From Pelodera strongyloides (lineage: Eukaryota > Nematoda > Chromadorea > Rhabditida > Rhabditidae), in assembly GCA_036852015.1 (NCBI GenBank), contig JAANDG010000114.1, positions 186,001-250,000 of the forward strand: 64,000 nucleotides of DNA, in the 5' to 3' direction. How positions within the stretch are numbered: position 1 is the first letter of the stretch; every line of letters begins with the position of its first letter. A model generated the notes under the pieces. The model saw only the letters and a program-made list of their open reading frames with translations. It was not told the DNA's origin and did no database searches. The position numbers and the translations under genes were made by a program. This document shows positions 1-64,000 of this stretch, piece after piece.

Positions 1-9
1 AAAAACCAT

Positions 10-82
10 ATGGAATGGGCCCTGAGAATAGGGGTTGCTTTACTATTGCTCTGTTGCATAACGCAACCTCACGTTGTTTTTG
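10..82 (+). CDS. Possible alternative first exon with a signal peptide
   Basis: An ATG at 10 opens a 24-residue reading frame (MEWALRIGV, then LLLLCC, then TQPHVVF) that looks like a secretory signal peptide. The frame runs to a G|GCAAGT sequence at 82/83, which would be a GC-type donor. Spliced to the acceptor ending at 380, it enters in frame with the ATG at 395 of the receptor kinase. It could therefore be an alternative 5' exon of that gene, or an exon of a gene that begins left of the window. The second signal-like start at 395 makes the first reading uncertain. Confidence 0.35.
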
Positions 83-394
83 GCAAGTTGCAGTACACGA
101 TCATATTCATTGATTGATGTTTATTGTCGATCTGCATGATTAAGGTACGCATAATTGCAATGTAAGATATGCACGCGCCAACTGATAAGTTCTCCTTCAT
201 TGTCGTATTTTATTCATTCTTGAATTTTTACTCATCGCTGTATTTATGAAATGGATATAACTACCTGAATGATGATAATGACTGTGATAACTTTGATTAG
301 TCAGTCGTGTATCATAATGTATATTCATCGCTGCTTATTTTCTGGCTGTCAATTTCCTGTTTTTATGGTTATTATTTCAGTTTTACACAAAAAA

Positions 395-3300
395 ATGGGT
401 ACCCGGTGGATGGGACCCACCACAACGATTATAATCACACTTCTATTATTCCTGAAAGTTACAGTTTCGAAGCCGTCGGCCTCACAATTTGGGCAATGTC
501 AAGCAAAGTGTTTATCGGAAGTTGGTTTCTCACCATTTTCTGTTCAATCAGATCAGACTTAACTTTCTCATTTTATGTTGCGCGTTTTTATGAATATCAT
601 ATGGTTTCGCAACATGAAGCTGTCACTAAATCATCAGTTGGCTCTCTAAGTTAACTCCAACAGTTAGTTAATAGATGAGAATGCTTCGTTTTGTTATGGA
701 ACACGCAATTAAGACCCATTCGAGCCCAAGTAGAAAATAAATGATGCTCCCGGTGGGAAATATTATTCTCCAAAAAAAATTTCCTTTCTTCTCAAAATAT
801 GCCAATATTATGGCAAGTTCAGAACCCCGCGGAAAGCTCCCTTATATGCATAGCGTACCAAAAATTGTGGTAATTACGCGACTCTCATCTCATTAATTGT
901 CTAGTAGCTGGGAAACGTAGCTCGAATTTTTTTCGTTGAGGACTTGGAAAGAATACTGGCTTCTCTCTAATGCTCTATAAACAGTTAACATTTACAGAAG
1001 ATACTAAATAAGTACCACGTTTTGCCCGCATTTTCAACTGTTGTTTTAGTTTTCCAATCGACGGGACAGACGGTTATTAAATGGAGAAACAATATTAAAT
1101 GAAATCGACGTGGCCAATGTTTCCGATTTTAGTTTGGTAAGTTTGGCTTAAATATGTACAGGTCGACAAACGTATGAAAAAGATTCAATCATTTACATTC
1201 TTTTTATTCGAATACATAGGAATAAGATATCTTTCCAGTTCAATGCTCGAGGGCAAAAAGCTACATATATTTATTTTATGTTTTTGTTATTTAGTGCAAA
1301 CTCGGATGCACAATGCCCGGGTGGAGCGAATTGACTCTTCCCGCCTTTATGCTTGGACAGGACACGTTCCAGAAGTTGCAGTCACAGAAGGCAGATGGTA
1401 AGTTTCTGTGTTTATAAGAGGTGGAGTGGCGTTTCCTAGTGATGACGATCCTTTTTGTTTGTAATGTTATATGTACAAGGAATTTTTTTACAGAGGTGAC
1501 ACCACAAACGGTCGTGTCGCGAGTACGGGTTCTGTGTGTGGATACGAACCCAGCAAACGACAGCTACACATTTAAGGTTGCTTATTTACTGTTAGCAATT
1601 GTAATCTACCGTAATTTTGATTTACGTTGAATATACAAACAGCAATCGTTTAGCTCGAGCTCCACATGGACGATGGCGCGCATGAGAACTATGTGCACTA
1701 TATCGATGTTTTTGCTCGGATAGGCACATCAAGAAAGGAACTCAGTGTTTCGAATACATATGTACGTGATTCGGATTGATGGGTTCTGAGCATCATTTAG
1801 CTTTGTCTAGAGGGGATCAATGGATGATGAGAAATTAACAACTTGAGTCCATTGTCTGCCATTCAGCTGGTTTTAGTAATCAGCAAATGATAACGTGTTG
1901 AGCGGTAAACTGACTTTAACATCTTCAATTTAAGGCCTACTCTCCATCTGTGGAGATTACCTTTCGAGAACCCAAGGATTTGGCAAGTCTACAGTTCCGG
2001 GTCACCACGTTCACTACAAGGGGAATAATGGGCAACACAGTGAAGACCGCATGGATAACAAAGGGCGTTATTGACAATTCACCGAAAACATCAGTCACTG
2101 CTGCAATACAGAAACAGGTAGATCTTTTTTGTCCAACACTCCTCGTATGAGTTTTCTTTCAGTTATTTACCCTGCATTTTTGAGTATTTCATTCTCCCGC
2201 TACGTTTATCTGATTCGTACTCTGCTAGAGTTTTTCTTGGAAAACACATTATTTTTTAGCTGTGGATTGATGAGCAAGCAGCAGTTGAGCTCCGCTTTTC
2301 CGTCCCTCATGGAGAACTACCCGCGTGCTCCCAAACGCTCAGTTACGACGCTTCAATCGACGAGGCGAAAATTCCTTTTACAATGGTAGGCTTTTTCTTA
2401 TCGTGTGACACGAAGGGCGAATTAAAATCAAGGCGTTAGAATTATGTGCAGGTTGAAACAGTAGGGAGTATCACGATCCAAAAGTTCCTTAATTTCAGGA
2501 CCGTTCGATGGGCTTTTTACTGGAAGGTTTGATGTTCGATCACGAATACCACGCGCGTATCGTCTCAACTGTGCTCGGAGAACAACGTGCAACAACTGGA
2601 TCGACAGATTTTGGGGTAGAGAACGTTATCAGAACGCAGAGCTGCAGGAATCTAGCCCAGGATTCATCAATGTGTGGTATGTAGTTAGAATATCTGCAGG
2701 ACCTTGTGAATCTTATGAAAGAATATGCTCATTATCACTCTCATTGTTACAAACAATGATCATGATTAAATCAACCACGAAGAAATTATGATGTACAATT
2801 TCGGTTTACTTAAAAAAATACTATGCACTTTCCAAAGTGTTCATGCAAAAAGTTCGCAGCGAGCAGGATTCGAACCTACGCGGGCAGAGCCCAATTGATT
2901 TCTAGTCAATCTCCTTAACCACTCGGACATCGTTGCTTGTTTGCTGAAATTTCAGTCCTAAAAGTGAAGACCCTTGAGTGTGAAAATAAAAACGAACGAA
3001 TATTTCTTTTAGAATGATGTTTCCTTGAAAAAAACGTGAAGTTTTGTACAGCGGAATCCATTTTGGTACTAAACCACTTGGCAAGAGCTGTTTCTTTGCC
3101 GATATATTCAAAATATTTAGAAAGAGGAGCCAAACAAACATGATAATAATATATCAGTGATTCTGCGCATTCGCCAAGTTTTATTTGCAAACATTTGTAA
3201 GTTTGCAAAAGTTTCGCAGCGAGCAGGATTCGAACCTACGCGGGCAGAGCCCAATTGATTTCTAGTCAATCTCCTTAACCACTCGGACATCGTTGCATGT

Positions 3301-6300
3301 CTCCTCGAGCCTTAGCATACCACAAGACAGCATCTCACAAGCATTAATATTCTTTATTATAAAGAATCTTGAAAATGATAAAGCTTCTTTTCAGCCCCTC
3401 CGCCTGTCGAGTCCGTTTCTTGGGAGTGGTCTGGTGATGAAGCGATTCTCTTGAATTGGACTTACGGAGGGGAATCAAATGAGGTGACTGCTTGCGTATG
3501 TGGGACTTCCTTGCAGCTGACGGTTGTTTCGTACACCGCCTGTGCTAATATTTATTGAGGGAGACTGGTTCTATTACTATAAAGTAATATTTTAGTTGCC
3601 TGCAAGTCACTTTCCTCGGATGGTTCATTTTGTGATCACTATCCGGCCCCTTCCCTCGAGCAGTTCTAGGTGTATGTTGGTTCCAGAACAAAAGAGAAGT
3701 GTCACTGGGGTAGGTTTTGAACTGATATGATTGTGTACGAATGCATCATGTTATGCCTGCAATAATTGCACACAAGGCGATGTCCGTTAATGTCTCATCA
3801 TGCATACATTTCAGACCCATCGTTCGGTGTTATGTTATATTACCGAGCGAAGTTGTGACTACGAGGTTGAGATCACTGTCGTGGATACTAGGAATAGAAG
3901 GTCTCTTTCTGCAAAGGCTCAGGTCGTGAGATATCATCCAGCCAGCAGTCTCATTATTGGAAAAGCCAGCGAGCAGTGGATTCAGGTTTGTCAAAGAATT
4001 TCAAACATTATATAATAGAATGATCATGCACGAACAGCCTTTGAAAAACAACAGCTATTTTGTGCCTATATGTTTGTTATCAGTCCTCCCCGCGCTCAAA
4101 AGGAACTTATTTAAAAGGTTAAAGGTTAACGCTGGGACTGTCCTTCAGGTGCCTGTAGTCCGCTGTGGTCTAATAAGTAATGCGCTTCAGAGAAAAGTTA
4201 AATAAAGTTAAATATTCAAAAGTTCCAATTTCAGTACATCCTTGCGGGACTCCTTGTTGGTGTGACTCTTGTCACCATCGTTATATCATCAGTCGCTTGC
4301 CTGCGATCGAGAAAAATGTCGGCGTTGCAAAAAGACGTCACCAAGGTCTTGAGGCGATCAAATATTATTGGACGAGCAGACGATCTGCCACAACTGAGTA
4401 CGTGGTTATGATAATGACAAACCTGAATTCATTGTATGAAAGCATGACCGTTTTCCATAAAGTGACCGATGCATAGTTAGCGACCTGCCGTTACATCTCT
4501 ATGATTTGATTCAATACAAGTCACCGTTTACAGAATCAGCACATCCTGATCTCCGTTGGACTGGCACAGTTTCTTCGCGACAGGCAATCGGTCTCCGTGG
4601 AGGCTACTTTGATTCCGACGAAGAAAGTCAGAGAATAAGCGGATCGTTGAATACCAGAGGGTCGCGAACAACATATCACACTACCATACCCAGGCCGCCA
4701 ATCGTGGTAGGAACAACTGTGCTACACTTTTCAACGTAGTTATTATCAGGATTGTACCAGTGTCGGTTCTAATGTAGTCGCATATCTTACCATTCTCAAA
4801 AAGTGCCAATCCTAGGATCCTCCGCAAGTCCACTACATGTCACAAACAATCCGCCGTCCTTCGCCTGCCCCGAGAACGTCATCAACCAATTCTTCATATC
4901 TTCCTCGCGACGAGCGACAAGGATATTCAGCATGTTTATCCAATGTAAGTTTCGAAATGCAATTCTTGAATCGACAAAATTCACTGTACTAATGCCACAT
5001 ATATTGATATATACCAAGTTTGTATCAAGTTTAGCTTCAACAAGTTGGTCACTTCTCTTATTTTCCGAAGACTACGTAAGATATGTGCGTAACCGAAATA
5101 TTAGTACACAACATAAGATAATCTATAAAAATCGTTTTAGGATAATCGTGACTACGACACGATAAGTGAATATCAGCGTCCACATACACCGATCATATCG
5201 TATCTCCTGGAGGCGACACCTATGTAACATTCTTTTCTTGTATTGCGTATAGCAGGGATAAAAATTATACTGATTTGGTCTTGCAGAGTGTAAACATCTT
5301 ATCGATTACCTTTAGAATCGACGTCCAAGAACTCGTTCAAATTCAACATCTCGGCTGTGGAACATTTGGAAACTGTCTTTTGGTGAGCATTCGAAGCCAA
5401 CCTAAAATGACGGCAATGTTCAAGGAGGCGAGATGTAAGTTCTTCGTTTATATTCCCCCGAACGATATGGGTTATTCTCGATATTTCGAAAATCCAAAAA
5501 GCCCCGAAACCCTAACTAATGTCATAAAAGCGCTGTGCTGGCTTATCAGTGTTGTGTGGATCAGTCGGCTGGAAATAAAATCGTTTGGTTTCAGACAATC
5601 GTGCCGCTCTTGTAGCTCTGAAACGCGAGCTTGTGGCCGTACAGTCCCTTTGTTCAAACACTGCTTGTCCGGAATCCGTGATTTCTTTCATTTCCGTTGT
5701 GGCAACAATCATCCCAGCTCTCGAGCAGGTAAGGATGGGAATATTGGAAATGTTTCAGACTTAACTTTTTAAATTGTTGAACATAGTGTATCACTTGATG
5801 TGTGCAAGTAATCGCTGCTTATTCGAATTCTTTTCAGAACGAGGTGGTCGGCCTACTCTATCATCATTGTGAAGGCGGCACGCTTCAGCTACTTCTCGAC
5901 CACGTTCATCAGAGTGACAGGAATGTGAAGGTTCACGGAAGTGTTCGCACAAACGATGTGAGATATTTCCTCTTTCCCATCTTCTCATACAGTATACGCA
6001 GACGCAAAAGTTGTTCTTCAGAGTTACTGTCATCAATATTTGTCTCTTTCTGTTGGCAAACTCGCTAAACATAGTTTTTGATCGTTTAGGAGATGTACCA
6101 CTGCACGGCCACGATGCAAAAGAGAAGTTTCGCCTCGTTTGTGATCCAATGCGCTCTGAATGTTGCGAACGCTTTGGTAAGCGTGTTTATTCGTCGTTTG
6201 TATGACACGGTGCCGCCTTCTATGATTTGATGCAGTAAAATAAATAACACTAATGAAAGTTATCAGTACAAGAACATCACATACATGACATCATAGGCGC

Positions 6301-7527
6301 CGCATACGCCAGACTGAATCTCATATTTATGGAAAAGTGATTATTTACATAAAGACTGGTTATTATTTTAGAATTACGTGAAGCAATGTGGATTCGTGCA
6401 TCGTGATGTCGCTTCGCGTAATGTGTACCTTGTGAAACAGTGGACGGAACCATTCTTTCAACCGTCCGGCCAAAGAGCGCTTATCGGAGATTTTAGTGAG
6501 TCCCACATAATTTAGTTTCTACCATCATCACTTTTTTTTGTTCTCAACAACACTTTGATGCCTGGACGCTGTAATACCCTGTCGCACTTAAATAATAGTA
6601 AATTATGTGGTTAAGTGGCTTTGCTATATTCGTTCAGATGTCAGATGTGGTTCTGACAAAGATGGTTTTTTTCTTCTTAAAATTACTGATATTAAGGTCT
6701 CTGTGAGCCACTGCAGCTGGAACCGGTGGATTGTCTAGCAAACGATCTGTGTACGAGTCTTCTACCCCCAGAAGCCGTTGATCACGGAATATATTCGGAG
6801 GCTGGAGACGTGTAGGTTACTTAAAAGAGTGTTGTATATTAATATTATACATATTATATGAAATAAAATGAACCATAAAAGTTTTGGGACATTGCAAACA
6901 CTAGATTGATGAACACCTTTGAGAAAGGCGCATGTTAAATAATACGCTTGATCGTTAGAGCTAACACGTGTCAGCCGGTTGGCGTGAAGATATACGCAGT
7001 GATGTTCTGACAACATCATTGTAAGATTATTTCACAATAAATAAAAATATGTGCATCATCATTTAGATGGCAATTCGGTTGCTTTATGTTGGAATTATGC
7101 TGTAATGGACGACCGCCAAACTTAGACGTCGTGCAAATTGAGGGTAGAGAAGAACGGATACACAAAATGGTGAAGAAAGCATCGTCTGGAAACCATGAGA
7201 TGTGAGCTATGATGAATATCTGGTCATTGAGTGTTTTTCCCAATTCACATTTCTTCTGTATCTTTCCGCATTTGGTTGAAACATTGTAACCTGACAAATT
7301 TTGGAACATTGTTAAATGCCAATACAGCGCCGTGTGTTATTCTTACACTTTTTACTACTTATTTTTTCAGGGATTCCCTCGTCTCAAGCAAACTTCGTCC
7401 ATTGATTCAGTCTTGTTTGAATATAAATCCGATGCTACGGCCCGCCATCGAAGAGGCGCTTCTCTCATTAGAGAACTTGATCCCGCCCCCAATGCTGACG
7501 CAGAATACCGAGAGTATTATGATTTAG
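395..7527 (+). CDS. Receptor tyrosine-kinase-like protein with FN3-like ectodomain
   Basis: Twenty-two exons (395-520, 1295-1397, 1494-1576, 1654-1761, 1935-2117, 2260-2385, 2499-2676, 3395-3483, 3596-3709, 3815-3985, 4235-4397, 4534-4706, 4816-4944, 5141-5223, 5316-5434, 5595-5728, 5838-5957, 6090-6176, 6372-6495, 6697-6811, 7067-7201, 7371-7527) join in frame to 939 residues. A signal peptide is followed by a short cysteine-rich stretch (CQAKC, CKLGC), beta-rich segments that look like fibronectin III repeats, and a transmembrane helix near residues 428-450. The kinase domain has the glycine loop GCGTFG (623-628), a lysine in AMFK (646) and the catalytic loop HRDVASRN (773-780). DFG is replaced by DFS (803-805), and PPE stands where APE is usual. 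No tyrosine is evident in the short activation segment. It is probably a membrane receptor. Residual kinase activity is uncertain and I cannot assign an orthologue. ATG 395 follows an acceptor ending at 380, so trans-splicing is likely. Confidence 0.85.
2856..2936 (-). tRNA. tRNA-Ser(AGA), copy 1
   Basis: The reverse complement folds as a class II tRNA. It has a 7-bp acceptor stem (GCAACGA with TCGCTGC), a D arm with TGGTTAAGG, and a 5-bp anticodon stem ATTGA/TCAAT around loop CTAGAAA, giving anticodon AGA. The long variable arm GGGCTCTGCCC is typical of serine tRNAs, and the T loop is TTCGAAT. Position 4 of the acceptor stem is an A-C mismatch. The gene lies antisense in the receptor kinase intron between exons 7 and 8. 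It reads UCU, and UCC by inosine. Confidence 0.93.
3216..3296 (-). tRNA. tRNA-Ser(AGA), copy 2
   Basis: This is identical over all 81 bases to the copy 360 bp to the left, including the A-C mismatch at position 4 of the acceptor stem. The flanks differ beyond a few bases on each side, so the pair does not look like a brand-new duplication of a longer block. It lies in the same host intron and orientation. Both copies are read opposite to the kinase gene and need only their internal A and B boxes. Confidence 0.93.
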
Positions 7528-10222
7528 TTATAGCATTTCGATATTTATAAAGATAACTCTGCAGTAGCAGTTATGCGACTTTCGAAAAACGACTGCTTTA
7601 CCACTTCCCAGCCTATAATAATGAGCTTGTGATTAATTTGCAATTAACGTTAATAATTAACTTTTGTAATGCATGGCTGTTAACTCTTTCTTCCGATGTA
7701 CATATTTATTCACCGTGCTGGTAGCCTTACTTTTTGAATGTTTAATATTACCCTATCAATGTAGTCATTAGTTTTAGCATTTTTTCGGACTTGTGGTATT
7801 AACGCGTGATTATAATATTTCCAAATTGTGTACAGCGAGCATTCAGCTCCGTATATGTTAAATACAAAATTGAGTTTACGTACTTTACGCTTTTATTTGT
7901 TAAATATGCAAATTCACTTGTTCCGGTTTTCTGAACGGTGATTTTAATAATGCTTTATTTCTTATTTCTTTTCGTATTGATTGTACAATTGTTCATCAAA
8001 TTTTACGTTATATTATGTTGTTTTGTCACTTCTTTGTAACCATTCGAGATCTTTTATTATACCTATTTTCCTCGAACATTTGTTAGTTTGTAGCATTAAC
8101 CTTAAATAGTCCCCTCCGAATTCTCCCGGATGTTACTAACCTAATAACGCTTATATCAGCTCAGAGTAGTATTAGACAAACTGAATGTTCTTTTGTGTCA
8201 CAAGCTTTTCTCGTTTGTTCTCGCTTCATCCTCTCAGTATTAGTTGTTTATTATCGTACTTTTAGATCTCCACCTATGCAGTTTTAAACTTTCATCATAT
8301 TATTTTTCGTTAGCATTTTTGTAGAAATCTGCATATGATCGCCCGTTTTGTATCGTGCGTGTTTCTCGTCATTTGCAACAGTTATTTAGAGAACATATGC
8401 GGAAGTTCTGCTTTTTTATAACAATTTTAAGCCATTGCTTCGCGGGTATTTGTGTTTTTCGATCATTTGTTTCAACAGCGAATCGCAAATAAATATAACA
8501 TATTTGTTTGGTGTGTTGGCAACTGGTGTACAACGCAACTACAAGATTGCGAACAGAAAAATGACGAAAACATTTTAAGCCCATAGACTGTCATTTCCCC
8601 AATAGTTATTCAACTTCCAAGAAATTTCTTCTGTATTTCACCTCGCACCACCTACTCAGGTCCATGAGCGCGCGTGTACTTTCTCGGAAACGCATCGCCC
8701 GGGTAGCCGTAACAACACAGCGTGGGTCGCAAATAATGCATAACCGCATGGTACAGGTAGCATATAATTCGCAACCGCACTGCGCGGCTAGAACATAATG
8801 CGTAACCGCATCGTGCGCAGCTGAAATGAAATGGAGCGTGTAGTGGAAATGTGTTTGTTTTCTTGTCTTTGTTGATTTCAACGTCACGAAACATACATAT
8901 GGTGATTATTACGAATGCCTTTATGAAAATATCGTTGACTAAATAAAGCAAGCTAATGAGTGCAATAAAACAAATATGTATAAAGGCAGGAACGTGCATC
9001 TAAAAGGAAAGAAATACTCATGACGGTAATAAAGGAACGTAATAATATAACTGAAACAAATGGCTACGCTACATGCTGCGTTACGTCAAAGAATAAGGTT
9101 CCACGAACTAACTCGAAAATACTAAATTAATATGCTCAACATCAAAACAAAAAAGAACAATCGGGAAGATGTAGATATAGAAAAAACAATAGCATAACAA
9201 GGGAACGTAAAGATCTAACCGAAAACAAATCGCTCATGAACTATTCGTATAGAGAGGTGCATACATGATAATGCAACACTACGTCATCTCAAAGAAAACG
9301 GTCACGTAACTCATCTCGGAAAAACTCAATATGCAACATTAACATGCTCAACATCAAAATAATAATATGAGGAATTCCCAAACAAGCTTGAACAAGACAA
9401 CAGTAAAGCATTCTAGACACCCGTGATGCGCTTAGGGTTATTTCGGAGTCAAAGCCATCGTCAAAACTCGTAAAACAATGATGAAAGAAACATAACGAAA
9501 GCCGCCAAATGAAGAATGAAGCTCAAGTCTCTCAAAAACGAATAGATCTCGCAAGCCAAATAAAACATTAAAAAATAATTGGAATAACTATTCATAAACG
9601 TGGTTCATGATCATTTGCATATGAACTTTATCGGCGACCTGTTGAACTGAGAAAGAATATACAAACGTGACATCTTTGGTCATATCTATTCAGTTGATAG
9701 ACATGCTCTTTATAGGCAGACAGCCACGGACCACTTAACAGAACACTCAAGGATAGAAAAACACTGTAATAAATGAACGAAGGATACCAAAATATGTATA
9801 CGATATAATAAAACGGCTAGACATGAAAAAAACGAGAATCTTACTAATCAATCAAAAGATGGCTCAACATAGACCCTGGGCACACTAAAACTCACATAAC
9901 TTCAGACAAATGACGATTGCCTTACCAGACAGAGAATGGTGGATGGCTCAATAAACAGTGAAAGAAACCTGTCAGGCATAGATGGAAAACAACGAATGTG
10001 CATTTCCGTAAAGAACTAATGAATACAGATTAGAGCCAGGAACTGGTTTTGAAAGGGTTGAAATGACGGATTTAACAGTTTTAACTTACGAAAGGCATTC
10101 AAAGGCAGCAAAGAAACTGACGAAAAATCAGTTGGCATGGAAAGTCGATGGTCTGCGCGGGAGCCAACGGCCGAAATCGGAAGGCAGTTGAGAAGGCGAA
10201 TGGACCGAGCAACGAAAGGGCT
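7528..10222. other. Intergenic region, no supported gene
   Basis: AT-rich sequence between the convergent 3' ends of the receptor kinase and the short KDM6 paralogue. I see no multi-exon reading frame on either strand. At about 8725-8822 there are three degenerate units of roughly 33 bp built around GCATAACCGCAT and CGCAACCGCACTGCGC, an island of higher GC. The remainder holds only short chance frames. Confidence 0.5.
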
Positions 10223-13200
10223 CTATGACGGCAGCTGCTCCTCCTTTTCCTGCAAGGATAGAGGAAATTCACGCACCTAAGGCACAACTCACTTACTCAA
10301 ACTCCTACTTCGTTTATGAAGCTAATGCCGTTCACAAGAAGAGTTAACAAGAAATCAGTGATAAACGAATAATGAATGGCTGGCTCACCCCGTATAGCCG
10401 GCATTGCAGAAATATCTGGGTCAATTCAGGGAACGTTGTTTCTTGAATAACAAGGAACTTCTTGTCTTCCTTGAAACGACGCCTGCAATGTTTATGATGA
10501 AGCTCGTGTAAAGTTATGCATTTTCTATTTTAACTTCCTTTTGTGTCTTTATTCGATTGATTGACAACTTACTTGTGTGCGCATGGCGCGCAGTAGACCT
10601 CATACAGCCTCTTTTCCTTCCTTACATGGAGAACGTTGAATACCTCCTCCTAAATATATTCGTATTTATATGGGAAATTAATCATTAACAAAGATAAAGG
10701 TCGTGGAACGCTTACAAAAGTATAATCACAATAATATAGATCAAAGTTCGTTATTATACTTACGTCGCAAGTAATGCAGTATGGAGCGAAGTCACCACTT
10801 TCCCTTGATTGGTATTCGATACTCTGAATAAGCAATTGTAACACAAATAAGTCGGAGACAAAAGTAGACTTTGCTGCAGAAACACAACATAGCTAACTTT
10901 TCGCTGGTCATTTAAGTCGAAAAGCACGCGTGCAGTCCGCAATGCGGCAGGCGTGCTACTAGTCACGCGTGCCGCATTTTTTCTGCGTTTTTTTTACGCA
11001 AAGCTGTTCGTTTAAATATTTTCGTCTGCTGGTTTATTTTGCTTATTTTGCGTATTTATGTTTATTTTGCTTATTTATTGTTGTACTAATGTTTTGTAAA
11101 GCAGGCACTACGAAACAGAGTGCCAGCTATCAGCAATGAAAAAATAGCGGTGGCAGCAACGAAAAATGGATGGTGGAGGACAAATTTAAGCAGTAAGTGC
11201 GTTTTATTTACAATTTACAAAGCAGCTAATTGGTTGTCTGGGTGAGCGTTGCAATGTTGTCCATGGCATTGAAGTATTGTGTGATGCGTACCACGGACTT
11301 TCTATTGCATTTCAATTATTACCATAGCCTGTTTAATTAGAACGATTGGTTTGCAGTAAAACTTTTAGGCTGTGTCTTAGGATGTCTCATAAGGCTTTAT
11401 TCATAGAATATATGTTATGTGATATGTTCTACGTGACACACAATATGTATTTCAATGCCTTAAAGACACAAGCACTAAATTATTGCACTATTTTCGAATT
11501 TTTACCTCAGAACTGCCGAGCCCTTTTTAATGGTGTTTATTTAATTTTGAAGGGCAGGGCAAGGAGAGGAGCCTAATGGTAAGTTTAGCCGCAGGGTGCA
11601 CCGCATTCTTTCCCGCACGGTGCACTGCAGACCTTCCCGCATAGTGCGGCTGTAGACATACCCGCACGGTGCATGGCAGACTTTCCCCTCAGGGGCGGAC
11701 CTGCAAACCCACACCATGCGGGAAAGTCTGCAGTGCACCGTGCGGGTCAGTTGCAGAGATTTGCAGAAAGACAAATACGAACACCTGTGATAGGAGAAAC
11801 CAGCAAATAACAATTCGTATATATTATGAACGAACCTTTCCAACAGATTCCGCATACTTGGCCACCATCTTACAGTATGCTAGAGAACGAATGAGAACCG
11901 CCTTGACCGTCGAATACACACTCGGATTGGTGAATTTGACGTTCTTCGCGATTTGCCAGCATAGATGTTGCATCGGCACAAGACTTCGGTAGTTCTGAAA
12001 ACATTTCTTCACTAAAAAAAACATTTGCACCTGCCCTAGTGCCTATGTACCAAGGTAGCACGGGCATTATTTTCCTGTGGTCTCGATTACTGACAATCTA
12101 ACAAATAATGAATATACAATAATACATGAGAGGCTGAACTGAGCAAGAGATTACTGGGTAGCCAATTCCTGGGTAGCCAATTCCTGAATATATACTACGT
12201 AAACTACTCCGCTTAGGCGTTTTGACAAGTTATCACCTTGTTTTACTTTTATTTGCCCCTACGGCGGTTATTTTTAGTGGCTTTATTGACTTTAGTATTT
12301 TCTCTTTTCTTTGATTTTCCATTTACAATCACCTTTAATCAACTGACAGCATCATGCAAATGGAAATAAATTATTATTATTATTAGAAACGCAGTTTAAA
12401 AATAAATGAAAATGTAGCAAAGGTGGTAAAGAGTTACTAACCATCAACTTGTTCCATTCGTAACTCCGTAAGGCGACACAAAGCTGATGATTCGTTAGCG
12501 ATCCAATGTTCCACGATATATTTGCGCAGCATCCAGTCGCTTGTACCCAGTGAATGCACCCTGGGCCAACCCAGACAAGGTCTCCTGATTTCTGCGTAAA
12601 CCTAAATTTGTGACCATTGGTAAATGATAATTGCAACGAATCCAATAGAACTTTGTATTTCGTCGCTCGTTTGAAACTTATGGGCCATTGTAATGTTCTT
12701 ACCGATACACTGGGATGCCTTCCCGGATCAATTCATCAATGTCTGGCCACCATGAACCGGACAAAAAATCGACCTGAAGACAATCATTACACTACAAATA
12801 TGCTATGCATTATAACAATCGTCAGAATTGAAGTTATCACAACTACAACTTACAACACACGTTCGCAAAAAAAATTACCTTTCTTTCTTTACACATTTTG
12901 TTCATTCTGCTCCAGTGCTCGTAAGGGACAGCAAACCACTCGCAGTCACCCGGTCCGATGTTGATGTTCAGCGAGGCCAAACAGTTGTTTTCGACGTGGG
13001 CTGGTGTACGGGCATGTGGAACCTAGAAAAACATTATTGTCGCAGTCAGGAAGTGAAGTCAGATAGTGATGAATATTGCATGTACCTAAATTAAGGCTTA
13101 CTTGAATATTGCTACTCACCTTCATATACATTTGCACGGAGTTCATGCCTAGTATCGTGTAACCCAGATGGCTCAACATATCCGAAGCAGCACCAGGTCG

Positions 13201-14984
13201 ACAGAACGAGGGTAGTTTTTGAAGTTCCTGCAAAACAAAATTTAAGGAGCACCCAGTTTGCATAAGCTGGATCCAAAGAAAAAGTGCAGACAACGAAACC
13301 GGCTTATTTCCATCAGACCCGGCTTTTCCTGGTGTGCGAATACCCAGAACGAAATTCGAACTGCTCTCTCTTAATTATCAACTACAAACTACACCTCTAT
13401 CTTAAACAAGTTGAAGGTGTGCCATTTGCATAATACGTACGAAACGAACAAACCTGAAGTTGTTTGCCAAAAACGGAAGAGTCGGAAAGATCGATGTTGG
13501 TTCCAAATTTGATCGTCTTCACGGGAAGGTCTTCCGACCTCTTTTTCTTTGCACTCGACTGTTCGGTATTCTGAGCATTTTGCAGTTTTTCGCCATCTAC
13601 TGTAATATAATGTATTTTTTTAATAAGTCAATCATCAACAGGGTAGCTATTAGAGGATGCAATCCGTCTGTCAGATATAATATTCCCCACTCGGGAAATT
13701 ACGGGCCACATCTTCCATATAAAAACTAGAACGAAATATCTCACGTTGAACTTGGGCCTGATACGTGGCATACTCTCGCAGGGAACAAGAGCCAGGCTGA
13801 CTGTAGAATTCCCAAGTGGGCTGACCGGCTGCGTTCACATTCTGGTCGGTGGTTAACTCGTATTGGGTTCGAATCTAAAGTATCAGATGTGAGAACTTGG
13901 TTTAGATTAATCAGATCAGATATTTTGCACAGAAAAATGAGATAATCGTAAGCATAGCTCAAAGTTGGAAAGCTTACTTCTATCGACTGGTCAGGGATCA
14001 ACTCAAGCAAAGACTTCGTCGAGTAGAGACTGAGGTCCATTCTCAATTGATGAGTCAGCCCTCGAACCACCGCTATTGAGCACGATGGACTTTGAAGGTA
14101 CGTTTGCAGATTTACTAGTTGGGCTTCGTTCCGATTGTCAACAACTATCAAGGGAGTCGGCCGAATGCCACTGCTGTAGCTGGGTTCAACCTGAAAAGGA
14201 GATCAGATGGTCGTTGCGTAGACCATTCATCACAACAAAAAAAAACCAAGAAAATACTAAATTAAAAAACACAAACCTGACGGTCTGGCGAAATGCATGT
14301 CATATTAGCGGTCTTTAGCGGTAGTGTCTCTTCCTCGAAAATCGGTTTAAAGTTTTGTGAATTCTCCGTCCGTTTTTCACACATACTGTAGATTTCATCA
14401 GCACCAATATCAAGTGGAACCCGGAGCTGAAAAGGTGGAAAATTTCAATAGAATTTAAACGACATTTAGTTGAATAAAGCTTGTCTGGCCGAATGAAACA
14501 TTTGAAGGTTATCTGAAAAGTAATTAATGAAACATTTACCGGAGCAATGAGACTAAATTTCTTCGGTATTACTCCAATATCGGTCATGGGTAAAGTATCG
14601 ACTTGTTGATGAAATTCTTGCTCGCAAGTCACTTTCGTCGTAGAATTCATATCGTAGATGATTGTGCCTAAATTAAATTAAGTTCAAATTAAATATGTTC
14701 ATTGAATAAACATTTATTAAAACAATAACATCCTATGTTTGTCGAGAGTGATTTTGGCCGTATGGTAGTGCACTAATAAGCAACGCTGCAGCAAACAGCG
14801 TGCCTTTCACAACCCCAGAACGTACTACCCAAAAGCAGCAACTTGGTGGCGCATATAATTACTCACCAGACTCGTCTTTTTGGTGATGCCGTTTCGCAGC
14901 GGGGATTCCGGTCACCTCGCAAACCGCAGCTTGTCGGTGGTTCATTTGCTGCGGCCGCTGTTGTTGCTGCCGTTGCGGCTGTTT
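10223..14984 (-). CDS. TPR-less KDM6 (UTX/JMJD3-type) JmjC demethylase paralogue
   Basis: Fifteen exons (14867-14984, 14540-14667, 14277-14426, 13978-14190, 13745-13874, 13454-13599, 13120-13227, 12879-13022, 12703-12773, 12442-12601, 11836-11994, 10764-10823, 10573-10649, 10389-10482, 10223-10276) give 590 residues in frame from ATG 14945. The order and most exon lengths match the 3' half of the UTX gene at 21-25 kb (for example 213, 108, 144, 71, 160, 159, 60, 77 and 94 nt). The JmjC iron triad is present: H327, E329 (AHVEN) and H407 (CIHWVQA). Both zinc-binding cysteine pairs (YCITC, YCAPC) remain. The UTX motif GWCNN has become GCCAN. There are no TPR exons. The predicted role is removal of methyl groups from H3K27, requiring Fe(II) and 2-oxoglutarate, in the nucleus. 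The start is uncertain: the first exon is open to 14984 and could be joined to a further 5' exon. Confidence 0.85.
11589..11750. repeat. GC-rich ~24-bp tandem units with an inverted partner
   Basis: Three or four imperfect units begin with CCCGCACGGTGCACTGCAGA or close variants, spaced 24-25 bp apart. They are followed at about 11728-11747 by the reverse complement (GCGGGAAAGTCTGCAG, then TGCACCGTGCGGG). The two halves could pair as a long GC-rich hairpin. It sits inside the 1-kb intron between the 159-nt and 60-nt exons of the short KDM6 paralogue, an intron that is only 183 bp at the matching place in UTX. Confidence 0.7.
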
Positions 14985-15660
14985 CTGAAATAATCGAGTA
15001 TAATCATCTAAACAAAATGCAGTACGGAAAAAAAAAGTATTCCGGCTCCATTTTCACAATTCAATCCCTATGGTAGACTGGGCCGTTTAGTTGGCTGCCA
15101 AAATTAACATAGAAGCAAAGTAAAAATGTTCTCAGCTTATGTTAGTTTCAGGTTTGCCTTCATCAAGTCTCATCATTTATCGGTTTGCGTATTTCGAGTT
15201 CCATCACATGATGTTCAATTTTGGGCTAATTGAATTATTGGATCAAAAATACGCGTGTCCATTCTTTTATCTATCTATGCCGGATCATCGCGCACAGAAA
15301 CAACTGCGAGGCAAAATGCAATCTCCAAAACTGAAAATGAATAAAAAGACCAAAAGTGATCACCTCGCCAGGATCCTTGATAGACCTTTTTCGAAGCACG
15401 TCAGGCATCGTGCACGGCTTCCCGATCGCGATAGAGCGTTCGCTAAATTCAAAAAGTCAATGATTCACAATTACGAAATCTGAGACCTTGTTCATGAACC
15501 TGAGGCCGGTCCAACAAAGCCTTTTTTGGCGTTCGAGACCTAGTCCTCTCACCCACAGGACGATTTCACAGGGTGAGAGTTACTTATGTGGATCCACCGA
15601 CATTTTATCTCTCGCGCTTATTTTTCCTACTACTCTCACAATCGTCTACCCCCTCGGAAA
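14985..15660. other. 5' flank of the short KDM6 paralogue
   Basis: No supported exon upstream of the open exon that ends at 14984. A frame at 15139-15483 on the plus strand is basic and lacks splice or homology support. From about 15490 the sequence begins with CTGAGGCCGG, which recurs at 15660 at the start of the inverted-repeat element, so this part may be an older element fragment. Confidence 0.35.
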
Positions 15661-15664
15661 CCTG

Positions 15665-16828
15665 AGGCCGGTTTCACAAAAATTTAACTCCGGTTAGGAT
15701 AGGTTAACTTTATCCTCAGGGTGGCTACCCCGTAGGGTAGCTAACCTGCTAACCAGCCACCGATTTCACAAAGGTTTAGGGCGCGTTCGGGATTGATTTT
15801 CCGAAAGGAAACTCGGCCAAATCCTCGTTCGGGATCGACATTTTGGAAACGTTCTAATGCTTGGAGAAAATCAAAAATACAGTATGAATTAGCATGGAAA
15901 ATTTGAAAAATATGCGCGGGAAACGTTTTTCACAAGCTAATTCATACTGTATTTTTTGTTTTCTCCAAGCATTGGAACGTTTCCAAAAAGTCCATCCCGA
16001 ACGAGGATTTGGCCGAGTTTCCTTTCGGAAAATCAATCCCGAACGGGCCCTTACCGCCGCAGGGCGGCTAACCCGGCACTACCATTTTGGCTGCGCGTCC
16101 TGAAATACAACGTTGTGCTGAGTACGCAGCCAAAGTCGGCCAAAATGCCCGTTATACTCGATTTTAGTTAGGTGTTCGAACTATTTGTATGTGATATGTA
16201 AAGAATGGCATAATTAAAGGTTAAAGTCGCTTCTAGACTGAATATTAAGCATCAATTGGATAAAAAGCTTACCAATAAGGTAATCGTAAAGAGTGAACAA
16301 CTTAGTTTGGCAATAAACTATACATTTTAATTTGTTTTTACTTATAACGGCTTATTTGTTTTCTTATCGAGCACGTTTTACCTTTTTGTGCTCATAGTTT
16401 GTGACAAATTTTGGGTAACCTACTAGTGTATTTAGGTATTACTATTATATACCAGTCTTGTCTATGACAATTAAACAAAAAATATGCGAAAAAATATGGA
16501 AAATATTTAATTCTCGTATGTTCTCATTGTAGTTCTTTTTGAAAATGTAAAGAGAACATAAATATACATTAAAATAACCTTAAAACCTTTCTTATTGCAT
16601 TTCTTTAGCAAATATTGAAAGCAAAACTCTTTGTTCGACCTAGCCTGGGTTAACCCGAGTCCGGACTCGGGTTAACCCTGCCCCGAGTTTGGCTTGGAAA
16701 GAGAGGTCATGGGTTAACTTTACCCCTGCTCGGGATAGAGTTATCCCGAGTTAAATTTTTGTGAAATGGGTTTCTCTCTCGCGAGGCTGGCTTAGGGTCC
16801 CTACCCCGGAGTTAAATTTTTGTGAAAC
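15665..16828. mobile_element. MITE-like inverted-repeat element
   Basis: The ends are inverted copies of GGCCGGTTTCACAAAAATTT (left, from about 15665) and AAATTTTTGTGAAACCGGCC (right, to about 16828), extended inward by AACTCCGG/CCGGAGTT. A second internal copy of the right end lies near 16754-16770. Inside, 15780-15900 and 15935-16050 form a large palindrome whose arms share TTCCGAAAGGAAACTCGGCC and its complement, separated by a short loop. A smaller palindrome of TTAACCCGAGTCCGG and its complement lies near 16650. No transposase frame is present, so I call it a non-autonomous DNA transposon. I could not define a clean target-site duplication. Confidence 0.7.
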
Positions 16829-16834
16829 CGGCCA

Positions 16835-17036
16835 CTGAGCAACAAGCAGCACTCAAATTGCTACGAATGCTGTAGCAATAACTCAAAAGTTTCGAAGTGC
16901 CAACGAGCACTCAAATTGCAACCAATAGTGCAGCAACAAGCAGCACTTAGATCGCTACGAAACATGTAGAAGCAACTCAGTTTCGAAGTTCCAACAAGTA
17001 CTAAATTGCTACGAATAGCGTAGCAACAAGGTATCA
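16835..17036. repeat. ~90-bp degenerate tandem repeat
   Basis: Two units begin GCAACAAGCAGCACT, and each contains TTTCGAAGT and ATTGCTACGAATA/G variants. A partial third unit follows. The array directly abuts the right end of the inverted-repeat element. A minus-strand frame across it is repeat-encoded and not believable as a gene. Confidence 0.55.
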
Positions 17037-17856
17037 AAACAATGAACATCATTGGAGAGCCCGTACGCCACGTTAGAATTAACTTTATTTTTGATCAAAA
17101 TACATTATCAAGCAAAAAGAAACGAACACTCAATCTTAGGGTAACTGTAATTGGCGATAATTTTTTTTAGAATTGTGCAGAAACAACCAACATGGAATCA
17201 AGACAGAAACAAGGAAAATGTGATGAAGCACAATTAAACATTCACAGGGAGAGAGTAAAGGGTTAGCTAAATGAGTTGCTGTTTAGTACACCGAACTTTA
17301 GTTAACTCATTGTAAGCAGCATAGGTTTAGTTTTGTTCAAAATATCAGATTTTTCGAACAAGAAAGAAAATGTAGTATCCAAAAAGACAATGAGTCTATT
17401 ATGAAGTGCAGTAAACCTTTCAGTCACAAATCAACAGTTAATAAATCCATCAGGATGTGTGCGTAACTTGTGCTTATGGTCACTCTGCTTTTCTCAGCCT
17501 CCACGGAAACATGAAACTGCTCACTTCTGAATTACCTGAAATTAGCTAGTTTTAGCTAACGATATCGTAGAATCGTGGTAAATAATCCAAAAAATGGTAA
17601 TCACGAACAGCACATAAGGCTTGACGGTAACTTCCAAGGTGATCCTTGAGATAATGTATGTTCATGGTTTTTGATACATTTGTGTATCATTTCCGAATTC
17701 AGAATGCTTAGTATGCTGCGGCGGGTGGCATGAGAGCTCACCAAATCTCGGAGTTGGCTCGGCCATTAGCTTGCCGGTGGCAGTGGTCAGCTTGGTGGAT
17801 ACGACCGCCATCAGCAATTTGTGAAAAAAATGATAGAATAGATAGAGTACCTGGGC

Positions 17857-18189
17857 TCAATATCCACTAATCCATTTGAGTGCATCATCGCGTCCATGAC
17901 ACTGGTTGTTTACGTGTTTGAATGTTGGAGCTTGATCCTCGAAACACAATGCCTCCTTCATTGCATATGAGCATTTGTTCGCTAAAAAACGGTAAGTTTT
18001 GTACACATAATGGAAGAACGCATTCAGTTTAAAAAGTACATAAAGAACCTTATCTTTGTCATTAAGATCCTGCTCCCAAACCCAAGATTCCGTACGGGCA
18101 GTCACCAAATCACCAGTCACCGTTCGCAAGCACACGACGAGGAAATACATCACAAATGGAACAGTTAATCCAATAGCAGATATACCTGG
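17857..18189 (-). CDS. Possible 3' exon of an unrecognised membrane-protein gene
   Basis: A clean acceptor (CACTTTTCCAG) at about 18190 opens a frame of roughly 110 codons to a stop at 17857. It starts with a hydrophobic helix (ISAIGLTVPFVMYFLVVCL) and continues with a polar, cysteine-containing tail (WVWEQDLNDKDKV, CSYAMKEALCFEDQ). The composition looks protein-like. Candidate upstream exons at 18.85-19.01 kb on the same strand have acceptors and donors, but I could not link them with consistent phase. I do not recognise the product, and it may be a gene remnant between the two KDM6 genes. Confidence 0.3.
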   Translation of the reverse strand, partial: PGISAIGLTVPFVMYFLVVCLRTVTGDLVTARTESWVWEQDLNDKDKVLYVLFKLNAFFHYVYKTYRFLANKCSYAMKEALCFEDQAPTFKHVNNQCHGRDDALKWISGY

Positions 18190-19099
18190 AAAAGTGGGAA
18201 AATAAAATTTGGGATTTCAGTCATACCATAGGAATCTAACTCATAGGAATTAATGTTTGATCGAAGCCTCGTCTTAACAGGAATACTGTGAGATATTCGT
18301 CCAGGTACAGATTTCCACTGACACAATCGCAATGCACCCGATCTAATAAACGTTTGAAAAGATTCTTTGTAAAAATAGTTGCGGACCACTGTACCTGTTC
18401 ACTTCAATGAATCGAAAGTGATCGGAAACACAGTCCATGCACTAATAAATCGACATTCCAAATATATCTAGAAAATAAGTGTCGCGAAAAATCTGCAAGC
18501 AAATATTTGAAATTAATGCATGTATTTTTCAACTGATAGCAGTGATTATAACAAATTTCCAGGAATAAACTCACATAGCAAGAGAAGAAAATGTGACATT
18601 TTACTATGTTTTTCTATCCTACCAATGAACAACACACGTACTATGAGAATAAAAAATGATAGTGATATGGAATAATTACACATCTATGATTCAAGTACAT
18701 ACACGTAAAGAATACCACCAAAGAAAAATGCATATATCGACAAAACAAGGAAAACAATGTGACAGTGTAAGAAAAACTGTAGGAAAATATGTATGTAGGA
18801 CAACTCGGTATAGTCCAGTAATCCGGTACAACATGGAAACGGTTCCAGATTCCCGTCGGCCCAGTAGTGAAACCTTGTAGTTTGGTCAACGAAGACATGA
18901 AAAAAGTACCAAGAATATCTCGCTTGTTTGCTGCTGCGAGGCTTCATCACGAATAAGAAGGCGAATTGCTCCCGAGGCTCCCAAATAAGGCAACCTAAGA
19001 TAAGACTATTGAAAAAATGTGCATATATGTTTAATAAAAACATTTCAACACAACGACAATTAGTGTTTGTTCTCAAAATGCAAACAGAAGTAGATCAAC

Positions 19100-21198
19100 C
19101 AAGCAAGCAAAATGAATAAGGATGTCACCAAAGTGGAAAAAAAATTGATCTGTCTGATTGTGAGATCCGTTTGACAGACGGTACCATTTATGATCGACCA
19201 CTTTCTATGGTAGTATCATTCCTCGCTTTTTGTCCACTCTCTCAGCGTTCCCAGCCTGTTTGGGATCTCTCCGAACGGCAGTGATCTTTGTCTGAGAAAT
19301 TGCCTGTAATTATCTCTGGGTCTCCCTTCCTACCACACTATGTAACAATTGCCCAATTGGCGTTCTGCTCCGATATACTTATGGGGTTTGCAAGTATGCC
19401 AAAAACCGTGCATTTTCCTTGCAATTATTAATTCTCAAAATCGTGCGCAATTTACAGTAATTTTGATACAACTTTCAAATTTATCCGCACTATAGAAAAT
19501 CGGCCGGATTAAAACAAGCGAGTACAGAATGCACAGTGCATATGGTCCCGTGGCTATCGGTCGCAAAAACTGTCTGTAGTTTTTCTCGTGCAGTGCCAAG
19601 ATGCTGTAAATGTTTCGACACTTGCAATAAAATGGGCCATACTTACAACCCCATTAGCCGTTTCAGTGGTTTGTGTATGTGGTGGAATTCTACATATGTA
19701 CATCATAGAGATAGTAACACCTACGCTCTTCGAATTAGATGACCTCAAACTTCACGTATCTCTAGACCAAGCTGAGTAACTGCAGAAAGTCAGATTGAGT
19801 ACAAGACTTGAGTTGGCAATGAATTTCACAAACAACTGAGTGTGGAGGTTCGTGATTCACCATGGTGTACTTCCTTTTTCCTTATTAGGAGTATGCTCCT
19901 TGCGGACATTTGTTGTCACATTTTTTGTAAAGTTCTCTGAAAACCAACTGTATCTTCTCCGTAGCTTGCCTGTTTTGTAGCTGTTTTTGTTTGATGCAAG
20001 AACAGTAAACATAATTCATTTATTAAAAACAACCTAACATCAGGCTTATTGTTGTTCAGGGAGATCAATGAAACTCGTCAAATAATTAAACATGTCGAAC
20101 TTAATACAATCAATAGTAATGAACTGCTATAAGTAGAACTGCGGGTGCTTGGTAAACACTGTTGAGAATAAAGTTAAACCTCATTAAATAATGCTTAACG
20201 AAGTACGATCAAAACAGGCGATATAATGATGACAATTTGTTACATGCAAGCACAAACGATAATGACACACACTGATTGTATACACTGATGAGTAAATGTT
20301 AATACATTTCGGAGAAAACCATTAGCTGGCAGCGTAAAGTAATATATTCACTAAAAATTACCGAAGGTTAATTATTGAAAATATGTGCATCGTAGTATAA
20401 GTAAAGGCCACTGAGGTGCTTTTTACGAGATAGGCATTCAACAAGGTATATATGCGACATAAAACATTAAATGCGAACTTTGTGACGGCAACTTACAAAC
20501 ATAAATAGGGCATTTCAGCATGCAGTGAAAGAACCCAGAGTATAAAACAATAATAGAACTCTTTTGAAAAGAAACAAAAAGACAAGCGGGAACAGGACTT
20601 TGGTATAGGAACAAGTACAACAGGCATAACACAATCATCACAAATGATAAACACTGGCGAAAAAATGAAGCGAGACGAGACTGAATAAATTATTATCTCA
20701 CAAGTGTAACACTTCGTTGAGAATCTCTTCTGAGGATTTGAGATGGTGGTCGCGAAAATCTTTTCTTCACTTAACAACCGTTATTAAAACATATTGCACT
20801 AAGTTCTCAACTCAGTTTTAACATATTTCAACTTCCAACTCAAACAAAGAAAATTAGTAATTTCGGTATTAAGAGAGAAAAGGTGGCCTAATGAAAGACC
20901 TGTCATGCACAATGGGAAACAATGAATGAGCAATTTTCGTGAAAATAAAGTGAAGTCGGATTTCGAAACTGTTTTTGAAAGGTTTGAACTGACGAAAGAT
21001 GAAGGTAATGGAATACTGGAATAATAAATTTGAACATATCTTGCTTGCCTTGTGTTTAGGAAGGCAAACTTGAACTTTGTTCTGAATTAAAGAGCATCTA
21101 TTGGGAAAGTGGAGGTAACACTCGCGGCCAGCATAGTATCCAAGCCAAGCTCGAGTCGGGAGTAGATTGCACGAGGAACAAACCGAGAAACCTTTTTA
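19100..21198. other. Intergenic region, nothing identified
   Basis: AT-rich sequence between the weak membrane-protein candidate and the stop codon of the UTX gene. Short frames on both strands have no splice signals or similarity to anything else in the window. It will include the 3' UTR of the UTX gene at its right end. Confidence 0.4.
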
Positions 21199-24100
21199 CT
21201 AGGCAACCAGCTGAGCCTTCTTCACCTGTAACAAGAAAGTATTGAATAAATTACTAGAAAATATGTTAGCGGCTTGAAGAGGAGCATTTGTTGCTAGAAA
21301 TGGATACCATAAGTCACTATTTTGTCAAACCTGTAGTATGGAAGAAATAATAAAATCGTAGTATAAACCAAAGAATAACTCACGTAGTGTACTTGACATT
21401 GTTCGAATATCTTCGACAATTCGGAGAACGGAAATTGTTGTAAAACGAGGAACTGTTTGTCTTCTTGGAAACGACACCTGCAATTTGTAAATTAAGAAAC
21501 GATAAAATACCGATACGGTGTGCATCAAAGGACTCTAAAGTTAGCTGTCATAAAAGGAGTGACGGATACGACAGGTCGTCTTGTAAAAGGATGTTATGAT
21601 CACACAAAACAGGCGGTATTTTACTGAAAACATATAACTTACTTCTGTGCGCACGTCACGCAATAGACGTTGTAGACTTCCTTGTCCATCTTGACGAAGA
21701 GAACGTTGAAAACTTCTACCTAAAATTTTCGGGGTTTGCGTATGTTTGTTAATCACCCAAGCTGGATCTAGTTTACTACTCGATTCGCGTTAAGCAACTA
21801 ATCTGCCCAAATTGAACACTTACATCGCACAGCTTGCAGTAGGGCGGCGCTTCACCAGTCTGCCTTGTTTGGTACTTGATAACCTGAATAAGCATATATC
21901 ATACATATTATATTACAGTTGGCTATGTACTATTAAATTTTTCGACGATTGGGTGTAGCAAGCTAGTCATCTGTTTCTGTGTTCAGAGGAAACAGCCTGT
22001 GGGAACGCAAGTAACCGTTTTTAGGCGAATTCAGCAAATAACAAGTAGTATATATTATAAACGAACCTTTCCCACAGATTCCGCATACTTGGCCACCATC
22101 TTACAGTATGCCAGAGAGCGAATAAGAACGGCCTTGACCGTCGAATACACACTCGGATGAGTGAATTTTACGTTCTTCGCGATTTGCCAGCAAAGAAGTT
22201 GCATCGGCACAAGACTCTTGAAGTTCTGAAAGAAAATTCTTTGCCATGAGAAGACAATAACTATCAGATGCTTCAACGGATCCAGGTGTAGATAAAAAAG
22301 TGGGAAGTAAATAAGGTGGCAAAAAATTAACTAACCGCCTTCTTGTTCCATTCATAGCTCCTCAGGGCGACATCGATCTGATATTGGGTGACTGGACCAA
22401 CATTCCAAGCAATGTTGTTACACCAACCGGTCGCTTGGACCCAGTGCATGCATCCGGGGCCCACCCAGACCAGGTCGCCTGCTTTTTGAGTGAACCTAAA
22501 TTCGTAACCATTTGTGAATGAAACTCTTAATTGCAACGCAGTTCTAATTAGAAGTGTGTACTACGTCGCTCGATTGAAAATTAATCTTAAGCTCTATTGA
22601 AACTAAAAGAGGCCACTGTAGTATCCTTACCGATACACTGGAATGCCTTCCCGGATCAACTCGTCGATGTCTGGCCACCATGATCCGGAGAGAAAATCGA
22701 CCTGAAGTAATCATTACACTACAATTATGATATGCATAATAGCAATTGACAGATTGGAGTGATCAAAACTACAGCTGACAACACACTTTCGCAAAAAAAA
22801 CTGGAAAAAAAAGAAAGGACGGAGAAGTTGAATGTAAAAGTTACCTTTCTTTCTTCACACATTTGGTTCATTCTGCTCCAGTGATCGTAGGGGACAGCAA
22901 ACCACTCGCAATCACCAGGTCCGATGTTGATATTCACCGACGCAAAACAGTTGTTTTCGACGTGGGCTGGTGTACGAGCATGTGGAACCTAGAAAAACAT
23001 TATTGTTGCAGTCAGGAAGTGAAGTCAGATAGTGAAGAATATTGTACGTAACTAAATTAAGTCTTAATTGAATATTGTTACCCACCTTCATATACATTTG
23101 CACGGTGTTCATGCCAAGTATCGTGTAACCCAGATGGCTCAACATATCCGAAGCAGCACCAGGTCGGCAGAACGGTGGTAGTTTTTGAAGTTCCTGCAAA
23201 AAGGATAATAAAGGTAAAGTCGTTATATATTAACTGAATATGGAAAGCTGTTCTTGGGCATCTAGCCATCACACACAGCAACAAAAAAAAACATGTTTCA
23301 GACTCAAATGAACTGCGTAGTCAATTACATAAATAATACCAAGGAAACAAACAAACCCGGAGCTGTTTGCCGAAAACGGAAGAGTCGGAAATATCTATGT
23401 TGGTCCCGAATTTGATAGTCTTCACGGGAAGGTCTTCCGACCTCTTTTTCTTTGCACTCGGCTGATCGGAATTCTGGCCATATTTGGCTCCAGCCGCGCG
23501 CAGTTTCTCGGCTTCTTCTGCAATATTTTTTTCTAATTACAATTGAATTATAATCCACATGGGTGTCATTAGAGAATGCATCCTATTTGTACTAGGATCG
23601 TAATGATTGCGGCCTAGAAATTCCCTCAATTTCTGGTCAGAGCTTGCATATAAAAAATGAAGAAGAAATAGCTCACCTTTCAGACAATATTTAAACGTTT
23701 GGGCCTGATACGTGGCATAGTCGATGACCTTAGAAAAGCCAGGCTGACTGTAGAATTCCCAAGTGGGCTGACCGGCTGCATTCACATTCTGGTCGGTGGT
23801 TAACTTGTATTGAGTTCGAACCTAAATTATTCGATATTAAAACTTGGTGTAACCAGATATTGCCCAGATATTGCTACAAATGAGACTATCGAATGCACAA
23901 CTCAATGGAGAAGGGTTGAAACTAACCTCTATCGACTGGTCAGGGATCAACTCAAGCAAAGACTTCGTAGAATAGAGACTGAGATCCATTCTCAATTGAT
24001 GAGTTAGCCCTCGAACCACCGCTATTGAGCATGATGGACTTTGAAGGTACGTTTGCAGAGGTACTAGTTGTGCTTCGTTCCGATTGTCAACAACTATCAA

Positions 24101-27100
24101 GGGAGTTGGCCGAATACCACTGCTGTCGCTGGGTTCAACCTGAAAATGAGGAGCTTACAATAAGACAGTTGTAATGCACATTCACATAAACAACAGAAAA
24201 CCAAAAGACAAGACAACGAAAGGAATCCAATTCAAAGGCTCAAACCTTGATGTCTGACGGAACTTGCTGCATATTATGTGTATCGGGCGGCAATACTTCT
24301 TCCTCGAAAATAGGCTTAAAGTTTTGTGAATTCTCCGTCCTTTTTTCACATATACTGTAGATTTCATCAGCACCAATATCAAGTGGAACCCGGAGCTGAA
24401 AAGATGGAAAAAGTCGTATTGATTTTGAATCACAACTGACGCTATTGCCTCTGAATGTAGGACATCACAAGAATAATCAATAAAACACTTACCGGAGCAA
24501 TAAGACTGAAGTTCTTCGGTAGTATTCCAACAGTTGACGATGAAGGAAGATCGAACATCGGTAATGAATCGACTTGTTGATGTAATTCTCGCTTCATGTT
24601 TTCGTAAGAAGCGTTCCCCGGTAGCTTCATATCGTGCATAACCGAGGCTAAATTAAATTGAAATTAAATATCATTTACGCGTTTCTTAGGTCGGAAGCAG
24701 CATTACGTGGGGCGGTAGCGAAACAGCTATGCCCGCCACATCCATATAGTAATCACATTCTGAAAGAGATGTTCGTCACAGCGAGAAAGCCAATGTTACT
24801 CACCATGGTCTCCCTTTTGGCGTGCTAGTTCCTCCGCTGTCATTGGAGAAATACTATTCCGCTCGTCGCTTGGTCGCTTCATCTAAAATGAAACATTAAT
24901 GAGCAATGTATGATGATAATGTACAATTCAAATTAACATCAACAAACAAATATGGTAGAAATTAGCAAAGAAAATCTTTATAATTAGGTAAATATCCTGC
25001 TATACATACTTTAATCAGCTCTCCATGAAGGGTTGACGCTTCTGGAACGGCTGCTAGGTCATCCTTATTTCGGTTTAAAAGCTCATACACTGCGGCTTGT
25101 TGATGGTTCATTTGACGTTGCTGCTGCAACCAAAATACTACAATATAATACGAAGAATTTACCGAAAAAAAAAATGAAAAATGAATCCTCAGATTTAATA
25201 TAAGCGGTGAAATGTACTTACCCCATTGATATCCTTGTATGGTCGTTTCAGAATCCGTGGTTCTAGCTCTGTCATCGTCCACACCGCAGACCCTTCTCGG
25301 TAGCGATATTGCTTTTGCTGAATTAAAAAGCTAATGGTACTTTCCCCAATATGTCCTACTGCACACTCGCATCGTCACTAACCATCACTGAACAGCCCGA
25401 ACTCATCAGAATACGCAGCACCCCAAACACTCGTCACTAATCATTCAATATTATATTCGACAAAGTTATAAAGACCAAGTGTTAACCTACCAAACTAAAA
25501 TCGGTCTGTCGTTGTCGAAGTTCACTAGGGATAGGCTGCTGCCAGGCCTCCTTCAAACACGGCAACCTAAAGAAATACTTGCTAAAAGTGTATGGCTAGA
25601 AACAATGTTAAAGGAATAAAATGTGAATATACAAAAAGTGCAAAATTGAATCGTCATTGAAAACAAGTCAAATAGATCAATATTAAAATGTTAAGCTCAC
25701 TTGGTGGTAGCTGTTTTTCCAGGTGTTGGAGGAACAGTCGAAGCAGTAAGTTCCTTTTCCAGAACTTGAATAATCTGCTTCAGAGGGTTTGGAGCGCCTG
25801 CAAACGGAACATACAAGTAAAAAGAAACAATCATGTATCATTGTATATACCGTAATGTGTAGCTTTTGAAATCTTGCGATATACATAAATACTATCATTT
25901 TTCTCGCATAATTTGCGTTAATCGGTCGTTTTTTTCTAAAAAAAAACTTATGGTTCGCATTTATCGTACTATCATAAACAGAAGCGTAACCAGATGAGCT
26001 TATAGAATTAAAGTCCGGAAATGTTTAAAAGGTTACAATCACCGTATTTGCAACACTCAGGCTAATATATTGGCCTTTCAAGCATTAGATAATCAGCTAT
26101 TAAAAAGTGAAAATGATCTCCATTAATCGGCCAGCTACGTCACGTTCATTTTTCTTGATACGTTGCCTGTCAGGAAAACACTACGTAACTAATCGCATTT
26201 ACGTAAACGATGTTTCCACTAATGAGATATTGCAACATTCGAGTAAAAAAAACTACACTTGTATTGTTTTCGAAGAGAAAAGCACCTGGTCTCTACTTCG
26301 TCATAATAAGTGACAAAAAAAACTAGTAAAAAGAATGATGTTAATAAGTTGTGTGATATTAGGACTGCCTTAACAATAATGTGGATCAGTGTCAAAATTA
26401 CGCATTTTATAGAGATGAACTGGTCGGAGGATCTAATAAAAGGCGTGTAATCTCTTCGAGAATGTACGTAAGTTCCACGTGGGTGGAAAAAAATAAAACA
26501 TTGTTTTTGCTCGGCACTTTTCGAAAAAGTAGCTGGGTTCGAGGTGGGCGAAGAAAAAAAGCGAAGAACAACAACAAACACTCACTCAGTCTACACGTGA
26601 AAAGAAGAGAGAAATCCAAAGCAACAAAACGACTAAAATAGTAACCATAAGGAAAACACAGTATATATTACAACTATATGCAAATATCGCAAAAATGTCA
26701 TGAATTAAGCAGCACAAATAAATAGTGAACTTAAATAAGATAATAATTAGGGTTTGCCAAGTTCATTAAGCTTGAAAAAGTTGTGCAATTCAAGGAAGAC
26801 GCGCTACCTTGGGGAGCTTTCAGCAATACTTCGCACAGAAAAGGTACTCGCATAATCTAATAAGATCTAATATGAAAAAAGGCAAGGCACATATCATGTG
26901 CACTAATTCAAGTGACGCACTCAAGTGTGAGCAAAATAGTTATTAAGAACACCAATTCATAGAATGTGCACGCTGAGACAGTGACTCAGTGGTTATGAGG
27001 ATAATATGTAATTATTTATGAGCGTATATGAACTACTTGATTATGAACTTACCCAGACAACGGGCCGAAAATAAGACGGCAATTCTGTGAAATTTGAGTC

Positions 27101-30100
27101 ATTGAATTTTGGTTTGGAATTTAAGTTCCTCGGAGGGACCGGAAGCTTCACTTATCAGTTGTGATTACAGACGCACTAATGTACCGCACTACTGATAAGG
27201 GAAAGGGTCCTGGAACTAGCAGGAACAAAAATATCACAGCAGCTCATCTCTGAGAAATGCAAGAAAGGTATGGTTTTCAACATAGTCATATAATTGTTGC
27301 CCAAAAATGCACAAAATCATGGTAAGCTACATAAATATCTAGATAAGCATATACATATTACAGCAACAATACAACATTGTGCAAAACTTGGATCTGAGCT
27401 CTGCATACGTTTCAAGCAACATTTTTGGACTTCCTGAACAAGTGCAATTAAATAAAAAGATCGTGGTTTTCTGAGGTCTGAACTGACTTTTTGCGCACTA
27501 CACAACAACAAAATGCGTGAAAAACTTGACAATAACTGAGAAATGACGTGTCCTTGATGTTTATCAGGCGGTCTAAGAAGGAAGTGAGACGCAAACGATA
27601 CGCAATCCTTACTCTAAAAGATAGTCAAGTTTGGAACAACAGCAAGATATCCTATTCCTATAACGCTCTGTCCGACCAAAAGTCACTGTCTATATTTTCG
27701 ACGTGTAAACTACTCTTATTCGCTTATTACTGCTGCGTAGAACAAAGAACCAAGAAGCGAACGGATCAATTAGAAAAGCATGGACATCCATTCTTAGTGT
27801 TATTAAGAGTGAAACCTTCCTAGTGGAATTGGGTCAAGTGTTATGCCACCCACACAGCACAAACCGATGATTCAAAATCTTATCAGCTCACCATCAGGCG
27901 TCACCTAGGTTATCTTTGTGATCAAGTTTCTACTAGGCAACTACACCCTACACTAATAAAAAATATATACCGCATCTGAATATAACATCTGAATATATAT
28001 ATAAAAAAATATTTTACACTTGTTATATCAAGCGTTCCCAGTATTTACAACTCGCCGTTCGAATAAAAAATCGCTGGTAATTCAAGCATACCATAAATAT
28101 TGTGGATGGTAAAACAGAAAATATTCAGAAACTATTCTTCCCAAATAAAGAAACAACATTTTCCAAAAGAATCACACACTAAACTAGAAGCACGATTCTC
28201 AACGGTCGAAAAAGCAGGACTGTGACACATCATCCTTGAGATAAACTTGCACCGAGAAGCATTTGTCATCCATACTATGCATCATAAAAAGTAATAGCAA
28301 TAACAAAAGTATGTGAATAATCTTTGAACCCTTCAATGCATAAACACACTTTACATTATGCTAATAAAATGTTGATCAAAATTCAAGTAGTTTCTGAATT
28401 TCCCCAGGTGTGTCCAACATATTACCATTGGCATGCAAGTTTACGTTAACATGCTAATACATAAAAAGCTAATCGACTGGCTCACAACGATCCCGCCCCC
28501 ATTCAAATAGTACATTTAATTAGGCAGGCTTATCCAGTTAAGCCCCAAATCAGAAACATAGTATAGTGCATAGAATAGGGAAAATCTGGGTCGTACTAGT
28601 TTGGATTATGCAATTATGGAAGGTAACCAGGAGATTATACTAACAACAAGCAATTAACTAAGGAAGGAATATGTACACATCAGCGATCAGCCTTTGATTG
28701 AGCAAAACAACTCAGATTTGCAATCTACAAGACCTTACCTTAGTTCAAATAGACAATGAAGAGAGACAATAAGGCCGAACAACGGCCAATATAATTAATA
28801 ACTCATTAATAAAGTGTAGTTCCCCTTTGTAATAGTATTGTCTTACACAAAAGCATAAGAACCACAGAATGTAGCATAAGCCGAACAAGATTTATCACGA
28901 GCAAATCGTTTGATTATGGAATAATGGGATTATTATTGAATACTGCTAGTATTTTCTGATAACAACAAAACAAATGGCCAACATTACCAGTTGCTACCGA
29001 TGCAGTGTGAGAGCACACTAAGAAGTTCGCTTAAAAGGAGATCAGATTATCATGGGCGTCTCTAATTAAAAACCTGATCTTAGGAGTGCAAGGCCAGGAA
29101 GTGGTGTAAATGAACGTAGTTTGTTTTCGTGAATTACACTATCAGCTACGTAGCGATAATACGTCACCATTTAGCGAAGGAACAAAATATACGTCGGTTA
29201 ATTTGATCTAAACATCTCAGCGATGGTGTATTGTTGACCTTTGAAAAATGAAAAAATGTGCTGATTTTACTCTGGAAACTGTTGTTATACAAATACTTTA
29301 AAAAATCAAAAAAAATCCAACGTGTAGGTGAGACATAGACACTGAAGTGTTATTAATACTAATTCGACGGAGCAAGTTGTAAGTACATGATCAGATAAGT
29401 AGATAAGGGAGGGAGAGAAGGTGAAAGAGAGCGAGGGCACTAGCTGGGCTAGGGTTGTTCTAGTTTGTTCTCATGGCCCGACGCCATGCCGTCATCGCAA
29501 CATTTGGGACCGATCTAGAAGGCACATCTAGAAAGCAGAGGCTGTCAGATAAAGTCCAGGGAGCGTGCAAAAGGAGGACGGACAGAGAATAAGCCAAGTG
29601 AGTGAGCAAATAGAGAGGGTTGTGAGGGACCCCCTAGTCTAGCTACAAATAGCGTTCCATCTGAGGAAGTAGAACATGGCAAGGTTGATGATACTATGCG
29701 GTACATAGTAAACAATTAGGTTAGCAGTTGAGGTTTGTGAGATTTTTGCTATACATGTAGGAGGAACTCAGTTAACACCAGGTCATAGATTGTAAAAAAT
29801 TGCTAAATTTTAGGTTACGCTTTAGAGAGAACTAACATTATTCTCTAATTTGAGTATTGTGGTAGTATGCTGTGTCAAGAAGGTAAAATAGGGGGATTAA
29901 TGCAACATAATAGATCACATAATGCTCTAAACTAATGAATTATATAGGATTAGCAGAAGCTCCAAAACAAAACAATAATCACATACATTCTCATTGTCAG
30001 CCCCACACCCGCGCACTTTTACAAAAAGCAAGGGAAATGAAGCAGTAATTCAGCGCGGATATTAAAAAGTAATGATAATCTTCTTAGGGGATAAAGTAAC

Positions 30101-33100
30101 AATATGCAATGCAGGCAATACAATTCGATCGACAAGAAAAATTTGCAACATGGAATAAAAAAGCCAACGAAACAAATGTGCAATAATACTAAAAAAATCG
30201 TAAACTCGAATGAACTGGACTTACACGGAGAAAATTTGATGGCCTGTTTGTAGCACTCGAGGGCGTCCGAATACTGATGAGTGCTGAGGTAAAGTTGTCC
30301 GAGGTTGGTCCAAGCCGGACTATGCTGGGGATCGAGTTCAACTGCACAAATGAACGCCTGCAATAATGGGACATACTATGGAATTGCCAGAAGCTTGCAT
30401 GCTACTCTTATGGTTGTCAGATGGTAATACTGCATAGTCTACCACTTCATAGGTTGCGAGGCTGGAGGGTTTGAAACTTTATTGTTGTTAAACCTTTGAG
30501 TTCTTATGGGATTTTTATTGTTTTCAAAGCATAGCACACAGAAAAGCTAATTGTAAAATGGTCACTGTAAAAATGGTCTCGACACCACATGACCTCATCA
30601 CTTATAAACATGAGTGCATTGTTTTCTTGCTGTATTCTGCAAAACAAAATGCGGATTATCAGAGATTAAAGCTTAAAGCGGTAGAATCCTGAACAGTAAC
30701 AGAGCACCAACGTAAAAGTACAATTCGAAAAAAGTAAGCAATAAGCAACCGATCTTGAAAAAAGGCCTCTTGGATCATGAAGAACTTCGGCAAGCGTAAA
30801 ATTCCGACAAAAAATTGGTTTATTTGTAACAGACCAGTAAACTGCTCACTTGCAATGCGTCCATAGGCTGATTCTGATCCTGGTAAAGCAGACCGATGGA
30901 GCACCAAGTATCGGCGTCTCCCTCGGTTTTGTCGATCGCTTGGCGATAGTTGATGAACGCCTCGTGAGCCTGAAACAAATTATTATATATGCTTAAAAAA
31001 AATTATAAGTTCAAAAAGTTCCCTGCACAAAGCAACAATGGTAACTAATATACTATGATTCTTGGAGAAGCTCAATAGAGTAGTTGCTAACTAAACACTG
31101 GGTAAGTGCATTGCTACGATAGTCGGGCCGAAACAGATGGAGAGGAAGACAGAAAAGCTCAGCTGGAGCAATGCTGGGCATTCTCACCTTGGTCTTAATT
31201 TCACCGTAGCACCTTCCCAAGTAGTAATAAGTCTTGCCGCTGTTCGGTTCAATTGCCTTACTTTGATTCAGATATTCTTCTGCCTCCTGAAAGAGAATCG
31301 TTTACGGACATCCCACAAAGCAGAACAGGCAAAAAGTAGCATTAAAGTAATAATCATCATGTTAAAGTAATAATCACATCGCATCAAATGACAATTCATG
31401 TATAAAACAAACCAGTAATCGTTGAGTTCTTGCCTCCTGAGTTTGTTCCTCATGCAGATAACAGACCCAACCTGAGAGAACTATTATAAAGGAGCACAAC
31501 GTACATTCATTGACCACAAAAAATTCGTTGTCATCATTTAAGCTGAAGGAATCACACATTTTCCTTGTATCTTAATAAACAATTCTAAGGGAACACTGAA
31601 AGTAAAAGTGCATACCAAGTTCGCGGAGAACTGTTGCTCTGTCTCTCTGAGTCTCTAGCGTCTGCTGTTCTGGAGGGACGTCTAGCTCGGTGGCCAATTG
31701 CCTAAACAACTTACTTGAACTGCAAACTGTAATCCACACATGTGGCTGCTAACCGCCACTACCATATGCCAGATTATTGAGTAAATCATACCCATGGCTT
31801 GAAAGATAACTTATTGGTAGAAAAAAAGCGAAGGATGTTTCAATTTTAAATATTAGTATGTGAATATATGTATGATAAAATAGAAAGAAAAATCTATCAA
31901 AGTAAAAAACGGGAGTGTGGGGGGTCGGTCGGCGAACTTCGGGATAGCTGGTGCTAGGCACTGGGATATATACATCCCCCACGTGGGGAAAATACGGAGT
32001 ACGCAGAGGGCAAAAGAAGTGCACGTTCTTTGCACTTGCTTCAAATAAGAGAAAGGAGCGAGAGAGTGTGGCATTCAGGTATAGTACATGAGAACTAGAG
32101 AAGAGCTCAGTGTAAAAGTGCATATAAAAGGAAAAGCTGAGAAGCGAACTATAGGCAAGGCTTATCATCGGAGAATGATCAACATTCACACTAACGGTAG
32201 ATTGATTCACGAGGTAAATGTTGCAATCTGAGAAAGCGAAAAAAATCAGATACAAACATACAGTTCTTTGGAGGTCACTACAATCCAAAAAACGCAATAG
32301 TACAAAACGAAAATAGGACAGAAATAACATCTTGGGTGGTCTAAGTTCAGGTAAACTAAAGTGTGACAGTAAATAAGCGCACTTGTACTCTTCGTATGCC
32401 TTGTCCAGCTGCTCGCTGCACTGGTAACAGCTTGCAATGCAAATCCGCAGCTGGAGTTTACTGTGAAAAACCGCGTCCCGACTGTCCGCCAACGAGGCTT
32501 GGTAATGCTGAAATATGAGACAGTTGAATTCGAATAACATAATTGGATCTCCTGACACACATTGGCCCAATGAGTAAATATCATATTTATAGCAATTTTT
32601 TTAACGTTGACAATTACCCGGTGAATTTATCGAATTTAGCAAAAGCTCAAAATGATGATGCGTGCAAAGACACTGGTAATGGAGAAAATGGAAAGCAAAG
32701 TAATCGTGATACAGTAGTAACCCAACAATGTATAACTGAACGTTGAGAATAAATATCTGTGAGCTTGGCATATAGTTCATATCTAAAAAGGCCGCTGTTC
32801 CCCACAATGCATCATGCTATTATTCATCGAATGTTATTGCGCGTAAGCTCAACAATGCGCACCGTATAGAATTTGAAATATATGACATAAATTGGTTCTT
32901 TGGTAAATATTGAAAAAGGGTCGTACTATTATATTCGAAGCAAAATTATGATTTCCCCATAGCCGTGTTCTTTGTACATATGTTAAATAGTGGATGCATA
33001 AGGCGGCGGTATAATAAGTAAACTTAACGGGATAAAAGTTAATCCTTGCGGTTTTAGATTTATGTTTGCATATCGCTTGTCTGCTATAGAAGGGAACTAT

Positions 33101-36100
33101 AGAAGACGTCGTACTACAATCAACTAACCGTAAAGGTGTTTTGCAATGCGAATCATTCCCTAACTACGTCTGACGCTGACTACATAATCTTATGTGTAAT
33201 GATTCTGACATTTTTTTACTAAAGATAATTAAATCAATAATTGCGTGGGTGCCGCAGTCAGGAGGTCACGGGGCGTAGGCGAATTGGTGTGTATTGGGGT
33301 ATGGTAGGCAGTGGTGCCCGTAAATGGTCGTTGGTAGGACGGGGAGGAGGACACACCATCTGGCAACTGAGATACTACGTGTAATTGAGAGACTCCAAGA
33401 TTCGAATGGAGGGTTAGGGAATCTACGGTAGAGCAGCGTTACACTAGGACAGAGATGAGAAACAGCGGAGAGAGAGCGGAGCAGGAGGTTTCATGTATAC
33501 TGCGGCATTGTGAGAAAGACAGAGATCTTGTGAGGAGAAAGTCAACGTCAAAGTAGTGAGACACAGAGAAAGAAAGGGTGAGAGCGAACATTTGGCCACA
33601 GTTGTAATTTAGCCCCTTAGGGGGGAGCACCAGCCAAAGGAGTGAAAAATGAGCAGATGACATGGGATACGGTTGTCAGTAACGCAGAAGCACAAACAAT
33701 CAAAAACACTGAAGATGGCATAAAATCGGAATTCAAATTACAAACCAAGCTTGACATACAGTAGGATATAAACGCCGCTATATTTACTAAAAATCAAACT
33801 CCACAACGAACTGTGAAAATGTTCACCTTGAGGGCCAGGTCAAACTTGTCCAAATGCTTGTAGCAGGCTCCGAGACGGGCGTGTATCTCTGGCACGACAG
33901 CAACGTCCTTGTGCGTGTAGAGAACCAGGTTAAAGCATTCGACAGCACTGCAACAATCGATCGATGATCATTTTTCTCTCTATGGTCTTTATCATGTGAA
34001 CAGTTGGGAAGCTTAAGATCAGTATAACTTGACATACCAACTTTTGATTAAGCAAGGCACAAAATCATATTTTTTGCGTGAACATGTTTGTTATTATTTC
34101 TTGGCACCCTTTGTTTTATTAGAAGGTAAACAATTTCTACGTAACTGCAAAACGTCCGAAAATCAGTTCTGTAGAAATGACCGGGAAGTAAATAAATCTT
34201 CGACAGTCAACTAAACTGTCCGCTGGGGTTTGAATACCAGCACAGCTGTTTTTTTTGTGTTGCTGGTCAGGGGAAAAGAAAAGCGAATGAAGCAATAGGA
34301 TGTCGGATAAATGATACAGGTAGGAAGAAACTGTTGCAGAAAATAAGAAAGAGATGTAACACCTAACTAAGAAGTGATGTTATGACGTCATATCGTCATA
34401 CGGCATTGAACCTTTGTCAATGACGACTATAACAGATATTGACCCCAGAAGGCATCGATATCGTACACTGTTTGGGATTCAAGGGATGAGGTGATACGAG
34501 GCACCAAATTTGAATAACCATTTCGCTCTCCGTGAACTTTTCTCCTGCTAGACTTTTTGTTATGTGCAGTGTTCCCACCATGAAAAGTCAAACTGGAATG
34601 GAGACAGAGAGTAAGGCATATCATGAGCGAGAGAGGGAGAGAAAGTGAAGGAGCGAAGAGAGATAGTGGGATGTTGGGAGAGATGGAGACTGCTAGAAGG
34701 GGTACGTTATCTACGGTACCATTTTCTCTACCCCAGGCCGTGTGGCACCACGGCCTTGGCTAGGGTACCCAGTCACCTTTTTGGCAGGCCGCCAATACAT
34801 CTCGTCTCACACCTCCCCATACCAGTATAATGCATCAAGTCGGAGCCAAGTCAAAGGAGGGAATGCCCTTGAAAGCGATGTTAAACGGACGAATGTGCGA
34901 AGCGATGTATTTGCGGTTTTCAGCTAGATTTATTACCAGTTCGTTCGAAAAATCTCATTAAAACAGTTGGTGTTGAATGTGTCTGACTGTGCTTTTGTAA
35001 ACTGGCAACTTGTTTAAGAAGAAGCTTAACAAAAACAATCATTATAAAACAATTGTTGTAAAGAAAAGCAGTACATTATACAGAATGTCCATATAAGGAA
35101 GCGCATGTGGGCTGATGCGGGTTAAAGTTATACCGAAAGAGCTGCAACTTACGCTTTGAACTTTTTGAAGTGAAAATAAACAAGTGCAAGTCCATAATGA
35201 GCAGTTGGATCCCTTGCAAACCGCTCTTTGTCAGTCCGTAATGCATTTTGGTATGCGGACAAAGCTAAAAACGATATTAATTGAAACATTATAATAAGAA
35301 AGACGAATTCTTTCCAAATAGCGTGAGGTAATTCAAGTAATTCAGACTACGGGATACCCATCATGCTTCCAAAAGTCTACTGTAATATTGTGAGAAACAG
35401 TGCTGACTAATTATTGCATCGGTTCAAACGGAGCACTTATGTTCAATTAGGCAGTCATTTCAGAGTGATGTATATTGAATGCACTAAGCGTAGGCAAACA
35501 CCGTGAGCTGCGCTGTTTATTTGTATATTATAAGGTGGAAACTTTTTATAAATTACCTTTTCCATAATCACTGGCCAGCAGTGTTAGGTGTCCGATGGAA
35601 ACAAGTGTTTGAAACATCAAAACCCTCCATTTCCTTTTCATTTCTGGAGATACTTCTGACATCATCCTTTCGATGTACTCTAATTTGGCCTCTCGATACC
35701 GGAACAGCTGAAATGCATTACTGAAACAAACAAATTGTCAGCGATGAGCAGTTCTCCGTGCCGGCATAACGTACATAATTCTCCATTCGAAATCCAAGCT
35801 TCAGAATACAGGTCCATAAAACCACCTTGTTCTTCTGTTCAATTGAAGCCCTAATTATCAATCACGCATTCCAAAGCATAGTGATACGAAGTTGCGAATA
35901 TGAAGAAATAACGTGGAACTTAAAACACATACCTTATAGAACAACTCTCGCTCAGGATGAATTTCCATATTGAGGACAGAGTATTCATTCCACAGTAGGC
36001 TGAAAACGTATTGAGCATATATAGTTTATTTTCCATGGTTTCACTACTGGCTTGCAATTGTACGTGAGGTGTATCAAATAAATAGAAAGTGCTTTCGTCA

Positions 36101-37165
36101 CCACATATTTTCTATTAAATATTCATTTTAAATTGTACAACTATTGTTTTTTGAACTGCTTTCGCGATAACTCTCCTCGCAGTTTTCAAGCAATATAAAG
36201 TGTAGTATAGTACAAATACAAACATAATAGTAACTCAATAACGCTCACCTAGTTAACTGCTCTCCCTTCGCAAACTCCTCCTTGGTTATTTGCGGTAGTT
36301 GTGTGAAGTCTGGATGTTGTTGTTTAATTAAATCAGTCCAGTCGACTATGTGCAGTCCACAGTCCTTCATATAGGAATCCTCAAATTTTATCTCTTGCTT
36401 GTTGGAACCCTGAAAATGCTTGCTAAGAGGAGATACAAAAGTATGTATTAATCATGATGGTATTGCAAAATGTATTATTGCATAGCTTAGCTAAATGTGG
36501 AAAAAAATGCGTTTTGTGTTTACATTAATAATTCTTTCCTTGTGATAAATTAAGTTCTACAGTCAGTTGAGCAAATAAAATCTCTCTATTCAATAATTAA
36601 TACATAAATATAAAGAAGATTCCAAGAAAAAAAAAGAAGAAAATGAAGTAATTTACTTACCACTTGATCGCTATATATGGATCCCTGAAAATAAAAGAGT
36701 TGTCACTACATGGTATTTTTTGCATTCTATTATTTTGCAAGCGTTTTAATTTGTTGAGTTAAAATGCTCACTAGGTTCGAATGCGTGTGAATACACAACT
36801 AAGTTCCCACTCAAATTACGATTATTAATGTGTCGAAAATTGCATAATTCAGATATTTTTCTGTGGTTCCATTCAAAATTTGCAACAAATCATAAAGAAA
36901 TGAAATAAAGCGTAGCCAAAGTTAAACATGAATACAGATATCATACACAGGAGCCTCGTATTATAATCTATTCTATGTCACAAACTCAACACATGCAAGC
37001 TTGTTGCTCATTCTCGAAAACATGGCACAGTATAAAGGGACAAGTATGTGGAAAGAAAACGAATAAAATATTCACCATGCTAATGTCATCGGGACTATTG
37101 GTCGGAAGGTCTTCCGATCGGCCCAATGAAGATCCCTGTGAGGCGGTTTCTGCCTCATTCGACAT
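21199..37165 (-). CDS. utx-1: UTX/KDM6A histone H3K27 demethylase orthologue
   Basis: Thirty-two coding exons join in frame to 1170 residues. They run from ATG 37165 (exon 37076-37165), through a 24-nt microexon (36661-36684), to the last exon 21199-21225. Exons between 30225 and 35264 encode tetratricopeptide repeats (for example [19 protein letters not shown]). After the linker come [12 protein letters not shown] UTX sequences and the JmjC domain. Its Fe(II) ligands are H916 and E918 (TPAHVEN) and H996 ([13 protein letters not shown]). The last domain carries CxxC pairs at 1101/1104 and 1125/1128. The length and domain order are those of UTX proteins. The known role of the family is 2-oxoglutarate-dependent demethylation of H3K27me3/me2 within MLL3/4-type COMPASS complexes in the nucleus. 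ATG 37165 sits 6 bases after an ATTGCAG acceptor, so spliced-leader trans-splicing is likely. One intron (31434/31433) uses a GC donor. The intron 25798-30224 is 4.4 kb. Confidence 0.95.
25798..30224 (-). other. Large UTX intron between the TPR and linker exons
   Basis: This 4.4-kb interval separates the last TPR exon from the linker exon. I see no nested gene on either strand. At about 29400-29660 there is a purine-rich stretch on the plus strand (GAGGGAGAGAAGG, AAAGAGAGCGAGGG), with higher GC than its surroundings. Similar purine-rich patches occur in two other UTX introns at about 33250-33660 and 34610-34850. They could be fragments of one dispersed repeat. Confidence 0.5.
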
Positions 37166-37224
37166 TGTTCGCCTGCAATCATAACTTAAATTGCTTTCCT
37201 TTTACTAACGATTCTAAAGTGGTA
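37166..37224 (-). promoter_or_regulatory. Probable trans-splice acceptor and 5' leader of UTX
   Basis: On the minus strand a pyrimidine-containing acceptor ending TGATTGCAG lies immediately 5' of GCGAACA and the start codon. No upstream exon in frame is visible between this site and the 67-bp repeat array, which is consistent with addition of a spliced leader here. Confidence 0.5.
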
Positions 37225-37425
37225 GCGTAGGTTCAGTTAATTGTTTTTGGTTGCAATATATATGTCTTATAGGTCTTCAGTGACAAGACTAGCGCAGGTT
37301 CGATTAATAGATTTTGGTTGCAATATATATGTCTTATAGTTCTTCAGTGACAAGACTAGCGCAGGTTCGATTAATAGCTTTTGGTTGCAATATATATGTC
37401 TTATGGTGCTTCAATGACAAGACTA
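37225..37425. repeat. 67-bp tandem repeat, three copies
   Basis: Three consecutive 67-bp units start at 37225, 37292 and 37359. Each contains GGTTGCAATATATATGTCTT and TTCAGTGACAAGACTA or close variants. The array lies 60 bp upstream of the UTX start codon, in the expected promoter or 5' leader region. Confidence 0.9.
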
Positions 37426-39190
37426 CAACATTGTGCGGAAGCTACTTGGCAGTAAAAAAAACTGTGTTAAATTATTTGATCGTAACTAATAAATATATTA
37501 GATTGTATGTAGTCTGTTCTCGTTGGCAAAGTGATCTTGGTCAGCCTGGAGTTTAAGCACAACAATAACATAGAAAGCCGATATCCGGTGAACGTTCTTT
37601 GTAGGGAGCCGCAGAGGTACTCACTACAGTAAGCGTTTCGCGGCGAGACAGGCCGATATCCGTAGGGCACGCAGAGGAGCTGGCCTATTTGCTCCTAGCA
37701 TACTTTTTTGGTAGCCAGGAGGGACATCGTTTGAATATCGGGAGTTCGCCAACAGCAGATAGTGTGGTGCCGTGAGCAAGAGTCCAGTGGGGAGCAAGAC
37801 TCAGATGGATAGTTGCCAAAATTCTGTGGGATTTCACCAAATCGAAGAAAAATGATTATTTAACCCAATACTGAATTAATAGGCATGACGTACTTTAAGC
37901 TGTGTAAACAACTTAGTTAAAAACTATTTCGTGAAGATAACAAAATATTAATTAATAGTGTTTCATTTACTTGTTTTTCTTTGCGAGTGAAACATTGGAA
38001 TTACTGGATCGGAAACTACAAATTACAAAGTGAGCGCATTAATGGAGTCTTTAATACAGGGGAAAAAACTTTAAAATTATTCTATTTAATAAGTTTAGCC
38101 AAATTGTGCAGAAAAAAGGAGAGGCGGTCATGGTGCAATTCGAATGAGGAAAAAAATTATGGCTTTTTTTTCGGTGAAAACGATAAGTTTAATGTTTATT
38201 CGCAAAATACAATTCGCATACATACGTAGATGTACGAGTAGATTGATGGACAGCTTGCAACGGTCAATCGGTTTGCTTCAAATTTAATGAAACACCCAAG
38301 TTATTCAAATACATACTCTACTAATCGGGTTACTCATCTTTGGTGACGAGAGTGTTTCTAATATGTATCTGGTGGTCGAAATGCTGTTAGCAATCAATGG
38401 TGGCTTGTTCTTGAAAAAAAAATAGGCAATATATCAAGAACTGAAATAGGCAAGTCACAGTGATATAGTCAAATCACAATAGGGATACTGTAAGCGTAGG
38501 AGGTGCCAACAAATGAACAAACCGATGTACACGGGGCCATCACTTGGGTGGAGCCTGGTTTCTGATAGGCGGAGCCTCTCACTATACTTAATTACGACCG
38601 TTGTTCATTATTGATGGACTAAATACAACGATGAAATGTAAGCATTTATATGTAATTAATTTGTCCTGAAACATCGATTACCTGTTTCTGTGTCGATCAC
38701 AGACGCTGAATCCCTATTACGATATCGAAAGCTCACGGTGAATTTCTCCGGAGACCAACCATTACTGCTCTCAAGGGACGTTTTTGGCGAATTGTCCAGT
38801 TTCCCTGTCGAGCTGGGTGGTTACCGTAGACACCTCATCGAATTGTTCTGAAAAGTTAGCACCAAGTACTTTCGTTCACTAGATACACAAGTCAAAATTA
38901 CCTCTCCAAAATAGAAGAACAAGATAAAACTCCCAAAATAACACAATTCTCTGCTAGAATATGGTTGAATGGTCTCTCAAATGGAAGGGAAAGACGGTTG
39001 ATATTGGTTGATAAGTCGGACCGTCAGTAGTCGGGGACAGCTTAGGCAGACATTTTTGACGGTGGATTCTCATTCGAGTATGTGGAGGTGACACCGACAT
39101 TTCAGAAGGGGCTCCGGAGTCGCACGCGAAGTGCGCCCAGGTAGACGCCGCACACTTCTTAAGTTGAAAACTTGGCTGAAGCCGCAGAGG
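37426..39190. other. Intergenic region between divergent UTX and KDM6-like genes
   Basis: No supported gene. A minus-strand frame near 38770-38850 (EQFDEVSTVTTQLDRE) has an acceptor but no partner exons. Another at 38954-39247 runs into the inverted-repeat element. Both are left unassigned. The interval should hold the UTX promoter on one side. Confidence 0.4.
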
Positions 39191-39635
39191 GCTTATTGGA
39201 TAATACACCCGGACTCCCGTGGACACTAACTCGACACACATGGACACCCATGGACACCATTGAACACCATTACACCTACCTGAATTTGCTAATTATGCCA
39301 TGAATAATGTAGCTTCACATAATATAATTTTTGTAGAAAAGTGCGACAGGCTTCTTCAGCAAATAAGGTGATCAATTAAAACAATTTTAATGGGGTATTT
39401 ATTCTAAAGAGGTTTAATTGGTACGTGCCGAAGCATACAAAATACTTCTATTCCCATCAAGTTAGTCCTCAGTTTTAAGTGTTCCCGATTCTTAGTGTTA
39501 ACAATATTGTGATGTATTTGTGTCCATGGGTGTCCATGGGTGTCCATGGGTGACCATGGGTGTCCATGGGTGTCCAAGGTTGCCCATGGGTTCCAAAGGT
39601 GTCCAGTTAGTGTCCGGGTGTATAATCCAGTAAGC
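39191..39635. mobile_element. Inverted-repeat element carrying a 10-bp minisatellite
   Basis: The left end GCTTATTGGATAATACACCC (39191) and the right end GGGTGTATAATCCAGTAAGC (to 39635) are imperfect inverted copies, followed inward by GGACACTAACT-like sequence. Next to both ends are units of TGGACACCCA or its complement TGTCCATGGG. The right array at about 39518-39605 has eight or nine units, and the left has three or four. No transposase frame is present. It looks like a non-autonomous element whose inner ends have expanded. Confidence 0.7.
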
Positions 39636-39943
39636 CGCAATCGAGTCAAGGACCAAATCTCCTCTGAAAACTGCTGCCTACTGCGAGTGTTCAGGCCCTG
39701 AGATCCCACATTCTGAGCACGCTACAGTTGACCTCCAGCTGAAACGTGTAGTAGTGAAGATACGAGAAGAAATATACGGCGCCTACCTGCGTGCAACGGT
39801 CGTCTGACTTTGCTCGCTACTCATGGCTTACATTCGCACTCAGGGTTTTTTCGGATGTGTTTGTATTTTATTTTTCGGATTCTAATGTTAATTTCGGATT
39901 CTAATTTCGGATTCTCATATTGGGTGACAGGTTGGGGGATAAC

Positions 39944-39982
39944 GAGAGTGCAGAGAGGTAGACCCCTGTTCTCGCTCTCTAA
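39944..39982 (+). repeat. Hairpin module, copy upstream of the first KDM6-like gene
   Basis: GAGAGTGCAGAGAGG, then CTCGCTCTCTAACTGC, followed by a T-rich stretch with TTCTTTTGCTGCACAGCTC. The same order of blocks recurs four times in front of the second KDM6-like gene. The two arms are partly complementary and could fold as a small stem-loop. Confidence 0.5.
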
Positions 39983-40345
39983 CTGCAACTTTTTGTCAAA
40001 ACCATTTGGACTTCTTTTGCTGCACAGCTCCGGTGATCTTTATTGATCCACTTGTGGTTGGCGTGGTCAGATAATTTAAATGTACCTATCTCTATACCAT
40101 TTCCTCTACATTCAACAACATTGTGAATCTATATATTTTGGATCATCATCACACATTCTTTATGAACACAGTTCATAAAGTTCACAGTTCATAGTTGTTC
40201 TGTAGGTTGTATGTGGATCTGAAGGGCTGTGTCGGTCATTGTTCTGTATATGTATTGATCGAATATGACTATATGACATTGGTCGCTTCTTATTGGGAAA
40301 ATTTCCGTCCAGTTTCAGTTATCAACTGATGCTGTTATTGTTAAA

Positions 40346-41098
40346 GAACACTTGTTTGTTGGCGTGTTACTTGAGGGATACCGTCATTTTAAAACAGATA
40401 GATGATGCTATCATGAGCTTCTTCTGCAATTGTTAAAGAAGCCTTGCTCGATCCTGATCCTCGTTTGTTGGAAATTTCTTGAAAGCAAAACTGTTCACTA
40501 AGAAGGTTATACAAGGAATTAACGCTAGTCGCTTAAATTATTCTTGTACACTGTTTTGTTTCTGTAATCGAGCGTCTCGTACACAGCCTTTCATATATTC
40601 GATACCAGTTATTTTGGTGCAGGTCCCAAAGTGCGTCGTGAAGCAGAGAGAGAGAGAGAGAGAGATACAGACTTTAATACTTTGCTGTCCAACCGCAGAT
40701 TCTAATTTTGCTTTACTCATCTCTTTTGACTTTATTTTGCTTCTCGCGCCGGTTGCACAGTTTTTACTGTTTATTGATACATTCTTTGCTTTCTTGCAAT
40801 ATACTTTCAGAATTACTTGAACGTTTACCAAACCTTGCTCTTGTTTAGATAGAAAATGAGTGCCCCGAGCTTATCGAATCACCAGGCACAGGTTCGTGAA
40901 ACTATTTTTGTTTTCCTGTGTTTGCTATAAGCTTTGTTTGTGAAGTAGAAAAAGATGTTATATGTGCCTATTGCTTGCCGTATTGTTTATGTATCGTTAA
41001 ATAAAAAGTACTTACAGGAGAATCGGACACATCAACAAGAGGTAGTCCTACAGTACGTTCTGGAAAATTGGGCCACAATGTACAACGATTCGCAATCA
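40346..41098 (+). pseudogene. Duplicated 5' end of the first KDM6-like gene
   Basis: This 753-bp block is repeated almost base for base at 41099-41851. It carries a full copy of the first coding exon (ATG 40856, ending at 40891) and most of exon 2, including ENRTHQQEVV. At the right boundary, after the bases encoding NDSQS, exon 2 runs into the start of the second unit instead of its own end, giving a short false tail. The differences seen are a two-base indel (ATCATGAGC/ATCAGAGC), a short change in the GA run and one base near CGCGCC. The event must be recent, or it is an assembly error. This copy could still act as an alternative promoter and first exon if spliced over exon 2. Confidence 0.8.
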
Positions 41099-41608
41099 GA
41101 ACACTTGTTTGTTGGCGTGTTACTTGAGGGATACCGTCATTTTAAAACAGATAGATGATGCTATCAGAGCTTCTTCTGCAATTGTTAAAGAAGCCTTGCT
41201 CGATCCTGATCCTCGTTTGTTGGAAATTTCTTGAAAGCAAAACTGTTCACTAAGAAGGTTATACAAGGAATTAACGCTAGTCGCTTAAATTATTCTTGTA
41301 CACTGTTTTGTTTCTGTAATCGAGCGTCTCGTACACAGCCTTTCATATATTCGATACCAGTTATTTTGGTGCAGGTCCCAAAGTGCGTCGTGAAGCAGAG
41401 AGAGAGAGAGAGAGAGAGATACAGACTTTAATACTTTGCTGTCCAACCGCAGATTCTAATTTTGCTTTACTCATCTCTTTTGACTTTATTTTGCTTCTCG
41501 CGCCGTTGCACAGTTTTTACTGTTTATTGATACATTCTTTGCTTTCTTGCAATATACTTTCAGAATTACTTGAACGTTTACCAAACCTTGCTCTTGTTTA
41601 GATAGAAA

Positions 41609-44600
41609 ATGAGTGCCCCGAGCTTATCGAATCACCAGGCACAGGTTCGTGAAACTATTTTTGTTTTCCTGTGTTTGCTATAAGCTTTGTTTGTGAAGTA
41701 GAAAAAGATGTTATATGTGCCTATTGCTTGCCGTATTGTTTATGTATCGTTAAATAAAAAGTACTTACAGGAGAATCGGACACATCAACAAGAGGTAGTC
41801 CTACAGTACGTTCTGGAAAATTGGGCCACAATGTACAACGATTCGCAATCAATAACTGCTTATTCGACTTTGATTAAGGTAGGCTTAGGATGTTTATTAG
41901 TCAAGTTGTCATCATATTGATTCGGCATTTATGCGTGCGTATAGATCATAACTGTGTGTCAATTAGTTCTTTATGCAATTCAGTCGCGTTTCAATTTTCA
42001 ATACAAATTGCAGATGAAACCGTACAAGGATGGGAAACTGATACCGTATAATGTCTCAGAGCTTGTCGAAAAGATGGTTTGCAGCAGTCAGGTAGACTTT
42101 CACTTTGCTTACAATTAGTTTTGTTATGTCAAGACAGTCCATTTCGTGGGATCAAACGAAATATAGCAGGAAAAGTTGTGCCACATAAATGTTAGGACAT
42201 TTTACTTTATTGTCCTTGCTTGATTAAAATCTTTTTAGTTTGCCAACAATGAAACGGTCCCATTCGTTGAGATTGGCGACAGTTTCACTCAGTGGTCAAC
42301 GCTCGAACGTGCCGTTGATGGAGTGAACAGATGTATTGTAGTGAGTGGCATCCATGATGCAATCAAGCTTGACCTAACTCTCTTCAGGGCAGACAGGCTG
42401 GTCAAGGATGACCCAACCCTGAGAAGCACAGTTCGTTTTTTTTTCTTTTCCATATAGAAAGGCTTTTTGTCATGATAGGGAAATACACATTTTCACATTG
42501 AATGCAGTTTTCACTCGGGAAATAGAACAGCAGGTCTATTGTTTAATTTTGTGCAGATACGCATTACGTGGTATGTTTCTTGAGGTGAAATTTACGTGAA
42601 CAGGGATGCATTCCTTAGAACTTACTGTTCACGATAAATTTTTAGGTATTTAAGCATCCAACGATTATTGATCCGTACTTGACTTTCAACTGTGCAGGCC
42701 TAGAGTATACAAAACGAATTATGGATTATTCAGCTATACGGATGAATTCTGTTATCAGAGGTAGATTTTTGTTTGTTTTTGTTCAACAAAATTTACGTAA
42801 CACACATTTCATCAGCGCGTCTGCTAATCTACTAACATAGGGTTTTTTGTCACATCTATATCGGCTAACATCATTTTATAATAATAATTTATTACACCAC
42901 AAAGGTGCGCACAAACATACACAATTAAGACAATAAATACAGTTAAGACAGAACCTATGTATGAATCTTGCGCAATCGTTTTCCTTGGCGCTACCCCCAA
43001 TGACTTGCATTTTTCTAGATACTTGCGATTCACAACAAAGCCCTTCCACAAAAACCGTTAGACTAATCCGTACCGATTGGAAGAGATTCGCTCACCTGAA
43101 GACAGTAAGTTGTTTAACATTATTTGTTTTGATATTACTGGGTTTCCTGGTTGTAAGGGGTGCTTTACCCAGTCAGGGGCTATTACATGTCGTGAACTGT
43201 TCAACAACGGACGAAGAAAAGTTGAGTTGTAATTTTGGTTAGACGAGTATACTGCAAAAAAAATGCTTTCACAGGAATGGCTGAAGATACCGTCTTTCCT
43301 GCGCCCGGACCATCAAAACTCGCTGTTACGACTTCAGGGACCAACAGTTTACGCAGATGCTTATCTTTTAACGCTAGTATGTTCATTTCTGTGCTCATTT
43401 TTATGTCTGACTAATGTCTTTCGGACTATTTTTTTTATGTCTTTCGGACTATTTTTTGATTGGCTCACGTTTTACATTTCTTTCAGTCACCGGGGAGTGT
43501 TATCCCTGAAGGCCCGCTCATCCCGACTACGTTGATTGTACTAAACTGTGGCCCCTGCTCGATTACTGTGCGCAGTCGTCGCACCCAATTGACGAAGAAT
43601 ATGGCACCCAACGCGCTGAAGAATTACAACTCCGCCATTCCGGTAATCTTTGATAATTTATGCGTGTTAAGAAAGATAGTAGTGCCAATGAAGGTGATTT
43701 CCAGCACACACACTGAGGATCTTAGTTCTTTTATTGCATGCTACACCGTGGTGTGTGAAACAACGTTTATTGTTAAAAAAAAACTCTGCTTTAGCACAAC
43801 GTGAGCGACCAAGCCTTGGATGCACATGGTATTCCTTACCTGACGTGAGTTTGTTCCATCGTTCGTCATATGTATTCCATTGACTGTCTACTTTTACTGT
43901 CCGTGTGGCATTTTAATCATTCATTATTTCAATTCTTAAATGAAATGCCCATGAACTCCGTCAATTTCAGGTATACGATTGGTGTCGGTGAAATTACGCT
44001 GATTCCGCCTACGACACGATTCCTGATCAAGAGTTATGGAGAAGCCAACGTGCTTATCTGGAGAGTTTCCTCAATGACTGACACCAATTTCGACAGGATT
44101 TTTATTGCCAGCCGCATTAACGTTAGGGTACGCTAAATTTCCTTTCCTTTTCAGGTTTATGCATTTAAACATATCCCAAAGCCGAAAAATATTGTGAAGA
44201 AATATTTCATACAACGAATTCTTTTAGGGTTTCCGACCGCTCAAGATGTGTCATGAAATTGTGAAGCTCGGTAAGGTCAGTGAGTCAGCACTGTACCATA
44301 CCGTGAAACGTAGATTTGTCACGTTTCTGAACCATGACAAGGCATTGATTGAATACGCAGTGGGACTCGGAAAGGTAAGTATGCACATTAATCAACGTTA
44401 TATAAGTATATAATAGCCGAATGCTTTCCATTTACGTTAGTTTGGCAGCTTCGACACGACCATATTGTGCAGATATCCGGCACGAAATCTTACAACATGT
44501 TTTAGGTCATCAGAAAGGCGTCAGAAATGGATCCAGAATATCACTCAGCACAAGATACCCCGTTGGGATGTTTCTGTCATATTTGCGGCGTGGGTCCATT

Positions 44601-45144
44601 CACAATAATATGTTATTTTACTAAAGAAATATTTTTATCACTTTATTCACCGACAAGTGTTTGCGGCTGCGAAGGCAAAAAAAGAAACGTTTCATTTGTT
44701 TAGGCAGAAGTCCACAACACTTTGGTTGTACGTAAAGAAGGATCCATCTACAAGCTATTTTGCTTCCACTGTGCCTATCGGCAAGTTTATTTTCTTTCCT
44801 GTGTCAAAATCATTACACTTAGGATGTGCTATGTTTGTGTTTATAGGCAATTGTAGAGAATGTAATAAATAATTAAGCATTAAAATAAATAAAAAGTAAT
44901 GCTTCTTCCAGGTGCTACTTTGAGTGCGACAATCGTTGCCTTGTCGTTCAGCACACCCCAGCAGATGAACTATCCAATTTGCTTGATGCCTACATTCTAG
45001 CGGCAAGTATTCGAACTGCTTATATTTTGACATAACACTTGCATTGCGCATCATGTTTTACTAACAATAGATTATCTTTCGGAAGATACAGGCAATATAA
45101 TTTATATAGACCAATCTAAATAGCCCTGCTTCCAGAACGAGTGA
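41609..45144 (+). CDS. Divergent KDM6-derived JmjC-like protein without iron ligands (gene C)
   Basis: Fifteen exons (41609-41644, 41771-41878, 42014-42091, 42239-42430, 42646-42760, 43019-43104, 43275-43376, 43487-43642, 43795-43844, 43971-44127, 44228-44374, 44506-44589, 44704-44780, 44912-45002, 45136-45144) give 495 residues in frame. Exons 4-15 match UTX exons 21-32 one for one in order and phase; exon 13 is 77 nt in both. Alignable landmarks are VVSGIHDAIKLDLTLF against [20 protein letters not shown] against NIGP, and LIWRVSS against IAWNVGP. At the HxE site the sequence is EGPLIP, and at the third ligand it is TTRFLIK, so no Fe(II) ligand remains. The four zinc cysteines persist (433/436 and 457/460). 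Two introns have GC donors (44781 and 45003). It has no TPRs. I infer a non-catalytic nuclear protein. The acceptor TTGTTTAG lies 7 bases before the ATG. Confidence 0.83.
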
Positions 45145-47099
45145 AGTATGATGTGGGGACAACGTATATGTATGGCCACCCGCGGCGCATGGGTCATTTG
45201 CACATCAATTGTTTAATGAGGGTGCATCTTGAGTGCCACATTTTCAAAGGCAAGTATTGAAAGTTTCGTGCTTACGTACTTTTATGTATCTAGTGGAGGC
45301 ACCTGGTTCATATGATGCTAATTCGTTTGTAATGTCTTCATTAGTAAATTCTCAAAATAAGACCTGTCCATCTACGAGCCAGCTGCCTTTGCATTTAAGC
45401 GAATTAAAAAAAAATTGCATATCCTTTTTCGTGATGTGTTTATCTCCGCGTGCAAAGATACCATTGATCCCAGAAATTGATCTTTTTTCAACTGATTTAC
45501 ACTTAGTTTAATGAGCATTTCGTAAATTAGAAAGTCTTTCCGAATGAACACTGCTTATCTTAATCGTTAATTGCTGATAGTCAATATTGTATATACATAT
45601 TGCACTCAAAATGCTGTATAGTTATTTCTGTTGTTGATTTCTATTGTTATACATTTCTTATGAACAGTCCCTATTTTTGTTCATTAACTCTGTACCACCT
45701 AGCGTTTATTCCACTATTTACTAAAAAATGTGTTTTTGTAAAGTGAATCGGTATGCATCCTATAGCTGTTATAATTTAGTTCGAGTTCACGTGGTTTTCT
45801 TTGTGTATTGTTGCATGTACATATAATTGTTACTGTCTTTATTGTTATATATTTGTTATGTACATTTGTTGAGTCTTGTCTGAAACCTTGTTTCTGACGC
45901 CCTTTTGTTTTGCATCTGGACCTCTAGTATATGTAATAGATAATAGATACAATATATTACTAATTAATTGATTATCGTTATATCGCCGTTTGCTAGTTAG
46001 ATATGGAGCGACCAATTTCTTTCGTCTGTTTTCTTGTTTTTGTTTTATGCGTGTAGGTGCACACGCTATTTGCATTGAATGTAAGAATGGATAAAATAAA
46101 CCGTCGTAATACAAGAGCATACGTTTGACCATACATATTCTAAAATATGAAACTTTCAATTAGCACAACTTGAACTATGAAATGGAAGTTTTAAGAAAAA
46201 TCCCACGGACTACGAAAATAGGTTTCTGGAATCATATACCTTTCTTGCATTACATGCATTTGTTCCTTGGTTACTGGAGTACTCTCTTGTTGCTATGTTA
46301 TCAACTTACGGACTTTATTTTGTTTCACCTCCAACTGGAGAGTCAACTTATCTGAGCTCGGAAATCTATAATGTTGGATATCGAGTCCGCCACATAAAAA
46401 CCAGCCGAAGGATTGCCTCTACTTAAATACCGACAATAAGGTGCCACAGATTCCATCAGCGTACTCCATCTTTTTAATATTCTTTACCAAGGAACCAGCT
46501 TCTAATAACACTTATTTGGATAGCAACTATGTTTAATTTTGCGGTTACACGCAGACCTTTATTCAAGTCACAAAAATTAATACTATGAACATATACAACT
46601 GTATTGCACGAATGTCGGTCGAAATTTAATTTAATTTAATAGCAGGCCAATTATCGGGGTTTCATATTGGAAAGCTATAAAGGTACGTCTCAAGAAATCA
46701 TGCTCACAAAACATACAACCACCCGCGGGTGGTTTCTACTGTTTCTAGTACGGTACCGCCATGGCAACAGCTATAGGAAATACAGATTCGCAATTTTGTT
46801 TCATGGCCTTTTTATTCCTGCTTGTCATTATTAGTTACAAATTTCGGGCCGTGTTCAGTTTATCTCTGTCAAATAATAATAAAACTGTCATAATGACTGT
46901 AACTTCAGTAATAACTCTTAAAATACATTTAATACCGATATGGAGCTTCTACGGAGAAAACACGCAAACTAGACACAATAGACAATAGAGTCAAACGGGT
47001 GTTGTAAAGATTATTATTGTATGATTACATAAGACACTCTAAGTAGCCAGACACTCTCTAGAGTGAAAACTACACATTTCGAACAACACGTGCAACACA
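45145..47099. other. Intergenic region, no supported gene
   Basis: AT-rich sequence after the stop of gene C. Short frames on both strands have no splice or homology support. A small palindrome, ACCACCCGCGGGTGGT, lies near 46720. Confidence 0.45.
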
Positions 47100-48340
47100 A
47101 AAAGCGTCAAAGTGTAGCATGGTCGCACGCCGCAAGTTTAGTGAAAGGGTAATTGTGTCTATGCGCCATCGTCTTCGAAAACAGGCAATCCCGGGTTGCA
47201 TTCGGCTTCTGCGATATTCCGCAGTGTCGGCGTTACAAATCATCATCTTGCCAAGATACGTCAGTGATCTGAAATATTTAAACCGATAAGCCATTAATAC
47301 ATGTATCCAATAGTAGATGTTGCTTTGATGAGCTTATAGATATTAAGATCATGACACCACATGCTTGGGTTGCTGCTGACGTTTGTTAAGCTTATGTGTC
47401 CATGAATTATAAATACTACCACATGTTTGCCATAGCTTAGGATTGTCTGTGAGACACTATGAAAACTTCATTGTCTAAGTAAGATAAACACAAAAATAAG
47501 CTTAAAACAAATTACACATAAGGAAGAACAAACTTGTAATACGATGAGTGGGATCTAAATGAACTTGTTCTCCTTGTAAGGGTAGGAGGATATGATGCTA
47601 TATTATCGCAGTAGGGGAGTAGCTCAAAAATAGCGTGACTCTAGAACTGAAAAAGTGAAGAATGCATCTACCTTGATCATTTTTCCATCAAAGTCGTTCT
47701 TCTACTCCTCGGCAATTCCTTCGTGCACCACGACGACCACATCATGAACAGATTCCTACGAGATGAACAGCTCATTGTGGAAGCTGAGCAATCAGGGAAG
47801 CCGTTGTCGTAATGCATCAGCTTGGTAGGGACACCGGCACGACGGAGACGCTCAGCATACAACCAGCCTGAAAACATTTGTTGTTCAATGAAAAAAAAAA
47901 CAGATAGAGCAGTTAGGTTTGTTTCCACAAGTGGGACGAATGAAGGGTCCAAGAGACGATTCTCGCGAATATTCTAAACAGAATCATTTGGTGAGTTTAA
48001 TGAATGAGGATGCAAGATACATTTCGTGGACCAGTTCTTACCTAATCGACTTCATTTGCTTCAGCTGCCACGCGAACCCGTCCGACAAGTGAATTGTTGC
48101 GGGGGATGATGGAGCGATCCAGAGCCTTCAAAGGCTTCTCGTTAAGGTCGCCAACGAGTGTATTCGTGCTGACATGTGGGTGGGATCTAACTTAAATCGT
48201 TGAACTTGAATATAGTGCGCGGCGTGGAAGACTACAACGTGTAATTATGACTTACCAATAAAAGCCGTGCCGTCTGGTGGAAGGGTGGGTCTTGTAGGAA
48301 GTGGAATTGCATCAAAAGGCAGATGCGAGCCTTAAGCATA
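47100..48340 (-). pseudogene. Pseudogene of the arylacetamide-deacetylase-like esterase
   Basis: Blocks matching exons 6 to 9 and the downstream exon of the gene at 57-60 kb appear in the same order and strand. The exon 6 match (about 48244-48335) has lost coding length. The exon 7 match keeps IIPRN and a degraded end, where NEVAM has become NEVD followed by a stop. The exon 8 match keeps LDPSF but lacks the stretch with the catalytic aspartate. In exon 9 the frame shifts right after the NGF that precedes the catalytic histidine. The exons carrying the oxyanion HGGG and nucleophile GDSAGG motifs are absent. It cannot encode a working esterase. Confidence 0.85.
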
Positions 48341-48788
48341 GAATAAAGCAAGGAGTAACATTCATATTAGATTCTATTGAATTTCGAAGTAACAACCCTC
48401 AAAAAGAACAATGCGCAAGAATGAACTTGATGGCTACTCCATCGAACTGTTGTTCAGTGATATGAGTTCGAATAGCACACAAAAAAATTCACCTTGCTCT
48501 CGCTCGTAGGCTCCTAATGCAGAATATCACTACTTTATTCACACACACAATCAATCAGATACAACATCAATCAAGTACATGGAACAAGTGCGGAAGGTTT
48601 CTAGCGTCGTGCTTCTTCAATCCGCGGGGGGAATGTGTGGAGGGGAGATTTTTCTTCAGATAATGACGATCCTTGATCTTTCCAATGAGGTTTTGTGGAG
48701 TTATACAGAGTGTTTGACGACGAGACGAAAGGACAAATCCCTCGAAGTCTTCAGGCTAGGCAATGGGGGGTTCGCCTCGATTTTCCCC

Positions 48789-48878
48789 GCCTCGGTGGCA
48801 TTGAGTGAGTGTTGTGGCTGGATTCGAACTCGGGTCGGCTGACTGCGAAGCGCGGACGTTTCCAATGGGCCACCGAGG
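48789..48878 (-). repeat. tRNA-derived SINE-like element
   Basis: On the minus strand the sequence has an A-box-like TGGCCCATTGGA and a B-box GAGTTCGAATCC at tRNA-like spacing, with CGCTTCGCAG between them as in arginine tRNAs. It does not fold into a full cloverleaf. The unit is bounded by a 10-bp inverted repeat, CCTCGGTGGC and GCCACCGAGG. It is more likely a tRNA-derived SINE or relic than a functional tRNA gene. Confidence 0.5.
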
Positions 48879-49926
48879 AATCAATAAGAATAATTTCACA
48901 GCGAATGAATATTCAAGCCACCATTTCCTCGATTAGACAACGGAAGCCGGGGTTCATCTTCGATATCATCAATAAACAATGCGAACCAATTGTCTGCATT
49001 TCATGTCCGAAAAAACGATCCCATTTCTCCTCATCAGATTCTCTAAAAAGCGACAACGATCCAAAATACTTTTAAAGTAAGCCATGTTTTGCACACGTAT
49101 GGGAAAAAGAGCCGTCCTAAAACAAAGCAAGAAGGAAATATAATAATAATAATAATAATAATAGAATATGCCTACCAACAACTATTAATTAGATCATAGT
49201 GGAATAGTTGTGAAGAATATAGATAAATCGGAAGCACTTGGTCAAGGGGTGACTATTAACAAACAGCCATTGGTTGTGAGTAGCAGAACGATCAAATGTC
49301 CTAGGGGGTAGCAAACAACCGCCTTTGCTTGACGATACCACCGATGTGTCATCGATCAGCGAGAGTCGAAAAGGGTATGCATTGTCTGATTAAAATGAGC
49401 GGCGATACAGATCAGCGAACAAAACTGGATGAAAGAAGAATTCCATTATAGAAAGTGATTAACACAAACAAATAAAATCTGTTGGTAGCCAGTCACCAAT
49501 TGGGCCACTTGCAATTATGTTATGTCACTTAACGATGGCTTTCGAGAAATATTGTTAGCCACGTGGCCACTATATGGCCACAAAATAGCCAAAGAAACCA
49601 ACCTCTTGCCTTCGCTGTCTGTGTCAATGTTTCCTATCGCCTTATATTAAGCCCAAAATCTTTTCATTTTGTGAAAACATTAAACGTTTACAACACACCT
49701 GATGCTAATTAATTTGCTTAAATGGATGAAAATGAGTGAGCAAAACAGACTTATCCACGTATATGAATTTTTTTAAATTGTCGACTTAATTATAAGTAGG
49801 CTGCTTATTATAACTTTACTCTTCGTTTTTCGCTGAAACTTCTGTTATGTCGAGTAAATTACATCGAATGAACTAACGAAATTGGGTGAGGGGGGGGGGG
49901 GGGGGGTTCTTGCAGATGGCAGACAC
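48879..49926. other. Repeat-containing spacer
   Basis: No supported coding sequence. It includes an AAT/ATT trinucleotide run near 49140-49163 and a run of about eighteen G near 49889-49906, just before the first hairpin module of gene D. Confidence 0.45.
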
Positions 49927-51580
49927 CAGAGAGCGTAGAGAGACAAACAGCTCTTCTCACTGTCTAACTCTCTAGCTGCATATTCAAATTTGTGTGATCA
50001 CGCCATTTGTTTTTCTTTTGCTGCGTATCGGCTTCATAGCTCATTAGTTTATTGATTCATTAGTTGTTTACTTGCTACTGTATGTTGTTGAATTTCTCAT
50101 CTCTAAACCAGTGCCGGTACTAGCGAGCGCCTTCACTTCAAGCTATATAGTATGTACAACCTCCACACGTCTTGTGCATATATAATATACACTCGTTGAA
50201 GAACGGTGTATTCACACGCCTTACTTGATCACCATGCAGTTGTACTTGCAGTAGTTTAGCATTTGGGGAATAGATCACTTATCTCGTATTGGTTGATAAT
50301 TCGACTGCGATGTAACACTTGACCCTTTTCTCGGCAGGAAACTTGCTTCCCAATCTATGTGTATTCATTTTCTAAAATAAAGTTTGGCAACAGAAAAGAA
50401 CCAAGCCTCTTCGTTATGTTGTGGTGCCGATCTACTTATATAAACATATATTCTGCTAAAGGTTCCCGTGAATAGCATAACTTTTCAACTTTTGTGCATT
50501 CAAGTGGAACGGTTTGTTGATCTTCTCGAGATCATTTAATGGGACTGCCCAAGTAACTCTGTGAAGTGAGCGTAGCGAGACAGACACTTCTTCTCGCGCT
50601 CTAACAGCATATTCAAATTTGTTTCATCATGTCACTTGAGTTTCTTTGCTGCACAACTCGGATACATCATTACATTAATTTTTGATTGTTCATGCCTGAA
50701 AACTACTTTTGAATTTCACTTATACCCGTATTGATTGAAAGTTCGACAAAAATTCCAACGCGAGTTTGCCTTTTGTAATGGGAATGTATACGTCATTCGG
50801 ACAATATCCACTGCTTGAAATTCCATGTAAAATTTGTTTTATTGTGAACAGTTGCTTTGCTTTATCCCCCCCCCCCCATATACGTTTCTTTTGCTTATTA
50901 GGAAACGTCATGCTCCATCTTCTTTCAGTCGGTTAAAAAAGCTTAAAAAAGAAAAGTGCGTTTTGTTCATGATTTTCATAGCACATAACCTTGCAAATTC
51001 TGTGCCACGTGGAATGGGTTGTTTTGATAGCCAATTGAGACCATTTCATGCGAGTGCCTTTTTGAAGAGAGCGCAGAGAGACAGTCTCCTCTTCTGTGCT
51101 CTCTAACATTAGACCAAATTTTTTGATCACCATAGCCCAATTTAGTCTATTATTTCATCGTAGCTCGGTTGATTAGTTTATTACTGCTTATTGATTGATT
51201 GTTTGTTTGCTTATAATTTACCTGTGAAGGTTGGCTATCTAATAAGCCAGTGCCGGGCCTGCGCTCCTTCGCGCTACATCAGAACAGGGCATTGTGATGG
51301 CCTTGTTTATCATTAAAGCTGTAGCAAAGGATTTGCAAGAATTACTCGTTTTCAGTTGGTCGTTTGTTCGACTGAAATTCTTGCGTGTATATTTGTTTGT
51401 TTGTTGGTCGAATGTGACATTCTGACACTTGCTACTCGAAAAACTGTCCGTTCACTTCCTTTTAGAAACTAACAGTCCACCCGCTTGACGGAACTTGCTT
51501 CTCAATCTTTGTTTGTTAATATATTAACAATTTGGGAAAGAGAGCACAGAGAGGCACACTCGTCTTCTGTACACTCTGCC
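49927..51580 (+). repeat. Four diverged hairpin modules upstream of gene D
   Basis: Modules start at about 49927, 50567, 51066 and 51538. Each has a purine-rich arm (GAGAGCGCAGAGAGACAG or variant), a short pyrimidine loop, and a complementary arm (TCTTCTGTGCTCTCTAAC or variant). Each is followed by a T-rich tail with TTTGCTGC or a related block and TTTATTGATT-like sequence. Spacing is 640, 499 and 472 bp. The arm sequences differ between copies while the ability to pair is mostly kept (for example TCTGTGCTCTC with GAGAGCGCAGA, and TCTCGCGCTC with GAGCGTAGCGAGA). The last module lies about 150 bp before the gene D start codon. Confidence 0.55.
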
Positions 51581-51728
51581 TGCATGTTCATTTCCTTCTT
51601 TTTTTGGTCGCCAAATTTGGACCAATTTTCTTCGCAATTCGGTTGTATTATTTACCTTCATACACTCGTTCTTATTAGGTTCGATTGGTTTTTTAGGTTT
51701 TTTGAAGACTACGTAATCTCTGAGAAGA

Positions 51729-54700
51729 ATGGATTCCGAAGCAAATAATGAAGAAGACCAGAAGCCAACACAGGTTTGTGAAACTCATGTTTTTCTTTGA
51801 TATTAGGTTTATTTCTGAACTAGAACGTGATGTGTGTGTTAAGAAATTGAACTTTGTATATGTTACCTTTGGCTGAATGAAAATTTCTTACAGTTCCGTA
51901 ACTTACAAGAAGAATGCGTGCGTGAATTTATCACATACCATTGGAGCGAGCTGGCTAAAGATGAAGATGCAAATGCTGCCCTTCGCAAGTTGAACAACGT
52001 ATGTCGAATTACTCAAAAACTTTCCTACTTATATCATGCATATGTGTCGATAAGTATCGGCGTGCTTGAAGTCCACGCTATTTTCTATTGCGTTCCTTCC
52101 GTATATACCGACAATTGCAGAAGCATCCATACTGTGATGCGCCAGTTTCTCGATATGATCTCGACGAGTTTGAACAGGAGGTGTCTTCAAGATGCACAGT
52201 AAGCCTTCGCCTTGTTTTTGTTTGTTGTGTCGGTCCTTTCATGCCTTGGGTTTAGTTGAACCATCTAGGTGCCCGCGAACCCATGAATAAGAATATATGT
52301 CTTTGCGTATGATATTGAAGAAGCATAATATCTGCCAAAAGCTGAGACAGGATTCTAGCGGTAAAATGTTGAAGGAAGCAATAGTGCTGCATATTTGAGC
52401 AACCATCGCGTATGCTTTATCTTCGCGAAAGAAGTAATTACCTTTACTTGAATATTTGTAGGAATGGAACTACGCAGTTCCGTCGTTTGAATACACTGGA
52501 GAGTCAGAAGGTCGGCTGGAGGAATTGATTAAAAATGCTCACTCTTGTTTTGCCATCGAAGGCCTATTGGACTTCCAGGGTATTCGGCGTGAAGCCTTTA
52601 AGCCTGAAGAACTGATTAAAATCGATCCGCTGTACACTACCACCGTTAGTTTTTTTTGTTTTATTTTTTGAGTAAGACTCCTTCGGTCGTTCCTAAGGAA
52701 CATTTCTTTGCGTGAAACATGCAACATGCATTGGTAATTTCGCACACGATGCAGAAAGGCACAACAATATGGACAAAAAAGAGACTCCCCAATGAGTGTC
52801 CACCTATACCTTTCTAGCTTGCGGAGTATCCGTCTGATCAGAATAGTGAGAAGAATTGTTTGCGAATTGGTAAATTTGCACTTCGCCTTCTCCATACTTA
52901 CGCCCAAGAAAATATTGAGAATTTGATGAGAGGTAGGTCTTTTTTCTTTATGTTGCTGTAAGAAAAATCTTTCGCAAGCTGTATGCCAAACTTAGATGCA
53001 GCTGTTACCTCAAAAAAAAGGAAACATCAAAACTGTCTTGGCTGCTCACTGTTAGTAATTTGCTTTAGCTATGGGGCAAGGACGGCAGACCTCACCCCCA
53101 AATGTCGTAAGATACGGAATCGTAACCGATTTTCCCCGTCTAGCGTCAGTACGAGCGGTATGTTCCTTAACAATAGAATGGCCGATCTCGCTGTTGAAGA
53201 GACTCCTCTTCATTTATAGTTTATTGTCTCAATAATAGTCAACTACTTTCAACCTTTCACTCAGAAAACTCGTTTAGCCTGTCAAACCCGTTCGAGGAAA
53301 TCCTATTTGTTATAAGTAAACATATTTACAGGAATTGAGTAAGATTCCAACCTATCTGCTCCCTAACCACCACGAGTCTTTTCTGAGGATGCAAGGCATC
53401 ACGAAGCTTGACAGCCAATTCCTTTTCTTTTTGGTAAGTTAATTATGTACACTTGTTCGCTCTTGGCATGTAACTTTATCACTAACACCCGCGTTGTGAA
53501 CTGTGAACCTTGGATTTTACTCTTTTTAGGGGCCTGGAAGTTATCTGAAGGAGAAGGGACCCTTACCCACTGCGGTCGTCCTCTGCAACGTCGGTCCTTG
53601 CAGAGTGAAGGTGCGCGCCCGGATCTGCCAAATGACCAGTGCAATGGTCCCAAACGTCCTTGAAAAGAGTAAAATCGGCCACCAGGTAAATTTTAATAAT
53701 GATTTCATCATCCTACGTTCGGCTCAGCAGTTGCTTACTCGGATATTTTTGTGCCCATTGAGGTGCTTTCTTCTGGAAACGCATAACAGTTCAATATACG
53801 TACGGAAAATATGTTGATTATTAATAATGTTTCTTTAGAGCAACATCAGGACCAAATTATTAAGCCGACTTCGCATACCGTATTCCATGTAAGTTTTTTT
53901 GTGGCTCTCTGTGCTGTTGAGGACGCTTTCATGCGTCCCGCACAGTTGCCGAAGTTTCATTGGCACACTCTTGACTCATATCTGTTGATTACTGTTGACT
54001 TGTTCAGCTCATTCATGGGCTGACGTATAAACCATACTCCATCTCCTTACCCTCAGGATTGACGTGAAGCCGGGCCAGTTGTTGTTTGTTCCTGCTCTTC
54101 ACGTCTACCAGATTCGTACTGAGGGAGTGGCAACACTTTTGATGTGGCTCTACGCACCAATCACCGCGCCAAATCTGAACACGATCAGCTCATGGGGCCG
54201 CAATGCATTCATGGTACGTCGAGTAGTCGTTATCAGTATACAATTTTTGTCTTTCCTTTTGCTGAAAAGTCCGAATCACTTTATTTATGCGAGTGGTGAG
54301 GCGAAAAAGGATTACCTTTTTAGGGATTCCGGACACTCAAGGTTATATTAGAATTGATGAAGAAGGGCAAGTTGGACGACCAGCTGCTTTACGGATCGGT
54401 TAAAGCGACGGCCGCTTGTATGATTGTGCAGGACAAACTTTGGGCAGAGGAGCTACAGTCGGTGGGCAAGGTACTTGTAAAATATCGCAAAAAAACGATA
54501 GAGAATGCTGTTATTCTGTGATGATGATGGAATTGAACTAATTCAGGAATTGAACTAATTCACTTGCTTTTTATTCATTTAGGTCCTACTCCACCAGGAG
54601 AGCATGGACGTCGGTTACTACGAGCGCCAACATAGTCCATCAGCATCATTCTGTGACGGTTGCTCGGTAGGCTCTTGCTCATCATAATCGCCTAATTTTT

Positions 54701-55158
54701 CTGAATATAAAGATGCTTAACTCATTTGTGGAACGCACAAGATTCCATGTTTAGGCGGAAATTTTCAACACAGCTTTGGCGGAACGCAGCGGCGCTACAT
54801 ATAAGCAGCTTTGCCAAGGTTGTGCCCGAACGTAAGTGGTTTTCTTTCTTGCAACAAAAGAACAATTTATTGTACAGTGTCTTTGCAACACAGCAAGTTG
54901 AAGAGTTGGACACAAACATTTAATTTCTGTCTCTTACAGAGTCCCATATACAGAGGAACGCTTTCTGGCGGTACAAAGTATGTCGTATGAGGAATTATCA
55001 GCACTTTTCGACCAGTTCATCACGGCGGCAAGTATTCGTAATGTTTCTAATTAATACTCACTGCAATTGTTTTGCAACGAGTAAAAACGCAACGATGTTG
55101 ATTTCGCAATATATCTAGCAATTTATAAATTAAATAACCTTACTTTCAGAACGAATAG
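51729..55158 (+). CDS. Divergent KDM6-derived JmjC-like protein without the HxE motif (gene D)
   Basis: Fifteen exons (51729-51773, 51894-51998, 52121-52198, 52462-52644, 52818-52932, 53069-53157, 53332-53433, 53530-53685, 53839-53888, 54057-54213, 54324-54470, 54583-54666, 54755-54831, 54940-55027, 55150-55158) give 494 residues in frame. Exons 7-13 have exactly the lengths of those in gene C (102, 156, 50, 157, 147, 84, 77 nt), although the protein sequences have diverged strongly. KEKGPLPT replaces the HxE site. The third-ligand strand reads VPALHVYQIRTEG, with a histidine two positions off in an ungapped alignment. The zinc cysteines are kept at 433/436 (FCDGC) and 457/460 (LCQGC). The penultimate intron has the same GC donor (GCG|GCAAGTATTCG) as gene C, and both end in Asn-Glu-stop. 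I infer a non-catalytic paralogue; a changed activity cannot be excluded. Confidence 0.83.
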
Positions 55159-57355
55159 TCAGGACGATCGGTCAAGTGGGCTCCTGTGTGGTCGCAACCA
55201 CATGCTCGCCGAACAGCCGTCCCCGTGATCCAGAGATACCTCAAGGTACCTTAGTTTATGTAAACCCAGAATTCGATGCACTGTTTGTGTTTACCCACAC
55301 AAATATTCCGTAGAAAATTTACAATGCTCGTTCTGTTGGTTCACTTTTCGAATATCTTAATCATCCACTACCCCTTTACACACTTTATTTGTTATCATGC
55401 TATATTAGCCAGTGTTACGTATTGCGTTGTCGTGACTGCACGACCACTCTCTCCTATTTATTAACATAATTACCGTAGAATTAGGGTTTATATTCCCGCT
55501 TACCCTTATTACCAATACCGTAACCGTAATAGGTTAATTATTATATTTGGCCTAAATTGGGCATATTCTTCGTATTAATACTCTGTGTAGTCTATAAGAC
55601 TTGGGGGCTGCGTGCCCGTATTATTCTCGTCTACCTAGACGAAGCTCTCCCACAGCTATCATCTTATTCCTGGAACTATACCGAGCTCCGAAAGAGATCG
55701 GTGATCTTTGAGTGGCAATAGGTGAAACCGACGCCCGGATCATTAACTTACCTTCGTGGTATTTTCCTCTTTGTCGTTGTATTGCCTCGAACCGTAGCAA
55801 TAGACTATTTATATAAACTGTCTTTCTTTACTGGACTTCGGGTCGGAAGACGAGAGCACAACATACAGTGCCAGTCTTTTCATGCGTTATATTAATTCCA
55901 TACTTACTGAATTTACACTGGATATCAGTCCTCAAGTCAAGTAGGAACTGTTTGTTGAAATTGTGAAATTGCCTCAACTTAGTCTCAACTTGTAGTTCGG
56001 TTGAGCTGGAACATAATATTGCAGATTGCATTTCGCTCCACTTATTCCTTGTACATAAGCATTTGTTGAATTTTGTTGGTCATATGTTGAGTTGTTGATT
56101 TTTTATGAGATTCTTGCTGATCTCTGTGTATTCCTGTTCATTTCGCTGTAGTCATTTTTCATTCTGCGTGTTGTTCTGTTATATTTTTTTATCTACGCGT
56201 TTCCTGAGATTAGTACTGTTCTCAGTATTGTTGGACTTATTGTTGTCATTGTTGAACCTGCATGTTAACCACATCACATTTAACCGTTGAACTCGTGGTT
56301 TTGATTAAGATCTGATGTTTTTTGAGCGGCCAATTGCCATTGTTGATTTGTGTCCGTATGCATATATTTGTTTGGTACTCTAAGTTATCTGTTAAAATAA
56401 TATGTTGTAGTATATGTTGTTTTCCGCAATACATGGGTCGAACCGCACTAGAGAATTAAGAAGCTTACCGTTAGTACAAATCATAAACCAAAATGTGTTT
56501 GTCCTGGATCAAAAATACGGAGTGACAAACCGGTCATCATGAAATGGAGTTTTTTTAGTGAGAAACTTTCCCGAACGTTATGATGACTCAGATTTCACAA
56601 AAACAAAGTGGGAGTTGTTTCGAAGTCCATGATCTTTATTGAGTCAAAGGCAAACAGTTACCTTTTGTGTTCCTGGAAGAATCGCTGCGTATTTCGCAGC
56701 ATGCGGATACATCGGAGAAAGGTATGCTAATGGTACAGCCGGTGCGCAAACCGAAGCGATTAACAGGAGTTCAAGTAGGAACGCTATGATATTGTATACA
56801 AGTATTCATGCTCACAACAAACTTGCCCACTCAGTTGCCACGTCAACTTAAGTAATAAGAAAATAATTGTGTCCCTACCGTAGCCTTTTGACCCCCCTTT
56901 TCATCCTTTTATCTTCACTGATAAACTTAAATTGGGACCAGGTTTAAATATAATTTGCTTGTAAATATGTATATCAACAAATGTGTTTAAACTCATAAGT
57001 ACTTGCAATCTTTATTCAAGCTTAAAAATACGGTCAAAATAAAAGAGCTGCAATGTATGAAGAGAACGTATGAAGAGAACGGGAATAACTCAAAGCCCTA
57101 TTTCGGGGTGTTGTGTCTCTAGCTTTACATAACAGCAAATCTCGTATGTCATGTGCATGAGGAACTTAAAATACATTTAGCATCGAGATAGATCTTCGAG
57201 GAAGACAAATATATACAGATAAACAATATATACAGAGTTTCGTGTATGCTGTATGGGTTATTATTGTGCAATTATATTCAAAAATATACGACCGGATATT
57301 GAATGTTATAGTCATTGAGACTGGTTAATGCGGTTTAATATATAGCCACAACGTG
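55159..57355. other. Intergenic region, no supported gene
   Basis: AT-rich spacer between the convergent 3' ends of gene D and the esterase gene. Short frames lack splice signals in consistent phase and resemble nothing else in the window. Short direct repeats such as TATGAAGAGAACG near 57056-57080 are visible. Confidence 0.45.
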
Positions 57356-57517
57356 TTAGAGTAGTATGACCGCCGCAACATTAGGCAAGCGGTCATCTAT
57401 GCAATTCCGCCGTCGTCTTCGAAGACACGCAAGTTCTGGACAAATTGGGCTTCGGCGATACTCCGCGCGGTCGGTCTGGCAAATCTTCTTCTTGCAGTGA
57501 TGCATCATGTCGATCTG
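57356..57517 (-). other. Downstream exon-like block of the esterase, probably 3' UTR
   Basis: After the esterase stop the minus strand reads on to AAG|GTACCC, and a TTTCAG acceptor lies just above ATCGACATGATG at about 57517. The block has a counterpart behind the pseudogene at 47100-47275, with shared runs such as GAATATCGC/GAGTATCGC and TTCGAAGACGA. The simplest reading is an intron within the 3' UTR. Confidence 0.4.
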
Positions 57518-57680
57518 AAACAAATCATGGTCATAAGCTGATAACACTGCTCACAACGCAGAACTATGGTGACACATTAAGCATACACATTAAGTTAAGA
57601 ACTAATACATTGGAGCATGAGGCGCTAGAACTCAAAAAAATTTAGGGTACCTTGGTCACGTTTCCATTAGTGTCGTTCTT

Positions 57681-59741
57681 CTACTCCTCGTCAATTCTTT
57701 CGTGTACCCAGGCGATCACGTCATGAAGAGATTCCTGCGCGATGAACAGCTCATTATGAAAATTGAGCATCGCATGGAAGCCGTTGTCGTAATGCATCAA
57801 CTTGGTAGGAACACTGGCACGGCGGAGACGCTCAGCATACAACCAGCCTGAAGACATGTTGTTGTTAAATGAGAAGAACAACAATTGTTGGACTGTATAT
57901 CTAAGACAAGACAACCCTCACCGTCATCTCGCAATATGTCGAATTCACACGTGACCACCAGAGTAGCTGGAAGAGCAGTTAGGTTTGTTTCCACAAGAGG
58001 GGCGAATGAAGGGTCCAAGAGGCGACTTTCGAGAAGATTCTGAACATAATCATTTAGTGAGTATAATTGAGTGGGGGATGCAAGGTAAATTCCGTAGACA
58101 AGTTCTTACCATGGCGACTTCGTTTGCTTCGACTACGGGTCGAATGCCAGCCACGCGAACTCCGCCGACAAATGAAGTGTTGCGGGGGATGAGGGTACGA
58201 TCCAGAGCCTTCGAAGTCTTCTCATGAACAAGGTCGCTCACGTGTCCATTGGTGAGGGCAGCAAGTGCCACCTCCGGACTAGTGACGACGTCGATACCAG
58301 CGTACCAAGTATAGTAGAATGCCAATGAGATTGGATCTGAATGAACGGTATAAGTTACAGTCATCATAGGTCGTGCATAACGATAAAAATATAGCATAAA
58401 TTTAAAACTTACCAATAAAGGCCATTCCCTCCATATGACTGTAGTAGTAACGGAAAGTTGGTCCTTGAAGGTCGTGGAATTGCAGCAAAGGATAGAGGAG
58501 AACCTAAAAAAAAAGAATTAGAAAAGCTAACTGTGGGTCACAACGAACCAATTTGTCAAATGAAGAATTTACCTGAGCCTTAAGTTCCGGAGTGGCCCCA
58601 TTGTTTCTTCTTCGCTGCGCAATGGAAGCAACTAAGTTTCCGCCGGCTGAGTCACCCATCAAGACCACCTTGGAGGCATCGACACCATAGAGGAAGGAGA
58701 TGTTCATGAAGTGGTTGATGGCCTTCTCGCAGTCCTCCAACCCTCCGGGGTATACAGTTTCTGGAGCGAGGCGGTAGTCGACGGCAATGACAACGAGCTC
58801 GGACCTGAAGTGAACATTATATAAATGCATAAAAAAGAAACTATAATCCAAACAAATGTTGTAGATATTGATCATTTTCATGACGCTAACCGAGTAGCGA
58901 CCCACCACATGGCAATTCTTCGCATTAGACCCTCAAATATTTCAGTGTTTCCCAGGGTAAAACCTCCTCCGTGTATGTAGAAGATTGCTCCATCGGAAGT
59001 CCTATTTCCCTTTGGAACATAGGTGCGCACCTAAATAATTTTCAATTAATCAAGGAAATTTGGCTCCAACAGAGCGTTCAACTTAAATCAACAACATACC
59101 TTAATTCCACCAAACGAGCTGGTGCCCAAATGCAGGGTTGGATGGTAGTCGAACATATTTCTTGGGTCGATAACTCGAGAAAGAACGTTTAACACGGCAC
59201 GCGTCCAACGAAGCCGGCAAAAGGCATCGGGGCACAGTCTAAAACGAAAATTTTCAACACAGCATTAGAACAATCATTAAAACACAAAAAAAAACTTCAA
59301 AAGTTTACCTGTCTGCGGGATAGAGGTAGGTGACCCTCAATACGGGCTCAATCAAATGCATGGCGAATCGATCGGGTCCGCACGCAGTTAAACCCTCAGG
59401 CAGGGGTCTGTACACGAACAATCCGAGGAAAGCGAGCACGAGAACAGTGGAGATGAGCCGCTTCTTGGGGAATTTGCACCGAGACTTCTTGATTGGAACC
59501 ACAACAAAAGAACTCTCTAGTTTGCTGTCATCCAGTGGCAAATCGGCAGGAAACGGCGAGCTTGTTAGTGAGTTCTGAAACAGTTAGTATAAGGCGCAAC
59601 AGTAAATAGCACAGAGAACGTCCTAAAGCAAGACCTGAACAAAGGCCTCAACTGAAAATAAAAATATTTAAACTCAAAACAAAGCAACTAAATCATAGTT
59701 GGAATTTGGGTTTGATTAGACAAAACGATAAAACATACCAT
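57681..59741 (-). CDS. Arylacetamide deacetylase-like membrane esterase/lipase
   Basis: Nine coding exons (59739-59741, 59309-59574, 59100-59238, 58891-59030, 58573-58804, 58413-58503, 58110-58336, 57922-58039, 57681-57847) give 460 residues in frame. An N-terminal helix (about 41-56, LISTVLVLAFLGLFVY) preceded by KKSRCKFPKKR suggests a type II membrane anchor. The alpha/beta-hydrolase core has the oxyanion motif HGGGF (156-160), nucleophile S235 in GDSAGG, D400 in CEFDILRD and H430 in DNGFH. This is the hormone-sensitive-lipase/AADAC family, whose members hydrolyse esters or amides at the endoplasmic reticulum membrane with the active site in the lumen. The first coding exon consists of the ATG alone, followed at once by GTATGT. 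A broken copy lies at 47-48 kb. Confidence 0.93.
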
Positions 59742-59860
59742 GGTTACGCTTCGGCCGATCCTCCGTTTGTGTTTGGTTGGTTAGTAGACGATAGGAGTGA
59801 GTGGCGGCAACACGGGGTTAGTTAATGGATACAATGACGATAATTATTTAACGTGTCACC

Positions 59861-59868
59861 CTTTTATA
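59861..59868 (-). promoter_or_regulatory. TATA box of the esterase gene
   Basis: TATAAAAG on the minus strand, in GGTATAAAAGGG, lies 120 bp upstream of the esterase start codon. The spacing allows a short first exon with a 5' UTR and the ATG. This suggests a conventional promoter instead of a trans-spliced internal site. Confidence 0.55.
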
Positions 59869-60383
59869 CCACCATTTGGCGCCAAAATAACTTTTTCGAG
59901 AAGTGTTGACAATTAACAAAGAGGCTAATTAAGAAAAGCGCCCGAGGCCCTTTGCCCAACCGCAATACATTGTGACCACCACTTGCATTGGTTGAAAGTT
60001 CAAAGTACATCACAACTACATAATCGAGACTTATCAACCTACAAAACTTAAAAAAAACAATACTCTGTAAGAAAATTAAGGAAATAAAAATATGTAGAAA
60101 TCAGATTATGAAATATAGTATTCCAAAATTACCGTTTTTCCTATCTCTAAAGAAGGCGTTACTAATCAATTTTTATCCTTTAATGGTATACTAAACAAAG
60201 CGTTAGACTAAAGATTCACTTCATAAAGTGCAGAAAGAGAAAGCTAAAACTAGTTATTTTTGAATCAACTTAAACCAGCGTGCGTTTTTGCCTAAAGACC
60301 GTGTGAAAATGTTCATTGTTTGTTCTGGTGAGTACAATTAAGTGGGAAATTCGCAGTTCTTGGCATTGTCTTTCAAGGAAAAA

Positions 60384-60641
60384 TTAAATGATGTCCTCTT
60401 CGTTGTTTTTAACAATTTCACCATTGAGCGTACTTCGCAGGATTGAAATAGTGTATTTTTTCATATTTCTTCGTGCGGGGTGGAAGCTGCCTCCAGGGCT
60501 ACAAAATTTGAATGTGGTTTGCCCATAACATAGGCATAGTTTGGGCATCACGTAAGGCTTTCCGTCCAGTCGAGGACTACGCGTTTTATAAACACCTAAA
60601 GTAATATTTCTTCCAGAGATCAATATATTTTCGTCTGCCAT
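60384..60641 (-). CDS. Small hypothetical single-exon gene
   Basis: An ATG-started frame of 85 codons (MADENILISGRNITLGVYK at the start, KNNEEDII at the end) with balanced composition and a basic middle (HPARRNMKKY). No splice sites are needed. I do not recognise a family. It could be a real small gene, an exon of something larger, or chance; its length alone is not decisive. Confidence 0.3.
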   Translation of the reverse strand: MADENILISGRNITLGVYKTRSPRLDGKPYVMPKLCLCYGQTTFKFCSPGGSFHPARRNMKKYTISILRSTLNGEIVKNNEEDII

Positions 60642-61510
60642 ACTCCCCAGTCAATAAGTGCGAAATATGTTTGGATAGGTATTAGAAGTCTTCTTTATCG
60701 CACAATCCCCACACACGGGATTAGTATCGCAGGCAACAGAATCTCAGCGAGGAGGCCCTTCTCTGGATAATCATCTAGACACTATCGACTTAAGCGAACA
60801 ATCAAGTGCACCGTCCATTAGCTTGTTACCTAACAGTACAACTTCAGCGTGTTCAAATGCAATATAGCAACATCACGTCTGAAGCAAAAATTTGCCCGAA
60901 CCATCTTTGAATTGACGAAAGAACATCTAGATAACTTGCTCGACGTTTTGTACTACGTCTGGATACGCAGTATGCAAGCACATCCAATCTTTATTTTTCC
61001 GATGTTCGTCTAGTCGAATTATGTTGAAAATGTATAGTGTCTTACGCATATCTGAGCTCTTTTGTTCCGTGAATGATGAATTTTGTACTGTTTTGTTTCT
61101 ATTCTGTTTGCTCGGATTATCTTGCCTACAGACCCTTGTTTTTCATACTGTATGCCCGCCACCTCGTCTTGTGCAAATCGCCTGGAAGCCTTTGAAGTAG
61201 TGACTATGTAGTCTAGTTGTGCGCATTTCACTCAGATTGAAATCTGATGTGCGTTAGTTTTTCACATTTGATGCTGCATTTCACTGTTATGTCAACTGAT
61301 ATATCCCCATATATAAAAGCTTATTGTTGATATACTGTACATAATGATTTTTTTTGAAGCACACGCAGTTTTTTAAATTTCTTGTGTTAGCTGAAATTGT
61401 CCAGATCTTCAGATAATATGCGTCCTTATTAGATCTACGTTTTACTGTCGTTTCCCTGTAAATCAAACGAACATTCCAGTAATCGCAGCATAAGGTCTTC
61501 TGGCAGTCTG

Positions 61511-61869
61511 ATGTCTCGGCAGGCATCTCCTCCTAACTCTCCGTCAGCACTCTCCACTTCAAACATTATGCTTGGTGTGAGTGACGATGAAGCACCCAGG
61601 AAGAAACCGCCAAAGGTATGAATAATTATTTACCGGAAAGTATTTATTTCAATTTGTCTTTGCTATATCTCCGATGAATTCACCTGAAACATACAAGTGT
61701 TTTTATAAAAGTTGTGAACCTGATAATAACACGCGCGTGTTGTTGATACACTGTGCATAATATCAATGGCGGCTTCCAGCACAAACTCCAGTCAAAGCCG
61801 AGCAAGCTGACAATCACCGACGAGACGAGCGGACCAGACACTGGATCAATAAGAAAACCTCCGCCAAAG
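61511..61869 (+). CDS. First exons of an unrecognised gene
   Basis: Exon 1 (61511-61615) encodes MSRQASPPNSP and ends in APRKKPPK at a GTATGA donor. Exon 2 (61780-61869) follows a TTCCAG acceptor, encodes HKLQSKPSKL, and ends in the similar SIRKPPPK. Both are phase 0, and both end with a proline-lysine motif, which suggests an internally repeated, disordered, basic protein. A possible third exon at about 62588-62679 (MTEKAKKNILKRTLSD) does not fit in phase directly. Function unknown. Confidence 0.45.
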
Positions 61870-63454
61870 GTAGATCTTCTAAATTGCGATTTTTTGCTGG
61901 AACAAATGGTCTGAAAGCTCGGCATTCAATTTTTTTTCAATTAAACTTAAATGTGTTTCGAAATTGGTCACTGGGGATTGAGTGTTTGCGTGATCGTACT
62001 TGTCTTACACTTACGTAATAGGAAAAGCAAAACATTTGGAATTCCCACTTTTTGCGCAATAAATAGTTATAGTTTATGGACGTTGCTCATAGAACACGCT
62101 ACAAATAATTTCCTCAACTAAATTGCTTTTCCTCAGTTCATTCCATTTATATATCCAGTTGGCAGTAACTTTGTCGGTGTAATGGTTTCCGCTTCAGATT
62201 ATTACCCAATTATATTTTTCTTTATAAGTAGTGTTAAACGCCATACTTTCGTGTCAGTTTCCTCATTTGGAATTCTAAAGCATAGTTTTTTGTATGTTTG
62301 ACGTAAGCTTTGGTCATTGAGACCATAAAATACATGTACGACTTTTCCAAAATATGTCTTCAATTTTACAGTACAAAATGCATTATGCCCTAGCATATAA
62401 TGACTGAGTCTCTTGTTTTTCGCGTTGACTTTACTGTCCACTTTATGTAGAAGTTTCTTTTCATGTAACGGTATTCCACTTAAACTTGTATGCTCCCGCG
62501 TTTGGTAGATGCTACTCACTTATCTCGCCTATTTGACTATTTACCCATTTCTGAATTAACCACTATCATCTGACATGCTTTAACAGTTGGCTCACATACT
62601 ATGACGGAAAAAGCAAAGAAAAATATACTGAAACGAACTTTATCGGATGCTGCGACAAACAGGACGAATCATCGATCGGTAGGCCCTAGGAACCGTCCTT
62701 CTTCTCATTCAGTTTTGTAGCAGTTTTATCAACAAGCTTCTCCCAGCGTGTAAGTATCTTTATTTACCTTGTTCTCTTCAGAAATTAAAGTGGCTCAAGT
62801 ACTGTCGATTTTTTTTTCCAAAATAAGGTGACCAACCAATTGGGACCTTTTTTCACTACCGTGACAATCCGTGTGTTCTTGCTATTTATAAAAACATGAA
62901 GAATTATTATTTTCTCCCTAATCTTGTGAGTATTCACACGCGAATACAAGGAAAATCCGAAAATATTGCAAATGTTTATAGTTTCTATGTTGAAATAACA
63001 GTGAGATAAACACAAAAAAATTCACAAGAAACGTCTGTATATTCAACGATAGTTTATTACTGCGCGCATATGAGCCACAGTTAATGTAGCACAGCACTCA
63101 AAACTCTTTCAAATAAGCTCCGGTTTTTGAAGTTAATCTGATTTTTGTGCTTTGGAAAATACGGGATTATTCTTCATCTCTACCGGTGGACAAGAAGCAA
63201 CAGTTGAGGAATAATTTGCAAAATGAAATATCACCAAGAAGTAAATGAATTATATGAAAGATAATAGAATTAATAATCTTGGATAACTATGTATTGCCAT
63301 AATAATGAAACTTCTTCAACTTTATCCAAAAAGAAAGAAAAACATGTGATGACGCACGGGATGGAGAATATGCCAAATGGGTCTTGTAGTAGTGGGTTTA
63401 TTGAAGATAAAACATACCCTTTATATCATAACTATCCCCTTTCGCATTCAGATT

Positions 63455-63591
63455 GCCGCATTGGCCGGTGAAGAGGAAATGAACCCGAGTCTTGCGGGGG
63501 CACCAAAGAAACGCTTCCGCAACTGTCATGCTTCTTTTCGCCTCCGGATGTTACAAGAGCAGCACGGACACGGCACGGGATTTGAGCCGGT
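63455..63591 (+). CDS. Internal exon of an unrecognised gene, possibly the same one
   Basis: A TTCAG acceptor at about 63454 opens a frame beginning IAALAGEEEMNPSLAG and running through KKRFRNCHASFRLRMLQEQ to a GTGGGT donor after GTGFEP. Further right, short candidate exons (63636-63675 and 63733-63832) end in either an Arg/Ser-rich tail or VFTEHPEEALRDRVRH, depending on phase. I could not settle the 3' end. It may be the 3' part of the gene that starts at 61511. Confidence 0.4.
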
Positions 63592-64000
63592 GGGTTCAAG
63601 AGGCCTTTCTAGAGTTAATCAGTTTCTAGTTATGTGCAGTAATCGCACAACCACATTGCCATCAATGGGTATGGTTGGTTTTGAGGACGTGAGAGTACTA
63701 CGTAGTGTTCCCATCTCATTGGCATATCTGCAGTGTAATCAACACTCATATGGGGCCGATGACGGTTTCGCGTGTGTTCACAGAACATCCAGAAGAAGCT
63801 CTGCGCGATCGCGTACGCCACTGATTTCTCTAGTTTTTTTTGTTTCTCATTTTTGTTTAATTCAGCTTAGTTTTCAATATTGTTATTTTTCTACAGTTTT
63901 GTTTTCCTACTAAGTTCATATGAAAGGGTTAAACAAAAACCGAATTTGAATGTCTCAGTTTGAAGATGGTGCACCCATTCGTATGTTATAGAACGAACGA

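Follow-up and report, generated by a model that had tools for sequence, protein, structure and literature searches.

Whether UTX works mainly by H3K27 demethylation or has a catalysis-independent role is the question raised by a group of KDM6 genes in the nematode Pelodera strongyloides. As described in PMC3342935, utx-1 mutant C. elegans are rescued by catalytically inactive UTX-1. Iron-dead, apparently constrained KDM6 paralogues beside an intact UTX, together with losses in public nematode proteins, would be evolution's version of this rescue. We analyzed a stretch of 64,000 nucleotides (the window) whose preliminary description proposed a UTX gene flanked on one side by a short JmjC-only copy and on the other by two diverged copies in opposite orientation. 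Our gene models reproduced the four genes in this order and orientation (Table 1), and their placement in KDM6 was borne out by Pfam, PDB, and hhalign evidence. We give a probability of roughly 0.6 to the reading that the window holds a KDM6 family in which gene B is UTX, gene A is an active-looking duplicate, and genes C and D are old, iron-dead pseudo-demethylases that have been maintained.

Table 1. Positions of the KDM6 genes, their key exons, and a tandem repeat in the window
Feature	Position	Strand	Remarks
Gene A, JmjC-only KDM6 copy	10223-15408	-	16 exons, ATG to stop, 609 aa, 0 internal stops
Gene A distal-His exon (GCIHWVQ)	12442-12601	-	
Gene A HxE exon (TPAHVENN)	12879-13022	-	
Gene B, UTX/KDM6A orthologue with TPRs	21199-36364 (5' end about 36.3 kb)	-	models and protein-guided alignment
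Gene B distal-His exon (GCMHWVQ)	22336-22495	-	
Gene B HxE exon (TPAHVENN)	22845-22988	-	
753-bp tandem duplication	40345-41851 (40345-41098 and 41098-41851)	+	0 mismatches, 3 gap openings
Gene C, diverged KDM6 paralogue, Fe-dead	41609-45035	+	14 exons, 501 aa, 0 internal stops
Gene C equivalent of HxE exon	43487-43642	+	zero histidines
Gene C equivalent of distal-His exon	43971-44121	+	zero histidines; F at ligand position
Gene C zinc-domain exons (44506-44589, 44704-44780; FCHIC ... FCFHC)	44506-44780	+	four Cys kept
Gene D, diverged KDM6 paralogue, Fe-dead	51729-55054	+	14 exons, 500 aa, 0 internal stops
Gene D equivalent of HxE exon	53530-53685	+	without HxE; sole histidine is the penultimate residue
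Gene D equivalent of distal-His exon	54057-54213	+	Y at ligand position; one His two residues earlier (ALHVYQ)
Gene D zinc-domain exons (54583-54666, 54755-54831; FCDGC ... LCQGC)	54583-54831	+	four Cys kept

The UTX gene and its JmjC-only duplicate

The modeled part of gene B comprises 25 exons running from 33947 to 21199 on the minus strand and encodes 954 aa without a start codon, which was not fixed. Additional 5' TPR exons were placed by protein-guided alignment. Exons 35153-35264 and 35557-35707 were recovered in all five runs. An exon at about 35933-35999 ended at 35999 in four of the five, and another starting at 36249 appeared in four of the five, with its other end varying between 36298 and 36364. 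Two of the five guides (P0002 and P0013) put weak exons past 36.4 kb, which were not taken, and exon 31616-31719 has a possible alternative end at 31701. Pfam matched JmjC (2.5e-30), KDM6_C-hel (9.8e-22), KDM6_GATAL (1e-15), and TPRs, and the PDB search matched KDM6A (1e-132). The Fe(II) triad and the 2-oxoglutarate (2OG) contacts are present, motifs that predict demethylase activity. A TPR array followed by a KDM6 catalytic fragment identifies gene B as UTX. It shares with C. elegans UTX-1 and human KDM6A the TPRs, JmjC domain, C-terminal helices, GATA-like zinc domain, and catalytic residues.

Gene A resembles UTX/KDM6A in the catalytic half, with JmjC, KDM6 C-terminal helical, and GATA-like zinc domains; TPRs were absent from its Pfam output. 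The residues K, T, H, E, N, and the distal H, which form the Fe(II) triad and 2OG contacts, all stand at the gene B positions, and the four zinc cysteines are kept. Comparison with gene B gave a dS of 0.47, a dN of 0.12, and a dN/dS of 0.26, and gene A is under constraint. With its iron and 2OG residues kept under this constraint, gene A is probably an extra JmjC-only demethylase, an activity predicted from sequence. Its activity is uncertain, since 10 of 101 near-invariant KDM6 columns are missing, including W787 and N789 beside the distal histidine. Trees were drawn from 120 listed public proteins, with 31, 25, or 42 used. In the trees of 31 and 42 proteins, genes A and B were sisters with Mesorhabditis spiculigera outside, which makes the gene A copy lineage-specific with respect to M. 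spiculigera. In our reading, gene A is a duplicate of the catalytic half of gene B.

Genes C and D

The residues K, T, H, N, and the distal H are replaced or absent in genes C and D, the sole exception being an E whose alignment is uncertain. These assignments were made by exon-by-exon alignment and per-exon histidine counts because MAFFT misplaces the N-terminal linker of both proteins. The earlier claim of a lost Fe(II) site in open gene models was confirmed, as every iron or 2OG residue examined is gone apart from this E. In an active JmjC demethylase the HxE/D...H triad is accompanied by K, T, and N as 2OG contacts; both genes have lost these, and demethylation by the KDM6 mechanism is therefore not expected. 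TPRs were absent from the Pfam output for both proteins, so entry into a UTX complex cannot be assumed. The second zinc exon of gene C was modeled with a GC donor (GCAAGT).

Membership in KDM6 was examined by several searches. Spliced alignment of a KDM6 profile at strict settings scored 168 on gene C and 163 on gene D, versus 55 and 70 on the opposite strands and 53-84 for 12 random draws, several of them repeated, from four other 6-kb stretches of the window. Scores at loose settings were 335 and 299, with controls run at strict settings only. Pairwise hhalign of C and D with 14 KDM6 proteins gave a probability of 99.0 (E 2.2e-18, 383 columns), and the PDB matches below E 0.001 were KDM6A, KDM6B, and UTY only. 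The Pfam JmjC and KDM6_C-hel models were unmatched at E up to 1, and the only relevant-family matches were to KDM6_GATAL, below its curated cutoff. Because both proteins fail the JmjC and helical models, we filed them as KDM6-derived on grounds of homology and gene structure. Genes C and D formed a clade, as the preliminary description had proposed, with support of 100/100 inside the nematode KDM6 clade in the trees of 31 and 25 proteins, a placement to be read with caution because both branches are very long (in the 31-protein tree, 8.25 changes per column on the stem and 3.36 and 3.97 on the tips). Of the 101 near-invariant columns, C keeps 32 or 33 and D 34 or 30. The helical-domain exon keeps 1 of 6 in C and 0 of 6 in D. 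With so few of these columns kept, H3 binding may be lost too.

The gene structures agree closely. All 13 intron phases are equal between C and D, 8 of 14 exon lengths are equal, and all six length differences are multiples of 3. All 12 comparable phases in C, and in D, also equal those of gene B, which 302 of 200,000 shuffles of these phases reached, not a blind test since D, C, and B were consulted when the models were refined manually. D and B likewise guided the choice of the gene C donors at 43642 and 44780. Run unguided at loose settings, the gene B profile recovered 8 of 12 comparable donors for C and 10 for D.

The two proteins are 30% identical. Identity by codon position was 0.467, 0.556, and 0.325 for first, second, and third positions, compared with 0.25-0.27 after shuffling. 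Neither frame breaks nor an even codon-position pattern, as expected of pseudogenes, was found, and the codon-position identities indicate constraint on the encoded proteins. Conservation at second positions next to nearly random third positions makes C and D appear both old and constrained. A block adjoining the genes is 73-85% identical between the two units; set against the 30% protein identity, this raised the idea of faster-than-neutral evolution in C and D, which the codon-position test ruled out. Coding constraint on the block itself, a subsequent exchange, or a distinct event may explain its similarity. Six of 14 non-self matches between the units fall at offsets of 9.98-10.26 kb, so in sequence C and D look like products of a tandem segmental duplication.

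Protein-database searches gave no relative of either gene: with C and D at E up to 0.01, 0 of 4036 candidates scored, and with gene D residues 200-500 at E up to 10, 0 of 2334. The case for constraint thus rests on comparisons among C, D, E (a further gene described below), and B. The preliminary description had expected related species to carry orthologues of C and D and held that absence of transcripts and of related sequences would count against it; absence of related sequences is what these searches returned. The codon-position pattern argues that C and D are genes despite the absent relatives. The lineage-specific expansion it inferred stands for the gene A copy relative to Mesorhabditis spiculigera, and the non-enzymatic roles in H3K27 biology that it suggested are putative.

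Gene E and iron-site losses in other KDM6 proteins

A protein search led to gene E, the fifth KDM6 member in this genome, which lies on a different contig (C23). Its existence overturns the earlier placement of the whole family in one 45-kb neighborhood and rules out that KDM6 is confined to the window. Gene E carries Q-x-E...Y at the active site with K to L, T to L, and N to Y changes, not the residues of an active demethylase, and it keeps the four zinc cysteines. Its 5' end was not fixed, and the acceptor of exon 3523 (AAG) is weak. Genes C and D and the modeled part of E differ from UTX/KDM6A in having no TPRs and a lost Fe/2OG site. When the gene E locus (L023) was searched with one gene at a time, gene C scored 174 (other strand 91, controls 81 and 93) and gene D scored 100 (other strand 77, controls 60 and 94); gene D alone thus does not detect E. 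Strict settings were relied on because the wrong strand of the locus also scored 246 at loose settings. A single iron-site loss common to C, D, and E gave a p-AU of 0.284 in the 25-protein tree, a value that neither establishes nor rejects it.

Searching the genome with gene D recovered one exon of gene C only and missed gene E and most gene C exons, so further distant copies may exist. The Pfam JmjC model gave eight matches in the genome, four on A and B, two on contig C753, and two on contig C139. One exon tested from C753 was KDM5-like and one from C139 KDM4-like, and neither was retained as KDM6. Genome-wide, the helical model matched A and B only and the GATAL model B only, both missing C and D.

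Iron-site loss, as claimed for C and D, is real there but not peculiar to this cluster: it occurs in at least nine public KDM6 proteins among the 120 matches listed. In those nine the Fe triad is absent, and eight are nematode by name or tree. Examples are Caenorhabditis nigoni P0082, Dracunculus P0040, Trichuris P0055, and the copepod Tigriopus P0001. P0032 was set aside for a sequence gap over HxE, P0007 (A for K, triad intact) was not counted, and P0025 and P0033, with HxD...H, were scored as intact. These nine UTX-like proteins resemble C and D in having lost one or more Fe ligands with the zinc cysteines kept. However, all nine have annotated TPR domains and are otherwise ordinary UTX-like proteins, whereas C and D are short proteins that have diverged much further.

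Several known systems invite comparison. UTY/KDM6C is, like C, D, and E, a KDM6 paralogue, with a demethylase-independent function and an activity given as null or very low in one review (PMC11241480) and as weak in PMC4140284. UTY keeps the three iron ligands and 2OG residues (PMC4140284), whereas C, D, and E lack them and are far more diverged. JARID2, a dead JmjC protein akin to KDM5 that works with PRC2, offers a similar idea, in that conserved substitutions abolish catalysis, yet JARID2 still acts on H3K27 chromatin (PMC11241480). It belongs to a different JmjC family, whereas C and D are KDM6-derived and Pfam found no ARID domain in them. We found no literature pairing UTX with a pseudoenzyme.

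Readings of genes C and D

We read C, D, and E, from their sequences, as KDM6 pseudo-demethylases and as candidates for a non-enzymatic KDM6 function. C and D would be an old paralogue pair that lost the Fe(II)/2OG sites, retained the zinc cysteines and the KDM6 exon frame, and was then maintained, as the codon-position pattern suggests; gene E underwent a similar change on its own contig. The zinc domain of KDM6A is reported to matter for substrate binding (PMC4140284). We consider it a little short of an even chance that C and D act through the zinc/helical module as binders of the H3 tail or chromatin, competing with or modulating UTX-type proteins. A broader view, tentative and on balance unlikely, is that nematodes repeatedly turn KDM6 demethylases non-enzymatic (C, D, E, and the losses in Caenorhabditis, Dracunculus, and Trichuris), with C and D as H3-holding antagonists or readers through the zinc module. 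If non-enzymatic conversion is true, C and D would be a natural counterpart of dispensable UTX-1 catalysis in C. elegans.

A different history would make C and D, and perhaps E, fast-evolving orthologues of JMJD-3.1, 3.2, and 3.3, the cluster an old nematode arrangement, and the iron loss alone new. The comparison with Caenorhabditis drawn in the preliminary description is apt here. In C. elegans, too, the KDM6 family numbers four (utx-1 and jmjd-3.1/3.2/3.3); all of them are X-linked, and jmjd-3.1 is a very near neighbor of utx-1 (PMC3342935). The C. elegans JMJD-3 proteins are nematode KDM6 paralogues beside a single UTX, and triple-mutant evidence has them treated as H3K27me3 demethylases; we set them beside C, D, and E by description only. 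The position of C and D inside the nematode KDM6 clade fits this history, whereas the searches of 4036 and 2334 candidates returned no relative, and none of the 120 matches listed was named JMJD-3. Meloidogyne had no JMJD-3 in one survey (PMC5934874), suggesting that this protein is not old throughout the nematodes. We judge such orthology doubtful.

Decay into pseudogenes, which the long branches, the missing relatives in protein-database searches of other species, and the position of part of gene C inside the 753-bp repeat would favor, is highly improbable. Each gene keeps about 1.5 kb of coding sequence with no stop or frame break, although models were chosen to stay open. The six exon-length differences in multiples of 3, the excess of second- over third-position identity (0.556 versus 0.325), and the four zinc cysteines in both genes also argue against it. 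That C and D kept or gained other chemistry through a differently liganded cupin active site we hold very improbable. Profile alignment spans the barrel region and in gene D a histidine precedes the lost ligand position by two residues, but gene C has none in either active-site exon and both genes carry substitutions for K, T, and N, the 2OG-contacting residues. It is scarcely credible that the two belong to another JmjC or cupin family and resemble KDM6 by chance: only sub-threshold Pfam matches to KDM6_GATAL point that way among relevant families, against the 99% hhalign probability, the KDM6-only PDB matches below E 0.001, and the common intron phases. The 753-bp repeat itself, an addition to the preliminary description, copies the first exon of gene C and a portion of the second.

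Genes A and B of the KDM6 cluster

The joined exon model of gene B placed 25 minus-strand exons in a single reading frame of 954 aa, with GT-AG introns and a stop. Pfam assigned it JmjC (2.5e-30), KDM6_C-hel, KDM6_GATAL, and TPRs, and the top PDB match was KDM6A 3avr (E 1e-132). Additional TPR exons, reaching ~36.3 kb, were located by alignment with five nematode UTX N-termini. The HxE motif reads TPAHVENN and the distal His lies in GCMHWVQ; gene B is a UTX orthologue. Among 120 listed relatives, the nearest to its catalytic part was Mesorhabditis spiculigera, with 65% identity across 97% of the query, followed by Auanema (59%). The longest intron in the models (4427 bp) separates the TPR half of gene B from the catalytic half and lies upstream of the stretch common to genes A and B.

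Gene A is a short copy retaining the active-site residues. Its DNA at 11.8-14.7 kb matches gene B at 22.0-24.7 kb at 73-90%, and KDM6-profile spliced alignment scored 1816 for gene A and 2174 for gene B itself. The full model has 16 exons from ATG to stop (609 aa); JmjC, C-hel, and GATAL exceed their curated Pfam cut-offs, and Pfam found no TPR. All six Fe/2OG residues and the four zinc cysteines examined are retained, as are 91 of 101 near-invariant KDM6 columns; W787 and N789, close to the distal His, are among those lost. Comparison with gene B gave dS 0.47, dN 0.12, and a ratio of 0.26, which indicates that gene A has been kept up as a gene. Genes A and B are sisters in the trees (support 100/99-100), with M. 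spiculigera branching outside. In Panagrellus, the short KDM6 protein P0051 likewise pairs with the long UTX of the same worm, so short KDM6 copies arose more than once. Among eleven equal-length exons compared between genes A and B, identity was 0.90-0.95 in five and 0.81 in one; the exons for the distal His, the zinc site, and the C-terminus were lower, at 0.63-0.71. This patchy identity (gene A 10223-14426, gene B 21199-24395) would fit local gene conversion.

Coordinates of the genes and neighbouring features
Feature	Position	Strand	Remarks
tRNA-Ser (anticodon AGA) pair	2855-2936 and 3214-3297		97% identical over 97 bp
Gene A	10223-15408	-	JmjC-only KDM6 copy
Gene B	21199 to ~36.3 kb	-	UTX
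Gene B, longest intron	25798-30224	-	4427 bp
Tandem duplication	40345-41851		753 bp, at 5' end of gene C
Gene C	41609-45035	+	diverged KDM6 paralogue
Gene C, possible GC-AG intron	44781-44911	+	donor GCAAGT, conserved phase-2 position
3' fragment of Abhydrolase_3 gene	46841-48335		beside gene C
Gene D	51729-55054	+	diverged KDM6 paralogue
Alpha/beta-hydrolase (Abhydrolase_3) gene	57100-59030	-	beside gene D; ~10 kb offset from copy beside gene C
Gene E	L023 (stretch of contig C23) 2864-6042		13 exons found, 518 aa, 5' end open; spliced profile alignment

Family, structure, and active site of genes C and D

Genes C and D scored 168 and 163, respectively, in strict KDM6-profile spliced alignment; their opposite strands gave 55 and 70, and other stretches of the window 53-84. 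Pairwise hhalign of C and D against 14 KDM6 proteins returned a probability of 99.0 (E 2.2e-18, 383 columns). In the PDB, both matched UTY, KDM6A, and KDM6B, with E down to 2e-8 for D and 5e-7 for C, the other matches listed having E >= 0.025. Among the relevant Pfam families, only a sub-threshold GATA-like domain was seen. Protein identity is 30% between C and D, 23% between C and B, and 22% between D and B. C and D form a clade (100/100) among nematode KDM6 proteins, with a stem branch of 8.25 changes per column in one tree and 7.65 in the other.

The final models each have 14 exons from ATG to stop, encoding 501 aa (C) and 500 aa (D). All 13 intron phases agree between the two genes, and 8 of 14 exons are identical in length. 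The introns comparable with gene B share its phases (12 of 12), a match reached by 302 of 200,000 phase shuffles, although this shuffle was not blind because manual refinement of the models drew on C, D, and B together. An earlier unguided profile run at loose settings had already placed 8 of these 12 donors for gene C and 10 for gene D. One gene C intron is possibly of the GC-AG type.

A study of UTY (PMC4140284) describes an HXE...H triad, with Lys, Thr, and Asn touching the carboxylate of an inhibitor in the 2OG site. These residues were equated with gene B positions through the 3avr alignment and equal spacing. In a KDM6 family alignment of 121 rows, gene B among them, the positions are strongly conserved: K691 (K in 116), T697 (T in 115), H700 (H in 116), E702 (E in 115), N710 (N in 119), and H780 (H in 112). 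Gene C has L, I, a gap, E, T or V, and F there, and gene D has L, L, a gap, E, L, and Y, the alignment of the E being doubtful in both. Independently of alignment, the two active-site exons contain no histidine in gene C and one each in gene D, both out of place. The four zinc cysteines are kept in both genes. The preliminary description of two full-length, in-frame members lacking the Fe(II) site was borne out: the triad is gone from C and D, and both models are open from ATG to stop.

The open coding sequences span 1506 nt (C) and 1503 nt (D). Openness was itself a criterion in choosing the models, and this length is to be read with that in mind; base shuffles contained ~26 stops on average, and 0 of 2000 were open for each gene. 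At first, second, and third codon positions, C and D had identities of 0.467, 0.556, and 0.325 (0.25-0.27 after shuffling), an order that recurred for C and D against B and for gene E against B, C, and D. Saturation of synonymous sites (pS 0.77) precluded a dN/dS ratio for C and D. The codon-position pattern points to protein-level selection through much of C/D divergence.

Six of 14 non-self matches linking the C unit with the D unit are displaced by 9.98-10.26 kb, including the intron 1 region and a match of 46.8-48.3 kb with 57.1-58.5 kb; the remainder sit at other offsets, some owing to local repeats. The block at 57.1-58.5 kb is the 3' part of the minus-strand Abhydrolase_3 gene next to D, and its counterpart next to C is a fragment. 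The arrangement of the pair and its flanks fits a tandem segmental duplication. Weaker relatives of the Abhydrolase_3 gene occur on other contigs. The tandem duplication that includes the first exon of gene C has no mismatches and would be either very recent or an assembly effect. A closely similar tRNA-Ser pair lies elsewhere in the window.

Gene E and recurrent loss of the Fe site

Further copies were sought in the P. strongyloides genome (160 Mb, 1171 contigs). Gene D gave 13 matches, 12 on itself and one on C, and the catalytic part of gene B gave 23, of which 22 fell in the A/B region; the last, a weak one, was on contig C23 (E 0.0014). One strand of that locus scored 442 with the strict profile, against 76 for its complement; at loose settings the scores were 580 and 246. 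The phases of this gene E (0,0,0,1,0,0,0,2,0,0,0,2,0) are those of the last 13 exons of gene B. It matched KDM6B in the PDB at 1e-36, scored above the Pfam thresholds of both KDM6_GATAL and JmjC, and kept 45 of 101 near-invariant KDM6 columns. Its triad is Q-x-E...Y, the 2OG contacts K and T are both replaced by L and N by Y, and the zinc cysteines are retained; like C and D it is Fe-dead (without the Fe triad), making three such KDM6 genes in one genome. The four genes described initially were confirmed. The interpretation given with them was supported in part: the KDM6 derivation and Fe-site loss of C and D were upheld, but the family is not confined to one 45-kb neighbourhood. The end branch of gene E measured 10 or 8.1 changes per column in the two trees, and a single C, D, and E clade was not rejected (p-AU 0.284).

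According to PMC3342935, C. elegans development proceeds without UTX-1 catalysis, and UTX-1 acts within the SET-16/MLL complex. Because this catalysis is dispensable, we infer that genes C, D, and E act non-catalytically. They would most likely do so through their retained zinc and helical parts, including putative H3 binding. This mechanism is weakened by the few helical-domain invariants left in C (1 of 6) and D (0 of 6). Literature searches, with most subscription journals outside coverage, found no report of Fe-dead nematode KDM6 paralogues in titles and abstract beginnings and none on UTX as a pseudoenzyme.

Loss of the Fe site recurs in the KDM6 family, which adds interest to genes C, D, and E. 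Scored at H700, E/D702, and H780, an Fe ligand is missing in 9 of the best 120 of 2846 public proteins (E up to 0.001), a sample from the top of one search with database gene models taken as given. These are P0001 (Tigriopus), P0037, P0040 (Dracunculus), P0041, P0042, P0053, P0055 (Trichuris), P0082 (Caenorhabditis nigoni), and P0120. Tigriopus is a copepod, and the other eight proteins are from nematodes; six of these fall within the Caenorhabditis group, three by tree placement alone. UTX-1 of C. elegans and C. remanei (HxD...H) was scored intact. On a 44-row tree of 42 of the 120 listed proteins plus genes A and B, loss of Fe ligands needs at least six changes.
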